54,984 nt of DNA from an uncultured Oscillospiraceae bacterium (GTDB lineage Bacteria > Bacillota > Clostridia > Oscillospirales > Oscillospiraceae), in assembly GCA_944382965.1 (NCBI GenBank), contig CALWOA010000017.1, forward strand, positions 1 to 54,984, in the 5' to 3' direction. The notes beneath the pieces are model-generated. The model saw nothing but the letters and a program-made list of their open reading frames with translations, was not told the DNA's origin and did no database searches. A program made the position numbers and the translations under genes. How positions within the stretch are numbered: position 1 is the stretch's first letter; each line of letters begins with the position of its first letter. Of this stretch, positions 1 through 54,984 are shown in pieces.

Positions 1-109
1 GTGCCTGTTTGGTCTGCGCACGTGAATTCATTCCGCTTTTAAGCTTTGGACTGCGGATGCATTTTGCTCACCACTAGTATCGACGTACATTGGAAAGGAG
101 GTGTTTTGT

Positions 110-1378
110 TTGAAGGCGAAATTTATTCTATCCGCCGCATTTGGAGGCCTGTGGCTGGCAATCTCCACCTACTATGCCATCGGCTGGGCGGGAGAACTTA
201 CCCAAGTTTTCTCGGCGGTCTACGTTTGGTGGGTGATTGTGGGAATTGCGCTGCTGCCGGGTTTTTTGATGAGCATGATGTTCTTTTCCAATCTGCTGCA
301 TCAGAAGCTGAGGCAGTATCCCCAGGTCTGTCAGGACACAACGGTGATTTTGTGTGCCCATAATGAAGAAGGTACCATTGGCGGGGCGATTCGGGCCATT
401 TTAAACCAGGAATATGCCGGACGTATCTGCCTGATTGTGGTGGACAATGCATCCACGGACCACACAAGAGAGGAAATCAAAAAATATCAGGGCTGCTGCC
501 GGAAAAATAGATGTGTGCAATATGTTTACTGCGCCCATCCTGGCAAGGCCTATGCCCTGAACATGGGACTGGAAATGGTAGGTACTCCCTATTTCTTAAC
601 CGTTGATGCCGACACATTCCTGGAACAATACGCCGTGCAGCGGATTATGGATCATATCGTGTACCGGAAAAGTGCTTGTGTGGCGGGGAATCTGTATGTG
701 GAAAATGCAAAAGCATCTTTGACAGCCAAAATGCAGAACTATGATTACCTGCTGAGCATTGCGGCCACCAAACGATTCCAGGGAAGCTATCAATCCACGT
801 TGGTTGCCCAAGGGGCGTTCAGTGCGTATGATACCGATGCTGTGCGGCAGGCAGGAGGATGGCAGGATGTGCTGGGGGAGGACATCGTTCTGACCTACCG
901 GCTGCTGAGCCTGGGTTTTGCCTCTACCTACGAACCCAGGGCGGTGGGGTACACCATAGTACCGGCAACGCTGGAAGAGCTGTACAATCAGCGAAAACGC
1001 TGGGCAATCGGAATGCTGGAAGGACTTACGGCAGTTCCGCCCTGGAAACAAGGCACAGCCTATTCGCGGTACTTCACCAGCGTCAATCTGTCTGTAATCT
1101 ACCTGGATCTGGCGTATTTGTTTGGATTTATTCCCGGAGTGATTCTTGCGCTGTTTGGATACTGCTTCTTTGTAGGAGTCCTGACGCTGATTACGGTGGC
1201 AATCTGCATTTTGCTCTTTTGGAGTATGTACCGGTATCAAAAAAGTTTGAAAATTCCCTTCAAAAACAGTATTTTCGGTTTTATCTGTTTCCTATTGTTT
1301 TTCCAGTCCGTTCAGAGTACAGCGGCTGTGCATGGTTACCTGATTTTCTTGCTGCATAGGGGGAAACAGTGGAAATGA
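110..1378 (+). CDS. Membrane glycosyltransferase, GT2 family (PgaC/IcaA-like)
   Basis: This is probably a processive membrane glycosyltransferase that makes and exports a surface or capsular polysaccharide. The N-terminus has two hydrophobic segments (about residues 1-60). A GT2 domain follows with the nucleotide-sugar motif around residue 80 (ILCAHNEE), the DAD metal motif at 166-168, the GED acidic motif near 257 and the QRKRW (QxxRW) motif at 294-298. The C-terminus has further hydrophobic segments, as in hyaluronan or poly-N-acetylglucosamine synthases. I place the start at TTG 110 because AAAGGAGG (94-101) lies 8 bases upstream; a GTG at 101 sits inside that site. The stop overlaps the start of the truncated deacetylase gene (ATGA), so the two are translationally coupled. 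The sugar cannot be told from sequence. Confidence 0.85.
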   Translation: MKAKFILSAAFGGLWLAISTYYAIGWAGELTQVFSAVYVWWVIVGIALLPGFLMSMMFFSNLLHQKLRQYPQVCQDTTVILCAHNEEGTIGGAIRAILNQEYAGRICLIVVDNASTDHTREEIKKYQGCCRKNRCVQYVYCAHPGKAYALNMGLEMVGTPYFLTVDADTFLEQYAVQRIMDHIVYRKSACVAGNLYVENAKASLTAKMQNYDYLLSIAATKRFQGSYQSTLVAQGAFSAYDTDAVRQAGGWQDVLGEDIVLTYRLLSLGFASTYEPRAVGYTIVPATLEELYNQRKRWAIGMLEGLTAVPPWKQGTAYSRYFTSVNLSVIYLDLAYLFGFIPGVILALFGYCFFVGVLTLITVAICILLFWSMYRYQKSLKIPFKNSIFGFICFLLFFQSVQSTAAVHGYLIFLLHRGKQWK

Positions 1379-1734
1379 GACGCAAAAACCTTTCTTTTGT
1401 GGCAGGAATCTGCATTTTGATCGGCTTGGTCAGTACGGGCCTGCTGATGTCAATTCATGGCAGCGTTACGCCCATCCCCCAGGAGATATCCCCCAATTTA
1501 CCGGTTGTGGCGCTGACTTTTGACGATGGTCCCAATGCCAGATTTACACCGGAGATTTTGGATATCCTGTATGAACAGCAGGTACCTGCCACTTTTTTTG
1601 TGGTGGGAGATCATCTGTTTGGAACCACCCAGTTTCTGGGGGTGGATCTGGGATTCTGGGTGGCCATGGGATTGGTTGTACTGATTGTGGCGACAATGAA
1701 TCTGATCTTTTGGCTGCAGAAGCCTGTGCAGTAG
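1375..1734 (+). pseudogene. Truncated polysaccharide deacetylase fused to a foreign membrane tail
   Basis: The first 85 or so residues are a signal-anchor plus the beginning of a NodB-type polysaccharide deacetylase, with motif 1 TFDDGPN and the strand PATFFVVGD. A complete NodB domain runs about 190 residues and needs the HxxxH metal motif; both are missing. Right after the PATFFVVGD strand the protein switches to an unrelated hydrophobic segment (FWVAMGLVVLIVATMNLIF) and stops at 119 aa. The simplest reading is an in-frame internal deletion that joined the start of a deacetylase gene to the end of a different membrane protein gene. The ATG at 1375 overlaps the glycosyltransferase stop, as expected for a GT/deacetylase pair (compare PgaC/PgaB). 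It is unlikely to be catalytically active. Confidence 0.7.
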
Positions 1735-1838
1735 AAAATCTTTCAAAAAAGAAAATAAAAACCGAAAGGGTGATTTTATCACGGAAGTTTACCGCCTGCC
1801 TGGGTATACTGTAGAAAAAAGAAAAAGGAGCGATCGTT

Positions 1839-2162
1839 ATGACCGTACAAAATATGAATCAGCAGCAGTATTCTCAGGCAGTGCAGGGCAGCAAGCCCGT
1901 TCTGGTGGACTTTTGGGCGCCCTGGTGCGGCTACTGCCGTCGCATCGGACCGGCACTGGATAAGCTGGCTCAGCAGATCGGGGAAGAGGTCACCATTGCA
2001 AAGGTAAACATTGATGACGAACCCAAGCTCGCCGACCAGCTGGGCATTGATGTGATTCCCACTCTGATCCTGTACCGGGATGGCAAGGCTCTGGGCAGCA
2101 TTGTGGCGCCGGACTCCAAGGCAACCATCGAGGAATTTATCCGGAAGACCCTGGAGCAGTAA
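1839..2162 (+). CDS. trxA: Thioredoxin
   Basis: Cytosolic thiol-disulfide reductant of normal family length (107 aa). The active site is WCGYC at residues 29-33 rather than the usual WCGPC, and the cis-proline loop DVIPT is present at 71-75. The gene has the ribosome site AAAGGAG just ahead of the ATG, a possible -10 TATACT at 1805-1810, and lies 10 bases before trxB. The two genes therefore form a complete thioredoxin system fed by NADPH. The Pro-to-Tyr change in the CXXC loop should alter the redox potential; it is seen in some Clostridia thioredoxins. Confidence 0.95.
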   Translation: MTVQNMNQQQYSQAVQGSKPVLVDFWAPWCGYCRRIGPALDKLAQQIGEEVTIAKVNIDDEPKLADQLGIDVIPTLILYRDGKALGSIVAPDSKATIEEFIRKTLEQ

Positions 2163-2172
2163 GGAGGTCATT

Positions 2173-3096
2173 ATGGAGCAGCGGATTTATGACATGGTCA
2201 TCATCGGCGGCGGCCCCGGCGGTTATACGGCAGCGCTCTACGCTGCCCGGGCCGGACTGAACGTGGTGGTGCTGGAAAAGCTGTCCCCCGGCGGACAAAT
2301 GGCCCTGACAACCCAGGTGGACAATTTCCCCGGAGTGGATGCCGGCATTGACGGCTACGCGCTGGGCGAAACCATGCAGCGTAATGCTGAATCCTTCGGC
2401 GCCGTGACGGAACTTGCTGAGGTGCAGAGCGTGAACTTGAGCAGTGATCCCAAGAAAATTGAAACCAACGAGGGAACCTTCTATGGAAAAACTGTGGTGT
2501 ATGCCGCAGGAGCAGGCCCCAGAGAATTGGGCCTGCCCAATGAGAAAGCCCTGACCGGACGGGGCGTCAACTACTGCGCTTCCTGCGACGGGATGTTCTA
2601 CAAGGGAAAAACCGTGGTGGTAGTCGGCGGCGGCAACTCCGCTGTGGAGGATGCGCTGCTATTGTCCCGGGTGGCAAAGAAGGTCATCGTCGTTCACCGC
2701 AGAGACACCTTGCGGGCAACCAAAATTTATCACAAACCCCTGATGGAAGCGGAAAATGTAGAATTTTTCTGGAACAGTGCCGTAACCCAGCTTCTGGAAA
2801 ATGGCAAGCTGAATGGCATGGTTGTCCAGAACCTTCTGACCGGGGAAGAAACCACAGTAGATTGCGACGGCGTTTTCATCAGCATTGGCAGAAAGCCTGC
2901 CACCGCCCTGGTAGACGGACAGCTGGAACTGGACAAATCCGGATACATCCTGGCAGATGAAACCACCCGAGCTTCCCGGCCCGGTGTGTTTGCCGTGGGA
3001 GATGTGCGGACAAAGGCGGTGCGCCAGATCGTTACCGCAGCAGCCGATGGGGCAGTGGCAGTCCACTTTGCCGAAGAATACCTGGCAGGGCTGTAA
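2173..3096 (+). CDS. trxB: Thioredoxin reductase (NADPH, FAD)
   Basis: Flavoenzyme that moves electrons from NADPH to thioredoxin. It has the FAD-binding GGGPGG at residues 12-17, the redox pair CASC at 135-138 followed by DG, the NADPH-binding GGGNSA near residue 155, and the C-terminal FAD motif FAVGDVR. The length (307 aa) is normal. I chose ATG 2173 because AAGGAGG lies 5 bases upstream; the open frame continues upstream through trxA but has no function there. CASC replaces the more common CATC. It is co-transcribed with trxA. Confidence 0.95.
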   Translation: MEQRIYDMVIIGGGPGGYTAALYAARAGLNVVVLEKLSPGGQMALTTQVDNFPGVDAGIDGYALGETMQRNAESFGAVTELAEVQSVNLSSDPKKIETNEGTFYGKTVVYAAGAGPRELGLPNEKALTGRGVNYCASCDGMFYKGKTVVVVGGGNSAVEDALLLSRVAKKVIVVHRRDTLRATKIYHKPLMEAENVEFFWNSAVTQLLENGKLNGMVVQNLLTGEETTVDCDGVFISIGRKPATALVDGQLELDKSGYILADETTRASRPGVFAVGDVRTKAVRQIVTAAADGAVAVHFAEEYLAGL

Positions 3097-3104
3097 CGCA
3101 GGCA

Positions 3105-3132
3105 TTGACATATTCCCAAACTCCGGTATAAT
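3105..3132 (+). promoter_or_regulatory. Sigma-A promoter for the RNHCP gene
   Basis: TTGACA (3105-3110), a 16-base spacer and TATAAT (3127-3132) form a consensus promoter 36 bases before the next start codon. It begins a few bases after the trxB stop. Confidence 0.8.
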
Positions 3133-3168
3133 GGAACCATCTATTCTGAATTTACTGAGGGAAATGCC

Positions 3169-3618
3169 ATGAATCGGGAAAATAAACGCAAACAATACGA
3201 AAAAGGCTACTACAAAACCCATGCCTGCCAGGAAGCCTTTACCTGCAAAAACTGCGGCCGTCTGGTGGTGCCTGCCGGAGCGGGCAGCGACCACCGCAAC
3301 CACTGCCCCAACTGCCTGTACAGCCTGCATGTGGACATTGAGCCGGGAGACCGGGAGTCCGACTGCGGCAGCCTGATGGAGCCGGTAGCAGTTTGGGTTC
3401 GGGGCAAGGGCGAGTGGGCCATCATCCACCGCTGCCGCCGCTGCGGCGAGCTCAGCTCCAACCGGGTGCTGGCAGACGATAACCCCATGAAGCTCATGTC
3501 CATTGCCATGAAGCCCCTGGCAAATCCGCCTTTCCCTCTGGAGCGCATTGAGGAAATGACCGCTATGATGGGCGGCGAAGGACAGATGCCTCAGTTTGGG
3601 GAAAACGCTCAGGAATAA
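3169..3618 (+). CDS. RNHCP domain zinc-ribbon protein
   Basis: A 149-aa cytosolic protein with two zinc-ribbon-like Cys pairs: CKNC at residues 26-29 paired with RNHCPNC at 43-49, and a later HRCRRCGE. The RNHCP motif names the family, whose biochemical role is unknown; zinc and possibly RNA binding are inferred from the knuckles. It is transcribed alone from the 3105 promoter and ends at a hairpin terminator shared with the convergent ANTAR gene. Confidence 0.8.
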   Translation: MNRENKRKQYEKGYYKTHACQEAFTCKNCGRLVVPAGAGSDHRNHCPNCLYSLHVDIEPGDRESDCGSLMEPVAVWVRGKGEWAIIHRCRRCGELSSNRVLADDNPMKLMSIAMKPLANPPFPLERIEEMTAMMGGEGQMPQFGENAQE

Positions 3619-3622
3619 AGAA

Positions 3623-3658
3623 AATCCGGCGAAGCCTTGTAAAGGGCTTCGCCGGATT
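3623..3658. terminator. Bidirectional intrinsic terminator
   Basis: A 14-bp perfect stem (arms 3623-3636 and 3645-3658) with an 8-base loop sits between two converging genes. On the minus strand it is followed by TTTCTTT; on the plus strand by GGCGTTTT. It can serve both the RNHCP gene and the glnA-ANTAR transcript. Confidence 0.85.
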
Positions 3659-3664
3659 GGCGTT

Positions 3665-4249
3665 TTATGGATTGGTCAGTAGGATTTCCTGCGCAATTTC
3701 CTTGCGGGAAGCGCAGCGGTCCATGGCCTGCTTTTCAATGTAGCGGTGGGCATCCGGCTCGCTCATGTGATGCTTTTCAATCAGCACCCATTTTGCCCGG
3801 TTGACCAGCCGGATCTCCTCCATTTTTTCTTCCACAGTGGAGGCTTTCTTTTCCAGACGGCGCAGCCGCTCCCTGGCGGCGGCCATCCATTTCAGACCTT
3901 GCTGCAATGTCTGGGCAGGAGTTGGCTTTGCCAGCGTGAACACCCCTTGGGAAAGAACCTTGGCGTTGGTCTGCTCGTAGACTTCCGACCGGACCAGAAG
4001 CAGCACCACACTGCCGGGACACTGGCTGGCATCGATTGCAAACCGTGTACCGAATTCATCCGGAAGTGGAGCATTGATGATAATGAAATCAAAGCTTCTG
4101 CGCAGCAGCTCCCGACGGGCAGCGGCAGCATTGGCGGCGATACATACCGGGGAATATTCCGTTTCGGGAAGCATGGGCATCAGGGCGTCCAGGAATTTCT
4201 GCACTCCGCAAACCACCAGAACACTGTAACTTCGCTCTTGATATGCCAG
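3665..4249 (-). CDS. ANTAR-domain RNA-binding response regulator
   Basis: The first 120 or so residues form a degenerate receiver-like domain (VLVVCG strand, FIIINAPLP, LLLVRS). A coiled linker follows, then an ANTAR domain at the C-terminus (LVNRAKWVLIEKHHMSEPDAH and the helix ending KEIAQEIL). ANTAR proteins bind paired RNA hairpins and prevent transcription termination in nitrogen-metabolism genes. The frame has no usable ATG, GTG or TTG next to a ribosome site. AAAGGAGG is followed after 7 bases by CTG (4247-4249), giving 194 aa with an intact first beta strand; starting at the GTG at 4216 would cut that strand off. It lies just downstream of glnA on the same strand and probably controls it or other nitrogen genes. 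Confidence 0.8.
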   Translation of the reverse strand: MAYQERSYSVLVVCGVQKFLDALMPMLPETEYSPVCIAANAAAARRELLRRSFDFIIINAPLPDEFGTRFAIDASQCPGSVVLLLVRSEVYEQTNAKVLSQGVFTLAKPTPAQTLQQGLKWMAAARERLRRLEKKASTVEEKMEEIRLVNRAKWVLIEKHHMSEPDAHRYIEKQAMDRCASRKEIAQEILLTNP

Positions 4250-4283
4250 ATGGGTTCCTCCTTTCAGTCAAATTTGGGCAGGT

Positions 4284-5492
4284 TCAACGATTGCAGAAAC
4301 AGTCAATCAGGGCCTGGGGGAAATGCTGGGCCAGGAAGGTGCTGGCGGCTGCACTGCGGATGGCAGTGGGCAGGGACAGGGGCAGCGTCTGCAAATGGGC
4401 CACATCCCATTGGGCTGCGATGAACAGATTCACATTTGCCGCCTGGGGAAGGGGAAGCTGCTGGGAAATTCCCTCCAGACCCGCCCAGACTATCAACGCA
4501 AAGGCAAGATACGGATTGGCGGTACAGTCCGGGGAACGCAGCTCTGCCCGCCGGTATTCTCCATGGGCCGCGGGAATCCGAACCAGCATGGAGCGATTGT
4601 CATTGGACCAGGAGATGAATTTGGGGGCTTTGTGAGAGCCAAGCCGGCGATAAGACTGCTCCGTGGGGTTCAGGAACAGGGTGATTTCCGGTACCCGGTT
4701 CAGAATGCCTGCCAGCATGTGCTGCATCCGGTTTTCCCCCGGGCCTTGCACGGAGATGTTAATATGGAATCCGCTGCCGGGGTGTTCCGGCAGGGGCTTG
4801 GGAGAAAAGTCCGCAGCCAGCCCGTTCCGGGCGGCAATGGTTTTTACCACAGTACAAAAGGTGTGGGCATTGTCCGCAGCGCTCAGGGCGTCGGAATAGC
4901 GAAAATCAATTTCATTCTGCCCGGGGCCTTCCTCGTGATGGGAAGATTCCGGCTGAATGCCCATCTGTTCCAAGGTCAGGCAGATTTCCCGCCGGACATT
5001 TTCACACTTGTCCTCCGGCGCTACATCCATGTAGCTGGCCTGGTCGTAGGGGATTTTGGTGGGCTGACCGTTTTCGTCCAGCTGAAACAGGTAAAATTCC
5101 AGCTCCGAGCCAAAGGCAAAGGTGTACCCAGCGTTTGCTGCGTCGGCAATGGCCCGCTTGAGAATTCCCCGGCTGTCCAGGGGGAACAATGTACCGTCAG
5201 GATGGGTAATGGTGCAGAACATCCGAACCACCCGCCCATGTTCCGGACGCCAGGGCAGAACCATAATGGTAGCAGGGTCCGGGTGCAGGAACAGATCTGA
5301 GTGAACTTCATCGCCGAATCCGGCAATGGCGGAGGCATCCAAGGCGATGCCATAACGGAAAGCCCGTTCCAGCTCCTGGGGCATAATGGAGATGTTTTTC
5401 GGACGACCGAAGCAGTCGCAGAAGGCAAGACGGATGAATTTTACGTCCTCTTCCTGAATATATTGCATAACCTCTTGGGGTGTATATTCCAT
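4284..5492 (-). CDS. glnA: Glutamine synthetase, class I, short form
   Basis: Makes glutamine from glutamate, ammonia and ATP. Seen are the metal ligands in GSELEFYLF (about 128-136), the EEGPGQNEID motif (187-196), GSGFHINIS (239-247) and NDNRSMLVRIP near the C-terminal third. The protein is 402 aa, shorter than the usual 440-470, and lacks the adenylylation loop of enteric enzymes. The start is ATG 5490-5492 with AGCAGG 7 bases before; the longer open frame upstream runs through promoter sequence. It is followed on the same strand by the ANTAR regulator and lies divergently from the glutamine-consuming pur-gua-glm-pyr genes. Confidence 0.93.
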   Translation of the reverse strand: MEYTPQEVMQYIQEEDVKFIRLAFCDCFGRPKNISIMPQELERAFRYGIALDASAIAGFGDEVHSDLFLHPDPATIMVLPWRPEHGRVVRMFCTITHPDGTLFPLDSRGILKRAIADAANAGYTFAFGSELEFYLFQLDENGQPTKIPYDQASYMDVAPEDKCENVRREICLTLEQMGIQPESSHHEEGPGQNEIDFRYSDALSAADNAHTFCTVVKTIAARNGLAADFSPKPLPEHPGSGFHINISVQGPGENRMQHMLAGILNRVPEITLFLNPTEQSYRRLGSHKAPKFISWSNDNRSMLVRIPAAHGEYRRAELRSPDCTANPYLAFALIVWAGLEGISQQLPLPQAANVNLFIAAQWDVAHLQTLPLSLPTAIRSAAASTFLAQHFPQALIDCFCNR

Positions 5493-5553
5493 AGGGAAAC
5501 CTGCTTTCTTCTGAAGATGTGGGGTGCCGGGAAAACCGGGATGGAATATGTTT

Positions 5554-5582
5554 ACTATAGCATATTTGCACCGGGGTTTCCA
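5554..5582 (-). promoter_or_regulatory. Promoter of glnA
   Basis: Read on the minus strand, TGGAAA (5577-5582), a 17-base spacer and TATAGT (5554-5559) preceded by TGC form a plausible extended -10 promoter. The transcript would have a leader of about 55 bases. Confidence 0.55.
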
Positions 5583-5658
5583 CTGCTTTTTCAGCAGCAG
5601 ATCCCCGTTGGAAACTTGGCAATATAGCCAAAGAAAAAGATATTTTTTGTGCAGGGTG

Positions 5659-5687
5659 TTGACAAAGGAAAAATCTTGTTGTAACAT
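5659..5687 (+). promoter_or_regulatory. Sigma-A promoter upstream of purC
   Basis: TTGACA (5659-5664), a 17-base spacer and TAACAT (5682-5687). The predicted start (near 5694) is only a few bases before a terminator hairpin, so the promoter drives either a very short RNA or an attenuated purine operon. Confidence 0.7.
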
Positions 5688-5700
5688 AAAACAGCAAGGG

Positions 5701-5746
5701 CAAAGGCGTCTTTGAGAGTGTACTCTCAGACGCCTTTGTCGATTTT
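5701..5746 (+). terminator. Leader terminator/attenuator before purC
   Basis: An 11-bp stem (5701-5711 with 5728-5738), extended after a small bulge by GAGAG/CTCTC (5714-5718 with 5723-5727), is followed by GATTTTTT. No gene lies upstream on this strand, so it cannot be an ordinary gene-end terminator. It sits in the leader between the purC promoter and purC. Confidence 0.75.
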
Positions 5747-5756
5747 TTGTTTGTAA

Positions 5757-5855
5757 TCCTGCCTACGAGGACCGGAACGGATGGGAAGCTTGGGATAATT
5801 GCCCCAGGAAATTGGGAAGAATATCCCATACGCCTCCGGGACTCCTGGCAGACAC
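5757..5855 (+). other. Unassigned purC leader region with pairing potential
   Basis: After the attenuator, about 135 bases remain before purC. CTGCC (5760-5764) can pair with GGCAG (5846-5850), and inside are two short GGG/CCC hairpins (5792-5804 and 5814-5827). I could not match it to the purine, PRPP or guanidine riboswitch consensus by eye. Confidence 0.3.
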
Positions 5856-5881
5856 CAAAACGCTGTATCGGGAGGAACATT

Positions 5882-6595
5882 ATGGAAAAGGGTAAACAGC
5901 TTTACGAAGGAAAGGCAAAAAAGGTATTCGCTACAGAAGATCCCCAGCTGCTGATCGTTTCGTATAAGGACGATGCCACCGCCTTCAATGGCCTGAAAAA
6001 GGGAAGCATCGCCGGAAAGGGCATCATTAACAACCAGATGAGCAACCGACTGATGGCAAAACTGGAATCTGCAGGCATCCCTACCCACTATGTCCAGGAA
6101 CTGAACCAGCGGGAAACCCTGGTCAAGAAGGTGGAAATCGTACCTCTGGAAGTGATTGTCCGCAACATTGCTGCAGGCTCCTTCTCCAAGCGCTATGGTG
6201 TGGAAGAAGGGGTGGTATTTGATCAGCCCACCATTGAATTCTCCTACAAAAATGACGAACTGGGTGATCCCCTGCTCAACCGCTACCATGCCCAGGCCAT
6301 GCACCTGGCAACGCCCCACGAAATTGACGTCATCCAGACCTATTCCTTCCGGATCAATGAGTTTTTGAAGGAGTTCTGGAAAAGCTGCGGCGTAACATTG
6401 GTGGACTTTAAACTGGAGTTCGGCCGGCTGGCAGATGGCACCATTGTTCTGGCGGATGAAATCAGCCCCGATACCTGCCGGCTGTGGGACGCCAAAACCG
6501 GCGAAAAGCTGGACAAAGACCGCTTCCGCCGGGACATGGGCGGCGTGGAGGAAGCCTACGAAGAAATCATGCGCAGACTGGAAGCAAACCTGTAA
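5882..6595 (+). CDS. purC: SAICAR synthase
   Basis: Phosphoribosylaminoimidazole-succinocarboxamide synthase, which joins CAIR and aspartate with ATP in purine synthesis. It has the N-terminal YEGKAKKVF strand, the PLEVIVRN motif with AAGSFSKRYG after it, DFKLEFGR, and the aspartate-binding ADEISPDTCRLWD. The length (237 aa) is normal for the bacterial enzyme. ATG 5882 follows GGGAGGAAC; the frame is open further upstream but that part is leader RNA. It heads the run purC-purA-purB-guaA-glmS-pyrG. The other early purine genes (purF, D, N, L, M, H) are not in this window. Confidence 0.95.
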   Translation: MEKGKQLYEGKAKKVFATEDPQLLIVSYKDDATAFNGLKKGSIAGKGIINNQMSNRLMAKLESAGIPTHYVQELNQRETLVKKVEIVPLEVIVRNIAAGSFSKRYGVEEGVVFDQPTIEFSYKNDELGDPLLNRYHAQAMHLATPHEIDVIQTYSFRINEFLKEFWKSCGVTLVDFKLEFGRLADGTIVLADEISPDTCRLWDAKTGEKLDKDRFRRDMGGVEEAYEEIMRRLEANL

Positions 6596-6612
6596 TTTGG
6601 AGGAAAAATGCA

Positions 6613-7887
6613 ATGCAAACTTGTGCGATTGTTGGTATTAACTGGGGTGACGAAGGCAAGGGCCGGATGGTGGACCTGTTGACCCGGGATTTTGATGTGG
6701 TGGTGCGTTATCAGGGCGGCGGCAACGCTGGCCATACGGTAATCAATTCCTATGGCAAATTTGCCCTGCATCTTCTGCCTTCCGGCATTTTCCGTCCGGG
6801 TGTTGTGAACATTCTGGGCAACGGCGTTGCCCTGGACCCGGAAAACCTCTGGCAGGAGATAGAGCAGGTTACGTCCAAGGGTGTGACTCTGACCCCGGAG
6901 AATTTAAAGATCAGCGATCGGGCATCTTTGCTGATGCCCTGGCACCGGGTGCTGGACGGTCTGGAAGAAGCCCGTCTGAAAGATAAAAAATATGGCTCTA
7001 CCAAGCAGGGCATCGCTCCGTTCTATTCCGATAAATACCAGAAGAAAACCATTCTGGCCGGAGAACTGCTGTATCCGGAGCATCTGAAATCCCATTTGCA
7101 GGACCTGCTGGAGTGGAAGAATCTGACCCTCACCGGCGTCTATGGCGCTCCTGCCGTGACCATGGAAGAGCTGCAGCAGTGGCTGGACAATTACTGCGAA
7201 AAAATCAAACCCTTCATCTGCGATACCGGTGCTTTCCTGACCCAGGCTCAGAAGGAAGGTAAGAAGATCCTGTTTGAAGCCCAGCTGGGTGCGCTGCGGG
7301 ATCTGGACTATGGTATCTATCCCTACACCACCTCTTCCAATGCCATTGCTGCCTATGCGCCGGTTGGTTCCGGTCTGCCCTGTGTGAAGCTGGACGAAGT
7401 GGTGGGCGTTGTGAAGGCCTACTCCACCTGCGTGGGCGAAGGCCCCTTTGTCTGCGAACTGTTTGGGGAAGAAGCGGAGCAGCTGCGCCAGGCTGGCGGG
7501 GAATACGGTGCCAAAACCGGCCGCCCCCGGCGGGTTGGCCCGGTGGATATTGTGGCTACTCGCTATGGTGTGGAAGTTCAGGGCGCTACCAATATTGCCC
7601 TGACCAAAATGGATGTACTGAGCTACATGGATAAGATCCCTGTATGCAGCCACTACACCTTGGATGGCAAGACCACTGACCGGTTCCCGTTCCCGGCGCT
7701 TCTGGATCAGGCAAAGCCTGTAATCGAATACCTGGACGGCTGGAAGTGCGACATTTCCGGCATCAGAACCTGGGAAGAACTGCCCCAGGCAGCCAAGGAC
7801 TACGTTCTGTACCTGGAAGAACAGATCGGCTGCCACATTGGCTACGTTTCCGTAGGCCCCGAACGGGACAGCATCATTTACAGATGA
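6613..7887 (+). CDS. purA: Adenylosuccinate synthetase
   Basis: Joins IMP and aspartate with GTP, the first step to AMP. The N-terminal P-loop variant GDEGKG is at residues 12-17, the GHT motif (NAGHTV) follows at about 40, and the C-terminal TGRPRRVG and TKMDVL motifs are in place. The usual GTQWGDEGKGK is here GINWGDEGKGR. The length of 424 aa is normal. I chose ATG 6613 over a nearby out-of-frame ATG at 6608; the TTTGGAGGA site lies upstream. It starts 17 bases after purC. Confidence 0.95.
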   Translation: MQTCAIVGINWGDEGKGRMVDLLTRDFDVVVRYQGGGNAGHTVINSYGKFALHLLPSGIFRPGVVNILGNGVALDPENLWQEIEQVTSKGVTLTPENLKISDRASLLMPWHRVLDGLEEARLKDKKYGSTKQGIAPFYSDKYQKKTILAGELLYPEHLKSHLQDLLEWKNLTLTGVYGAPAVTMEELQQWLDNYCEKIKPFICDTGAFLTQAQKEGKKILFEAQLGALRDLDYGIYPYTTSSNAIAAYAPVGSGLPCVKLDEVVGVVKAYSTCVGEGPFVCELFGEEAEQLRQAGGEYGAKTGRPRRVGPVDIVATRYGVEVQGATNIALTKMDVLSYMDKIPVCSHYTLDGKTTDRFPFPALLDQAKPVIEYLDGWKCDISGIRTWEELPQAAKDYVLYLEEQIGCHIGYVSVGPERDSIIYR

Positions 7888-7897
7888 GGAGAAAACC

Positions 7898-9313
7898 ATG
7901 AAAGATCATTATGAATCCCCCTTGGGCTCCCGGTACGCATCGGAATATATGCTCAAGCTGTTCTCCAGCGATATGCGGATTTTGACCTGGAGACGGCTGT
8001 GGGTAGAACTGGCCCGGGCGGAGCAGGAATTGGGCTTGCCGGTGACAAAAGAGCAGGTAGCCCAGCTGGAAGAACATCTGACGGACATTGACTATGATTG
8101 CGCCGCCGCCCGGGAAAAAGAGGTGCGCCATGATGTGATGGCCCATGTCTATGCCTACGGCAAAGTGGCACCGGACGCGGCAGGTATCATCCACCTGGGC
8201 GCTACCAGCTGCTATGTGACTGATAATGCAGACCTGGTGATCTATCGCCAGGGACTGGTGTATCTGAAAGAGCAGCTGAAAAAGGTCATGGCCAATTTGG
8301 CAAAATTTGCCGACGCCTACAAAGCCATGCCAACTCTTGGCTATACCCACTATCAGCCTGCGCAGCTGGTAACGGTGGGCAAGCGGGCAACCTTGTGGAT
8401 GCAGGACTTTGCCTCCGACCTGGAAGAACTGGAATTTGTGATTCACAGCATGAAGTTCCTGGGCTGCCGGGGAACCACCGGTACTGAAGCCAGTTTCCTG
8501 GAACTGTTCGACGCAAATCGGGAGAAGATTGACCAGATGAACCGCCGCATCAGCGCCGCTTTCGGCTTTGAAAGCTGCTTCGATGTCTGCGGCCAGACCT
8601 ATCCCAGAAAGCTGGATAGCCGGATTCTCAACTGCCTGTCCTCCATTGCCCAGAGCTGCTACCGGATGGCAAATGATATCCGTCTGCTGCAGCATGACCG
8701 GCAGGTGGAAGAACCCTTTGAAACCAGTCAGATAGGCTCTTCTGCCATGGCCTATAAGCGCAACCCCATGCGCTGCGAGCGAATCTGCTCTCTGGCCCGG
8801 TATCTGATGGCGGATGCCATGAACGCTCCCATGACCGCTTCCGTCCAGTGGCTGGAGCGGACCCTGGATGATTCTGCCAACCGTCGGATCTCCATGCCCG
8901 AGGGTTTCCTCTGCGCCGACGCCATTTTGCGCTTGGCCCAGAATGTCACCGACGGCCTGTATGTCAATGAAAAAATCGTGGAAAAGACCGTCCGGGAGTA
9001 CCTGCCTTTCATCGCAACGGAAAACCTGATGATGGAAGCGGTAAAGCGGGGCGGCGACCGGCAGCAGATCCATGAGATCATCCGTACCTGCTCTATGGAA
9101 GCAACCGCTCGGATGAAGGCCGGAGAAAGCTGGGATCTGCTGGCATCTCTGGCAGAGCATCCGGAGTTCGGCATGACCAAGGAAGAAATGGAAGCAGTGC
9201 TGGAGCCGTCGCTGTACATCGGCAGATGCCCGGAGCAAGTGGAGCGGTATCTGGAAAAATTGCGTCCTGCATTGTCTGATGTAACCGCGGAAACCGCGGA
9301 GATTACCTTATAA
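7898..9313 (+). CDS. purB: Adenylosuccinate lyase
   Basis: Splits adenylosuccinate to AMP and SAICAR to AICAR, releasing fumarate. It is a 471-aa member of the fumarase/aspartase superfamily with [14 protein letters not shown] near residue 88, [11 protein letters not shown] near 145 and the signature loop [15 protein letters not shown] near 283. The length and the TSCY-containing active-site region match the purB type shared by Clostridia. It starts 10 bases after purA with a GAGGAGAA ribosome site. Confidence 0.95.
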
Positions 9314-9326
9314 CGAGGAGTATACC

Positions 9327-10856
9327 ATGGAAGAGAAAATCCTAGTCCTGGACTTTGGCGGCCAGTATAACCAGCTGATTGCCCGCCGGGTTCGGGAGCA
9401 GCATGTCTATGCGGAAATCAAGCCCTACAATGGCATTACCCCCCAGCAGATTCGGGAAGCGGGCTACCGGGGCGTTATCTTCACCGGCGGCCCCAACAGT
9501 GTGTATGATCCCAAGTCTCCCCATTACGACCCGGCCATCTTGGAACTGGGCATTCCCATCCTGGGCATTTGCTACGGCGCCCAGCTGATGGCCTACATGG
9601 CCGGCGGCCGGGTGGATAGCGCCAAGGATTCCAGCGAATACGGCAAAACCCAGTTTTACACCAGCCAGAGCCTGCTGTGGAAGGACATCCCTGAAAGCAG
9701 CATCTGTTGGATGAGCCATACCGACTATATTGCCCAGGTACCGGAATCTTTCCGGGTCATTGCCCATACCCACAAGTGCCCCTGCGCTGCCATGTGCAAC
9801 GAAGAGCGCAAACTCTATGCGGTGCAGTTTCACCCGGAAGTGACCCATACCCAGTTTGGCAAGCAGCTGCTGACGAACTTCCTCTTTGACATCTGCGGCT
9901 GCGAGGGCAGCTGGAAGATGGAGGACTTTGTGGCCCGGTCTATCGAAACCTATCGCCGCAAGCTGGAAGGCAAGCGGGTGCTGCTGGCCCTTTCCGGCGG
10001 CGTGGATTCCTCTGTTGCAGCGGTGCTGCTGCACAAAGCCATTGGCAAGAATCTGATCTGCGTGTTCGTAGACCACGGCCTGCTGCGCAAGGACGAGGCA
10101 GACTTTGTAGAACACACCTTCCGCCAGATCTTTGACCTGAACCTGATCCGGGTCAACGCCCAGGAGCGGTTCCTGACCAGGCTGGCCGGGGTTACCGAGC
10201 CGGAGAAGAAGCGCAAGATCATCGGCGAGGAGTTTATCCGAGTATTTGAGCAGGAAGCCAAGAAGCTGGGCAAAATCGACGTGCTGGTACAGGGCACCAT
10301 CTATCCCGACGTGGTGGAAAGCGGCGCAGGAGATGCCTCCACCATCAAGAGCCACCACAACGTTGGCGGCCTGCCGGATGTGATCGCTTTCGACGAAATT
10401 CTGGAACCCCTGCGGGAACTGTTTAAGGATGAAGTCCGGGAAGTGGGTACCCAGCTGGGCATCCCCAAGGAACTGGTGTGGCGGCAGCCCTTCCCCGGCC
10501 CCGGTTTGGCTGTGCGGATTATCGGCGAGATTACCTGGGAGAAGCTGGAACTGCTGCGCCAGGCTGACGCCATTTTCCGGGAGGAATTGGAAAAGGGCGG
10601 TGCAAGTTCCAACCAGTACTTTGCCGTGCTGACGGATGTGCGCAGCGTAGGTGTTATGGGTGACGGCCGTACCTATGGCCGGACCATTGCCCTGCGGGCG
10701 GTGACCACCGATGACTTTATGACAGCGGAGTGGACCCGTCTGCCCTATGAGGTGCTGGAACGGGCCAGCAGCCGCATCACCAACGAGGTGAAGGGCATTA
10801 GCCGGGTAGTCTATGACATTACCAGCAAACCCCCAGCCACGGTGGAATGGGAATAA
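9327..10856 (+). CDS. guaA: GMP synthase (glutamine-hydrolysing)
   Basis: Converts XMP to GMP with ATP and glutamine. The N-terminal amidotransferase domain carries the nucleophile Cys82 in GICYGAQ and the His169/Glu171 pair in QFHPE. The ATP-pyrophosphatase domain has the PP-loop LSGGVDSS (222-229), and the dimerisation domain ends in [12 protein letters not shown]. The full length of 509 aa is normal. It follows purB after 13 bases and completes an AMP/GMP branch with purA and purB; guaB is not in the window. Confidence 0.96.
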
Positions 10857-10900
10857 TACGAATCCATTTTTGATCCCGAAAATGAATCAGGAGGTTTCCT

Positions 10901-14340
<3,440 letters not shown>

Positions 14341-14382
14341 AGATTCCTTGTTTTATCCCGGGAAATGTGTGGGATTTGCCAC

Positions 14383-14411
14383 TGGAAAATGGGAAAATGC
14401 TGTGATATAAT
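14383..14411 (+). promoter_or_regulatory. Promoter of nadE
   Basis: TGGAAA (14383-14388), 17 bases and TATAAT (14406-14411), with TG one base ahead of the -10 box (extended -10). The 131-base gap before nadE also has a short GCAGA/TCTGC hairpin near the ribosome site. Confidence 0.6.
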
Positions 14412-14471
14412 CTAGGAAAACATAGTATCGCGGCGCAGAAGGAAATTGCCTCTGCGGGAACAGGAGGGCTT

Positions 14472-15212
14472 ATGGAACTGGATATTCAGAAGGTAAAACA
14501 GGATTTGGTTCAATGGGTACGGGACTGGTTTGACAAGAACGGCCCGGGATGCAATGCGGTGATTGGTATTTCCGGCGGCAAGGACAGTTCTGTTTGCGCT
14601 GCTTTGTGTGTGGAAGCTTTGGGCCGGGGCCGGGTCATTGGTGTGCTGATGCCCAACGGTATTCAGGACGATATTGATGACAGCTATCAGCTGGTGCAGC
14701 ACTTGGGAATCCGGCATTTCACCATTCCCATCGGCGTTCCGGTGGCAGGCGTGCACGAGGAATTGCAGCATGTGGGCATTGCCGCTTCCGAGCAGACAGT
14801 AATCAATCTGCCCCCCAGAATCCGGATGTGCGTACTCTATGCCGTGTCCCAGTCCATGAATGGCCGGGTGATCAATACCTGCAACCTGTCGGAGGATTGG
14901 GTAGGCTATTCCACCCGCTATGGTGACAGCGCCGGTGACGTGTCCCCCCTGGGCAAGCTGACGGTGCAGGAAGTGAAGAAGCTGGGCCTTGCTTTGGGCC
15001 TGCCGGAGAACCTGGTGGAAAAGACCCCCTCTGACGGTCTCAGCGGCAAGTCTGACGAAGATAAGCTGGGCTTTACCTATGCCACCCTGGACCGCTACAT
15101 CCGGGAAGGCATTTGCCCGGACGAAGCTACCCGGAAACGGATTGACGATCTGCACCAGAAGAATTTGTTCAAGCTGGCGTTGATGCCTACCTTTAACCCC
15201 AATCAGAACTAA
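14472..15212 (+). CDS. nadE: NAD+ synthetase, ammonia-dependent
   Basis: Amidates nicotinic acid adenine dinucleotide to NAD+ with ATP. The PP-loop SGGKDSS is at residues 34-40, and the CNLSEDWVGYSTRYGDSAGD substrate loop and the late KTPSDGLSGKSDE segment are present. At 246 aa it is the short form without a glutaminase domain, so it needs free ammonia or another donor, unlike its glutamine-using neighbours. AGGAGGGCTT precedes the ATG. It ends at a strong hairpin. Confidence 0.93.
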   Translation: MELDIQKVKQDLVQWVRDWFDKNGPGCNAVIGISGGKDSSVCAALCVEALGRGRVIGVLMPNGIQDDIDDSYQLVQHLGIRHFTIPIGVPVAGVHEELQHVGIAASEQTVINLPPRIRMCVLYAVSQSMNGRVINTCNLSEDWVGYSTRYGDSAGDVSPLGKLTVQEVKKLGLALGLPENLVEKTPSDGLSGKSDEDKLGFTYATLDRYIREGICPDEATRKRIDDLHQKNLFKLALMPTFNPNQN

Positions 15213-15250
15213 CAAAGCGGCCGGTCTCCATTGGGAGACCGGCCGCTTTG
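15213..15250. terminator. Intrinsic terminator after nadE
   Basis: A 17-bp stem with a 4-base loop directly after the nadE stop. The plus-strand tail is GTTTCGG, a weak U-tract; being symmetric, it may also stop the convergent sigma operon, which ends at 15259. Confidence 0.75.
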
Positions 15251-15258
15251 GTTTCGGG

Positions 15259-15525
15259 CTAGAAAAATTTGCTTCTATCCTCAATCAGCAGTTTTCGCTT
15301 CTTCTTTCGGTTGAGGAACCAGGTGCAGGCGGCATATAGCAGGGCGAACACACACAGATCCGCCAAAACGGAGACCAGCGGTGGCAGATCAGGCAGGAAA
15401 GCGGTGATATTGGCGGTAAGAATGCACAGCCAAAAATTCATCCCCAGGGAAACGTGTTTCCGGGGTGCCATCACCAGTTCTTCGTCTAATTCAGACAGTT
15501 CTTTAAATAAATCAAATTCACTCAT
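15259..15525 (-). CDS. Small two-helix membrane protein, ECF sigma partner
   Basis: An 88-aa protein with an acidic N-terminus (EFDLFKELSELDEELV), two hydrophobic segments (about 32-50 and 55-72) and a basic C-terminal tail (NRKKKRK). Its ATG overlaps the stop of the ECF sigma gene (ATGA), so they are translated together. By position it could act as the membrane anchor or anti-sigma factor. It lacks a recognisable zinc-binding anti-sigma domain, so this is an inference. Confidence 0.65.
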   Translation of the reverse strand: MSEFDLFKELSELDEELVMAPRKHVSLGMNFWLCILTANITAFLPDLPPLVSVLADLCVFALLYAACTWFLNRKKKRKLLIEDRSKFF

Positions 15526-16067
15526 ACGGTATATTCCTCCTGTTGCAGTAGTAAACGCAGTTTTTCCCGGGTACGGAACAGAGTGACACTGACGCTGTTT
15601 TCTGTGCAGTGGGAGCTTTTGGCGATTTCCTGAATGGATTCGCCAAAATAGTACCGGCGTACAAAAAAGCTGCGTTCCTTTTTTCCCAAAGAACGGACAA
15701 AACGGTTCAGAACTTCCTTCAGGGCGATTCGTTCCGGTTCCGGGACAGCGGTAGGATCCGGGATACATTCTGCCAGTTCTTCCAAAAGAACGGTTACACT
15801 GCTTCTTTTCTGTGCTTGGGTATGCTCCAGGTAGTGCAAAGCAGTATTCCGGGCGGTTTTTGCCAGATAGGCCCGGAAATATTTGGGTTTCGCCGGGGGA
15901 ATGCTGTTCCAAATCCGGAACCAGACGTCGTTCAGGGCTTCTTCCACATCGCCAACGCAGGGGAGAATACCAGATAGAATCCGACGGCAAAGACCGCCGT
16001 ACTGGCGCTCCATCTGTGACAGGGCCTGCTCATCCCGCTGCCACAGCAGGGTTACAATTTCGTCCAT
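15522..16067 (-). CDS. ECF-type RNA polymerase sigma factor
   Basis: A 181-aa sigma-70 family protein. Region 2 covers about residues 10-80 (GDVEEALNDVWFRIWNSIPP and FRAYLAKTARNTALHYL). Region 4 at the C-terminus has the helix-turn-helix YYFGESIQEIAKSSHCTENSVSV. The start is ATG 16065-16067 behind GAAGGAGG; an upstream open frame has no ribosome site. It is followed by a coupled small membrane protein and preceded by a candidate self-regulated promoter. The stimulus is unknown. Confidence 0.88.
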   Translation of the reverse strand: MDEIVTLLWQRDEQALSQMERQYGGLCRRILSGILPCVGDVEEALNDVWFRIWNSIPPAKPKYFRAYLAKTARNTALHYLEHTQAQKRSSVTVLLEELAECIPDPTAVPEPERIALKEVLNRFVRSLGKKERSFFVRRYYFGESIQEIAKSSHCTENSVSVTLFRTREKLRLLLQQEEYTV

Positions 16068-16089
16068 GGTACTGCCTCCTTCTACTTTC

Positions 16090-16119
16090 TTAGACCGAAA
16101 TGGAAAGAAGATCCTTACA
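16090..16119 (-). promoter_or_regulatory. Candidate ECF-type autoregulated promoter
   Basis: On the minus strand TGTAAG (16114-16119), 16 bases and CGGTCTAA (16090-16097) lie 22 bases before the sigma gene start. The layout resembles ECF promoters (TGTAAC/CGTC type) rather than sigma-A boxes. Confidence 0.45.
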
Positions 16120-16146
16120 GGTATTTGCTGCATTTTTATAGAAAAT

Positions 16147-16172
16147 GTCCCCAGATCCTTTAGGAACTGGGG
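16147..16172 (-). terminator. Terminator of the tmk-mltG-U32 operon
   Basis: On the minus strand an 8-bp GC-rich stem (GTCCCCAG/CTGGGGAC) just after the U32 gene stop is followed by ATTTTCT. Confidence 0.7.
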
Positions 16173-16179
16173 ACGAATC

Positions 16180-17397
16180 TTATTTTGCCGACAGATCCAC
16201 GGCTCTGCGGATCAGGGAGTGGGCAGGTACAGCCTTGGGCAGCTGGATGGAGAAAATCATCTGGGGCTTCTTTGGCTCTTCCAGAGGATTTCCTTCTTCA
16301 TCAAACATCTCCTGAGCGGTGATGGGGAAGGGACGCAGGTCAGGGCCTACTACTTCCAAAGCATCGCCTTTGCGGAATTTGTTGTTCAGGCTGCACCGGG
16401 CAAGCCCATTTTCATCGCAGGACTCTACCTTGGCGCAGATCTGCCACTGACGGATATAGCGGGAATTTTCCACATACTGTCCCGGCTCGCCGAAGTAAAA
16501 GCCAGTGGAGTAAATCCGGTGGGACACATGCTCCACTTCCTCCCGCCATACAGGGTCAACCGGGCGGCCTGCGGCCACATCGTCAATGCAGTGCCGGTAA
16601 GCCCCGGTGACAATGGCAGCGTAGTAAGCGGATTTTGCCCGGCCTTCAATCTTGATGCAGTCCACGCCGGCGTCCATCAGTTCTTTCAGATGGTCGATCA
16701 TGCACATATCCCGGGAGTTAAGAATGTAAGTACCTTTTTCGTCCTCAAATACCGGGAAATACTCTCCGGGACGCTTCTCTTCCATCAGGGCGTACTGATA
16801 GCGGCAGGGCTGGGCGCAGGCTCCCCGGTTGGCATCCCGTCCGGTCATGTAGTTGCTCAGCAGGCACCGACCGGAGTAGCTGACGCACATAGCGCCGTGG
16901 CCGAAGGTTTCAATCTCCAGCTCCTGAGGAACCTTTTCCCGAATCCGGATAATTTCCGGCAGGCTCAGTTCCCGGGCCAGCACCACCCGGGTTGCGCCCA
17001 GGTCATACCAGGCCTGGGCACAGGCGTAGTTGGCGACAGACTGCTGGGTGGAAATGTGGCGCTGACAGTGGGGGGCGTACTTGCCTGCCAGGGTGAAGGC
17101 ACCCAGGTCGGCCACAATCAGCGCATCCACTCCGGCATCGTCCAGCTGCTCCAGATATTGGGGCAGCTGGTCCACTTCCTCATTTCGGGGCATGGTGTTG
17201 ACGGTGACGTGGCACTTGACGCCGTGGTCGTGGGCAAATTTTACAGCGGCGGGCAGCTCCTCCGGGGAAAAATTCCCCGCAAAGGAGCGCATACCAAAGC
17301 TGGTACCGGCGAAGTACACCGCATCGGCGCCGTAAAGCACCGCCATTTTCAGCCGTTCCATATCCCCGGCGGGGCTTAACAGTTCTAACTTTCTCAT
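16180..17397 (-). CDS. U32 peptidase-family protein (TrhP/YegQ-like tRNA hydroxylation)
   Basis: A 405-aa member of the collagenase-like U32 family. The N-terminus LELLSPAGDMERLKMAVLYGADAVYFAG is typical. The family signature is at about 165-200: ETFGHGAMCVSYSGRC followed by NRGACAQPCRY, with cysteines able to hold a cofactor or Fe-S cluster. Related proteins (TrhP/RlhA) hydroxylate tRNA or rRNA uridine or cytidine rather than act as proteases. The gene overlaps the mltG stop by 4 bases; mltG next to U32 genes is a common Firmicutes arrangement. The exact RNA target is not visible. Confidence 0.85.
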   Translation of the reverse strand: MRKLELLSPAGDMERLKMAVLYGADAVYFAGTSFGMRSFAGNFSPEELPAAVKFAHDHGVKCHVTVNTMPRNEEVDQLPQYLEQLDDAGVDALIVADLGAFTLAGKYAPHCQRHISTQQSVANYACAQAWYDLGATRVVLARELSLPEIIRIREKVPQELEIETFGHGAMCVSYSGRCLLSNYMTGRDANRGACAQPCRYQYALMEEKRPGEYFPVFEDEKGTYILNSRDMCMIDHLKELMDAGVDCIKIEGRAKSAYYAAIVTGAYRHCIDDVAAGRPVDPVWREEVEHVSHRIYSTGFYFGEPGQYVENSRYIRQWQICAKVESCDENGLARCSLNNKFRKGDALEVVGPDLRPFPITAQEMFDEEGNPLEEPKKPQMIFSIQLPKAVPAHSLIRRAVDLSAK

Positions 17398-19028
17398 GAT
17401 GCCTCCGCAAACTGGGCTCTGTAAGCCTCATGCTCTTCGTAGGTGGTAGAGAACTGGTGCATACCGGTAGCAGGATTCAGAACGTAGTAGTAATAGTCGT
17501 GGGTTTCCGGATTCAGAGCAGCCTGGAGGCTGGAAAGGCCCGGGTTTGCAATGGGAGTGGGGGTCAGACCCACATTGGTGTAGGTGTTGTAGGGGCTGTC
17601 AAGCTGGGTGTTAATGGTGGTGTTGTCACCGCCCTGGGCATAGACCAGCGCTGCGTCAATGTTCAGGTAGGCGGGAGTATCGCCCCAACGGAACAGACGG
17701 TTGTAGATAACACCGGCAATCTTGGGACTTTCAGCAGGGGCGGCGGATTCCTTTTCAATCAAGGATGCCACGATAACCACTTCCCGCACACCATAACTGC
17801 CGCCGGTGACGTTGGCGTTGAGGGTATCCAGCTGAGCGCGCATTTCCTCGCTGAAACGGACTTCAAAGTTGTCCAGCATCTTTTCTAGCGCCTCTTTGGG
17901 GGTGGAGTTCTTGTAGAACTGGTAGGTATCCGGGAAGAGGAAACCTTCCAGACAGTACTCCGTACCCCGGGGAACGCTTTCCAGGAACCAATGCTCGTCC
18001 AGCTCGCCGTCGGCTGCATAAGCGCCGATATCCACTGCGGTGCAGATCCGGTTCTCTTCCAGCAGGGCAAAGATCTGACGGCAGGTGTAGCCTTCCGGAA
18101 TGGTCAGCTCCACAACCTCCCGGCTGGAACGGGGAGTCATGGCGTTTACCATGGCGTGGTAGTCATAGCGGGTATTCAGGTCGTAAATACCGGGCTGAAT
18201 GTCCTCTTCTGCATCCGAAAGATCTGCGTAGAAGTTAAACAGGCTCTTATAACGGATCAGGCCGTTGTCATACAGCTTGTCCACAATGTCTTCCATAGTG
18301 TCCGACTCGTAAATAGTCACGGTCACCACCCGGTCCTCCCGACCGAAGGCCAGAACCTCTGCGGCGCAAATCCACATCATCCGGCCGGCGGTAACACCGA
18401 TAGCCAGAATCAGACCCAGCCACACAAAAGTAACCAGAATGTTGGGAATGCCCAGCAGACCCTCGCCCTTCTTCCGCTTGGGACGGCCTTTCCGGACAGG
18501 CCGGACAGGTGCTGCAGGTTCTTCCGGAGGGGCGTTGAACATCTCATCAAATTCATCCCCGTTGTCCCGATATTCCTGATCGGCAGGGTCGGCGGCAGTT
18601 TCCGGTTCTTCCGCTTCCGACAGGTCCGGATCATCCAGAATGCTCATATCAAAAGGCGGCTCTTCTTCGTCGTGTCCCAGCATACCGTGATAATTCATGG
18701 CACCCTCATCCGGGGTGATTTCCTCCCCCAGATTGGGATCGGTCAGCATGTCATGGGAGATCTCTTCCGGAATGGTTTCCAAAGGGGGTTCTTCCGGTTC
18801 GTCTTCACCGACATCCGGAATCCGCTCCATGAAGGAACTGCCTCTGCTTACCGGCTCCGCCGCCGGTTCGTTATCTGCGGCATCAAAAGCTGCATCGATG
18901 GGGGATTCCTCCTCTGTAACATCCGGCTTGGAAGAGAAAAATTCCTCTTCCAGCGGAGTTTCCTCCGGAATGTCCGTAAAATCCTGGGGCAGAAAATCAG
19001 GCTGCTCAGGAAATTGTTTGTTGTCCAT
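17394..19028 (-). CDS. mltG: Endolytic murein transglycosylase MltG with long acidic N-terminus
   Basis: Cuts nascent glycan strands in the cell wall. Residues 1-190 or so are highly acidic, disordered and cytosolic. A basic stretch (RKGRPKRKK) leads to one membrane helix at about 195-220, and the extracellular YceG domain fills the rest. The catalytic Glu lies in LIEKES, followed by KIAGVIYNRL, and the family ending NPATGMHQFSTTYEEH is present. At 544 aa it is longer than the 340-380 of simple forms because of the N-terminal tail. GGGAGGATAAAAT precedes the ATG at 19026-19028. Confidence 0.92.
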   Translation of the reverse strand: MDNKQFPEQPDFLPQDFTDIPEETPLEEEFFSSKPDVTEEESPIDAAFDAADNEPAAEPVSRGSSFMERIPDVGEDEPEEPPLETIPEEISHDMLTDPNLGEEITPDEGAMNYHGMLGHDEEEPPFDMSILDDPDLSEAEEPETAADPADQEYRDNGDEFDEMFNAPPEEPAAPVRPVRKGRPKRKKGEGLLGIPNILVTFVWLGLILAIGVTAGRMMWICAAEVLAFGREDRVVTVTIYESDTMEDIVDKLYDNGLIRYKSLFNFYADLSDAEEDIQPGIYDLNTRYDYHAMVNAMTPRSSREVVELTIPEGYTCRQIFALLEENRICTAVDIGAYAADGELDEHWFLESVPRGTEYCLEGFLFPDTYQFYKNSTPKEALEKMLDNFEVRFSEEMRAQLDTLNANVTGGSYGVREVVIVASLIEKESAAPAESPKIAGVIYNRLFRWGDTPAYLNIDAALVYAQGGDNTTINTQLDSPYNTYTNVGLTPTPIANPGLSSLQAALNPETHDYYYYVLNPATGMHQFSTTYEEHEAYRAQFAEAS

Positions 19029-19043
19029 ATTTTATCCTCCCGG

Positions 19044-19586
19044 TTACCGGATTACAATTTGCCGGGCAATGGCATCAGCGGCTTCCTGACCCTTCAGTGC
19101 GGCAATCAGGGCAAGACCAAAGGGAATGGCGCATCCGGCGGAAGTGCCGGTAATCAGCTTCCCATCGGTGACGACTGCGGCATTTTCAGCCATCTTTGCG
19201 CTGCCCATCTGACCTTCGCAGCCAGGGTAGCAGGTGGCGTTTTTGCCGTCCACAATGCCCAGATCCGCCAAAACCGTGGGCCCGGCGCAGATGGCGGCGG
19301 TGAATTTTCCATTTTCCCAGGCAAAGCGAATGGCATCCATGGCGGCCTGGCTGGAGCGAATGGCGGCAACGCCCTTCAGTCCGCCGGGGAGTACAATCAT
19401 ATCCAGATTGGTCAGATCCATTTGACCCAGTTCCATGTCGGCTTCTACGCCGATGCCGTGGCTTCCGTATACGATTTTTCCGTTAATGCCCACAGTGGCG
19501 ACGGGAACGCCGGCACGGCGCAGCAGGTCCAGGGGAGCAATGGCTTCGATTTCTTCAAAGCCGGTACCAAGCAACATGTAAACCAT
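19044..19586 (-). CDS. DJ-1/PfpI family protein (YajL/ThiJ-like)
   Basis: A 180-aa cytosolic protein of the class I amidotransferase-like fold. It has the early Glu in GFEEIEAIAPLDLLRRAG, the nucleophile Cys in AAICAGPTVLADLG near residue 105, and GTSAGCAIPFGLAL at the end. Relatives act as chaperones, glyoxalases or deglycases; which applies here is not decidable. GGAGG sits 7 bases before ATG 19584-19586. Its start lies inside the tail of tmk. Confidence 0.88.
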   Translation of the reverse strand: MVYMLLGTGFEEIEAIAPLDLLRRAGVPVATVGINGKIVYGSHGIGVEADMELGQMDLTNLDMIVLPGGLKGVAAIRSSQAAMDAIRFAWENGKFTAAICAGPTVLADLGIVDGKNATCYPGCEGQMGSAKMAENAAVVTDGKLITGTSAGCAIPFGLALIAALKGQEAADAIARQIVIR

Positions 19587-19588
19587 AT

Positions 19589-20257
19589 TCAATCCTCCAA
19601 GCAAGCCGCCACATGGCGGTATATTTCTTTGTGAATGTCTTCCATTGAGCGCATTTTTCCGTCCTGAACGCATTGAATCACGGTCCAGCCATAGAAGGCG
19701 GCGGCGCTGCGTCCGATGTGACGGCAGGTGGCCAGATAAGCGGTATCCTGCTCGTGAATGTCTGCATGGGTGTGGGTATCCTGCTCCCGACGGCGCATCA
19801 GCTGCTCGGTAAAGTCCGTGGGAACATCCAGATAGATCACCAGGTCCGGACGGGGAAGCCCCAGTTTGTCATATTCAAAATCATACAGCCAGGCCAGAAA
19901 ATCCGACTGTTTTTCCGCCGGTTCTTTGGAAGTCTGGTGAACGGCGTTGGAAGTGGTATAGCGATCAGAGACGATCAGACCGCCGTCTTTATAGTACTGT
20001 CCCCAGACTTTCTGAAAGGATGCATAGCGATCCACGGCATAAAAAGCCGAAGCAGCATAGGCGTTCACATCCCCGGGATGGGTGCCGAATTCTCCGCCCA
20101 GATACATCCGGATCAGCGCGGAACTTGGCTCGCTGTACTGGGGGAATACCAGCTTTTCAAATGCTTTGCCTTCCTGGGTAAGCCGCTGGGTCAGCAGCCG
20201 AAACTGGGTAGACTTGCCAGAACCGTCGGTACCCTCGATAACAATTAGTTTGCCCAT
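19589..20257 (-). CDS. tmk: Thymidylate kinase
   Basis: Phosphorylates dTMP to dTDP. The P-loop GTDGSGKST is at about 9-17, the DRY motif (SDRYTTSNAVHQ) near residue 98 and a basic LID segment (RRREQDTHTHADIHE) near 155. The length (222 aa) is at the upper end of normal. It is the first gene of the minus-strand operon tmk-PfpI-mltG-U32, with a good promoter just upstream and AAGGAG 7 bases before the ATG. Confidence 0.93.
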   Translation of the reverse strand: MGKLIVIEGTDGSGKSTQFRLLTQRLTQEGKAFEKLVFPQYSEPSSALIRMYLGGEFGTHPGDVNAYAASAFYAVDRYASFQKVWGQYYKDGGLIVSDRYTTSNAVHQTSKEPAEKQSDFLAWLYDFEYDKLGLPRPDLVIYLDVPTDFTEQLMRRREQDTHTHADIHEQDTAYLATCRHIGRSAAAFYGWTVIQCVQDGKMRSMEDIHKEIYRHVAACLED

Positions 20258-20298
20258 TTATGATCTCCTTATGGTATGGACAGAATAAGATATTCTAC

Positions 20299-20327
20299 AA
20301 TATACCATATTTTCCCCATTTTGTCCA
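20299..20327 (-). promoter_or_regulatory. Sigma-A promoter of the tmk operon
   Basis: Minus-strand TGGACA (20322-20327), 17 bases, TATATT (20299-20304), about 42 bases before tmk. Confidence 0.7.
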
Positions 20328-20400
20328 CCATTCGGGGGAAAGGCATTTCTTAATTTTCTGCAAACCCGGTTCCCCCCCAACGGCGCAAAGGGAAAATAAG

Positions 20401-20429
20401 TTGCAAATCGACAAAAAAGATGGTACAAT
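20401..20429 (+). promoter_or_regulatory. Sigma-A promoter of the helicase gene
   Basis: TTGCAA (20401-20406), 17 bases, TACAAT (20424-20429), 34 bases before the helicase ATG. Confidence 0.7.
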
Positions 20430-20463
20430 TACCCAAAAGATTCTGAAAAAAGGAAGCAGATAC

Positions 20464-21645
20464 ATGGATGTTACATTTGAAAGCCTTGGCTTGTCCCAGG
20501 CAATGCTGAAGGCTTTGGAGCAGAAGGGCTACGGCTATCCCACCACCATTCAGGCCGAAGCGATTCCCTATTTCATGCAGTGGCGGGATGTGATTGCCAA
20601 GGCACCCACGGGAACGGGCAAAACCTTTGCCTTTGGCATTCCCATGATTGAACATATCGACCCGGAGGTGGAAGGGGTTCAGGGGCTGATTCTGGCGCCT
20701 ACCCGGGAGCTGGCCATCCAGATTGGCGATGAGCTGCGGGGCCTGCTGACCTATTACCAGGGAATCCGGGTGGCGGTGCTCTACGGGGGCGCCGGTATCG
20801 GCGGACAGATCAAGCAGCTGGAGCGCAAGCCCCAGATCGTGGTGGCAACCCCCGGACGGCTGATGGATCACTACAACCGCAAAACCATCCGTCTCGACAA
20901 AATTCAGACCGTGGTGCTGGACGAAGCCGACCGGATGCTGGATATGGGCTTTTTCAAGGACGTGACCCGGATTATTGAAAAGGTGAAAAACCGGAAGAAT
21001 CTGGGCCTGTTTTCCGCTACCATTTCCCAGGAGGTCATGACGGTTTCCTGGATGTACCAGCGGGACGAAGTGGAAATCACCGTGGAACCGAAGCAGGAGG
21101 ACCGGCCGGACATTGACCAGTTCAGTCTCAGCTGTACGCCCTTGGAAAAAGCGGAGACTGCTCTGCGGCTGATACGCAGCCAGGGCTACGAGCGGGTCAT
21201 GATTTTCTGCAATACCAAGCACATGTGCCAGCGGCTGACGGAAGAACTCCAGCGGGCCGGTGTGGACTGCGACTGCATCCATGGAGACATCCGCCAGAGC
21301 CAGCGGGAGAAGACCATGCAGCGCTACCGGGATGGCAAGTTGGCGGTTCTGGTTGCCACAGACATTGCCTCCCGGGGCATTGATGTGGATGATGTGGATT
21401 GCGTCATCAACTATGATATCCCGGAAGAAAATGAATATTACGTCCACCGGGTGGGCAGAACCGGCCGTGCCAAGAGAAAAGGTGTGGCCTGGAGTTTGGT
21501 CAGCAATTTCCCGGAAAAGGCGAAGCTGGAGGAAATCTGCAAATTCTGCCAGTTTACTGTCCGGCCTATGGTTTTGTCGGCGGATGGAAGTCTGACAGAG
21601 GAAGAAGTCAAGGCTCCCACACCGCCTAAAAGGAGATTCCGTTGA
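20464..21645 (+). CDS. DEAD-box ATP-dependent RNA helicase
   Basis: A 393-aa superfamily 2 helicase with all the core motifs: Q motif (YPTTIQAEAI), motif I APTGTGKT, Ia PTRELA, Ib TPGR, II DEAD (LDEADRMLDMGF), III SAT, V ATDIASRGID and VI HRVGRTGRA. The C-terminal tail is short and basic, without the extra RNA-binding domain of DbpA or CshA, so the role is general RNA unwinding (ribosome assembly or mRNA decay). The stop overlaps the TTG start of the DprA-like gene. Confidence 0.93.
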   Translation: MDVTFESLGLSQAMLKALEQKGYGYPTTIQAEAIPYFMQWRDVIAKAPTGTGKTFAFGIPMIEHIDPEVEGVQGLILAPTRELAIQIGDELRGLLTYYQGIRVAVLYGGAGIGGQIKQLERKPQIVVATPGRLMDHYNRKTIRLDKIQTVVLDEADRMLDMGFFKDVTRIIEKVKNRKNLGLFSATISQEVMTVSWMYQRDEVEITVEPKQEDRPDIDQFSLSCTPLEKAETALRLIRSQGYERVMIFCNTKHMCQRLTEELQRAGVDCDCIHGDIRQSQREKTMQRYRDGKLAVLVATDIASRGIDVDDVDCVINYDIPEENEYYVHRVGRTGRAKRKGVAWSLVSNFPEKAKLEEICKFCQFTVRPMVLSADGSLTEEEVKAPTPPKRRFR

Positions 21646-22529
21646 CACCCCGGGAGAAAGGGTTTCTCTTGCTGAGCAGCCATTTGGGCAATCCCCAGCG
21701 GCCGGTGCTGACCACCGCCCAGCTGCGGGTATTGGCAGAGCGGATGCGGCAATCGGAGTGCGCCCAGCCGGAGCGGGAGGTAACCAGCGCAGACCTTTAT
21801 CGCCTGGGTTATAATCGGGAGATGTCCCGGCGGATTGCCCAGCTTTTGGATGAGGAAGCCCTGCTGGATGCCTACCTGCGCCGGGGCGCCCAGGCAGGCT
21901 GTATTCCGCTGACCCGGGTCAGCCCGGGCTATCCGCTGATTCTGCGGCAGCGGCTGGGGTTGGACAGCCCCGGGTGCCTGTGGAGCAAAGGCGATTTGAA
22001 CCTTCTGCGGACGCCCGCTATTTCCTTGGTGGGGAGCCGGGAGTTGGAGAAAGAGAACCGAGCCTTTGCCCAACAGGTGGGCCGTCAGGCGGCAAAACAG
22101 GGACTGACCTTGATTTCCGGAAACGCCCGGGGAGCAGACCGCACTGCTCAGGAGGCTTGCCTGGAAGCAGGGGGAAAGGTAATCAGCATTGTGGCGGATG
22201 AACTGACTAAGATACCAACCAGAGAAAATGTGCTGTATCTCAGTGAAGACGGATTTGACGAGGGCTTTTCCGCCCAGCGGGCGTTAAGCCGGAACCGTTG
22301 CATCCATGCTCTGGGGCAAATCGTGTTCGTTGCCCAGGCAACCCTGGGAAAAGGTGGTACTTGGGACGGAACGGTCCGCAATCTGCGCTTTGGCTGGAGC
22401 CCGGTGGCCTGTTTTCGTGATGGCAGCCCCGCTTCTCAGGAACTGGAGCAGATGGGTGCCTATTTAATAGGCACAGAGGAACTGAAAGACTTTTCCTGCC
22501 TTCCGGAGCAGCCCAGCTTTTTTGCGTGA
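21642..22529 (+). CDS. DprA/Smf-like DNA-processing protein
   Basis: A 295-aa protein. The N-terminal third is helical. The Rossmann-type DprA domain has SLVGSRELEKENRAFA, SGNARGADRTAQEA, and a late SAQRALSRNRCIHAL segment that replaces the usual NRIIAGLS. It would bind single-stranded DNA and help load RecA during uptake or repair. It is a divergent member and may be a paralogue of a canonical dprA elsewhere in the genome. The start is TTG 21642, overlapping the helicase stop (TTGA), with AAAGGAGA 7 bases before. Confidence 0.75.
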   Translation: MTPREKGFLLLSSHLGNPQRPVLTTAQLRVLAERMRQSECAQPEREVTSADLYRLGYNREMSRRIAQLLDEEALLDAYLRRGAQAGCIPLTRVSPGYPLILRQRLGLDSPGCLWSKGDLNLLRTPAISLVGSRELEKENRAFAQQVGRQAAKQGLTLISGNARGADRTAQEACLEAGGKVISIVADELTKIPTRENVLYLSEDGFDEGFSAQRALSRNRCIHALGQIVFVAQATLGKGGTWDGTVRNLRFGWSPVACFRDGSPASQELEQMGAYLIGTEELKDFSCLPEQPSFFA

Positions 22530-22540
22530 AACCTACAATA

Positions 22541-22577
22541 AAAATCCCTATGACCCATGGTCATAGGGATTTTTTGT
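22541..22577. terminator. Bidirectional intrinsic terminator
   Basis: A 13-bp stem (AAATCCCTATGACC-type arms) around a short loop, with T6 on the plus side and an A-rich 5' side that gives a U-tract on the minus side. It separates the convergent DprA-like and flavodoxin genes. Confidence 0.9.
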
Positions 22578-22579
22578 GG

Positions 22580-23098
22580 TTAGAGGGAATTTTTTGCCCA
22601 GTTGGTGATAATTTCTTTGCTATCCCTGACCTGATGTCCCAGAACGGACAGACCGGGCTGCACATTGGCGCCGACGCAGAACCTTTGCAGATCCTGGACG
22701 GAGTTTGCCAAGCCGCTGCCTTCATTTGTACACAGGGGAAGAATTTTTTTGCCGGTCAGATCATAATGTTCCAAGAAGGTGAAGATGCACATAGGCGCAG
22801 TGCCGCACCAGTTGGGATAACAGACAAACAGCGTATCATATCCTTCCAGACTGGGAAGGTAATCCTTGATTTCCGGTCTGGCGTTGGTTTTGGCTTCGGA
22901 AGCGGCTTCCTTGCAGCACTCCCGGTAATGGGTGGAGTAGGCTTTTACGGTGTCGATTTCAAACAAATCGGCCCCCAGCGCTTCCTGTATAAATTCTGCG
23001 GCATATTCGGTGTTGCCCTTTTCCAGAACCTGGGTACCGCCGGGCATGTAATTTTCTCCTTTGTGGGAGAAGTAAACCACCAATGTCTTTGCCATCAT
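22580..23098 (-). CDS. Flavodoxin-family protein
   Basis: A 172-aa single-domain FMN protein. The N-terminal phosphate loop is in VVYFSHKGENY, and the Y/W stacking loop FVCYPNWCGTAPM lies near residue 92, followed by LPLCTNEGSGLANS. It probably carries electrons or acts as a quinone or nitro reductase. Two in-frame ATGs sit side by side (23098 and 23095); AGGAGG fits the second slightly better. Its promoter is clear and divergent from the next gene. Confidence 0.85.
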   Translation of the reverse strand: MMAKTLVVYFSHKGENYMPGGTQVLEKGNTEYAAEFIQEALGADLFEIDTVKAYSTHYRECCKEAASEAKTNARPEIKDYLPSLEGYDTLFVCYPNWCGTAPMCIFTFLEHYDLTGKKILPLCTNEGSGLANSVQDLQRFCVGANVQPGLSVLGHQVRDSKEIITNWAKNSL

Positions 23099-23126
23099 AA
23101 ATGCCTCCTTTTCGATAGCTAATTAC

Positions 23127-23155
23127 AGTGTAAAAGGAAATGTTGAAAAAGTCAA
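23127..23155 (-). promoter_or_regulatory. Sigma-A promoter of the flavodoxin gene
   Basis: Minus-strand TTGACT (23150-23155), 17 bases, TACACT (23127-23132). Confidence 0.75.
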
Positions 23156-23189
23156 CCACAAATCGGAAAAGGCAGGAAAGGAACCAAGG

Positions 23190-23218
23190 TTGACGCAGTG
23201 GCAAAATTATGGTAAAGT
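23190..23218 (+). promoter_or_regulatory. Sigma-A promoter of the secreted LDT-like gene
   Basis: TTGACG (23190-23195), 17 bases, TAAAGT (23213-23218), 28 bases before the ATG. Confidence 0.7.
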
Positions 23219-23245
23219 GTTGCGGTAACAAAGTGAGGTTTGCCA

Positions 23246-24397
23246 ATGCATATCTATTTTCGACGGGCAGCGTGCCTGTTACTGTCCGTGATGTTATTTA
23301 TCCCCACTGTCTTGACAGTTGGATCTTATGAAAAGGGCGATGCTTACCACAAAGACTTGTCCACCTGGATCCAGAACGAGGATCGGCGCGAGTACGTGGA
23401 AATGATGCTCGATTATTATATCCGTACCGATTCCATGGTCCGCGATGCCTTGGACGGAGGATTTGCGGCGGTATTTTTGTTCGACGGGTGTTCAGATAAT
23501 ATGGACGACCGGGAACTGTCGGATTTGTCTTATTACCGTGTCAGCGGTATTTGCATCGTCATCAAGAAGGACGAAACGGGACAGCTGCGGATGCTGTATT
23601 TTAACGACCGATGCAGCACCATCCCGGATCATCCGCTGAAATATGGTGCTTGGCAGCTGCCAAAGGTGGGATCTGTGGGGCCTGCTACGGTTTGCGATGG
23701 TACTTATCAGCTCTATTCCGTCTACCATAAGGGCCGGTATGAAGCCCTGAATGCCCGGACAGAGTACTACGATGCCAAATTGGATGCGGTTTATATGGTT
23801 CCGGAAGGGTATGTGGTTTCCCGGGCCACGGAGATCAATGTCCATACCCGGACGAGCAACCATGTGCTTTCCTCCGGAATGTGGTCAGCTGGCTGCCCAT
23901 TGGTTGGCGGCGGAGAATCCTGGGAGTTCTGGAAGCTGATGTATGCGGTGTACTACACCAGCTTTGACGAATTTGAACTGGATACCTTTGTGGGAAGTCT
24001 GACTATTGACCGTCAAGCCCTGCGCCATGAGATGTATACTTTGTACGAAGATCCCGATGCGGTAGACCGGATTCTGGAGCATTCCCGCAGTGTCCAGCCG
24101 GAGGGGTATTTGGAAAAATGCGCCGAGGTGGAATCCTACGCTTCGGAAAAGGTCATGGCAGCGGGGAGGGAAACCGAACTGATGACCCTTCCCTGCAGCA
24201 ATGAAACTGACGCCCGTTCCCGCCAGGTAACCTCCATTGCCAAGTGGGAGAAGGTGACGCTGCTGCGTTGCCTGACCAATACCCAGGGAAACCGGTGGTA
24301 TCAGGTGCAATTCGGTGAGGAAAACGGCTATGTCTATGCCGGAGACTTGGTCAATAGAGGCTGGCTTGCCCGCCTAATGGATTGGCTGAAAGGATAG
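23246..24397 (+). CDS. Secreted L,D-transpeptidase-like protein with C-terminal SH3-like domain
   Basis: A 383-aa exported protein with an N-terminal signal peptide (AACLLLSVMLFIPTVLTVGSY). The central part has EINVHTRTSNHVLSSGMWSAGCPLV in pieces that resemble the H...S-x-GC catalytic motif of YkuD-type L,D-transpeptidases (VHTR and SAGCPLV), around residues 205-230. The last 70 residues look like a bacterial SH3 cell-wall-binding domain (TSIAKWEKVTLLRC, RWYQVQFGEENGYVYAGDL). This suggests peptidoglycan remodelling, but the match is divergent and the function is tentative. ATG 23246 is preferred over TTG 23240 because GTGAGG lies 7 bases before it. Confidence 0.6.
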   Translation: MHIYFRRAACLLLSVMLFIPTVLTVGSYEKGDAYHKDLSTWIQNEDRREYVEMMLDYYIRTDSMVRDALDGGFAAVFLFDGCSDNMDDRELSDLSYYRVSGICIVIKKDETGQLRMLYFNDRCSTIPDHPLKYGAWQLPKVGSVGPATVCDGTYQLYSVYHKGRYEALNARTEYYDAKLDAVYMVPEGYVVSRATEINVHTRTSNHVLSSGMWSAGCPLVGGGESWEFWKLMYAVYYTSFDEFELDTFVGSLTIDRQALRHEMYTLYEDPDAVDRILEHSRSVQPEGYLEKCAEVESYASEKVMAAGRETELMTLPCSNETDARSRQVTSIAKWEKVTLLRCLTNTQGNRWYQVQFGEENGYVYAGDLVNRGWLARLMDWLKG

Positions 24398-24434
24398 AAA
24401 AATCCCTGCTTTCTGTGTGGAAGCAGGGATTTTT
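24398..24434. terminator. Intrinsic terminator
   Basis: Stem AATCCCTGCTT/AAGCAGGGATT (24401-24411 and 24421-24431) with flanking A and T runs. It acts for the LDT-like gene and possibly also for the convergent minus-strand pair. Confidence 0.88.
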
Positions 24435-24544
24435 GCTGCAAATGAAGATGCCAATCATTTCAGAATACCAAGAGCCATATCCCGGAACAGACCCGGCGTG
24501 CTTTCCAGCTGGGCATAAATATTACCTTTTCCCGTTTTGGCGTG

Positions 24545-24787
24545 TCAGATCCAGATTTCTACTTCTTCTTCGTCTGCACTGTAAACTTCCACCAATTTCC
24601 AAGGGCCGTTCCGGCGGCGAAACTCCCGGATTCCTTTGGCAAAAATCAACGCCTGATTTTTGGTCAGAGGTATGTTCTTCTCTTTCAGAAATCCAAAGGT
24701 CAGACCAATTCCCACCCGATTGAAAACCATTCCGGTGGGGAGCCACAGGGTGAAATTGGTTTCTTTGCTGCGTATCCGAATTTTCAT
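24545..24787 (-). CDS. Stand-alone copy of the regulator's C-terminal domain
   Basis: An 80-aa protein with no signal or membrane helix. Its layout matches the last 80 residues of the XRE regulator immediately upstream: a first strand (MKIRIRSKETNFTLWLP versus MMLRIVVDSADGDKVRVNFP), a helical middle, and an end LVEVYSADEEEVEIWI versus LVEVDSADGDVVRIFVE. These tails resemble the short SHOCT-like domain found in YvlB-type regulators. It probably forms mixed assemblies with the regulator. It starts 3 bases after the regulator stop, so they are co-translated. Confidence 0.65.
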   Translation of the reverse strand: MKIRIRSKETNFTLWLPTGMVFNRVGIGLTFGFLKEKNIPLTKNQALIFAKGIREFRRRNGPWKLVEVYSADEEEVEIWI

Positions 24788-24790
24788 AGA

Positions 24791-25291
24791 TTACTCCACA
24801 AAGATACGGACGACGTCTCCATCGGCGGAATCCACTTCAACCAGGTTTCCGACAACGCCGTGGCTGACCAATTCCAGAATCTGTTTTAGGTCAATGCTGC
24901 TGAGGGCTTCCTTGCCGGAAATCTGAGGAAGTTCCATTCCGGTATCCACTGCCAGCTGCACCAATGAAAGCGGGAAATTGACCCGAACCTTGTCCCCATC
25001 GGCGGAATCTACTACAATTCGCAGCATCATGTCCTTGATATCCTTGCGCTGCTGAACCGACTCCAGCTTCACGGCAGGCTGTACCTCCGTTTTCCCGGAA
25101 AGAAGTTCGTCTACGGTAACGCCCAGAATTTCCGCCAGCCGGGGAAGCAGGGAGATGTCCGGGCAGGTCTGGTCATTTTCCCATTTGCTCACTGCCTGGG
25201 GGCTTACTTCCAGCATCTGCGCCAGATCCTCCTGACGCAATTCTTTCTGACGGCGCAGCATGGCAATCCGTTTTCCTAGTGTTAATTCCAT
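24791..25291 (-). CDS. XRE-family transcriptional regulator
   Basis: A 166-aa regulator. The helix-turn-helix is at residues 1-60 (LGKRIAMLRRQKELRQEDLA, VSPQAVSKWE, and ILGVTVDELLSG). The C-terminal half is a small alpha/beta domain with repeated DSADGD strands that may sense a ligand or mediate assembly. AAAGGAGA is 7 bases before ATG 25289-25291. The region upstream contains an 11-bp inverted repeat that could be its operator. Confidence 0.88.
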   Translation of the reverse strand: MELTLGKRIAMLRRQKELRQEDLAQMLEVSPQAVSKWENDQTCPDISLLPRLAEILGVTVDELLSGKTEVQPAVKLESVQQRKDIKDMMLRIVVDSADGDKVRVNFPLSLVQLAVDTGMELPQISGKEALSSIDLKQILELVSHGVVGNLVEVDSADGDVVRIFVE

Positions 25292-25381
25292 ATGGGAATC
25301 TCCTTTCACTTTTTTCTGAACACAGCATACCACTTCTGCAGGGAAAAGGGAATGGCCTGTTGGTAGAATCAGATGGCTTTT

Positions 25382-25423
25382 ACACAACCAACCGGAGAAT
25401 ATTCGCTCAACTGTTGGTTGTGT
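25382..25423. repeat. 11-bp perfect inverted repeat, putative operator
   Basis: ACACAACCAAC (25382-25392) and its exact reverse complement (25413-25423) are separated by 20 bases, about 90 bases upstream of the XRE gene start. It could be the XRE operator or the stem of a non-coding RNA. Confidence 0.5.
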
Positions 25424-25616
25424 GACGGAAATTCGGGGAGAAAACCGGCCCGAAACAATTTGTTTACCATTCCGATGCAATTTGTTCTTTGGTTATTGAT
25501 ACCTTCGACATAATCTGCCGGTATTCTAAAGGCATGAAAGCAAGCGGAAGCCGTGAGCCGCAAGCTTTATCACATATATCATTTCCTTTCTCCCTCTCCT
25601 CTTTCGCAATCCTATA

Positions 25617-25656
25617 AAGTAACCGCTGTCGCAGTGTACGACAGCGGTTACTTTTT
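25617..25656 (+). terminator. Orphan intrinsic terminator
   Basis: A 15-bp stem (AAGTAACCGCTGTCG and its complement) with a 9-base loop, then T6. No gene on the plus strand ends here, so it implies an unannotated short transcript or a barrier before the sigma operon promoter. Confidence 0.8.
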
Positions 25657-25670
25657 TGCACAGATCACAG

Positions 25671-25700
25671 TTGGCGCTGCTGCGGTTGCTGCGATATAAT
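25671..25700 (+). promoter_or_regulatory. Sigma-A promoter of the second ECF operon
   Basis: TTGGCG (25671-25676), 18 bases, TATAAT (25695-25700). Confidence 0.6.
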
Positions 25701-25727
25701 GAAAAAAGAAAAAAGATTTTATTTTTG

Positions 25728-25754
25728 CGCAACCGACTCATTTCGTTTTGCGTA
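25728..25754 (+). promoter_or_regulatory. Candidate ECF-dependent promoter
   Basis: CGCAAC (25728-25733), 17 bases, CGTA (25751-25754). This resembles the TGAAAC/CGTA type used by ECF sigma factors and lies 44 bases before the sigma gene, suggesting self-activation. Confidence 0.45.
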
Positions 25755-25797
25755 AGTATAGGTGAAGGGCCTTTCAAAGAAAAAAGGAGGTGTTTGT

Positions 25798-26355
25798 GTG
25801 GACGATCAAAGGATTGTGGAACTGTACTGGAAACGATCGGAAAATGCCATTGCGGAAACAGCCAAGAAGTATGGAAAGTACTGTTTCAGCATTGCCTATA
25901 ATGTCCTGGCAAACAACGAAGACGCCGAGGAAAGTGTCAATGATACCTACATGAAAGCATGGAACAACCTGCCGCCCCAGCGGCCAGCTGTGCTCATTAC
26001 CTTCCTGGGCAGGATTACCCGCAGTATCTCCATCAGCCGATGGAGAGCCAGAAAAGCCGCAAAGCGGGGGGGCGGTGAAATCATACTTGCGTTGGATGAA
26101 CTGGACGAATGTATTGCCGATGGGAAAAACGTGGAAGAAACGTACATTCAGGAGGAGACAGCCGGCGTTTTCCGGGGGTTTCTGGATACCCTGCCGGATA
26201 CCGAACGGGATGTGTTTCTGCGCCGGTATTTCCTGCTGGACTCCGTTGCTTCCATTGCGGAAGATTTTGGCTTCTCCCAAAGCAAGGTCAAATCCATGCT
26301 CTACCGCACCCGGCTGAAACTGCGGTCCAGGCTGGAAATGGAGGAATTGATATGA
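25798..26355 (+). CDS. ECF-type RNA polymerase sigma factor
   Basis: A 185-aa sigma-70 family protein. Region 2 includes SIAYNVLANNEDAEESVNDTYMKAWNNLPP in parts (the NNEDAEE and TYMKAW motifs). Region 4 has the helix-turn-helix DSVASIAEDFGFSQSKVKSMLYR. The start is GTG 25798, 7 bases after AAGGAGG; an upstream in-frame ATG has no ribosome site. The stop overlaps the ATG of the membrane-bound partner (ATGA). It is a different subgroup from the sigma factor at 15,522. Confidence 0.9.
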   Translation: MDDQRIVELYWKRSENAIAETAKKYGKYCFSIAYNVLANNEDAEESVNDTYMKAWNNLPPQRPAVLITFLGRITRSISISRWRARKAAKRGGGEIILALDELDECIADGKNVEETYIQEETAGVFRGFLDTLPDTERDVFLRRYFLLDSVASIAEDFGFSQSKVKSMLYRTRLKLRSRLEMEELI

Positions 26356-27416
26356 CAAAGCACGACTTGCTGGATGTGATCGGACAAGCCCAGGACCAGT
26401 ATATCCTCAGCGCCATCCGCACCCGGAAACAGGCTGCCGCTTCTGCACCTGTCAAAACCCGCCCAACCCGAGGGATACTTCGTAAAATTCTGATTGCAGC
26501 GGCCATCTTGTCGCTGATGATCATGACTGCCTACGCAGCAAAATATGTGGGCCAGCTTTTTTCCACCTATTTCCAGCAGGAGCGTTCTGCGCAGTTAAGC
26601 GATGGCCAGATAGACTACATTGAAAATAACCTTCAGCCTTCCGTTGCCCAACCCGTTGTAACCGAGGCGAAGAATGGCTATTCTGTATCGGTGGGATCTG
26701 CTTTGACGGATGGAAAAATCGCATACATTACCGTAGATATCCAGGCACCGGAGGGGGTCAGTCTGGAAGGCGGAGATATTCGGTTCCTGGAAAATCCTCT
26801 GCTCTTCCCAGAACCGTCAGAGGGTCTGGTGCTGGCACCGGATGGTTCTTCGCCGGATGCCATGTGTGATTATGCAACCGTGGATGATGGAGATGGTCTT
26901 CCGAATACTGCTAGCCTGATGTTCAAAGTAATTCCCTCAGTAGAAAGTGAGGATGTAATGCCCTTTGATGGCTCCATCCACTGGACCATGCATGCGGAAG
27001 GATTTGAAAAGTCTGTTTTTGATATGGAGAAAATGGATTTTGAATATACACCATTGGCCGAAGGAGTCTGGGAATTCGACCTGACGTTCCAGAGCATTGA
27101 CACCCGGAAAGTGGAGTTTGTGACGGAGCCTGTCTCCATTATCACATCAGACTGGATTCAAGAGGAGTATGTACATGAGAACCAGATAACTTCTTTTACA
27201 CTCAGTGGTTTGAGTTACGAGATGAAACTTACACAGCCGGAGATTGAAGGTGAAATTCAGGACGTTGGCGATGTAGCCATCGTGATGAAAGATGGCTCTC
27301 AGTATACCCTGCTTCGTCTTTCTGCCCATCCCGGTTCCATGGCGGCACCCATCATCCTGGACGAGGTGGATTATATTCTCCTGTCCAATGGTGTGAAGCT
27401 GCAAGCACAGCAATAA
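26352..27416 (+). CDS. DUF4179-type membrane anti-sigma partner
   Basis: A 354-aa protein. A 50-residue cytosolic head (likely sigma-binding) is followed by a basic stretch, one membrane helix at about 53-72 (ILIAAAILSLMIMTAYAA) and a 280-residue extracellular part. The first extracellular portion (NLQPSVAQPVVTEAKNGYSVSVGSALTDG and onward, seen in pieces) fits the DUF4179 domain found next to ECF sigma genes in Clostridia. It is translationally coupled to the sigma factor. The signal sensed by the outer domain is unknown. A weak GC hairpin follows. Confidence 0.8.
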   Translation: MTKHDLLDVIGQAQDQYILSAIRTRKQAAASAPVKTRPTRGILRKILIAAAILSLMIMTAYAAKYVGQLFSTYFQQERSAQLSDGQIDYIENNLQPSVAQPVVTEAKNGYSVSVGSALTDGKIAYITVDIQAPEGVSLEGGDIRFLENPLLFPEPSEGLVLAPDGSSPDAMCDYATVDDGDGLPNTASLMFKVIPSVESEDVMPFDGSIHWTMHAEGFEKSVFDMEKMDFEYTPLAEGVWEFDLTFQSIDTRKVEFVTEPVSIITSDWIQEEYVHENQITSFTLSGLSYEMKLTQPEIEGEIQDVGDVAIVMKDGSQYTLLRLSAHPGSMAAPIILDEVDYILLSNGVKLQAQQ

Positions 27417-27443
27417 CAAAATCAGCAAAACTGCAAACGCATT

Positions 27444-27474
27444 TGCCCCGGCACCATTCTCTGGCGCCGGGGCA
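27444..27474. terminator. GC-rich hairpin after the sigma operon
   Basis: Stem TGCCCCGGC/GCCGGGGCA around a 13-base loop. No U-tract follows, so it may be only a partial terminator. It lies at the left edge of the catabolic island. Confidence 0.5.
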
Positions 27475-27562
27475 TGTTATGTCAAAAAAGCCTTTGCGCA
27501 TCAAAACGCTTCCCCAATCAAATCCCGCAAGTGCTGTGAGAGCCTACCGATACAAATAGGAC

Positions 27563-28627
27563 TTAATCATTGGTCCCCTTTAATTGCGTAGAAGCTCGGA
27601 TAGAAAGGGAGCAAGGAACTTCAATAATTTCGCAACGCTCCGAATCATCATCACCGGCAATTTTGCGCAGAATCATGTTTGCACACTGACGACCAATTTC
27701 ATGAGAGTCAATGTTAATCGTTGTTATTTCGGGATAAAGGAGGGATGGCAACCGAATGGAGTTGTCCCAACACCAGTCATCCTGACCACAGATTCCGATA
27801 TCTTTTGGAATGGACAGATTCAATCTCTGAATAGCGCTGAAGACACGTAACGTAGTGATGGTATTGACGCAAAGAATACAAACTCTTTCTTCTGGAGAAA
27901 GGACTTCTATGAAATCTCGAAGGCGGAGAAAGACTTCCTCAGAATTATCATTTTTGATATTGAAAATGTCTTCGTCGTTGCAGTAACCATAAATGGCGAG
28001 CATGGCTTCTTTAAATGCTTTAACACGAATCATCCGTGCATAATTTTCGTGTTTTGTCAGAGAGAAAAGGACTGGACGTGTAAATCCCTGGGATTTAAGG
28101 TGCGCAATCAGTGCATTGATTGGTTCCCGGATGCCGGCGATAACAGCATTAAATGGATAATCTTTTACCAGGCGATCACAGATCACAAGGGGCATACCAG
28201 AAAGGGAATATTTCATCAGATAGGGGTCATTGTAGGAAGCTGGGTTGACAATAAGTCCCTCAACACCTCTGGTTTCTAAAGAGGCTGCCAACTCCTTTTC
28301 TTTCTTTATGCTATTATTACTGTTCAAAAATAATGCAGAATATCCCTCTTCAGAGAGAACTTCTTCGCATCCGCCAATAAAGGCGGAAGTCCAAGGGCTC
28401 AAAATATCGGAAACAATAATGCCAATCATTTTTGTCCGATTGTTTTTTAATGCCCTGGCGTATTCGCTGGGACGATAATCGCATAGTTCAATAATGTTTT
28501 GTATTTTTTTTGCGGTTGCTTTGCTCATTAACTCGGTGCGCCCGTTTAGATAGCGAGAGACGGTGGTTTTTGAAACTCCGGCGGCCTCTGCAATGACGTC
28601 GATAGTAACTTTCTTCTTCTTTTCCAT
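27563..28627 (-). CDS. LacI-family repressor of the catabolic island
   Basis: A 354-aa regulator. The N-terminal helix-turn-helix with hinge (VTIDVIAEAAGVSKTTVSRYLNG in pieces, then KIQNIIELCDYRPSEYARAL) is followed by a periplasmic-binding-protein-like sensor domain with GIIVSDILSPWTSAFIGG and ICGQDDWCWDNSIRLPSL. It would bind DNA until an inducer, probably the island's substrate, releases it. The start is ATG 28625-28627 behind CTGGAGG; the longer open frame upstream has no ribosome site. It is divergent from the first catabolic gene, and matching operator-like elements sit at all the island's promoters. Confidence 0.93.
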   Translation of the reverse strand: MEKKKKVTIDVIAEAAGVSKTTVSRYLNGRTELMSKATAKKIQNIIELCDYRPSEYARALKNNRTKMIGIIVSDILSPWTSAFIGGCEEVLSEEGYSALFLNSNNSIKKEKELAASLETRGVEGLIVNPASYNDPYLMKYSLSGMPLVICDRLVKDYPFNAVIAGIREPINALIAHLKSQGFTRPVLFSLTKHENYARMIRVKAFKEAMLAIYGYCNDEDIFNIKNDNSEEVFLRLRDFIEVLSPEERVCILCVNTITTLRVFSAIQRLNLSIPKDIGICGQDDWCWDNSIRLPSLLYPEITTINIDSHEIGRQCANMILRKIAGDDDSERCEIIEVPCSLSIRASTQLKGTND

Positions 28628-28667
28628 ATATTCCTCCAGGGAATATTTCCCAATTTGTAGTAAAATA

Positions 28668-28696
28668 AATATATCACGCTTGGAGCAGAAAAGCAA
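28668..28696 (-). promoter_or_regulatory. Promoter of the LacI-type gene
   Basis: Minus-strand TTGCTT (28691-28696), 17 bases, TATATT (28668-28673). Confidence 0.6.
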
Positions 28697-28717
28697 GTAG
28701 TCGACAGCAAAAAATAA

Positions 28718-28734
28718 TGAAAACGATAAACAAA
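28718..28734. promoter_or_regulatory. Operator-like element upstream of the repressor gene
   Basis: TGAAAACGATAAACAAA. It matches 13 of 17 bases with the element at 38860-38876 and shares the GNAANCG core with the others. It lies just upstream of the repressor promoter. Confidence 0.4.
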
Positions 28735-28929
28735 ATTTTTGCAACAGATCGTAATATAAGAAATATTATTACATACCATATCGATATTATCAACAGTTTT
28801 TGTGTGTGATAATAGTGCATAATATATAAATAATAAATTCGATTTTTATTTTATATTGACAAAATATAGAAAATGTGCTATTGAATAAAACAAATCATAC
28901 TTTACTTTTTTCGGCGCAAAGAGGTAAAA

Positions 28930-28958
28930 ATGATTTACGCAAACGGTTTCAATATAAT
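28930..28958 (+). promoter_or_regulatory. Promoter of catabolic unit A
   Basis: The -10 box TATAAT (28953-28958) is clear. The -35 box is poor (ATGATT at 28930-28935, 17 bases before), as is usual for inducible promoters. The operator lies in the spacer. Confidence 0.6.
28939..28950. promoter_or_regulatory. LacI-type operator in the unit A promoter
   Basis: GCAAACGGTTTC lies between the -35 and -10 boxes. It has the central CG and AAA/TTT arms expected of LacI-family operators. Its reverse complement with flanks matches 17 of 23 bases of the element at 39049. Confidence 0.6.
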
Positions 28959-29000
28959 AAGGAAGTATTCGACAAATAGACGTACTTAGGAGGAATCATT

Positions 29001-29660
29001 ATGGAACTGAACAAGGAAAAAATGGAAGAACTGAAGAAAGTCCTGTATTCCGGCATTCTTAGTGATGTGCTGGATGGTATGGGTTATCGAAATCAGTGTA
29101 TTGGCAGAGCCATCCATTCGCTGAATGACCACACTGTCATTTTTGGACCGGCATTTACGAGCATTGGCACACAAGTCTATACGATGCCGGAAAATCCCCT
29201 GATTGCCCAATGCAAAGTTGTGGATCAACTGCAGGAAGGAGAGATCTATGTTCTGAAGACACGGGGAGACTATAATTGTGCGGTGTTTGGCGAATTGTTT
29301 GCCACTGCGGTAAGACGTCGGGGTGGAGCAGGTGTGCTTCTGGATGCAATGGCACGAGATGTCAAGGAATTAAAGAGAATGGATTTCCCGCTTTTCTATC
29401 GTGGAACTGATCCAAGAACCTCTAAAGGAAGATGCGAAATCAATGAGTGTCAAATTCCTGTGGAGATTGAAGGCGTTACCATTCACCCTGGTGATATGAT
29501 CTTTGCCGACATTGACGGCACTGTGGTTATTCCTAAAGAGATTGCCGGTAAAGTGCTGGATGAGGCGCTGGAGACAATTGAAAAGGAAAACCGGGTTCGG
29601 GATGGACTGAATCATGGTGCTTCTTTGGAAAAAGTTTACACTGAGATTGGTGCAATTTAA
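29001..29660 (+). CDS. RraA-family aldolase/decarboxylase-like protein
   Basis: A 219-aa cytosolic protein. The family core is present: SDVLDGMGYR near the N-terminus, the gate motif LLDAMARDVKEL (D-x-x-x-RD metal site) near residue 115, and MIFADIDGTVVIP near 165. Relatives are 4-hydroxy-4-methyl-2-oxoglutarate or oxaloacetate lyases, or RNase E regulators; the old label menaquinone methyltransferase is wrong. In this setting a divalent-metal lyase acting on a keto-acid intermediate is most likely. It is the first gene of unit A, with AGGAGG 8 bases before the ATG. Confidence 0.85.
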   Translation: MELNKEKMEELKKVLYSGILSDVLDGMGYRNQCIGRAIHSLNDHTVIFGPAFTSIGTQVYTMPENPLIAQCKVVDQLQEGEIYVLKTRGDYNCAVFGELFATAVRRRGGAGVLLDAMARDVKELKRMDFPLFYRGTDPRTSKGRCEINECQIPVEIEGVTIHPGDMIFADIDGTVVIPKEIAGKVLDEALETIEKENRVRDGLNHGASLEKVYTEIGAI

Positions 29661-29694
29661 TTCTTTTACTTAAGCCTTGCGGGGAGGTGCTTTC

Positions 29695-30660
29695 ATGGAT
29701 AAAAAAACACGTGTGCTCAACTGCATTGACAACAAACCGATTGACCGTATTCCATATTGTTTTTGGGAACATTTTTCAGGAGAGGACGCCCATGGAATGG
29801 GGTGCGTCCGTGCGCATAAGCGCTGGTATGAAGAAACAGGCATTGATTTTATCAAAATGCAAAGTGACGGCTTTTTTCAAATCGGTTTTAATGAACCGGT
29901 GAGAGTTCCTTCGGACTGGGCAAAATTGAAAATTCCAGATATGAAAAGCAATTTCGTCCAGGGACAGATTGATCGGTGCAAGTGGACACGCGATAGTATT
30001 CATGATGAGGCCTGTATTTTCTATCTGGTGTTTGCTGCCTTTAGTTTCCTTTGGAAAGAGTATGACAAGGAAATGGTAATTGCACATCTGCGAGATGGGG
30101 AAGCAAGGGAGTATCTTATGCCCTTGCTGGAAAACTTAGGCGACTTTGTTGCTGAGTTTGCCGTAAAACTTCTGGAGGAAACGGGTATTACGGGTATTGA
30201 TGCGGCAATGTCTACCAATTATCGGTTTACTGTAGCACAGTATCGCGCATGGCTCCGTCCTCAGGATCAAAAGCTGTTAAACGCTATTAATCGTGTTAGC
30301 AACTACAATATTGTGCATTTGTGCGGATGGGACCGTGTAAAGAATAACTTTGAATCATGGGGAGACTATGAAGGCGCTGTAATCCACTGGGATCAGCATA
30401 CAGAAGGAATGTCTTTGGCGGAAGGAAAGGTATTTTATAAGAACAAGCGGGCAATTATGGGTGGCTTTGATCATAAACCTGGCACAGTCCTATTTTCTGG
30501 AAGCAAAGAGGAAATTCAGGCGCTGACAAAAGCGTATGCCCGAAGTGGAGGCAAAACTGGCTTTATTCTTTCTGCGGATTGTTCTTTGATGGAACATTTG
30601 ACGCAGGAGCGTGCAAATTGGATCCGGGAAGCCCTGGAAGAAGTGGCCGTGGAGGATTAA
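29695..30660 (+). CDS. URO-D superfamily methyltransferase-like protein 1
   Basis: A 321-aa TIM-barrel protein of the uroporphyrinogen decarboxylase superfamily, closer to MtaA/CmuA methyltransferases than to HemE. It has His208-x-Cys210 (VHLCG) and Cys296 (LSADC), which reproduce the zinc-binding HxC...C pattern of MtaA-type enzymes. True HemE residues for porphyrin binding are not evident. It would move a methyl group to or from a corrinoid or thiol, but no corrinoid protein or activator is in this window. GGGGAGG precedes ATG 29695. The neighbouring gene is its close paralogue. Confidence 0.82.
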   Translation: MDKKTRVLNCIDNKPIDRIPYCFWEHFSGEDAHGMGCVRAHKRWYEETGIDFIKMQSDGFFQIGFNEPVRVPSDWAKLKIPDMKSNFVQGQIDRCKWTRDSIHDEACIFYLVFAAFSFLWKEYDKEMVIAHLRDGEAREYLMPLLENLGDFVAEFAVKLLEETGITGIDAAMSTNYRFTVAQYRAWLRPQDQKLLNAINRVSNYNIVHLCGWDRVKNNFESWGDYEGAVIHWDQHTEGMSLAEGKVFYKNKRAIMGGFDHKPGTVLFSGSKEEIQALTKAYARSGGKTGFILSADCSLMEHLTQERANWIREALEEVAVED

Positions 30661-30669
30661 AAATCATTA

Positions 30670-30702
30670 CTGCCCGGCGGCTTGCCTGCCGGGCAGTTTT
30701 TA
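30670..30702 (+). terminator. Intrinsic terminator between the URO-D paralogues
   Basis: A 9-bp stem (CTGCCCGGC at 30670-30678, GCCGGGCAG at 30688-30696) followed by T5 lies 9 bases after the first URO-D stop and only 18 before the next ATG. It would reduce or regulate expression of everything downstream. Confidence 0.8.
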
Positions 30703-30719
30703 AAATGGGGAGTTTGAGC

Positions 30720-31673
30720 ATGGATAAAAAGCAGAGGGTCCTTGATTGCATTGACGGAAAGCCTGTTGATAAAATACCGGTTTCTTTTTGGCATCATTTT
30801 GTGGGGCAGGACAATTATGGGTTAGCGTGCATTCGACGGCATAAGGAAATATACGAGTCAGCAAATTTGGATTTTATAAAGATGAACAGCAATGGCTACT
30901 ACCCTGTTGACTTTGGCGTCTCGGTACAGACTCCGCAAGATTGGATACATATTCGCCCCCCGAAGAAGGGGAGTGCGTATTTTCAGGAACAGATTGAATT
31001 GATCCGCAGAATGAAAGATGCAATACAGGATGAGGCTTGCGTTTTTTATGTAGTGTATGCTGCGTATAGTTTTTTGCTGCGCTCTTATGGAAAAGAAATG
31101 TGTGATGCACATCTGCGAGATCCGGCGGCTCGAAAGTTTTTACTGCCTGCATTGGAGGCGGTTGGGGATTTTGTAGCGGAACTGTGCCAGGAATTGATTG
31201 TTGAAGGGGGAGCGACTGGAATTTTTGAGGCATATAGCTCTAACAGTCGTTTTTCGCCCAGTGAATATACGGAATGGATTCGACCTCAGGATGAGAAACA
31301 AATGCGCGCATGTGAAGACGCAGGCAAATATAACATTGTCCACCTGTGCGGTGGTGTCGATGGGAGAAACCATGTTGATACTTGGGCAGACTATAGAGGT
31401 TCAACGATACATTGGGACCAGCATTTGGATGGGCTGAGTCTGGCTGAAGGGCGCGTGATGTTTCCCAATAAGCGTGCAATTATGGGTGGATTTGACAATC
31501 GCCCGGGTACGTTGCTGTATACAGGGACAAAGGAGAAGATTCAAGCAATGACCGAAGCATATGTACGCAGTGCTGGCAGGACGGGTTTCCTCCTATCGGC
31601 AGACTGTACGTTGGCTCCCAATGTACCTTATGAACATTTGCGCTGGGTTTCAGAAGCTCTGGAAAAACTTTGA
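30720..31673 (+). CDS. URO-D superfamily methyltransferase-like protein 2
   Basis: A 317-aa paralogue of the preceding protein, collinear from KKxRVLxCIDxKPxDxIP at the N-terminus to the end. The putative zinc ligands His208, Cys210 (VHLCGG) and Cys296 (LSADC) fall at identical positions. It is therefore probably a tandem duplication that has diverged, perhaps for two substrates or a heterodimer. ATG 30720 is 8 bases after GGGGAG; another ATG at 30705 has no spacing for a ribosome site. The stop overlaps nothing but the next gene begins 14 bases later. Confidence 0.82.
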   Translation: MDKKQRVLDCIDGKPVDKIPVSFWHHFVGQDNYGLACIRRHKEIYESANLDFIKMNSNGYYPVDFGVSVQTPQDWIHIRPPKKGSAYFQEQIELIRRMKDAIQDEACVFYVVYAAYSFLLRSYGKEMCDAHLRDPAARKFLLPALEAVGDFVAELCQELIVEGGATGIFEAYSSNSRFSPSEYTEWIRPQDEKQMRACEDAGKYNIVHLCGGVDGRNHVDTWADYRGSTIHWDQHLDGLSLAEGRVMFPNKRAIMGGFDNRPGTLLYTGTKEKIQAMTEAYVRSAGRTGFLLSADCTLAPNVPYEHLRWVSEALEKL

Positions 31674-31687
31674 CGGGAGAGAATAGT

Positions 31688-33526
31688 ATGAAAGATTATG
31701 CCGATCTTAAATTTGTCAGTATTGGGTTTGGTTTTTTGGCTGGATATTTGTATCCCTGCTATAGTCGGTTCTGTAAACCGGAGAAGATAGGTTCCCAAAT
31801 TGCTGCGGTAACAGCGGATGCAGATACGCTGGAATTCAAACGACAGAAGTATGCTTTCCCGATTTTTTTGGATGAGAATGAAAAGGCGTTACGACAAGTA
31901 AATCCAGATGTGATACTGTTCTCTCCACCTCCTGCAGTGGCGCCAAAGCTGGCAAAAGAAGTTTTAAAGCCATACTATGATTCTTTGCGCGACCAAGGAA
32001 AAGGGTTGCCGGATCTATATGCATTTCCGCCCTCACCTCAAGGAAAATTCTATGTGGATTTGTTGGGGAAAGATGTTCATGTGTGCAATATCTTGCCTAA
32101 TATGACCCGAGAAATAGCAGGAAAGGACTTGCATGGTGCGGAAGGAAATACTTATGTAACACTACCAAAAGAAAGTACCTGGCCAGAGGAGAATCTTCAA
32201 ATTCTGGAAAAAATATTCGAACCCTTGGGAGGAATTGTGTATTCTGACCCGGATAATATTCAGGATATCCTTGCGTCCATGTGCGCGGCAGAAGTGATTC
32301 CTTGGGCATGCTTTGCCATTACAGACAGCTTAAAAAGAGAAGAAACAAAATGGGATAGCGGCGGCGTAGCCGGTATTATGCGGGGAATTCATCAGGATAC
32401 TTGGCGGTATTATCCTGATCAAGCAGAACACCTTTGCATTGACGGTGTAAAGGAAGAAATCCGAGAAAAACTAAAACAGTTTTTGTCTGGCTGGACACAA
32501 GGAGGAATTGATTACCTTTGCAGTATTGGCCTTCCTTCGGAAAAAGCCACAAGCATTATGGTTTCCAATGTAGACCTGAGGCTGCATGTTGTGCAGCTTG
32601 AGAGCAGAGAAGAAGTAGAAAACGCATTGGCCGGTCATGCTACAAAAGGGGGGGTTGCGGAACGAGGCAGACTCTGCTACGAAATTTTAGCTGAAGAGCG
32701 AATTAAAGCGGAGTTTACCAACGGAAGTTCCTCAACAGAAAGCTCAGAATTCGGGGCTTTTTGCAAAAATATATCGTTTGAAATTTGCCGAATTGTGGCA
32801 ACACATAGCAGACGTATGGCTGGCAATGAGATTCCTGTGAGATATACTCCGGAGCATCATGCCATTTTGTATGGGCTGTTTGTTCGAAATGCCGTGAAGC
32901 TGGCAGGGCAGGATGGTAAAAAGGCTGTGCATGCAGGTACCCTTCTGTATGCAGATCAGAGAGGTTCCCGGATGGCGAAGCGATGCTTAGAACATGGAGA
33001 TCCGTTGGATCCGTTTGGATATATGGCATACGGGGAATGGGCGCCGGAGCCGGGCACAATGGAAGCAGAGGACGTTTCTTTTGAGCCGGATGTGATCACA
33101 CAAGCCTACACTTGCCCTTGGTTGACGGCATGGGAACAAATGGGCTTTTTGAAGGAAGGAGTGGAGTATTGCAGTTGCATTGATTACAATCTTGTCAAAG
33201 GGTTTAATAGGAATCTGGAATTGACTGTTGAGAGCACACGGACGGAGGGAGCTGAATGCTGTCGTTTTGTATGGAAAGGTTTTTCTATGGATGAAGAGGC
33301 GCGTAAGGCGCTGGCGAAAAAAAAGACAGAACTGTCTGATTCCTGCCGTAAGGATTGGCTTTACCATACCAGACATATTTACAGTGCAATGAGCAGTCAA
33401 ATCTCATTGCTGCCGCAAGGAAAAGCGATTATCGACAAAACCCTTGATGACTTTGGAATCCTGTATGGGAAAAGCGCGCGCGAGGCGGTTTGTGACGTCG
33501 ATCATATTGATTTCTATCAGATTTGA
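31688..33526 (+). CDS. Fusion: Rossmann oxidoreductase-like + ATC hydrolase-like domain
   Basis: A 612-aa two-part protein. The first 290 or so residues begin with a nucleotide-binding GFGFLAG (13-19) and resemble the NADP-dependent pyrroline-5-carboxylate reductase/imine reductase fold, including a helical dimer part. The last 200 residues fit the L-2-amino-thiazoline-4-carboxylate hydrolase family: CPWLTAWEQMG, then CSCIDYNLVKGFN and a closing TEGAECCRFVWK strand. ATC hydrolase opens a thiazoline ring on the way to cysteine. A fused reductase suggests one protein that both reduces and opens a cyclic C=N substrate. GGGAGA is 7 bases before ATG 31688. Confidence 0.7.
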   Translation: MKDYADLKFVSIGFGFLAGYLYPCYSRFCKPEKIGSQIAAVTADADTLEFKRQKYAFPIFLDENEKALRQVNPDVILFSPPPAVAPKLAKEVLKPYYDSLRDQGKGLPDLYAFPPSPQGKFYVDLLGKDVHVCNILPNMTREIAGKDLHGAEGNTYVTLPKESTWPEENLQILEKIFEPLGGIVYSDPDNIQDILASMCAAEVIPWACFAITDSLKREETKWDSGGVAGIMRGIHQDTWRYYPDQAEHLCIDGVKEEIREKLKQFLSGWTQGGIDYLCSIGLPSEKATSIMVSNVDLRLHVVQLESREEVENALAGHATKGGVAERGRLCYEILAEERIKAEFTNGSSSTESSEFGAFCKNISFEICRIVATHSRRMAGNEIPVRYTPEHHAILYGLFVRNAVKLAGQDGKKAVHAGTLLYADQRGSRMAKRCLEHGDPLDPFGYMAYGEWAPEPGTMEAEDVSFEPDVITQAYTCPWLTAWEQMGFLKEGVEYCSCIDYNLVKGFNRNLELTVESTRTEGAECCRFVWKGFSMDEEARKALAKKKTELSDSCRKDWLYHTRHIYSAMSSQISLLPQGKAIIDKTLDDFGILYGKSAREAVCDVDHIDFYQI

Positions 33527-33535
33527 GGTGAAAAG

Positions 33536-34738
33536 ATGGATCGTGTGTATTTTTGCGGGAGAATCCTCACTGGCGCATGTGGGGAGGTAAAGCGAAACCA
33601 GTATGTTTCAGTGGAAAACGGAAAAATTGTATCCGTTTCAAGCCAACGCCCGCCAGAGTGTACAGATATTGTGGACTGGTCTGGTTATACGGTTATGCCT
33701 GGTCTGATTAACTGCCACACCCATGTGGGGATTGTGCCTGCTGCAGATAGTAATCTTGTGCTGACGTATCCCCTCGCGCAGCGTGTGATTCTCATTCAGA
33801 AGCATTTGGTGCAGCTGTTGGCTTCTGGTGTTACGACTATCCGAGATTTGGGCTGTTATGACGACATGGATATTCAAATTAGAGATTGTATCCGAAATGA
33901 ATTCATAATTGGGCCGGATATGTTCGTGTCAGGACCAATGCTTACGATGACTGGCGGACATAGTTATACCGTAGGGGTAGAGGTCGACGGAAAAGATACC
34001 TGTAGAAAAGCGGCAAGGCAGCGCCTGAAATCCGGGGCGGACTTGGTTAAGGTAATGGCGACAGGCGGGGTGCTGACAAAAGGTGTGGAGCCAGGGAATG
34101 CGCAGCTTTCTTGTGAAGAAATGACGGTAATTTGTGAAGAAGCTCACAAAGCTGGGAAAAAGGTTGCTGCGCACGCGCAGGGTACGACAGGTATTCAAAA
34201 TGCGTTGAATGCTGGTGTAGATTCTATTGAGCACGGCTTTTTCATGAATCAGAAAATCATTGATCAGATGGTTCGTAAGGGGGTGTATTACGTTCCGACA
34301 TTTTGCGCACCGTATTTTATGGCGTGCAAAGGTAAAGAGCTTGGATTGGCGCAAGAGTTTATTGATAAAGTTTACAACAGCCTTGAAGCCCACGCTTCCG
34401 GTTTTACATGTGCGTTGAATAGCGGGGTTAAAATTGCCTGCGGAACGGATGCAGGTACACCGTTTAATGGACACGATATGACGGCGAAGGAAATTGTTCT
34501 GCTGTGTGAACACGGAATGAGTAATGTACAGGCGATTCAGGCTGCTACACAAAACGCCGCAGAATGCATCGGTGTAGCAGACCGGGGGAAAATTGAAAGT
34601 GGCTTACTTGCTGACATGATTGCAGTGGAAGGGAATCCGTTGGAGGATATCCACTGTTTAGAAACGAGCGTACGTTATGTCGTAAAGCGTGGGCGTCTGT
34701 TTGATACTGACGTACTGAAGAGGAGTTTGCTGGGATGA
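33536..34738 (+). CDS. Metal-dependent amidohydrolase (imidazolonepropionase/prolidase-like)
   Basis: A 400-aa amidohydrolase-superfamily enzyme with a full set of binuclear metal ligands: HTH in NCHTHVG (about 61-63), the carbamylated Lys in DLVKVMATGG (about 177), His in AAHAQG and IEHGFF, and Asp in CGTDAGTP (about 305). Relatives hydrolyse N-acyl amino acids, Xaa-Pro dipeptides or cyclic amides. It probably cleaves an amide or lactam of the island's substrate. Its stop overlaps the next start (ATGA). Confidence 0.88.
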   Translation: MDRVYFCGRILTGACGEVKRNQYVSVENGKIVSVSSQRPPECTDIVDWSGYTVMPGLINCHTHVGIVPAADSNLVLTYPLAQRVILIQKHLVQLLASGVTTIRDLGCYDDMDIQIRDCIRNEFIIGPDMFVSGPMLTMTGGHSYTVGVEVDGKDTCRKAARQRLKSGADLVKVMATGGVLTKGVEPGNAQLSCEEMTVICEEAHKAGKKVAAHAQGTTGIQNALNAGVDSIEHGFFMNQKIIDQMVRKGVYYVPTFCAPYFMACKGKELGLAQEFIDKVYNSLEAHASGFTCALNSGVKIACGTDAGTPFNGHDMTAKEIVLLCEHGMSNVQAIQAATQNAAECIGVADRGKIESGLLADMIAVEGNPLEDIHCLETSVRYVVKRGRLFDTDVLKRSLLG

Positions 34739-35700
34739 AGGTCGTGATTGCTGACTATTACTACAAGGATATCAGCCAGGAGCGCCAGCTGATTACGGAG
34801 CAAGGGCATACTCTGGAGGCATACCGCAGTTCCACAGAGGAAGAATTGATTTCTCGCGCCGAGAATTGTGATGCGTTGATTGTGCAGTTTTGCCAGGTAA
34901 CTCGTCGGGTAATTCATCATTTGAAACGATGTAAAGTGATTGTTCGTTACGCGATTGGCTATGACAATATTGACTTGAATGCGGCAGATGAAGCGGGGAT
35001 TCCGGTATGCAATGTGCCGGATTATTGTATCGATGAAGTATCCACGCATGCGGTGATGCTGCTGCTGGCTTGCTCGAAACATATGCGTGTATATATGGAC
35101 GCTGTTCACAATGGATTTTGGGGGTATTCAGCGGGTGAGCCAATAAAGTCCTTTTCTCAATCCAGCGTTGGCTTGCTGGGATTTGGCGCGATTTCCCAGA
35201 TGGTAGCAAAAAAGCTGTCTGGATTTGGGGTGAAAATCTATGCCTATGATCCTTATATGAATTCGAAAGCGGCAGAAGAATTGAACGTAGAACCGGTAGA
35301 TTTGGATACTCTGTATGCGTGCAGTGATTTGATTAGTGTTCATTGCCCGCTTAATACAAAAACGGAGAAAATGATCAACACACAGACATTCGGGAAAATG
35401 AAGCCTGGGGTGGCGATTGTAAATACGGCTAGAGGGGGGCTGATCGATGAGGATGCTCTGCTGCTCGCCTTAAAAAAAGGAATTGTAAGTGCGGCGGGGC
35501 TGGATGTTACGATGCAAGAACCTATTCCCAAAGATCATCCGCTGAGAAACGACCCTAGAGTAATTATAACGCCGCACATAGCCTGGTATTCAGAAACGTC
35601 GATAAAACTGCTGCAGAAAAAGGTTGCGCAGGAAGTTGTCCGGGTACTTGGTGGGGACCCACCTGCGCATATGGTAAATCATCCTAGGGGGAAAACATAA
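34735..35700 (+). CDS. D-isomer-specific 2-hydroxyacid dehydrogenase
   Basis: A 321-aa NAD(P)-dependent enzyme that interconverts a 2-keto acid and a D-2-hydroxy acid. It has the Rossmann motif GLLGFGAIS near 146, the catalytic Arg in NTARGGLID, Glu in MQEPIPKDHPL and His in ITPHIAWYSE. It is most like the phosphoglycerate dehydrogenase/CtBP group. It overlaps the amidohydrolase by 4 bases and abuts the kinase gene, so the three are tightly coupled. Confidence 0.9.
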   Translation: MKVVIADYYYKDISQERQLITEQGHTLEAYRSSTEEELISRAENCDALIVQFCQVTRRVIHHLKRCKVIVRYAIGYDNIDLNAADEAGIPVCNVPDYCIDEVSTHAVMLLLACSKHMRVYMDAVHNGFWGYSAGEPIKSFSQSSVGLLGFGAISQMVAKKLSGFGVKIYAYDPYMNSKAAEELNVEPVDLDTLYACSDLISVHCPLNTKTEKMINTQTFGKMKPGVAIVNTARGGLIDEDALLLALKKGIVSAAGLDVTMQEPIPKDHPLRNDPRVIITPHIAWYSETSIKLLQKKVAQEVVRVLGGDPPAHMVNHPRGKT

Positions 35701-36723
35701 ATGTTTGCTGTTATCGACAGTGGGACAACCAATTCTCGTATCTATCTGGTAGATGAGCAAAGAAACATCGTAGCATCATCAACCAAAAAAGTGGGGGTGC
35801 GAGATACGGCGATTACGGGAAGCCGGGAAACGTTGAGAAGCGGGTTGAAGGAGCTTTTCTTTGAGTTGCTTGCGCAGGAAGGAGTGGATGAAAAAGAGGT
35901 CAAATTTGCAATCGCCAGTGGGATGATTACATCTGAAATAGGATTGATGGAACTGCCGCATTTAACTGCTCCGGTTGGTTTGTGCGAGCTCAGCGAGCAC
36001 ATTTATAAATGTACGGACCCAAATGTACTGCCGATTCCTTGCCCGCTGTATTTTGTCAGAGGTGTTCGGAATTGCTATAGAAAAGATGCACAAATCACAG
36101 ACCTGTGCGACATTGACTTTATGCGTGGCGAAGAAGTTCAGTGCATTGGGATTATGGAACAGCTGCACCCGAGCCTTCCGTGCACGATTGTGGTATTGAG
36201 CTCTCATACAAAAATAATATTCTGTGACGAAAATAAAAAAATTGTATCCAGCAAGACAACTTTAAGCGGTCAACTTCGGGAAGCGCTTCTGGAAGCAACC
36301 AATATTGGTAAAAGTCTTGAGAGCGAGCCGGGGGAAGAGGCGTATGGATATTCTTTTGAAACACTGGTGGATACGGCGTACGATTGCGTCGGCCGTGACG
36401 GCATTATTCGGGCGCTTTTGATGCCAAGATTCATGCAAGTCTTGCTGAAGACGGATGCGTGGGAACGCAAAGTTTTTACAGACGCAATCATTGCAGCAGA
36501 TGACATGAAAGCTTTCTTTGCAATGAAGGCACAAGGGTATTTGGCCAATACCATTATTTTATTTGGTCATGAGACCAGGTGTCATATGTATAAGAACCTA
36601 TTGCAGAAAAAAGTTGGTGTGACTGGAGAAATACTGGAAATTTATGACAAAAGTACAATTGGAAAATTGACGGTAGACGGCGCAATTGCTGTAGCAGAAA
36701 AAATAATTGAAAAGGAGGACTAA
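35701..36723 (+). CDS. dgoK: 2-dehydro-3-deoxygalactonokinase family kinase
   Basis: A 340-aa ASKHA-fold sugar-acid kinase. The N-terminal phosphate loop DSGTTNSRIYLV, the family motif GMITSEIGLMELPH near 75 and DFMRGEEVQCIG near 140 match DgoK. It would phosphorylate a 2-keto-3-deoxy-hexonate such as 2-keto-3-deoxygalactonate. A second kinase of the PfkB type for the same kind of substrate lies at 46,178. It begins one base after the dehydrogenase stop. Confidence 0.85.
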   Translation: MFAVIDSGTTNSRIYLVDEQRNIVASSTKKVGVRDTAITGSRETLRSGLKELFFELLAQEGVDEKEVKFAIASGMITSEIGLMELPHLTAPVGLCELSEHIYKCTDPNVLPIPCPLYFVRGVRNCYRKDAQITDLCDIDFMRGEEVQCIGIMEQLHPSLPCTIVVLSSHTKIIFCDENKKIVSSKTTLSGQLREALLEATNIGKSLESEPGEEAYGYSFETLVDTAYDCVGRDGIIRALLMPRFMQVLLKTDAWERKVFTDAIIAADDMKAFFAMKAQGYLANTIILFGHETRCHMYKNLLQKKVGVTGEILEIYDKSTIGKLTVDGAIAVAEKIIEKED

Positions 36724-36726
36724 TTT

Positions 36727-37626
36727 ATGTTTCGTATGAAAGGTGTTATTCCCCCCATGATTGTCCCGTTTCGGGAGAATGGAGAGGTGGACTTGGATGG
36801 ACTGCATGTATTGACAAACTTTTTAAAAGATCGTGTGCATGGATTGTTTATCACAGGGTCCTACGGAAGCGGCGCGTTGATGACAGAAGAAGAACGAAAA
36901 TTAGTAACAAAGACTGTTTTGGAGGATGTTGCCCAAAAGATACCTGTGATTGTTCATGTGGGTACGGCGGATAATCGCAGCACCGTTCGGCTGACGGAAT
37001 ATGCAATTGAATGCGGTGCAAGCGCCGTTTCGGCGGTAGGACCTTATTATTATAAGCACAATCAGGATAGTATCTGTAGTTTTTATCATGATATTGTAAC
37101 AGCAGCTGACGGCAGCGTGCCAGTATATGTATACAATAATCCAAATTTCCAAGGTTATAAGATGGAAATGCCACTGCTGCGGCGTCTCAAAGAAGAAGTC
37201 GGTGTTAATGGCATGAAAGATGCAACCTTTGATATTTTAGCCCATGCAAACTATTGCCGCGTGCTGAAAGATGATACGTTTGATGTGGCTTTGGGTACGG
37301 AGGCTATGTTCCTTTCTGCCAGAGTTCTTGGATGTGAGGCTTTTATCCCTGGGTTGGGGAATGCATTCCCGGAAATTTGCTGTAAAATGTATGAAGAGGG
37401 AATGGCAGGAGATTATGAATCCTGCCGCAAAACACAGTTCCAGATTAATGAACTCAGGGATATTATGTATATTGCAAAATCAACACAACTGGCCATTTAT
37501 GCGATGCTGGAGATCCGTGGGGTTCTTTCTTGCTACCCGAGAGCTCCTTTCATTGCGGCAAGTCCGGAAGAAAAGAACCAAATTCGTGAACGCCTCCGCC
37601 GTTGCGGCATGTTGGCAGAAGACTGA
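36727..37626 (+). CDS. DHDPS/N-acetylneuraminate lyase-family aldolase
   Basis: A 299-aa TIM-barrel aldolase. It has the GSYGSGALMTEEER substrate loop, the catalytic Tyr in VYVYNNP (about 138) and the Schiff-base Lys in NGMKDAT (about 164). Given the neighbours, it likely splits or forms a 2-keto-3-deoxy sugar acid or a hydroxy-keto acid, giving pyruvate, rather than making dihydrodipicolinate. It is the last gene of unit A; a perfect hairpin follows. Confidence 0.88.
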   Translation: MFRMKGVIPPMIVPFRENGEVDLDGLHVLTNFLKDRVHGLFITGSYGSGALMTEEERKLVTKTVLEDVAQKIPVIVHVGTADNRSTVRLTEYAIECGASAVSAVGPYYYKHNQDSICSFYHDIVTAADGSVPVYVYNNPNFQGYKMEMPLLRRLKEEVGVNGMKDATFDILAHANYCRVLKDDTFDVALGTEAMFLSARVLGCEAFIPGLGNAFPEICCKMYEEGMAGDYESCRKTQFQINELRDIMYIAKSTQLAIYAMLEIRGVLSCYPRAPFIAASPEEKNQIRERLRRCGMLAED

Positions 37627-37642
37627 GCCGTGGTGAAAACTG

Positions 37643-37689
37643 CTTAAAAAAGGTCCCCCTGGATGTTAAATATCCAGGGGGACTGTTTT
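37643..37689. terminator. Bidirectional terminator between unit A and the Ldh2-type gene
   Basis: A 12-bp perfect stem (37653-37664 with 37672-37683). The minus side has six T (from the AAAAAA at 37646-37652) and the plus side TGTTTT, so it ends both converging transcripts. Confidence 0.88.
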
Positions 37690-37735
37690 CGCAGCTATTT
37701 GCTGCAAAGAGAAGATGTGTGTGCGATCTTTGTTT

Positions 37736-38812
37736 TTATGGCACAAAGGTTAGTCCTAAAGATTGGGCAATGTTGATAATTTCCTGAACGGTTGCTTCTT
37801 GAAGGGGAATTCCGTGCATCAGCTTTTCCTCCTTTGAGATCCAAGCTTGCTCTCCGGGGGTGTAAATGCGATCGCAGCCGATGGCTTTTTCGCTATCGCG
37901 GATTTCTTGGAGATACTCGGAAAGAGATTCTTCCATTTTTGAAGCATCGCCAAACATACCGTAGTCAATAGCGGCGAAGAAATGGGATGTATGTTCCTCT
38001 CCAGAGCCATCTGCCATGTGGATGCAGGTGGGGCCGCCAGAGAGAATGGAACAGCAGATTTCACTTATTAAAGACAGACCATAGCCTTTGTGCCCGCCGT
38101 GAACCTTACCAAACCCACCGAGGGGAAGGATTCCGCCCATTTCTCTGGAACGGATTCTGCGACGCACTTCGCTGGGATCAGATTCCTCTTTGCCCTGTGC
38201 GTCGATTGCCCATTCGGAAGGGAGTTTCTTTCCTGCTTTTTCGTAAACTTCCATTTTGCCGTGGGTTACAACAGTGGTGGCGGCGTCAAACCAAAACGGA
38301 TAAGGATCGGCATACATAGCAAATGCCAGCGGATTTGTGCCAATCATCGGTCTGCGTCCAAAGGTAGGTACGCCGATCTGTTCTGTATTGGTAGTCGCGA
38401 TGCCGATCATGTGATGCGGAAGCGCCATGCTTGTATAATAGCCGGCGATACCAAAGTGGCTGGAGTTGCGGACGGCAACCATGCCGATACCGGTTTCCTT
38501 TGCTTTTCTTATGGCCAGATTCATGGCATAAGTACCAGAAATGTGCCCTAAACATTGATTCGCGTCGATGGTTGCGCTGACAGGCGTTTCTTTTACGATT
38601 TCGATATTTGGTTTGGTTACAACCTGTCCTTTGGTCAAACTGTTGTGGTAGCGAATCAGACGCTGTACACCATGGGACTCAATGCCAAACAAGTCGGCGG
38701 TTAAAAGAACGTCGGTAACAGTTTCGCTGTCCTCCAAAGAAAGTCCGTGGTGACAAAACATTTCTATAGAGAAATTTCGGATTTTGTTTACATTTACAAA
38801 TACATATGACAT
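37736..38812 (-). CDS. Ldh2-family malate/lactate/ureidoglycolate-type dehydrogenase
   Basis: A 358-aa NAD(P)-dependent dehydrogenase of the Ldh2/MDG1 fold. The catalytic His is in RNSSHFGIAGYY, with GTNPLAF and HKGYGLSLISEICC as further signatures. Members oxidise 2-hydroxy acids or reduce cyclic imines such as pyrroline-2-carboxylate. It is the only catabolic gene of the island read on the minus strand, with its own promoter and operator. ATG 38810-38812 is 8 bases after AGGAGG; the longer upstream frame starts within the ribosome site area and is unlikely. Confidence 0.9.
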   Translation of the reverse strand: MSYVFVNVNKIRNFSIEMFCHHGLSLEDSETVTDVLLTADLFGIESHGVQRLIRYHNSLTKGQVVTKPNIEIVKETPVSATIDANQCLGHISGTYAMNLAIRKAKETGIGMVAVRNSSHFGIAGYYTSMALPHHMIGIATTNTEQIGVPTFGRRPMIGTNPLAFAMYADPYPFWFDAATTVVTHGKMEVYEKAGKKLPSEWAIDAQGKEESDPSEVRRRIRSREMGGILPLGGFGKVHGGHKGYGLSLISEICCSILSGGPTCIHMADGSGEEHTSHFFAAIDYGMFGDASKMEESLSEYLQEIRDSEKAIGCDRIYTPGEQAWISKEEKLMHGIPLQEATVQEIINIAQSLGLTFVP

Positions 38813-38835
38813 TTTATGCACCTCCTGATTTTGCA

Positions 38836-38864
38836 ATTATAGCACATGAAAAGTGATTATGGAA
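38836..38864 (-). promoter_or_regulatory. Promoter of the Ldh2-type gene
   Basis: On the minus strand the extended -10 box TGCTATAAT (TATAAT at 38836-38841) is strong and the -35 box TTCCAT (38859-38864) weak. Confidence 0.6.
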
Positions 38865-38876
38865 TCGGTAAACAAC
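38860..38876. promoter_or_regulatory. Operator-like element at the Ldh2 promoter
   Basis: TGGAATCGGTAAACAAC overlaps the -35 region. It shares AATCGGT with the element at 39049 and 13 of 17 bases with that at 28718. Confidence 0.5.
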
Positions 38877-39046
38877 TGGAATTATGCAACAAAAAATTAA
38901 TATAAAAATTGTACACAATGATAAAACAATAGTTTTTTTGCATATTTTCTGAAAGAAAAAGCAAAAAAAGATTAAAATTTGTGACATTTATTGACAAATA
39001 TGCGAGAACTTAAATTTCACATAACTATGGATAAGAAAAACTGTTA

Positions 39047-39075
39047 TTGAAATCGGTTTCGTAATATGCTATAAT
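39047..39075 (+). promoter_or_regulatory. Promoter of catabolic unit B
   Basis: TTGAAA (39047-39052), 17 bases, TATAAT (39070-39075). Confidence 0.8.
39049..39060. promoter_or_regulatory. LacI-type operator at the unit B promoter
   Basis: GAAATCGGTTTC, a near-perfect palindrome with a central CG, overlaps the -35 box. It is the best operator candidate of the set. Confidence 0.65.
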
Positions 39076-39187
39076 GCAACCAGTGAAAAGCAACAGAATA
39101 CAACAGCTTGCTACAAGTAAAATTGTGGATTCTGTGAGATTTCACACCGAAAAAACGGCAAATTCAAATTAAAAAGGAGAATGAAAA

Positions 39188-40390
39188 ATGAAAAAGCTAA
39201 CCGCCCTGTTGACTGTTCTTGCTTTGCTCGCTTGCCTACTGGCAGGCTGTGCCGGTGAAGCGGAACCCTCTGAAACTGTCGCAGCTTCTGCGAATGCTGG
39301 AGAGACTGGCGCTGTTTCAACAAACAAAGAGCCAATTAAAGTTGGCGTGCTGGCACCGTTAACCGGTACCATGGCTGAGTTCGGTAAGACATACGAAGTT
39401 GCTATGACAATGGCTGCTGAAGATATCAATGAGGCGGGCGGCATTAACGGTCGGGAACTGGTCCTCCAGTTTGAGGATTCGAAGGGCGACCAGAATCAGT
39501 CTGCTGAGCTGGCATCCAAATTTGCCGATGACGATGAGGTCGTTGCAATCCTTGGCGATTTCTCTTCTGGCTGCGCAATGGCAGCAGCTCCCATCTGCGA
39601 TGAAGAAGGCATTGTCCTCCTTTCTCCCACAGCTTCTAACCCAGACTTCGCTGTTATGAGTGATTGGGCTTTCCAGATCGCCGGTTTGGCCAGCTACGAA
39701 GGTTCTTATGCGGCAACGTATGAAGTGGGTAAATATGCAGGCGCAAAGAATGTGGCCATTTTCTACATGAATACGGACTTCGGCGCATCTATTGTCGATA
39801 GCTTTATCCCTGCTGCAGAGGCTGCGGGAATGAATATTGTTTTCTGCGAAGGCTATGCAGATACGGAAAGCGACTTCTCTGCGCTGATCACCAAGGCAAA
39901 AGCAGCAGAACCGGATCATGTCATGATCGTTGATCAGACCAGCATTTCGAATGTTATCAACCAGATTCGCGGAAGTGGCTGGGATGTTCCCATCACAATG
40001 CTTGGACCTTCCACTTCCCAGCAGGTTATTGATTTGTGCGGCGAGAATTGCGAAGGTATCTTAACGACTGTGTCCGTTTATTACGCAGAATCTGACCCCG
40101 CTGCCTACGCATTTGCACAAGAATTTGCAGAGCGTGCCGGATTTGGTGCCACTGTGATGGCAGGCTTTGCGTATGATGGTGTTATTATTTTGGCAGAGGC
40201 TATTGAGGCTTGCGGTGATAACATTACCCGTGAGGCAATTCGGGATAACCTTTATCTGACGGATGATACTTATTTGACAGGACCCATTAAATTCTCTGAA
40301 AACGGTGACATTGTCAGAAAGTATCTGATCTGTGAAATTGTTGACGGTGAATATGTGATCCGCTGTGGTTATGATTATGATGCAGAGTAA
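39188..40390 (+). CDS. livJ: Liv-type ABC transporter substrate-binding lipoprotein
   Basis: A 400-aa exported lipoprotein: a signal peptide ends in the lipobox LLAGC (Cys about 21), then an acidic linker, then a type I periplasmic binding fold (VGVLAPLTGTMAEFGKTYE, GDFSSGCAMAAAPICDEEGI). The family binds branched-chain amino acids, short amides or aromatic and other small organic acids. It brings in the island's substrate together with the four genes after it. A stem-loop after the stop may protect or over-express this first cistron. Confidence 0.92.
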   Translation: MKKLTALLTVLALLACLLAGCAGEAEPSETVAASANAGETGAVSTNKEPIKVGVLAPLTGTMAEFGKTYEVAMTMAAEDINEAGGINGRELVLQFEDSKGDQNQSAELASKFADDDEVVAILGDFSSGCAMAAAPICDEEGIVLLSPTASNPDFAVMSDWAFQIAGLASYEGSYAATYEVGKYAGAKNVAIFYMNTDFGASIVDSFIPAAEAAGMNIVFCEGYADTESDFSALITKAKAAEPDHVMIVDQTSISNVINQIRGSGWDVPITMLGPSTSQQVIDLCGENCEGILTTVSVYYAESDPAAYAFAQEFAERAGFGATVMAGFAYDGVIILAEAIEACGDNITREAIRDNLYLTDDTYLTGPIKFSENGDIVRKYLICEIVDGEYVIRCGYDYDAE

Positions 40391-40427
40391 TTACAGCTGG
40401 TTTGTTTCTAGATTATGAGTTAGCGGC

Positions 40428-40462
40428 AATACCATGTGTTGTATTGTGCAACACATGGTATT
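40428..40462 (+). terminator. Intercistronic hairpin between livJ and livH
   Basis: A perfect 14-bp stem (40428-40441 and 40449-40462) with a 7-base loop and a pyrimidine-rich tail (TTGCTCTCTTC). It looks like a partial terminator or 3'-end stabiliser that gives more binding protein than permease. Confidence 0.75.
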
Positions 40463-40492
40463 TGCTCTCTTCAGCAACTTTTGGAGGTCAAC

Positions 40493-41368
40493 ATGGAATA
40501 CATAAGTAACCAACTGATTAATGGTATTTGTCAGGGGTCAATTTATGCATTGATGGCAATCGGCTACTCAGTTGTTGTGGGTATTACCGGCATGGTTACC
40601 TTCACTCATGGAGAGGTTATGATGCTTGGTGCGTTTGCCGCTTACTATACCTTCCTTTGGGCCGGAAATAACCTTCTGCTTGGAATATTTGCTGCATTTG
40701 CTGCATCCTGGCTGGTAGGTATGGCAGTTTATAAGGTGTGTTACGAGCATTTTTTTGATGCTCCCAGACATATTTCCCTGATTTGTACTGTTGGATTTAG
40801 CATGCTGATTAAAAACTTGGCTCAAATTATTTTCGGAGCAAATCGCATGCCTATGCTGAACATTATCGATAATCGGGTGTACCAAATTGGACCCGTTAGC
40901 ATCAATTTGCTGCAGATTGTAATTTTAGCTGTCGTTATAGTGTTGGCAACGGTTTTGTCGCTGTTCTTGAACAAAACAAAAGGCGGTATCGTACTGCGGG
41001 CGATTAGTCAAGAAAAAACTGCGGCATATATGGTGGGAATTAACGTTCGATCCACTGCAATGGTGGGCAACTGTATTGGCTGCGGCATCGGCGGCGTAGC
41101 AGGTATGCTGATGGCAATTTATTATCAGACTTGCTATGCAACCATGGGCGGTACAATGAGTATGAAAGCCTTCTCTTCTTCGGTTTTGGGCGGCATGACG
41201 GATGTACGTCTATCTGCCGTAGGTGGTCTGTGTATTGGCGTTATTGAAAATCTGGGCATTACGTTCTCCAGCGCAAACTTCCGTGATGCCTTTGCATTTT
41301 GCTTCCTGATTTTGGTTTTGATCATCAGACCTCAGGGGTTTGCAGTTAAGAAGGGGGCGCGGCCATAA
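40493..41368 (+). CDS. livH: Liv-type ABC transporter permease, LivH
   Basis: A 291-aa integral membrane protein with about eight hydrophobic segments. The start NGICQGSIYALMAIGYSVVVG and MVTFTHGEVMMLGAFAAYY are characteristic of LivH. ATG 40493 follows TTGGAGG by 5 bases; the longer frame upstream runs through the hairpin. The stop overlaps the livM start (TAATG). Confidence 0.93.
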   Translation: MEYISNQLINGICQGSIYALMAIGYSVVVGITGMVTFTHGEVMMLGAFAAYYTFLWAGNNLLLGIFAAFAASWLVGMAVYKVCYEHFFDAPRHISLICTVGFSMLIKNLAQIIFGANRMPMLNIIDNRVYQIGPVSINLLQIVILAVVIVLATVLSLFLNKTKGGIVLRAISQEKTAAYMVGINVRSTAMVGNCIGCGIGGVAGMLMAIYYQTCYATMGGTMSMKAFSSSVLGGMTDVRLSAVGGLCIGVIENLGITFSSANFRDAFAFCFLILVLIIRPQGFAVKKGARP

Positions 41369-42372
41369 TGAATAGACTGAAGGAATATGTAAAAAAGAAT
41401 CAGAAAATGATTTTGATTCTGATACTGGCGTTTGCAGTTGTGTTCCCGTTGCTTGGTTTCGAAAAGTCGACCATTCGTATCTTTTGCCGTATTCTGATGT
41501 ACATGACATTGGCTGGGTCCTTGAATATTACCAACGGTTACAGTGGACAGACATCGTTGGGACATGCGGGATTTTTCTGTGTAGGAGCCTATACTGCGGC
41601 GATAATTACAACGCGTTTTGAAGTGAGTTTTTGGCCAATTATGATTTTGGCGGGTATTTTTGCTGCAGTGGTTGGCTTGATTATTAGCGTGCCAACAATT
41701 CGCCTAAAAGGAATCTACCTGTCCATCATTACTTTGGGTGCTTCTGAGGTAATTCGGATTCTGGCCCTGAATTGGCAGAGTCTCACAGGAGGATCCTTTG
41801 GCATTAAAGGTATTCCTCGCCCGGTATTCTTTGGATTCGAGTTTGACTCGCCTCTGAAATTCTATTATTTGTTTTTGGGAATTGCGCTGATTTTCCTTTT
41901 TGTAAGCCATCGAGTCATTAACTCTCGCGTCGGAAGAAGCTGGATGTCTATTCGCGAGAATGAGTTGGCAGCAAAATCATTAGGCGTGGAATGTTCTGCC
42001 GCAAAAATGATGAACTTTGCATTCGGCGCTTTCTGGGCTGGTATTATTGGCGCTGTTTATGCTGTTTATGTACAGTATATTGATTCTGCCGTATTTACGC
42101 TGGATGAAGGCTTCAATATCATGAGCATGGTCATCATTGGCGGCCAAGGAACACTTGTAGGTCCTCTGGTTGGATCGGTGGTTGTGAACGGACTAACAGA
42201 AGTACTGCGACCTATTGGTGTGTGGCGTTTCGTTATGTATGCAGCACTCATTATTGTAATGATGTGGTTCCGTCCCCAGGGCCTAATGGGTGCGTCAAAC
42301 AGTATACTTGCTGGTGGCAAAGTGAAAATGAAAGCTACTGGAAAAGCCAAAAGAAAGGAGACTACCCCATGA
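41368..42372 (+). CDS. livM: Liv-type ABC transporter permease, LivM
   Basis: A 334-aa integral membrane protein with about nine hydrophobic segments. LNITNGYSGQTSLGHAGFF near residue 52 and RIRENELAAKSLGV-type cytosolic loop (SIRENELAAKSLG) are LivM signatures. It pairs with LivH to form the channel. It overlaps livG by 4 bases (ATGA). Confidence 0.93.
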   Translation: MNRLKEYVKKNQKMILILILAFAVVFPLLGFEKSTIRIFCRILMYMTLAGSLNITNGYSGQTSLGHAGFFCVGAYTAAIITTRFEVSFWPIMILAGIFAAVVGLIISVPTIRLKGIYLSIITLGASEVIRILALNWQSLTGGSFGIKGIPRPVFFGFEFDSPLKFYYLFLGIALIFLFVSHRVINSRVGRSWMSIRENELAAKSLGVECSAAKMMNFAFGAFWAGIIGAVYAVYVQYIDSAVFTLDEGFNIMSMVIIGGQGTLVGPLVGSVVVNGLTEVLRPIGVWRFVMYAALIIVMMWFRPQGLMGASNSILAGGKVKMKATGKAKRKETTP

Positions 42373-43166
42373 GTGAAATACTAAGAACAGAAGGTGTCTG
42401 CCGTTATTTTGGCGGTCTTAAGGCAGTGGAAGACGTAAGCATGCAAGTAAATTCTGGGGACATCTTTGGAATTATCGGTCCCAATGGTGCAGGCAAGACG
42501 ACATTTTTCAATGTTTGTTCCGGCATTTACAAGCCTACGAAAGGTAAAGTTATTTTTTGCGGACAGGATATCAGCGATCTATCTCAGGAGAGTATCAGCC
42601 GTGCTGGTGTGGGGCGGACTTTTCAGACCACGCAGCTGTTCCAGTTTATGTCTGTTTTGGAGAATGTAAAAATCGGCTGTCACATGGGCACGAAAACGAA
42701 GCTGGTAGATGCGATTTTTCATACCAAGACATACAAAGAGGATGAGGCATTTGCGGAGGAGAAGGCAGTCGAGACGCTTCGAAAGGCAGGACTGGAACAA
42801 TATGCGAATACTCTGGCGGGAAATCTTCCTTATGGTATCCAGAGACGTGTGGAAATTGCCCGTTCTTTGGCATCAGATCCCAAAATTCTGATGCTGGACG
42901 AGCCTGCTGCTGGTATGAACCGCCTGGAGACGGATGCATTGCGGGATTTTGTTGAGGAGCTTAATTCTCAGGGACAGACGATCTTGCTGATTGAGCATGA
43001 TATGAAGTTTGTAATGAATTGCTGCAACAGAATTATGGTTTTAAACTTTGGCAAGAAGATCTGCGAGGGAAGCCCGGACTATGTCAGCAATAATAAGGAA
43101 GTCCAAACTGCGTACTTTGGATCTGGTACATTCGGGAAGGAGGCTGCAAAATATGCTGAAAATTGA
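42369..43166 (+). CDS. livG: Liv-type ABC transporter ATPase, LivG
   Basis: A 265-aa ATPase with Walker A GPNGAGKTT (about 38-46), ABC signature LPYGIQRRVEIARSL (the LivG form of LSGGQ), Walker B ILMLDEPAAGMN and switch His in LIEHDMKFV. It drives uptake with LivF. The start ATG 42369 overlaps the livM stop. Confidence 0.94.
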   Translation: MSEILRTEGVCRYFGGLKAVEDVSMQVNSGDIFGIIGPNGAGKTTFFNVCSGIYKPTKGKVIFCGQDISDLSQESISRAGVGRTFQTTQLFQFMSVLENVKIGCHMGTKTKLVDAIFHTKTYKEDEAFAEEKAVETLRKAGLEQYANTLAGNLPYGIQRRVEIARSLASDPKILMLDEPAAGMNRLETDALRDFVEELNSQGQTILLIEHDMKFVMNCCNRIMVLNFGKKICEGSPDYVSNNKEVQTAYFGSGTFGKEAAKYAEN

Positions 43167-43863
43167 AAATTTAAAGGTCAATTACGGCTACATTCAGGCT
43201 CTTGAGGATATTAGTTTCCAAGTCAAGGAAAAGGAAATTGTAACGCTTATTGGCAGCAATGGAGCAGGGAAGAGCACAACATTGATGGCAATTTCGGGTT
43301 TGGTTGACAAGACCGGAGGTAAGATTACCTTCGATGGTCAGGATATTACACATATGCGTCCGGAAAGAATTGTTCATTTAGGAATTGCCCATGTACCGGA
43401 AGGTCGCCGTATTTTTCCATCATTGACGGTTTATGAAAATCTACTCACTGGCACGATGGGAAATAGAAAACTCACAAAACAGCGGCAGAAGGAATTGCTG
43501 GAGGAACAGTACGAGCTATTTCCCCGGCTTCGCGAACGCCTGAATCAGGTGGGAGGCAGTTTGTCCGGTGGTGAGCAGCAGATGCTGGCTGTTGCGCGCG
43601 GCCTGATGATGGACCCGAAAATGATTATGCTGGATGAGCCTTCTTTGGGTTTGGCGCCAATTGTGGTGGAAGAAATTTTCAATATGATCGTTCGGATACG
43701 AGATATGGGAAAAACGGTTCTCCTGATTGAACAAAATGCGTCAATGGCGCTGGCTATTGCGGACAGAGGGTATGTTTTGGTAAACGGAAATGTACACCTC
43801 AGCGGATCCAGTAAAGAACTTCTCTCTAATGAAGAGGTAAAGAAAGCGTACCTGGGGGCTTAG
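43153..43863 (+). CDS. livF: Liv-type ABC transporter ATPase, LivF
   Basis: A 236-aa ATPase with Walker A GSNGAGKST (about 37-45), signature LSGGEQQMLAVARGL, Walker B MIMLDEPSLGLAP and switch region LIEQNASMAL. It overlaps livG by 14 bases; the ribosome site GGGAAGGAGG lies inside livG. It completes the importer. Confidence 0.94.
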   Translation: MLKIENLKVNYGYIQALEDISFQVKEKEIVTLIGSNGAGKSTTLMAISGLVDKTGGKITFDGQDITHMRPERIVHLGIAHVPEGRRIFPSLTVYENLLTGTMGNRKLTKQRQKELLEEQYELFPRLRERLNQVGGSLSGGEQQMLAVARGLMMDPKMIMLDEPSLGLAPIVVEEIFNMIVRIRDMGKTVLLIEQNASMALAIADRGYVLVNGNVHLSGSSKELLSNEEVKKAYLGA

Positions 43864-43883
43864 ATTTCCTTTACATATGGTTA

Positions 43884-43896
43884 ATAAACGGTTGAA
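43884..43896. promoter_or_regulatory. Weak operator-like element after livF
   Basis: ATAAACGGTTGAA shares AAACGGTT with the unit A operator. It lies in the 86-base gap before the FluG-like gene, where TTGAAC (43903-43908) and TGTAAT (43928-43933), spaced by 19, could be a weak internal promoter. Confidence 0.3.
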
Positions 43897-43949
43897 AGTG
43901 CATTGAACAACTGAGTTCTCCTTTTGCTGTAATACCCCCTCTAAAACCT

Positions 43950-45176
43950 ATGGCATTGCTGCACCGCGCAACTTGGTGGAGCAATTATGACGATGAGGTG
44001 ACAGACGTGTATGACTATTTAAAAACGGTTCCTCTGATTGACACCCATGTACACCGGGTTCATCCCAGTCGTGAACCAGAATTTGGTCAAATTGCCGGAG
44101 GCTATATTCCGGGACCTGGACAGGAGAAACATGCCCGCCAGACGCTGCTGTATGGGATGATCATGCGGGAGTTGGGAAAATACTATGGAATGCCAGCAGA
44201 ATCAACGCTTGAGCAGATTGAGCAGGAAAGACATCGACGTTTTTGGCTAGATCCAGTGAGCTACATGAAAAATCTGTATGCGCAGGGAAACGTAGCCATG
44301 TATTGTTTTGAGATTGGCAGTCCGCTGCGAGGAAAAGCGTTCACGGAAGAAGAAATCGCTTATTTCAATGAGGCTATCCCAAATGAAAAAAGATGCTGTA
44401 TCGTTCGTATTGAGCGGTCGGTAGATGAAACTTTGGAAAAAGGTTTGCCTTTTCCGGAATTCCTGGATGTTTTTGAAAAGGATTTATGTAAACGGATTGA
44501 GCAAGAACAGGCCATAGCGTTAAAATCTTCTATTGCGTATTATGGCGGATTAAATTTTGTATTTGCGTCTGATAAGGCTGCCAGTCAAGCGTATGAAAAA
44601 ATACGAAACAGGATTGGAACTGAAGAAGATGAAAAAATATTGTACGCATATACACTGATGATTGGTGTGGAAGTGGCGGTTCGCTATGAAATTCCCATCC
44701 AAATCCATACAGGCGCCGGCGGCGGCAGCTATCTTGATTTTAAGAGTTTCAATCCAATCGGGATGACGGATTTCTTTCGGGATAGTCGGATTTTGAACCG
44801 TGCAAGAATTGTTTTGCTTCATGGCGGTCACCCTCATGAAGAAGATGTATCTTTCCTCACAGCGCAGTACTCTAATGTTTACGCAGATTGCAGCGGTACA
44901 TTTTTCTTGTGCAGCCTTAATGGTGTAAATCGGCTGCGCGCACTGATGGAACGTACACCTATGGACAAACTGATGTATGGATCAGACGGCGTTATGGTTC
45001 CAGAAACCTCTTGGTTTGCTGCGGGGTATTTTCGTAGGCTTTTAGCCACCACTTTGAATCAGCTGATTCATGAGGGAATTGTAGATGAAGTACGGGCACA
45101 AGCGATTGGAAAGATGATCCTGTATGACAATGCAATAAACTGTTATTCTAAGCTGAAGCAGAGATTGAAAGGTTAA
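43950..45176 (+). CDS. FluG/amidohydrolase-2 family hydrolase
   Basis: A 408-aa TIM-barrel amidohydrolase. Metal ligands appear in IDTHVHRVHP (about 30-39), IQIHTGAGGG, LLHGGHPHEED and YGSDG (about 348). This is the nodulin/FluG-type group, often linked to breakdown of gamma-glutamyl or aromatic amides. The ATG at 43950 has no good ribosome site. GTG at 44007 (residue 20) has GAGGTG before it and may be the true start; the active site is intact either way. It opens the enzyme part of unit B. Confidence 0.78.
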   Translation: MALLHRATWWSNYDDEVTDVYDYLKTVPLIDTHVHRVHPSREPEFGQIAGGYIPGPGQEKHARQTLLYGMIMRELGKYYGMPAESTLEQIEQERHRRFWLDPVSYMKNLYAQGNVAMYCFEIGSPLRGKAFTEEEIAYFNEAIPNEKRCCIVRIERSVDETLEKGLPFPEFLDVFEKDLCKRIEQEQAIALKSSIAYYGGLNFVFASDKAASQAYEKIRNRIGTEEDEKILYAYTLMIGVEVAVRYEIPIQIHTGAGGGSYLDFKSFNPIGMTDFFRDSRILNRARIVLLHGGHPHEEDVSFLTAQYSNVYADCSGTFFLCSLNGVNRLRALMERTPMDKLMYGSDGVMVPETSWFAAGYFRRLLATTLNQLIHEGIVDEVRAQAIGKMILYDNAINCYSKLKQRLKG

Positions 45177-46148
45177 ATGGGTGAAAAAATGAAGACAGTA
45201 TCCCAGAGAATACATGAATGTGCAGTTGTTCCTGTTGTGGTGCTTGATGAGGCAGAACGAGCGGTTCCAACAGCGAGAGCTTTACTTGCTGGTGGTATTG
45301 ATGTAATGGAAATTACGTTCAGAACGGAAGCAGCGGCGGAGAGTATCCGAAAGGTTTCGGAAGATTGCCCGGATATGTTGGTTGGAGCGGGTACCGTATG
45401 CAGCGTTCATCAATGTGAGACCGCAGTAGAGGCGGGGGCAAAGTTTATTGTATCCCCGGGGCTAAGTCAAGATGTGGTCCGGTGGTGCTTAGAACGCGAT
45501 ATCACAGTGCTGCCTGGTTGTGTTACACCTTCAGAGATTATGACTGCTATGGCTATGGGATTGAAGGTAGTGAAGTTCTTCCCTGCAAATATTTATGGAG
45601 GCTTGGCTGCCATGAAAAGCTTGGCTGCACCTTTTGTGGGAATCCGCTTTATGCCCACTGGCGGTGTCAGCGTGCAAAACGTAGGAGAATTTGTCGCTGC
45701 CCCATTTGTTCATGCGGTCGGCGGCAGCTGGGTTTGCAGTAAAGCTGATATTGCTGAGGGAAACTATGAAAAGATTTCACGGTTGTGCCGAGAAGCCAGA
45801 AGTGCAGCATTAGGGTTTGAGGTAGCGCATATTGGGATTAATGCGATGGACGCCGAGGCAGCTTCGGAGTTGTCGCAGCAGCTCAAGGATGCTTTCAGTT
45901 TCCCTGAAAAAGAGGGAAATAGTTCTGTTTTTTCCTCTACCGAGATTGAAATAATGAAAAAACCATACTTAGGTGAGAAAGGACACATCGCGATCCGCAC
46001 AAACAATGTTGAAATTGCGGTGGCGGAACTTGAGAAAAAGGGGTATGTGATTCAGAAGGATACAACCAAGTATAAAAACAATCGGATTACGGCTGTTTAT
46101 TTGAAGCAAGAATTTGGTGGCTTTGCTGTCCATTTGCTGCAGAAGTAA
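45177..46148 (+). CDS. KDPG/KHG aldolase with VOC-like C-terminal domain
   Basis: A 323-aa protein. Residues 1-215 are a 2-keto-3-deoxy-6-phosphogluconate (or 4-hydroxy-2-oxoglutarate) aldolase: Glu in VMEITFRTEAA, GAGTVCS, and the Schiff-base Lys in LKVVKFFPANIYGG (about 135). The last 100 residues (GHIAIRTNNVEIAVAELEKKGY, ending GGFAVHLLQ) look like half of a VOC/glyoxalase fold, an extra domain found in some Clostridia homologues. It would cleave the phosphorylated acid made by the adjacent kinase to pyruvate and a triose. ATG 45177 abuts the previous stop; ATG 45189 is an alternative. Confidence 0.88.
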   Translation: MGEKMKTVSQRIHECAVVPVVVLDEAERAVPTARALLAGGIDVMEITFRTEAAAESIRKVSEDCPDMLVGAGTVCSVHQCETAVEAGAKFIVSPGLSQDVVRWCLERDITVLPGCVTPSEIMTAMAMGLKVVKFFPANIYGGLAAMKSLAAPFVGIRFMPTGGVSVQNVGEFVAAPFVHAVGGSWVCSKADIAEGNYEKISRLCREARSAALGFEVAHIGINAMDAEAASELSQQLKDAFSFPEKEGNSSVFSSTEIEIMKKPYLGEKGHIAIRTNNVEIAVAELEKKGYVIQKDTTKYKNNRITAVYLKQEFGGFAVHLLQK

Positions 46149-46177
46149 AACATAATAATGGGGAGATGAAACATTTT

Positions 46178-47206
46178 ATGGCAAAGGTGATTACTTTTGG
46201 AGAAGTGATGCTGCGCTTACAGCCCTATAATTATGAACGATTTGTACAATGCGATCATGTTCAATATACTTTCGGCGGCGGTGAAGCAAATTTGGCTGTG
46301 TCTTTGGCGAATTATGGCATGGATGTTGCATATGTAACGAAATTGCCAACACATGCCATCGGACAAAGTGCAGTAAATAGTCTTCGTCGCTACGGCGTTG
46401 ATACCAGCAAAATTGTTCGTGGTGGAGATCGAATTGGAATTTATTTCAATGAGAAGGGAGCTTCACAGCGCGGCTCAGTCTGTATCTATGATCGAGCCAA
46501 CTCAGCCATTGCAAAAGCACTTCCTTCGGATTTTTGCTGGGATGAAATTTTTGAAGGGGCAGAATGGTTCCATTTTACCGGTATTACGCCGGCTTTGGGT
46601 GGAAACTTGGTCCAGATTTGCAAGGAGGCGTGTCAGGCTGCCAAGGCACATGGCATGAAAGTTTCTTGTGATCTGAACTATCGGGGAAAACTTTGGACCC
46701 GAGAGCAGGCAAGAGCAGCAATGACAGATCTGTGTCAGTATGTAGATGTTTGCATCTCAAATGAAGAGGATGCTAAGGACGTGTTTGGCATTGAGGCAGA
46801 ATCTACAGACATCTATAGCGGGAAACTAAATCGCGATGGTTATCGCTCGGTGGCAAAACAGCTGGCGGATAAGTTTCATTTCGAAATGGTAGCAATTACC
46901 CTCCGGGAGAGTCACTCGGCCTCGGATAATGGCTGGAGCGCTATGCTGTATAATGCTGGAAGCGGTGAGTATTGCTTCTCGAAACAGTATGCGCTGCATA
47001 TCGTGGACCGCGTTGGCGGCGGTGATTCCTTCGGCGGTGGACTGATTTATAGTCTCATGAATGGTATGGATACACAGCAAGCAGTGGAATTTGCAGTTGC
47101 CGCTTCTGCGCTTAAGCATACAATTGAAGGTGATTTCAATATGGTTACCAGATCGGAAGTGGAAAAGCTGATGAAAGGTGACGCATCTGGCAGAATTCAG
47201 CGGTAA
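46178..47206 (+). CDS. kdgK: 2-keto-3-deoxygluconate kinase (PfkB family)
   Basis: A 342-aa PfkB sugar kinase with GGGEANLAVSLANYG near residue 33 and the catalytic DRVGGGDSFGGGL (GxGD) near 282. The match to KdgK-type kinases and the position directly after the KDPG aldolase point to phosphorylation of 2-keto-3-deoxygluconate. ATG 46178 (12 bases after GGGGAG) is preferred to ATG 46166, which lies on the ribosome site. Confidence 0.9.
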   Translation: MAKVITFGEVMLRLQPYNYERFVQCDHVQYTFGGGEANLAVSLANYGMDVAYVTKLPTHAIGQSAVNSLRRYGVDTSKIVRGGDRIGIYFNEKGASQRGSVCIYDRANSAIAKALPSDFCWDEIFEGAEWFHFTGITPALGGNLVQICKEACQAAKAHGMKVSCDLNYRGKLWTREQARAAMTDLCQYVDVCISNEEDAKDVFGIEAESTDIYSGKLNRDGYRSVAKQLADKFHFEMVAITLRESHSASDNGWSAMLYNAGSGEYCFSKQYALHIVDRVGGGDSFGGGLIYSLMNGMDTQQAVEFAVAASALKHTIEGDFNMVTRSEVEKLMKGDASGRIQR

Positions 47207-47209
47207 GCA

Positions 47210-48490
47210 ATGACACAGTCGGTTTTGTATTCTAAGGTGGCAAAAGACGGATTTACATATAACCAGGTGAGAAAGTTTTTGCAGGAAGTCCTTGCGCTAT
47301 ATCGCAAACACGATTTGAAATCTGTTCTGATATTAGGGCCGGATGACACAAGGCGTGATTCCTTTGCGGGTACGATTTGCTGTATTTGCTATCAGGTGTT
47401 AAGTTGCTGGTGCAATGTAGATTTTTTGGAGGCAGATGGAACGCATGCGCCTATGGATGAACAGCGCAGAAAAGTCATGTATCCGGATATTCCCAATAGC
47501 CATTACTTTTCTCATGATTGGCGTAATGATACCGTTGTTGTGGGCAGCATAGATTCAAGCACTGTACATGCGCTGTCGGATGGTATTTTGGAAAAAGACA
47601 TTCCGGTGGAGATCAACCGCAAAATTTTGGATCCAAAATATGGATTGATTATTTCTGTCGGACAGGTGGTTCCGCATGCTGTCGCAGGTATGTCCAATTA
47701 CAGTAAAAATTTTATGGTAGGTGCAGGTGGAAGTGCCATGATCCATGCTACCCACATGATTGGGGCTTGTTATGGTATGGAGAAAATTATGGGACTGGAC
47801 CATACGCCGGCACGGAATTTAATGGATTGTGCCCAGGAACGTTTTTTGTCACAGCTGCCTATTTTATTTATTCAGACCGTTACCAGGCTTGATAATAGGC
47901 AGAAAAATGTATTGTGCGGATTATTTGCCGGTAATGATAGGCAAGCGTATGAACAGGCTGTAGCATTATCTCACAGATATAACATTATCCATTTGGACCA
48001 TCCTCTGAAAACTGCAGTAGTATGGATGAAGCCAGAAGAATTCCATAGTATGTGGACAGCCAACAAAGGAATTTACAGGATTAAAAGAGCTATGGCCCAG
48101 GGCGGTACGCTGGTTGTAGTTGCTCCGGGAGTCTCTTGCTTCAGCGAGGATGCGCAAATGGATAAGCTGATCCGCCTGTATGGATATTGTGGGAAAGAAA
48201 GAATTGTTCAGTTACAAAGAAATTCTCTGGAATTGAGGGAAAATCCAGCAGTTGCAGCACATTTGATACATGGAAGTACCGAAGGCAAATTTACTGTGTA
48301 TTATTATGCGCCTAATCTGGGAAAGAGAAATGTCGAAGCTGTGGGATACCGCTTTATTACAAGTGAGGAGTTAGCGAACTTGTTCGGTTTTCCTGGCTTA
48401 AAAGTTGGATATCAGGACGAAAGCCTTGAGAGCACCTACTTTGTTGAAAACCCGGCATTGGGGCTCTGGATTTACGAACAATTCCCCTGA
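47210..48490 (+). CDS. LarA-family nickel-pincer racemase/epimerase
   Basis: A 426-aa protein of the lactate racemase family, whose members racemise 2-hydroxy acids or epimerise sugar acids at C2 using a nickel-pincer nucleotide. Seen are PDDTRRD near 44, GTHAPMDEQ near 82, the VVPHAVAGMSNYSKNFM region near 155-171 with the His and Lys that hold the cofactor, and IHATHMIGA after it. The larB, larC and larE genes needed to make the cofactor are not in the window. Next to kdgK and KDPG aldolase, an aldonate 2-epimerase role is attractive. Confidence 0.8.
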   Translation: MTQSVLYSKVAKDGFTYNQVRKFLQEVLALYRKHDLKSVLILGPDDTRRDSFAGTICCICYQVLSCWCNVDFLEADGTHAPMDEQRRKVMYPDIPNSHYFSHDWRNDTVVVGSIDSSTVHALSDGILEKDIPVEINRKILDPKYGLIISVGQVVPHAVAGMSNYSKNFMVGAGGSAMIHATHMIGACYGMEKIMGLDHTPARNLMDCAQERFLSQLPILFIQTVTRLDNRQKNVLCGLFAGNDRQAYEQAVALSHRYNIIHLDHPLKTAVVWMKPEEFHSMWTANKGIYRIKRAMAQGGTLVVVAPGVSCFSEDAQMDKLIRLYGYCGKERIVQLQRNSLELRENPAVAAHLIHGSTEGKFTVYYYAPNLGKRNVEAVGYRFITSEELANLFGFPGLKVGYQDESLESTYFVENPALGLWIYEQFP

Positions 48491-48543
48491 AGTTTCAGAA
48501 TGTTGTTGCTTCAGAAGAGACTTTAAAATAAGGAGAAAAAGAA

Positions 48544-49353
48544 ATGGACCTGAAAATGGCTGGTCATGTAGCAGTGGTTTGCGGAGGAAGTACGGGAATA
48601 GGTTTTGCAACGGCCTTAACCTTCTTAAAAGAGGGCTGCTCCGTAGCGATCTGCTCTAGAAGCGAAGCGAAGCTGGAAAAAGCGTATAAAGAGTTGATGG
48701 ATCTGGGGTATTCGAATGTGTATGCAGAATCGGTTGATATGACCGATGAAAAATCTGTATATGCTTTTGCAGACCACGTTGCAGAAAAATTTGGTACAAT
48801 TCATTATTGGGTGAATGTAGTTGGTGGCAGTATGCCGAGAGCACTGAATCAAGCCAGTTCGGAGGACTTTGATCGGGCAGTTGCCATGAATTTTAAGAGT
48901 GCTTTTTTTGGTTGCAATGCTGCGGCAAAGTATATGAAAAAGCAGTGCTATGGAGCAATTGTTAACGTAACCTCTATGGCACATTGGCGACCGGCTGCGG
49001 GAAGGACACTGTATGGTGCAAATAAAGCTGCGTTGGTGCAGCTGACAAAAGGATTTGCTGCTGAACTGTCTCCATTTCATATACGGGTTAATTCCGTATC
49101 CCCGGGGCTGGTTATGAGTGAGATGTCAAGACCATTTGTTCCGGAAGAAGGTACGGAGGAATTCCGTAAGTTTTTCAAGGAATACCTGATTAAACGGCCA
49201 GGTGAAGCCAGAGAGATTGGAGAACCAATCGTATTGCTGTGCTCACCAGCGTTTGGATTTACGACTGCTACGGATATTAAAGCCGATGGCGGTGTGGATG
49301 CGGTGTATGAATTGCAGTGGGTTTATGAAAACCTAGATATCCTTAGCCAATAA
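48544..49353 (+). CDS. SDR-family oxidoreductase
   Basis: A 269-aa classical short-chain dehydrogenase. The cofactor loop is GGSTGIGFA (about 14-22), the NNAG motif is replaced by NVVGGS, and the catalytic Ser...YxxxK appears as NVTSMAHWR and LYGANKAAL. It probably oxidises a hydroxyl of the sugar acid. It lies 53 bases after the LarA-type gene, behind AAGGAGA. Confidence 0.9.
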   Translation: MDLKMAGHVAVVCGGSTGIGFATALTFLKEGCSVAICSRSEAKLEKAYKELMDLGYSNVYAESVDMTDEKSVYAFADHVAEKFGTIHYWVNVVGGSMPRALNQASSEDFDRAVAMNFKSAFFGCNAAAKYMKKQCYGAIVNVTSMAHWRPAAGRTLYGANKAALVQLTKGFAAELSPFHIRVNSVSPGLVMSEMSRPFVPEEGTEEFRKFFKEYLIKRPGEAREIGEPIVLLCSPAFGFTTATDIKADGGVDAVYELQWVYENLDILSQ

Positions 49354-49381
49354 AACCAGCAAAAAGCGAAGGGTGAGGGGG

Positions 49382-50311
49382 ATGAAAGATAAGTGGCTGA
49401 CTAGCAAAATCGGTATCTTTGTTTCAGCGGTATTAACAGCAATCCTCTGGGGGAGCGCGTTCCCTGGGATAAAGATGGCTTATGCGCTGCTGGAAATCGG
49501 AAGTCGGGATATTTGGTCGCAAATTTTATTTGCGGGCTTCCGATTTACCTTAGCAGGGGTGATGACCTTAGGTTTGATTTTTTTCACAAGAAAAAAAGTC
49601 TTGATCCCAACAAGACAGGAGGCAAAAGATTTTGCGTTATTGGGTTTTGTTCTAACCTATTTATGCTATTTCTTCTTCCATGTGGGATTAGCCAATACTA
49701 CGGGAGTAAAAGGAGCCATCCTCGGCGGATTGAGCACATTTGCAACGATCTTATGTTCTCATTTCCTGACGTTGGATGACAAATTAAATTTTCGCAAGTG
49801 TATCGGTTGCGTTACTGGATTCTTGGGAATCGTAATAATGAACTTAGGTGGAGATCTATCGGGGTTTTCTTTCTTGGGAGAAGGGTGCATGCTGGCTAAC
49901 GCATTGTGTTTTGGCTTAGGGTCTGTTTTAAGCAAAAAAATTGCAAATAGTAGAGATTCTTCCTTTATTAGCGGATATCAACTGCTGTTTGGTGGGATAG
50001 GATTGCTACTAACAGGTGCGTTAGGAGGGGGACATTTCCGGAATTTCGGGCCTATGGCGATGGCATTGATCCTATATATGGCGTTCGTTTCTGCAGGTGG
50101 TTTTGCTTTGTGGACCGGTTTACTAAAAAGAAATCCTTCAAGCCGTGTAGCAATTTATCATTTCTTAACGCCGGTCTTCGGTGCAGTATTTTCGGCAGTG
50201 TTATTAGGAGAGGACTTATTCCACTTTTCTAGCCTGGGTGCGCTGATTTTGGTCTGCTTAGGTATTGCCGTAGTAAATTGTGATGGAATAGGGCGTAAAA
50301 AATTTTTTTGA
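49382..50311 (+). CDS. EamA/DMT-superfamily transporter
   Basis: A 309-aa integral membrane protein with ten hydrophobic segments and the paired EamA repeats (AILWGSAFPGIKMAYAL; LLKRNPSSRVAIYHFLTPVFGA in pieces). Family members export amino acids and metabolites or import sugars and nucleotides. In this operon it may export an end product or overflow intermediate. ATG 49382 is chosen; a GTG at 49373 is possible. Confidence 0.88.
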   Translation: MKDKWLTSKIGIFVSAVLTAILWGSAFPGIKMAYALLEIGSRDIWSQILFAGFRFTLAGVMTLGLIFFTRKKVLIPTRQEAKDFALLGFVLTYLCYFFFHVGLANTTGVKGAILGGLSTFATILCSHFLTLDDKLNFRKCIGCVTGFLGIVIMNLGGDLSGFSFLGEGCMLANALCFGLGSVLSKKIANSRDSSFISGYQLLFGGIGLLLTGALGGGHFRNFGPMAMALILYMAFVSAGGFALWTGLLKRNPSSRVAIYHFLTPVFGAVFSAVLLGEDLFHFSSLGALILVCLGIAVVNCDGIGRKKFF

Positions 50312-50371
50312 CAAATGTATTGCAGCAGATGGTGCAGCCAGACAGCGCGCATCTGCATAGGAGGAAAATAA

Positions 50372-51664
50372 ATGGAGTCCTGTAAGGAAAAAAAGATCAT
50401 CGAAATTCTGAAGAATCAGGTGAAACCTGCCTTGGGTTGTACAGAGCCTGGCGCTGTGGCTTTGGCCGTATCCAGAGCAAAAAAACTTTTGGGTGAGCCA
50501 GTTAGCCGGGTAGTGGTGAGTATTGATAAGAATGTGCTGAAAAATGGCCTTGGCGTGGGAATACCTGGGACGAAGGAGCGTGGCAACGCTTTCGCAGCGG
50601 CATTGGCTGTCAGCTGTGGTAACTCAGAATACGGTCTTGAAGTGCTGAAAGATGTCAATCAAGAGGCAATCGCCCAGGCTGAGCGATATCTAAAGGAAGA
50701 AATTGTCAAAGTTGAATATGACCCGGAAGCCACTTGTCTAAAAGTGACTGCCCAAGTTTGGGGAGAGCATCATAAGGCAATGGTGATTATTTACCGAAAT
50801 CACTCGAACATTGCCTTTGAACAATACGACGATGAAGTTCTTCTGGATACGATGAATGTAGAAGCTTCGGTAGTGGCATCTACTTCTGGACCATCCTTAC
50901 AGCAGCAGATTAAAGAATATACCATCCGCGAAATGATTTTGCTGGCAAAAGCACTTCCTGGCGAGGAGCTAGCGTTCATTCAGGATGGAATCGATATGAA
51001 TATGAAGATCGCAGAAGCTGGACTGTCAGATGGTGTTGGCGTTGGCATTGGTAAATACATGATGTCAAGATCAAACGGCACAGTGGAAGGGTGCGCCAAA
51101 GCCTATACCGCAGCAGCATCGGAAGCGCGCATGGCGGGATGGCCTTTATCTGTCATGAGCAGCGCAGGAAGTGGCAATCACGGCTTGACTGCCATTATCC
51201 CCATCAATGTTTTTGGCCAACGAATGGGTTACGATGATGATCTCATCCGACGTGCTGTCGCGTTTAGCCATATGGTTACTATTTTTGTTAAGTCTTATCT
51301 GGGTGCATTGTCTCCCATTTGCGGCTGCGGAGTTGCGGCTGGTGTTGGATGTGCGGCGGGTCTTACGTTTTTGCGAGGTGGGACGGATCACCAAATTGAA
51401 GCTTCCATTTTGAATATGATTGCCGGATTGACAGGTATGCTCTGCGATGGCGCAAAACTTGGGTGTGCGTATAAACTGGCTGTTGCGGTGGATGCTGCGA
51501 TAGATGCATCTAATATGGCTCTGTCCAGAGTACATATTCCGGGTGACAATGGTATACTTTCGGATTCACCTGAGCAATCCATCATAAATATGGCAAAAGT
51601 TTCGGTGCAGGGCATGGGCACTACGGACAGCGTCATTGTAGATATTATGCAAGAGAAATGTTAA
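50372..51664 (+). CDS. UPF0597/L-cysteine desulfidase-like (CdsB/CyuA) protein
   Basis: A 430-aa cytosolic protein of the serine-dehydratase-alpha-like UPF0597 family. The early GCTEPGAVALAVS, the cluster CGCGVAAGVG and the late GMLCDGAKLGCAYK carry the cysteines that can bind an Fe-S cluster. Characterised relatives break L-cysteine into pyruvate, sulfide and ammonia. With the ATC-hydrolase-like domain in unit A this hints that cysteine or a cysteine analogue is released from the substrate. Serine or another 2-amino acid is also possible. AGGAGG precedes the ATG. Confidence 0.85.
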   Translation: MESCKEKKIIEILKNQVKPALGCTEPGAVALAVSRAKKLLGEPVSRVVVSIDKNVLKNGLGVGIPGTKERGNAFAAALAVSCGNSEYGLEVLKDVNQEAIAQAERYLKEEIVKVEYDPEATCLKVTAQVWGEHHKAMVIIYRNHSNIAFEQYDDEVLLDTMNVEASVVASTSGPSLQQQIKEYTIREMILLAKALPGEELAFIQDGIDMNMKIAEAGLSDGVGVGIGKYMMSRSNGTVEGCAKAYTAAASEARMAGWPLSVMSSAGSGNHGLTAIIPINVFGQRMGYDDDLIRRAVAFSHMVTIFVKSYLGALSPICGCGVAAGVGCAAGLTFLRGGTDHQIEASILNMIAGLTGMLCDGAKLGCAYKLAVAVDAAIDASNMALSRVHIPGDNGILSDSPEQSIINMAKVSVQGMGTTDSVIVDIMQEKC

Positions 51665-51687
51665 TTACACCGATGGAGGTATATATT

Positions 51688-52680
51688 ATGGATATGACAA
51701 AGAAAGAACGTATTCAAGCAGCGCTGGCACACAAGGAAGTAGACCGTATTCCCCTTGGAATGTGGTACCATCTGCCACATGTAGACCAGGATGCTGTGGC
51801 TTTGGCTGAGACGCAAATTCAGATGGTATCTGATTATGAACTTGATTTCATTAAAATGATGCCTTTTGGTAATTACCAAGCTGCGGATTATGGCTTAAGT
51901 TGTACTTATTATTGTACGCCGACTCAGGCTGTATTTGAAAGAAAATTTGCGATTGAAAATGTAGAGGAGTGGGGAGAGCTCCAGTCTGTCCCCGGTTGCT
52001 TTGGAAATCATGGCAAGGTATTGCTTGCTGCGAAGGAAATCGCACGTCAGCAAAAGAAGAAAGGTCTTGAGATCCCATTTGTACAGACAATTTTCAGCCC
52101 TTTGACCATTGCCAGAAAGCTTGCTGGAGATCGGGTTTTTGAGGATATGCGAAAGCATCCGGATTTGGTTCATCATGCGCTGAAAGAGATTACAAAGACT
52201 TGCATTAACTTTGCTGCGGAGAATGTTAATGTTGGGGTTTCGGGTTTCTTCTTTGCCAGCCAGTGTTCAACTTATGACTTGATGACGGAAGAAGAATACA
52301 AGGAATTTGGCACACAGTATGACCTTCAGATCCTGAATGCGATCAAAAATGATACATACTTTAACATTATCCATATTCATGGAGAGAATACAATGTTTGA
52401 CTTGCTGTCTTCGTACCCGGTCAATGCTGTTAACTGGCACGATCGTTGGGTAGCGCCTAACCTTGCACAAGCACGCAAACGGACAGATAAGTGTTTGATG
52501 GGTGGTATCAATGAAGCTTGGTTGCATAAGGCAAGACCAGAAGATATCAAAATGCACATTCAGGAAGCGGTTGAACTTGCAGGTAAAACTGGCTTTATCT
52601 TGACTCCCGGCTGCTGTGCATCCATGTTGACGCCCAAGGAGAATTTCTTGGCTGTGAAAGAAGCAATTAAGTCAATTTAA
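51688..52680 (+). CDS. URO-D superfamily protein 3
   Basis: A 330-aa third URO-D-type TIM barrel, clearly diverged from the tandem pair. At the metal site it has His229-x-His231 (IIHIHGEN) instead of HxC, and Cys309-Cys310 (PGCC) at the end. It is therefore a different subfamily, perhaps a methyltransferase with another metal site or a decarboxylase-like enzyme. AGGAGG-type GGAGG is 9 bases before ATG 51688. It is the last gene of unit B. Confidence 0.8.
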   Translation: MDMTKKERIQAALAHKEVDRIPLGMWYHLPHVDQDAVALAETQIQMVSDYELDFIKMMPFGNYQAADYGLSCTYYCTPTQAVFERKFAIENVEEWGELQSVPGCFGNHGKVLLAAKEIARQQKKKGLEIPFVQTIFSPLTIARKLAGDRVFEDMRKHPDLVHHALKEITKTCINFAAENVNVGVSGFFFASQCSTYDLMTEEEYKEFGTQYDLQILNAIKNDTYFNIIHIHGENTMFDLLSSYPVNAVNWHDRWVAPNLAQARKRTDKCLMGGINEAWLHKARPEDIKMHIQEAVELAGKTGFILTPGCCASMLTPKENFLAVKEAIKSI

Positions 52681-52757
52681 GGTCAGGGAAAACAAAAAGG
52701 GCTAATATCAATATCTCGGACATTATGTGCGCTGCTTGCATACCCCAGAAACAAAAC

Positions 52758-52791
52758 AGAATGGTTTGTCCGACAAAACGAATTCTGATAG
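52758..52791. repeat. Nested inverted repeat
   Basis: TTTGTC-C-GACAAA is flanked by CAGAAT and ATTCTG, giving two nested palindromic pairs. Purpose unknown. Confidence 0.4.
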
Positions 52792-52916
52792 ATTCCATAT
52801 CATGTTTAGATGGGATGGACATAACTGTGAAAAGCTGCAGAAAAAATGCAGCGCCCACGTGGCCAGGCTATGCATACAGCTTCGAGATACGCTGAAGAAG
52901 GAAAATGGTATGAAGA

Positions 52917-52946
52917 AAAGCGGTACAGCTATTGCTGTGCCGCTTT
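52917..52946 (+). terminator. Terminator of catabolic unit B
   Basis: A 13-bp stem (AAAAGCGGTACAG/CTGTGCCGCTTTT, one G-T pair) ending in TTTT, about 240 bases after the last island gene. Confidence 0.7.
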
Positions 52947-53047
52947 TGATATTAAACGTAACAATAATGGAACAGTACAAAGGCAGGGAGAGACTGTGTC
53001 TGCATTTATTGGTGAATTATAGGGATAGCTGAAAAAGGGCGCAAAAA

Positions 53048-53085
53048 AGACCGCTGATGGTCACACAAGGTGAGATCAACGGTCA
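53048..53085 (-). terminator. Terminator of the right-end minus-strand cluster
   Basis: On the minus strand a 10-bp stem (GACCGTTGAT/ATCAGCGGTC, one G-T pair) is followed by T6, 27 bases after the lipoprotein stop. Confidence 0.8.
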
Positions 53086-53112
53086 ATCTTTGCCTATATT
53101 GTATTGCGTAAT

Positions 53113-54042
53113 CTATTTTCCCTGTTCAGTTTCAGAGGGAGCCTCGGCATCTTCTGTGCCCGGGAATTCCAGCTGACTATATAGGTCTGGAGGAATCATG
53201 CTGATCGCCATGCGTTCTTCTTCTGCCAAGCTGTTATACCATTCCAGCCAAGCAAGGGTTTCTTTGGAAAGGCTGCCCGCATCCACCATCCGATCTCCAA
53301 ACCGAACCTGACTGCCTGTTCCATCTCTTTGGGCAAACACAATCCATTTCCCATTCATGGAGATCTCTAAGGTATCGTTGGCTCCGTACTGATAACCGAA
53401 ACCGGTACCAAAGTTGGATTGATTATCCTTAGTCGGTACTTCGGAGCCATCCACAGAGGACGTGATTTCTCCGTCCATGACGCCGCAGCGGGCATCCACG
53501 CTGCTTTCTTCACCGGTATCATAGTAGAGTCTGCCGTCTACCATTACCATAGGAATTTTGTCCCAGTCGGAGGATTCTGCGTCATTTTTCATCGTAAGTA
53601 CCGGCAATTCTTCCTCTGCTGCAGCTTCCGCTTCATATTGGAAAGATTGATAAATTCCTCCTACATCAGCGGATGTGAAGTAGTCCTGATCCATACCGGT
53701 AGCCCAGATTCTTCCGGACTTTACAGCAATCGCAGAATAGATCACTTCATAGGTGATGCCGTCAGAGAGATGAAATCGGAAACTGGTCACGGAGCCACCG
53801 GCCACGGGTTCTGTTTCTTTATCCCGCAAGGTAAGGCCACTGAGAAATTGATATAGATTCTGAATATCCTCCTGCTCGGTCAGTACCTTTTTCTCTGCCT
53901 CAGTCGGGTCAATGAAGTAGAACATCTCCACACGTTCCACGTCAGCAGCTTCAAAGGGAAAAGAAAGGGATACTTCCTGACTGCAGCTACTCAGAATCAG
54001 GCACAGCACGATGGCAAGAACAAAAGTAAATTGTTTTTTCAT
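53113..54042 (-). CDS. Putative lipoprotein of unknown function
   Basis: A 309-aa exported protein with a signal peptide ending in the lipobox ILSSC (Cys about 20). The first half reads like a beta-rich domain that may monitor or bind a ligand (VERVEMFYFIDPTE, TSFRFHLSDGITYEVIYS). The second half begins VDGRLYYDTGEESSVDARCG and resembles the immunoglobulin-like or copper-amine-oxidase-like repeats of Clostridia lipoproteins. I do not recognise a named family. The start is ATG 54040-54042 behind GAGG; the longer frame has no ribosome site. Confidence 0.75.
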   Translation of the reverse strand: MKKQFTFVLAIVLCLILSSCSQEVSLSFPFEAADVERVEMFYFIDPTEAEKKVLTEQEDIQNLYQFLSGLTLRDKETEPVAGGSVTSFRFHLSDGITYEVIYSAIAVKSGRIWATGMDQDYFTSADVGGIYQSFQYEAEAAAEEELPVLTMKNDAESSDWDKIPMVMVDGRLYYDTGEESSVDARCGVMDGEITSSVDGSEVPTKDNQSNFGTGFGYQYGANDTLEISMNGKWIVFAQRDGTGSQVRFGDRMVDAGSLSKETLAWLEWYNSLAEEERMAISMIPPDLYSQLEFPGTEDAEAPSETEQGK

Positions 54043-54052
54043 GGCAAATACC

Positions 54053-54400
54053 TCAGCGTTTTGTATCTCTATGCACAAGAAAGTTGACGATAATCCCCAG
54101 CAGAATGGCTGCCGCAAAACAGATCAGCCAGATGATCCACATGCTGTTCAGACCCTCACCGTAGTTTCGCTCAAACAATTTTCCGGCGGGAAAGCCAATG
54201 ATGTAGCCAAGGGCAGCTGCAATGGGCAAAATCCGGTTTCCTTTCACGATTCCGGAAACGGCAATCAGGATCGCTCCCAGGAGGCACAGATGCAGAGGAA
54301 ACTCCTTCATTCCATGCAGAGGAAACAAAGGGTATCGAAACACAAGATATGCGGCTGTAATCGCTGCCAGGGCGGCAATTCCGGTTGCTCTTTTGCTCAT
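54053..54400 (-). CDS. Small integral membrane protein
   Basis: A 115-aa protein with four hydrophobic segments (about 5-22, 36-52, 58-72, 86-108), a short basic N-terminus and a basic C-terminal tail (HRDTKR). No known family is recognised. AGAGG lies before ATG 54398-54400. It sits 10 bases upstream of the lipoprotein gene and probably shares its transcript. Confidence 0.7.
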   Translation of the reverse strand: MSKRATGIAALAAITAAYLVFRYPLFPLHGMKEFPLHLCLLGAILIAVSGIVKGNRILPIAAALGYIIGFPAGKLFERNYGEGLNSMWIIWLICFAAAILLGIIVNFLVHRDTKR

Positions 54401-54424
54401 GATCGCATCACCTCTTGGATGTAA

Positions 54425-54535
54425 TTATTTTTTGGGGTATTTGTTTTCTATTATTTTTACGATATAGTCAGCCAATCCGACGCTTGCGATAAAGGCAATT
54501 ATCCAACAAAACACTGCCAAAAGGTCCGTGACCAC
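54425..54535 (-). CDS. Small membrane peptide
   Basis: A 36-aa reading frame from GTG 54533-54535 to TAA, with one hydrophobic helix (LLAVFCWIIAFIASVGLA) and a lysine-rich end (KYPKK). It fills the gap between its two neighbours and is in the same direction. The start is uncertain because no strong ribosome site is seen, and it is short. Confidence 0.4.
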   Translation of the reverse strand: MVTDLLAVFCWIIAFIASVGLADYIVKIIENKYPKK

Positions 54536-54568
54536 ACCTGAATTATTTTGAAAATGCAGATCATTTGA

Positions 54569-54802
54569 TTAAATATGCTGCTCTTTCAAAGTCCTTTTTT
54601 GAACATAGATTTTATATTCGTAGGAATAGTCTGGATTTATCCCAAAGCTTCCGGCACGCCCCCGCGTGTTTCCTGCAGCCTGGAGGTTCGTAGTTTTTAC
54701 AGTATAAGCAATGCCGTTTTGAGAAAGGATATCACGCATTTCGGCCTGACGTTTCATTTCCATTGTTATAATCAGTTCTTTGCGATTGAATACTGTAATC
54801 AT
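54569..54802 (-). CDS. Conserved small protein, DUF2007-like
   Basis: A 77-aa soluble protein. The N-terminus (ITVFNRKELIITMEMKRQAEMRDIL, in pieces) is a strand-helix pair that resembles the DUF2007 putative signal-transducing fold (VFNRKEL, then a helix, then GIAYTVKTT). The end has aromatic-rich strands (YSYEYKIYV). ATG 54800-54802 is 8 bases after GGAAG; a GTG at 54811 lies on that site. Function unknown. Confidence 0.6.
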   Translation of the reverse strand: MITVFNRKELIITMEMKRQAEMRDILSQNGIAYTVKTTNLQAAGNTRGRAGSFGINPDYSYEYKIYVQKRTLKEQHI

Positions 54803-54870
54803 ATATTTCACTTCCCATTTCGATTTCCTGCACGATAAATTTTTACTTGTCTCCTACTTTGCCTGGTAAA

Positions 54871-54899
54871 ATTATACCACAAACTTGTGAATAATTCCA
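54871..54899 (-). promoter_or_regulatory. Promoter of the right-end minus-strand cluster
   Basis: On the minus strand an extended -10 box TGGTATAAT (TATAAT at 54871-54876) with a weak -35 (54894-54899). Confidence 0.6.
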
Positions 54900-54902
54900 T
54901 CT

Positions 54903-54984
54903 CTAAGCATGCAGATTGTCACCGTAACGGGCCGGCAGGGCCGTAATTTCGGGCCAGTCAGGGCCATAATGCCCGGCCAGGTGA
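54903..54984 (-). CDS. 3' end of a gene cut by the window edge
   Basis: An open frame enters from the right edge and ends at TAG 54903-54905 after 26 residues, including HYGPDWPEITALPARYGDN. The composition looks protein-like and it fits just upstream of the cluster promoter. The family cannot be told from this fragment. Confidence 0.4.
   Translation of the reverse strand, partial: HLAGHYGPDWPEITALPARYGDNLHA

Follow-up and report, generated by a model that had tools for sequence, protein, structure and literature searches.

The Pseudomonas pathway for 2-aminothiazoline-4-carboxylate (ATC), a cyanide-cystine adduct, employs a carbamoylase that is an M20 enzyme. P5C reductases (ProC/PYCR) carry a GGTT-type motif. 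As outlined in the available text of PMC10821248, the ATC route leads from ATC to carbamoyl-cysteine and then to cysteine, which is subsequently broken down. Related cysteine chemistry is found in the CyuA/CdsB desulfidases, where a catalytic base cysteine and three [4Fe-4S] cysteines have described roles (PMC5767170, available part). Furthermore, E. coli ProC was reported to oxidise thiazolidine-4-carboxylate at pH 10 in a reaction that was irreversible or almost so (PMC12899673, available part).

The island described here lies in a window of 54,984 nucleotides from an uncultured Oscillospiraceae bacterium, which is probably gut-living. As in the Pseudomonas pathway, an ATC_hydrolase member, an amide hydrolase and a cysteine-degrading enzyme occur together; however, the ATC domain of the island is fused to a P5CR/KARI-fold domain, its amidohydrolase is of the PF01979 prolidase type, and it includes a predicted iron-sulfur CyuA-type enzyme, a Liv importer and sugar-acid enzymes. 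The SDH_alpha protein has all four functional cysteines of the CyuA/YhaM/CdsB L-cysteine desulfidase systems, but it is located within a 23-gene, putatively conjugate-using island with a LacI-family regulator. Compared with P5C reductase, the fusion has KGG where those enzymes have the GGTT-type motif, and it carries long inserts and a C-terminal ATC domain. The URO-D proteins belong to the same superfamily as the MtaA/MtvB-type methyltransferases and two of the three share HxC...C, whereas the island contains neither a corrinoid protein nor an activator. Similarly, 2-keto-3-deoxy acid kinases and aldolases are shared with the De Ley-Doudoroff and KDG-KDPG routes, but the island has no dehydratase and the second carrier lacks the KDPG aldolase and PfkB kinase. 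Among the matches listed from the open-licence PMC library, no paper was found to describe this set of genes or a thiazolidine-sugar pathway in bacteria.

Gene content and layout

Open reading frames and Pfam searches placed 23 genes at 27563-52680 (Table 1), bearing out the parts list and coordinates of the original prediction. The first plus-strand run and the minus-strand genes encode LacI, RraA-like, URO-D, ATC_hydrolase, PF01979, 2-Hacid_dh, DGOK, DHDPS-type aldolase and Ldh_2 proteins, with a long N-terminal extension on the ATC_hydrolase protein. The second run encodes Peripla_BP_6, two BPD_transp_2, two ABC_tran, PF04909, KDPG aldolase, PfkB, Lar_N, SDR, EamA, SDH_alpha and URO-D proteins. 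Two plus-strand units had been predicted together with one minus-strand gene; both units are present (21 of the 23 genes), but two genes, encoding LacI and Ldh_2, lie on the minus strand. Both expected aldolases were also found, and RraA is a possible third. Within-run gaps, calculated for both plus-strand runs, are operon-like (13 of 19 at most 23 bp, maximum 86 bp); those beside 30711 and 43138 are approximate because neither of these positions, used as starts in the calculation, is a start codon.

Table 1. Features of the island, with positions in the window
Feature	Position	Strand	Basis
Whole inserted block between conserved host flanks	27532..53043	.	blastn to G915 (L080)
LacI-family regulator	27563..28744	-	PF00356, PF13377; 68% in G026
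Candidate LacI operator upstream of RraA run	28936..28953	+	PWM 15.9; outside training set
RraA-like (class II pyruvate aldolase superfamily)	29001..29660	+	PF03737; NCBIfam best PRK08245, below cut-off
URO-D protein 1, HxC...C motif	29695..30660	+	PF01208; alignment A1
URO-D protein 2, HxC...C motif	30720..31673	+	PF01208; alignment; weak 4ay7 match
P5C-reductase/KARI-fold domain fused to ATC_hydrolase domain	31688..33526	+	invariant C476, D499, C525 in ATC part
Prolidase/carboxypeptidase/ochratoxinase-type amidohydrolase	33536..34738	+	NF051886 below cut-off; PDB 2qs8; motifs
D-2-hydroxyacid dehydrogenase	34735..35700	+	PF02826, PF00389
2-Keto-3-deoxygalactonokinase family	35701..36723	+	PF05035
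DHDPS/NAL/KDG-aldolase family	36727..37626	+	PF00701
Ldh_2-type L-2-hydroxyacid (malate/sulfolactate-like) dehydrogenase	37736..38836	-	PF02615; NF040650 241 bits, cut-off 500 not reached
Candidate LacI operator, Liv-run promoter region	39046..39063	+	TTGAAATCGGTTTC, identical in G026; training site
Liv-type (HAAT) ABC importer: binding lipoprotein, two permeases, two ATPases	39188..43863	+	PF13458, PF02653, PF00005
Binding lipoprotein (LivJ) of Liv importer	39188..40390	+	
Amidohydro_2 metal-dependent hydrolase	43950..45176	+	PF04909
Accessory block: KDPG/KHG aldolase, PfkB KDG-type kinase, LarA-like	45177..48490	+	without counterpart in G026
Short-chain dehydrogenase	48544..49353	+	PF13561
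EamA transporter	49373..50311	+	PF00892
CyuA/CdsB-type [4Fe-4S] cysteine desulfidase-like protein	50372..51664	+	PF03313; alignment A5
URO-D protein 3, HxH replaces HxC	51688..52680	+	PF01208; translation

A horizontally exchanged cassette

The 23-gene block behaves as one horizontally exchanged catabolic cassette. In the same-genus genome G026, 20 of the 23 genes occur in the same order at another genomic location, with 61-89% protein identity, and only the KDPG aldolase, KDG kinase (PfkB) and LarA-like genes have no counterpart. In a further genome of the genus, G915 (L080), blastn matched window positions 24516-27531 and 53044-54414 to a single contig, on which 8.3 kb holding an unrelated sugar cassette separates the two matches. 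The island therefore occupies an exchangeable slot at 27532-53043, with variable content between conserved flanks, and this exchange illustrates the movement of diet modules. Misassembly of the window contig was ruled out because both flanks adjoin the cassette of one G915 contig, and a plasmid origin was set aside, as a search of the collection's plasmid records for the fusion found none at E 1e-5. Pfam detected no integrase among the 23 genes, and no common word of at least 9 bases was found between two 140-base edge stretches.

A composition shift had been predicted at both edges. A GC shift is present at the left, where GC is 0.49-0.51 in the final 4.6 kb of the flank and 0.41-0.47 in the island, and is absent at the right, where the 2.3-kb tail remains at 0.454. 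Tetranucleotide distance to the host sample was 0.305 for the island and 0.076 for the left flank; 15 host pieces of 20 kb ranged from 0.06 to 0.19. The right tail (0.318) falls barely below the p95 of 0.323 for host pieces of 2.3 kb; from 27601 onward, 10 of the 11 island blocks lie above this value. The right boundary was set by homology to G915, which shows host sequence resuming at 53044. Apart from the strand count and the right-edge GC shift, the original observation held in its parts and coordinates, and the gene set is more than a chance assembly, given its collinearity in G026. Acquisition as a block agrees with the collinear, unscattered genes in G026 and the slot exchange in G915.

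In each of the two carriers (the window and G026), both main promoter regions have a LacI-type palindrome, and moderate evidence marks it as a candidate LacI operator. Three of the four sites served to train the weight matrix. In the window, the site at 28936 ranked third, after the training site at 39046 and a site in coding sequence at 51835 (16.0); a further coding site outside the training set lies at 29875 (15.1), and three sites in a 300-kb host sample score at least as high as the 28936 site. Searching with an IUPAC pattern returned 5 matches where 0.98 would be expected; two fall in the Liv/Ldh_2 region and three elsewhere, and the 28936 site is not among them. The whole island is probably under one regulator, its own. 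The shared operator-like palindrome and the collinear G026 copy also uphold the prediction of a self-contained catabolic unit. Unlikely, on the same two lines of evidence, is a patchwork of genes for two or more substrates that merely travel together, as the two separate plus-strand runs would allow; Liv and fusion genes do occur without the sugar-acid genes in L036 and in L039 (with CyuA, on a cut contig).

The fusion protein and its genomic partners

The fusion is the key part of the island. Its ATC_hydrolase domain (PF14196) scored 56.4 bits against a cut-off of 28.1 over residues 391-527, and C476, D499 and C525, invariant across 16 aligned ATC_hydrolase members, are candidate active-site residues of the predicted hydrolase. 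In the predicted structure, residues 1-381 adopt a pyrroline-5-carboxylate-reductase/KARI fold (VIA-align). PF14196 was the only match at E 0.05 or better; the P5CR domains PF14748 and PF03807 gave none, whereas a genuine ProC neighbour in L037 matches both. With hhalign, the N-domain matched genuine ProC weakly (E 0.0028, probability 11%). No solved structure was related to the fusion by sequence, and the N-domain profile returned chance-level matches only. Selenocysteine was considered in the G026 fusion and rejected, the in-frame TGA being a stop directly upstream of the start codon. No description of the fusion was found among the matches listed from the open-licence PMC library.

The core enzymes of the island are linked in genomes. 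While a single-sequence contig search gave 77 pattern hits and no relatives, its repetition with alignment A3 gave 9 loci. Across ten fusion loci, the recurring partners are the Liv importer (7), CyuA-type cysteine desulfidase (6) and amide hydrolase (6), with a kinase/aldolase pair near the fusion in L038. Of 102 ATC_hydrolase loci across the family, 20 have SDH_alpha no further than 10 kb away, against 1.5 expected under a null that is not tree-aware; judged by profile score and ORF length, 19 of these 20 are CyuA-type. As an internal control, 19 of 85 lower-scoring SDH_alpha matches (mostly CyuA-type) were linked, compared with 1 of 60 SdaA-type matches (Fisher p 0.00018). M24 Xaa-Pro-dipeptidase-like and M20-family genes are also found in the ATC/CyuA loci L044 and L046. 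ATC_hydrolase is additionally linked with dihydroxyacetone-kinase genes. URO-D seems to have no general association with ATC loci, since among the matches listed, inspected by eye, only the window's own contig pairs URO-D with an ATC match within 10 kb.

In the island SDH_alpha protein, C23, C317, C358 and C365 are invariant in 7 of 7 aligned sequences. Their roles were assigned by order and context, the M. jannaschii protein not being part of the alignment (PMC5767170, available part), and the protein is predicted to be CyuA/CdsB-type cysteine desulfidase-like. The amidohydrolase beside the fusion scored 315.9 bits against NF051886 (Xaa-Pro dipeptidase; cut-off 500), matched the Xaa-Pro dipeptidase 2qs8 at 1e-63, and contains HTH, K, H, H and D metal-ligand-like motifs.

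Candidate substrate and competing readings

Three separate core families are tied to proline-like or thiazoline rings, namely ATC_hydrolase, the P5C-reductase-like fold and the Xaa-Pro-dipeptidase-type amidohydrolase. The ATC_hydrolase/CyuA linkage, together with this fold, points to a cysteine-derived ring. We tentatively favour, at somewhat less than an even chance, an island feeding on a proline-like cysteine ring (thiazolidine/thiazoline-4-carboxylate type) joined to an acyl or polyhydroxy-acid group. The conjugate would be imported by the Liv importer, and the prolidase-type amidohydrolase would cut the amide on the ring nitrogen, or later that of an N-acyl-cysteine. The P5C-reductase-like domain may oxidise thiazolidine to thiazoline, and the fused ATC_hydrolase domain may open the C=N ring to acyl-cysteine. 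Amide hydrolysis would then give cysteine and the acid, the former yielding pyruvate, sulfide and ammonia, and the latter reaching pyruvate through the hydroxyacid dehydrogenases, 2-keto-3-deoxy acid kinase and DHDPS/RraA aldolases (in this strain also the KDPG aldolase). In a more specific version, which we consider unlikely, the island is a full anaerobic pathway for aldose-cysteine thiazolidines: oxidation by a new P5CR-like dehydrogenase and hydrolysis by a fused thiazoline hydrolase to aldonoyl-cysteine would be followed by cleavage to cysteine and aldonate, both fermented to pyruvate with sulfide release. The wider CyuA-Liv-DhaK/L-ATC cassettes would then encode related pathways that handle adducts of cysteine with small carbonyl compounds.

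Of the original interpretation, the single acquired unit is supported, and uptake and hydrolysis of a conjugate having an amino-compound half survive in outline, given the prolidase/ochratoxinase-type amidohydrolase and the M20 enzymes beside the fusion in relatives. A KDG/KDPG route as its defining feature is weakened because the KDPG aldolase and PfkB are missing from G026 and Pfam found no sugar-acid dehydratase family among the 23 island genes; the G026 copy keeps DGOK and the DHDPS-type aldolase.

It is improbable that ATC itself is used by the classical pathway while the sugar-acid genes serve something else. The combination of ATC_hydrolase, amidohydrolase and cysteine breakdown follows the logic published in the available part of PMC10821248, and M20 amidohydrolases adjoin the fusion in L038, L040 and L042; yet plain ATC use does not require the reductase-like domain, which stands alone only in L043 and is fused to an ATC domain at the other 9 of the 10 loci, and it does not require the sugar-acid enzymes that G026 retains.

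Demethylation is disfavoured and about equally improbable; in this reading, the URO-D proteins would be corrinoid-dependent methyltransferases acting on a methylated sugar acid or thioether. URO-D 1 and 2 keep HxC...C, a motif with a zinc-thiol role (HxH in URO-D 3), URO-D 2 weakly matches the methylcobalamin:CoM methyltransferase 4ay7 (MtaA; E 0.0057), and URO-D genes lie near the fusion in L036 and L042. Of the carrier genomes (91-92% complete), G000 encodes a single corrinoid protein matching PF02607 and gives three RACo-like matches, and G026 has one RACo-like match. Against this, Pfam found no corrinoid protein among the 23 island genes, and a search of G026 (92% complete), which has all three URO-D genes, gave no PF02607 match, which weakens the predicted demethylation. 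For the three URO-D proteins, whose role is not firm, we judge a zinc-thiol step on cysteine sulfur to be likelier than a corrinoid-dependent demethylation. Least probable of all is sulfur-free hydroxyproline or proline-peptide catabolism, whose pathways use prolidase, ProC-like, Ldh_2 (pyrroline-2-carboxylate reductase type) and DHDPS/KHG aldolase enzymes: the prolidase-type amidohydrolase, P5CR-like fold, KHG/KDPG aldolase and an Ldh_2 protein with a delta1-piperideine-2-carboxylate reductase relative are present, but ATC_hydrolase, the CyuA-type protein and the sugar-acid kinases are left unexplained and the KHG aldolase is missing in G026.

If the cysteine-ring reading is true, such conjugates would be a new nutrient class, and their breakdown would be one more way in which anaerobic bacteria, probably living in the gut, release hydrogen sulfide, with three enzymes, one of them the fusion, open to direct testing. 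Whatever the substrate, the ATC_hydrolase/CyuA/Liv/dihydroxyacetone-kinase linkage provides a functional handle on proteins mostly known by family name. As for the remaining components, LivJ matches amino-acid-binding proteins, and the Amidohydro_2 protein has 2qpx as its only solved relative by sequence.

Island layout and its copy in a same-genus genome

ORF calling and Pfam searches identified 23 genes in the island (27563-52680), matching the parts list of the original prediction, which held in its main points. The minus strand, to which one gene had been assigned, carries two, encoding LacI and Ldh_2 (see table). The plus-strand genes form two runs of 8 and 13 genes with operon-like spacing (at most 23 bp in 13 of the 19 gaps measured, maximum 86 bp; lengths are approximate beside two of the starts used, neither being a start codon). 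The window is one entire contig of a 2.63-Mb genome (60 contigs, 90.8% complete), and its left flank encodes the host housekeeping families adenylosuccinate synthetase and lyase, GMP synthase, a GATase/SIS protein and CTP synthase.

That the island is one unit, as had been claimed, is borne out by the same-genus genome G026, where 20 of the 23 genes were found together in collinear order, not scattered, with protein identities of 61-89%. The block of KDPG aldolase, PfkB and LarA-like genes is the sole part missing from this copy; the window island may have gained it by an insertion at a later stage. At another fusion locus (L038), a PfkB 75% identical to that of the window and a KDPG aldolase lie near the fusion gene. 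The full-length fusion, which joins an N-domain of predicted P5C-reductase/KARI fold (ProC-like) to a C-terminal ATC_hydrolase domain (PF14196), was present in G026 alone among 60 other same-genus genomes. Beyond the window's own, one (G143) was detected in a 400-genome family draw and none in a 398-genome phylum draw (thresholds of 1e-40 and 1e-30 for these draws).

Variants of a palindrome, TGAAAYCGGTTWCA, occur in the promoter regions of the RraA and Liv runs of both the window genome and G026, with 14 identical bases between the Liv-run sites. As three of the four sites trained the weight matrix, 28936 is its sole independent match; a slightly higher score is reached within coding sequence, at 51835, and a 300-kb host sample contains three sites that equal or exceed the score of 28936. 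With a plain IUPAC pattern, 0.98 matches were expected and 5 were obtained, of which two fall in the Liv/Ldh_2 region. Taken together, the sites provide moderate evidence that both runs may belong to one regulon through this candidate LacI-type operator.

Coordinates of island features and of a flanking host gene (window positions unless stated)
Feature	Position	Strand	Basis
LacI gene	27563-28744	-	ORF + Pfam
Ldh_2 gene	37736-38836	-	ORF + Pfam
Fusion gene	31688-33526	+	
Amidohydrolase gene	33536-34738		
KDPG aldolase/PfkB/LarA-like block	45177-48490		
Lipoprotein-like host gene	53113-54117		
Palindrome sites, RraA-run and Liv-run promoter regions	window 28936 and 39046; G026 32808 and 22721		

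Chromosomal slot and acquisition

The left flank of the window matches a contig of the same-genus genome G915 as two pieces, 23079-24517 (88%) and 24516-27531 (90% nucleotide identity), separated there by 1.7 kb, while the right tail (53044-54414) matches the same contig at 89% nucleotide identity and its gene at 86%. In G915, left flank and right tail lie 8.3 kb apart. Since both flanks share one contig with other content between them, the window contig is not chimeric at this point, and the slot filled by the block 27532-53043 is exchangeable; the proposed acquisition is now backed by this exchange. Downstream of the DUF4179 gene both genomes have a common hairpin, and the left breakpoint falls about 50 bases past it; the right one is the start of the shared stretch past the lipoprotein gene. 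In G915 the slot (L080, contig C44, 5457-13789) contains a different cassette, comprising a two-component system, an ABC sugar-type importer and a 547-aa protein (names assigned by eye from translations). This site, bounded by the DUF4179 and lipoprotein genes, is a possible hot spot at which diet modules are exchanged.

The tetranucleotide distance of the island to the host (0.305, versus 0.06-0.19 across 15 host pieces) supports an origin outside the host. The composition shift predicted at both edges failed at the right one, where GC is unchanged (tail 0.454) and the tail distance of 0.318 still falls, narrowly, within the range of host pieces of 2.3 kb. This low GC is native, being equally low in G915 at the lipoprotein-like gene (0.45 in the window, about 0.42-0.48 in G915). 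That gene, without a Pfam match, is full length in G915 at 84-86% and cut by the contig end in genome G046. In G026, 1.5-kb island blocks have a GC of 0.47-0.59 versus 0.57-0.66 in the flanks, and the location differs from that in the window, as none of 20 left-flank ORFs matched the G026 island contig (33.8 of 43.8 kb compared). These differences in GC and location suggest that the two genomes gained the island separately.

Fusion loci and ATC_hydrolase linkage

A three-row alignment, scanned against GTDB genomes, detected nine loci, ten including the window, several of them cut by contig ends (including L036, L039, L040 and L041); L035 is the G026 copy, L039 lies in G143, and L043 has the N-domain alone. 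Liv importers occur in 7 of the 10 (window, G026, L036, L038, L039, L041, L043), CyuA-type SDH_alpha in 6 (window, G026, L038, L039, L042, L043) and URO-D in 4 (window, G026, L036, L042). Amide hydrolases occur in 6, by Pfam PF01979 in the window and G026 and M20 in L038, L040 and L042, with that of L039 assigned through resemblance to L038. Small stand-alone ATC_hydrolase genes (166-170 aa) accompany Liv and DhaK/DhaL in L036 and L043, and in L038 they separate LivF from the fusion. In L041 (6830-9740) a further ATC_hydrolase gene, this one stand-alone, comes after the fusion; ATC paralogues number at least two in several loci and may assemble into hetero-oligomers. In L037 (9145-11779) a genuine ProC gene lies directly upstream of the fusion, adjoining an NMT1-type importer.

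PF14196 matched in 88 of 400 family genomes, and the best 80 of these (8 weakest left out) gave 125 matches in 102 loci. Among the best 145 of 150 SDH_alpha matches, SDH_alpha lay within 10 kb of 20 loci (82 without) versus 1.5 expected under uniform placement with rounded genome sizes; the counts were 8 versus 0.8 at 5 kb and 22 versus 3.0 at 20 kb. Per match, 19 of 85 lower-scoring SDH_alpha (mostly CyuA-type, plus some 510-550-aa ORFs and fragments) lay within 10 kb, versus 1 of 60 SdaA-type (Fisher p 0.00018, nominal because related genomes are non-independent). Of the 22 linked loci, 17 were inspected: 7 had Liv operons, 5 had DhaK and 3 had M20-type genes. Two loci of one genome (L044, L046) contain M24 genes whose best NCBIfam match, below cut-off, is the Xaa-Pro dipeptidase PepQ.

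Proposed pathway

According to PMC12899673, E. coli ProC oxidises L-thiazolidine-4-carboxylate at pH 10, irreversibly or nearly so. PMC10821248 describes opening of a thiazoline-4-carboxylate to a carbamoyl-cysteine by ATC hydrolase, its conversion to cysteine by an amidohydrolase, and that of cysteine to pyruvate, sulfide and ammonia. Besides one base cysteine, cysteine desulfidase has three iron-sulfur cysteines (PMC5767170); C23, C317, C358 and C365 of the window SDH_alpha are kept in all 6 other aligned proteins. The amidohydrolase next to the fusion belongs to the Xaa-Pro dipeptidase/arginine carboxypeptidase/ochratoxinase group. From this combined enzyme set, the substrate would join a cysteine-derived, proline-like ring as its amino half to an acyl or sugar-acid group, which would pass to the dehydrogenases, 2-keto-3-deoxy acid kinase and aldolases. 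The 23 genes include no dehydratase family, which counts against an aldonate partner, and several sister loci have a dihydroxyacetone kinase instead, which counts against acids in general. Degradation of a cysteine-ring conjugate is put forward tentatively, as a reading that could well prove wrong. The earlier amide-conjugate pathway was partly right in outline, and is narrowed here to a cysteine-ring substrate. Among the papers listed in searches of open-licence literature, mostly without subscription papers, no description of the island or pathway was seen.

Demethylation by the URO-D proteins, raised as a possibility in the original prediction, draws on the HxC...C motif kept in URO-D 1 and 2 (HxH in URO-D 3) and on one RACo-like match in G026; it is disfavoured, with the caveat that the genomes are incomplete, because the 23 genes encode no corrinoid protein and G026 gave no PF02607 match.

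A cassette of CyuA-type, LivJHMGF, DhaK, DhaL and small ATC_hydrolase genes recurs in L045, L052, L053, L057 and L058, across the window's family and other Clostridia. Variants are found in L043 and in L036, the latter without the CyuA-type gene, and the L045 copy adds a DhaR/PrdR-like sigma-54 activator.
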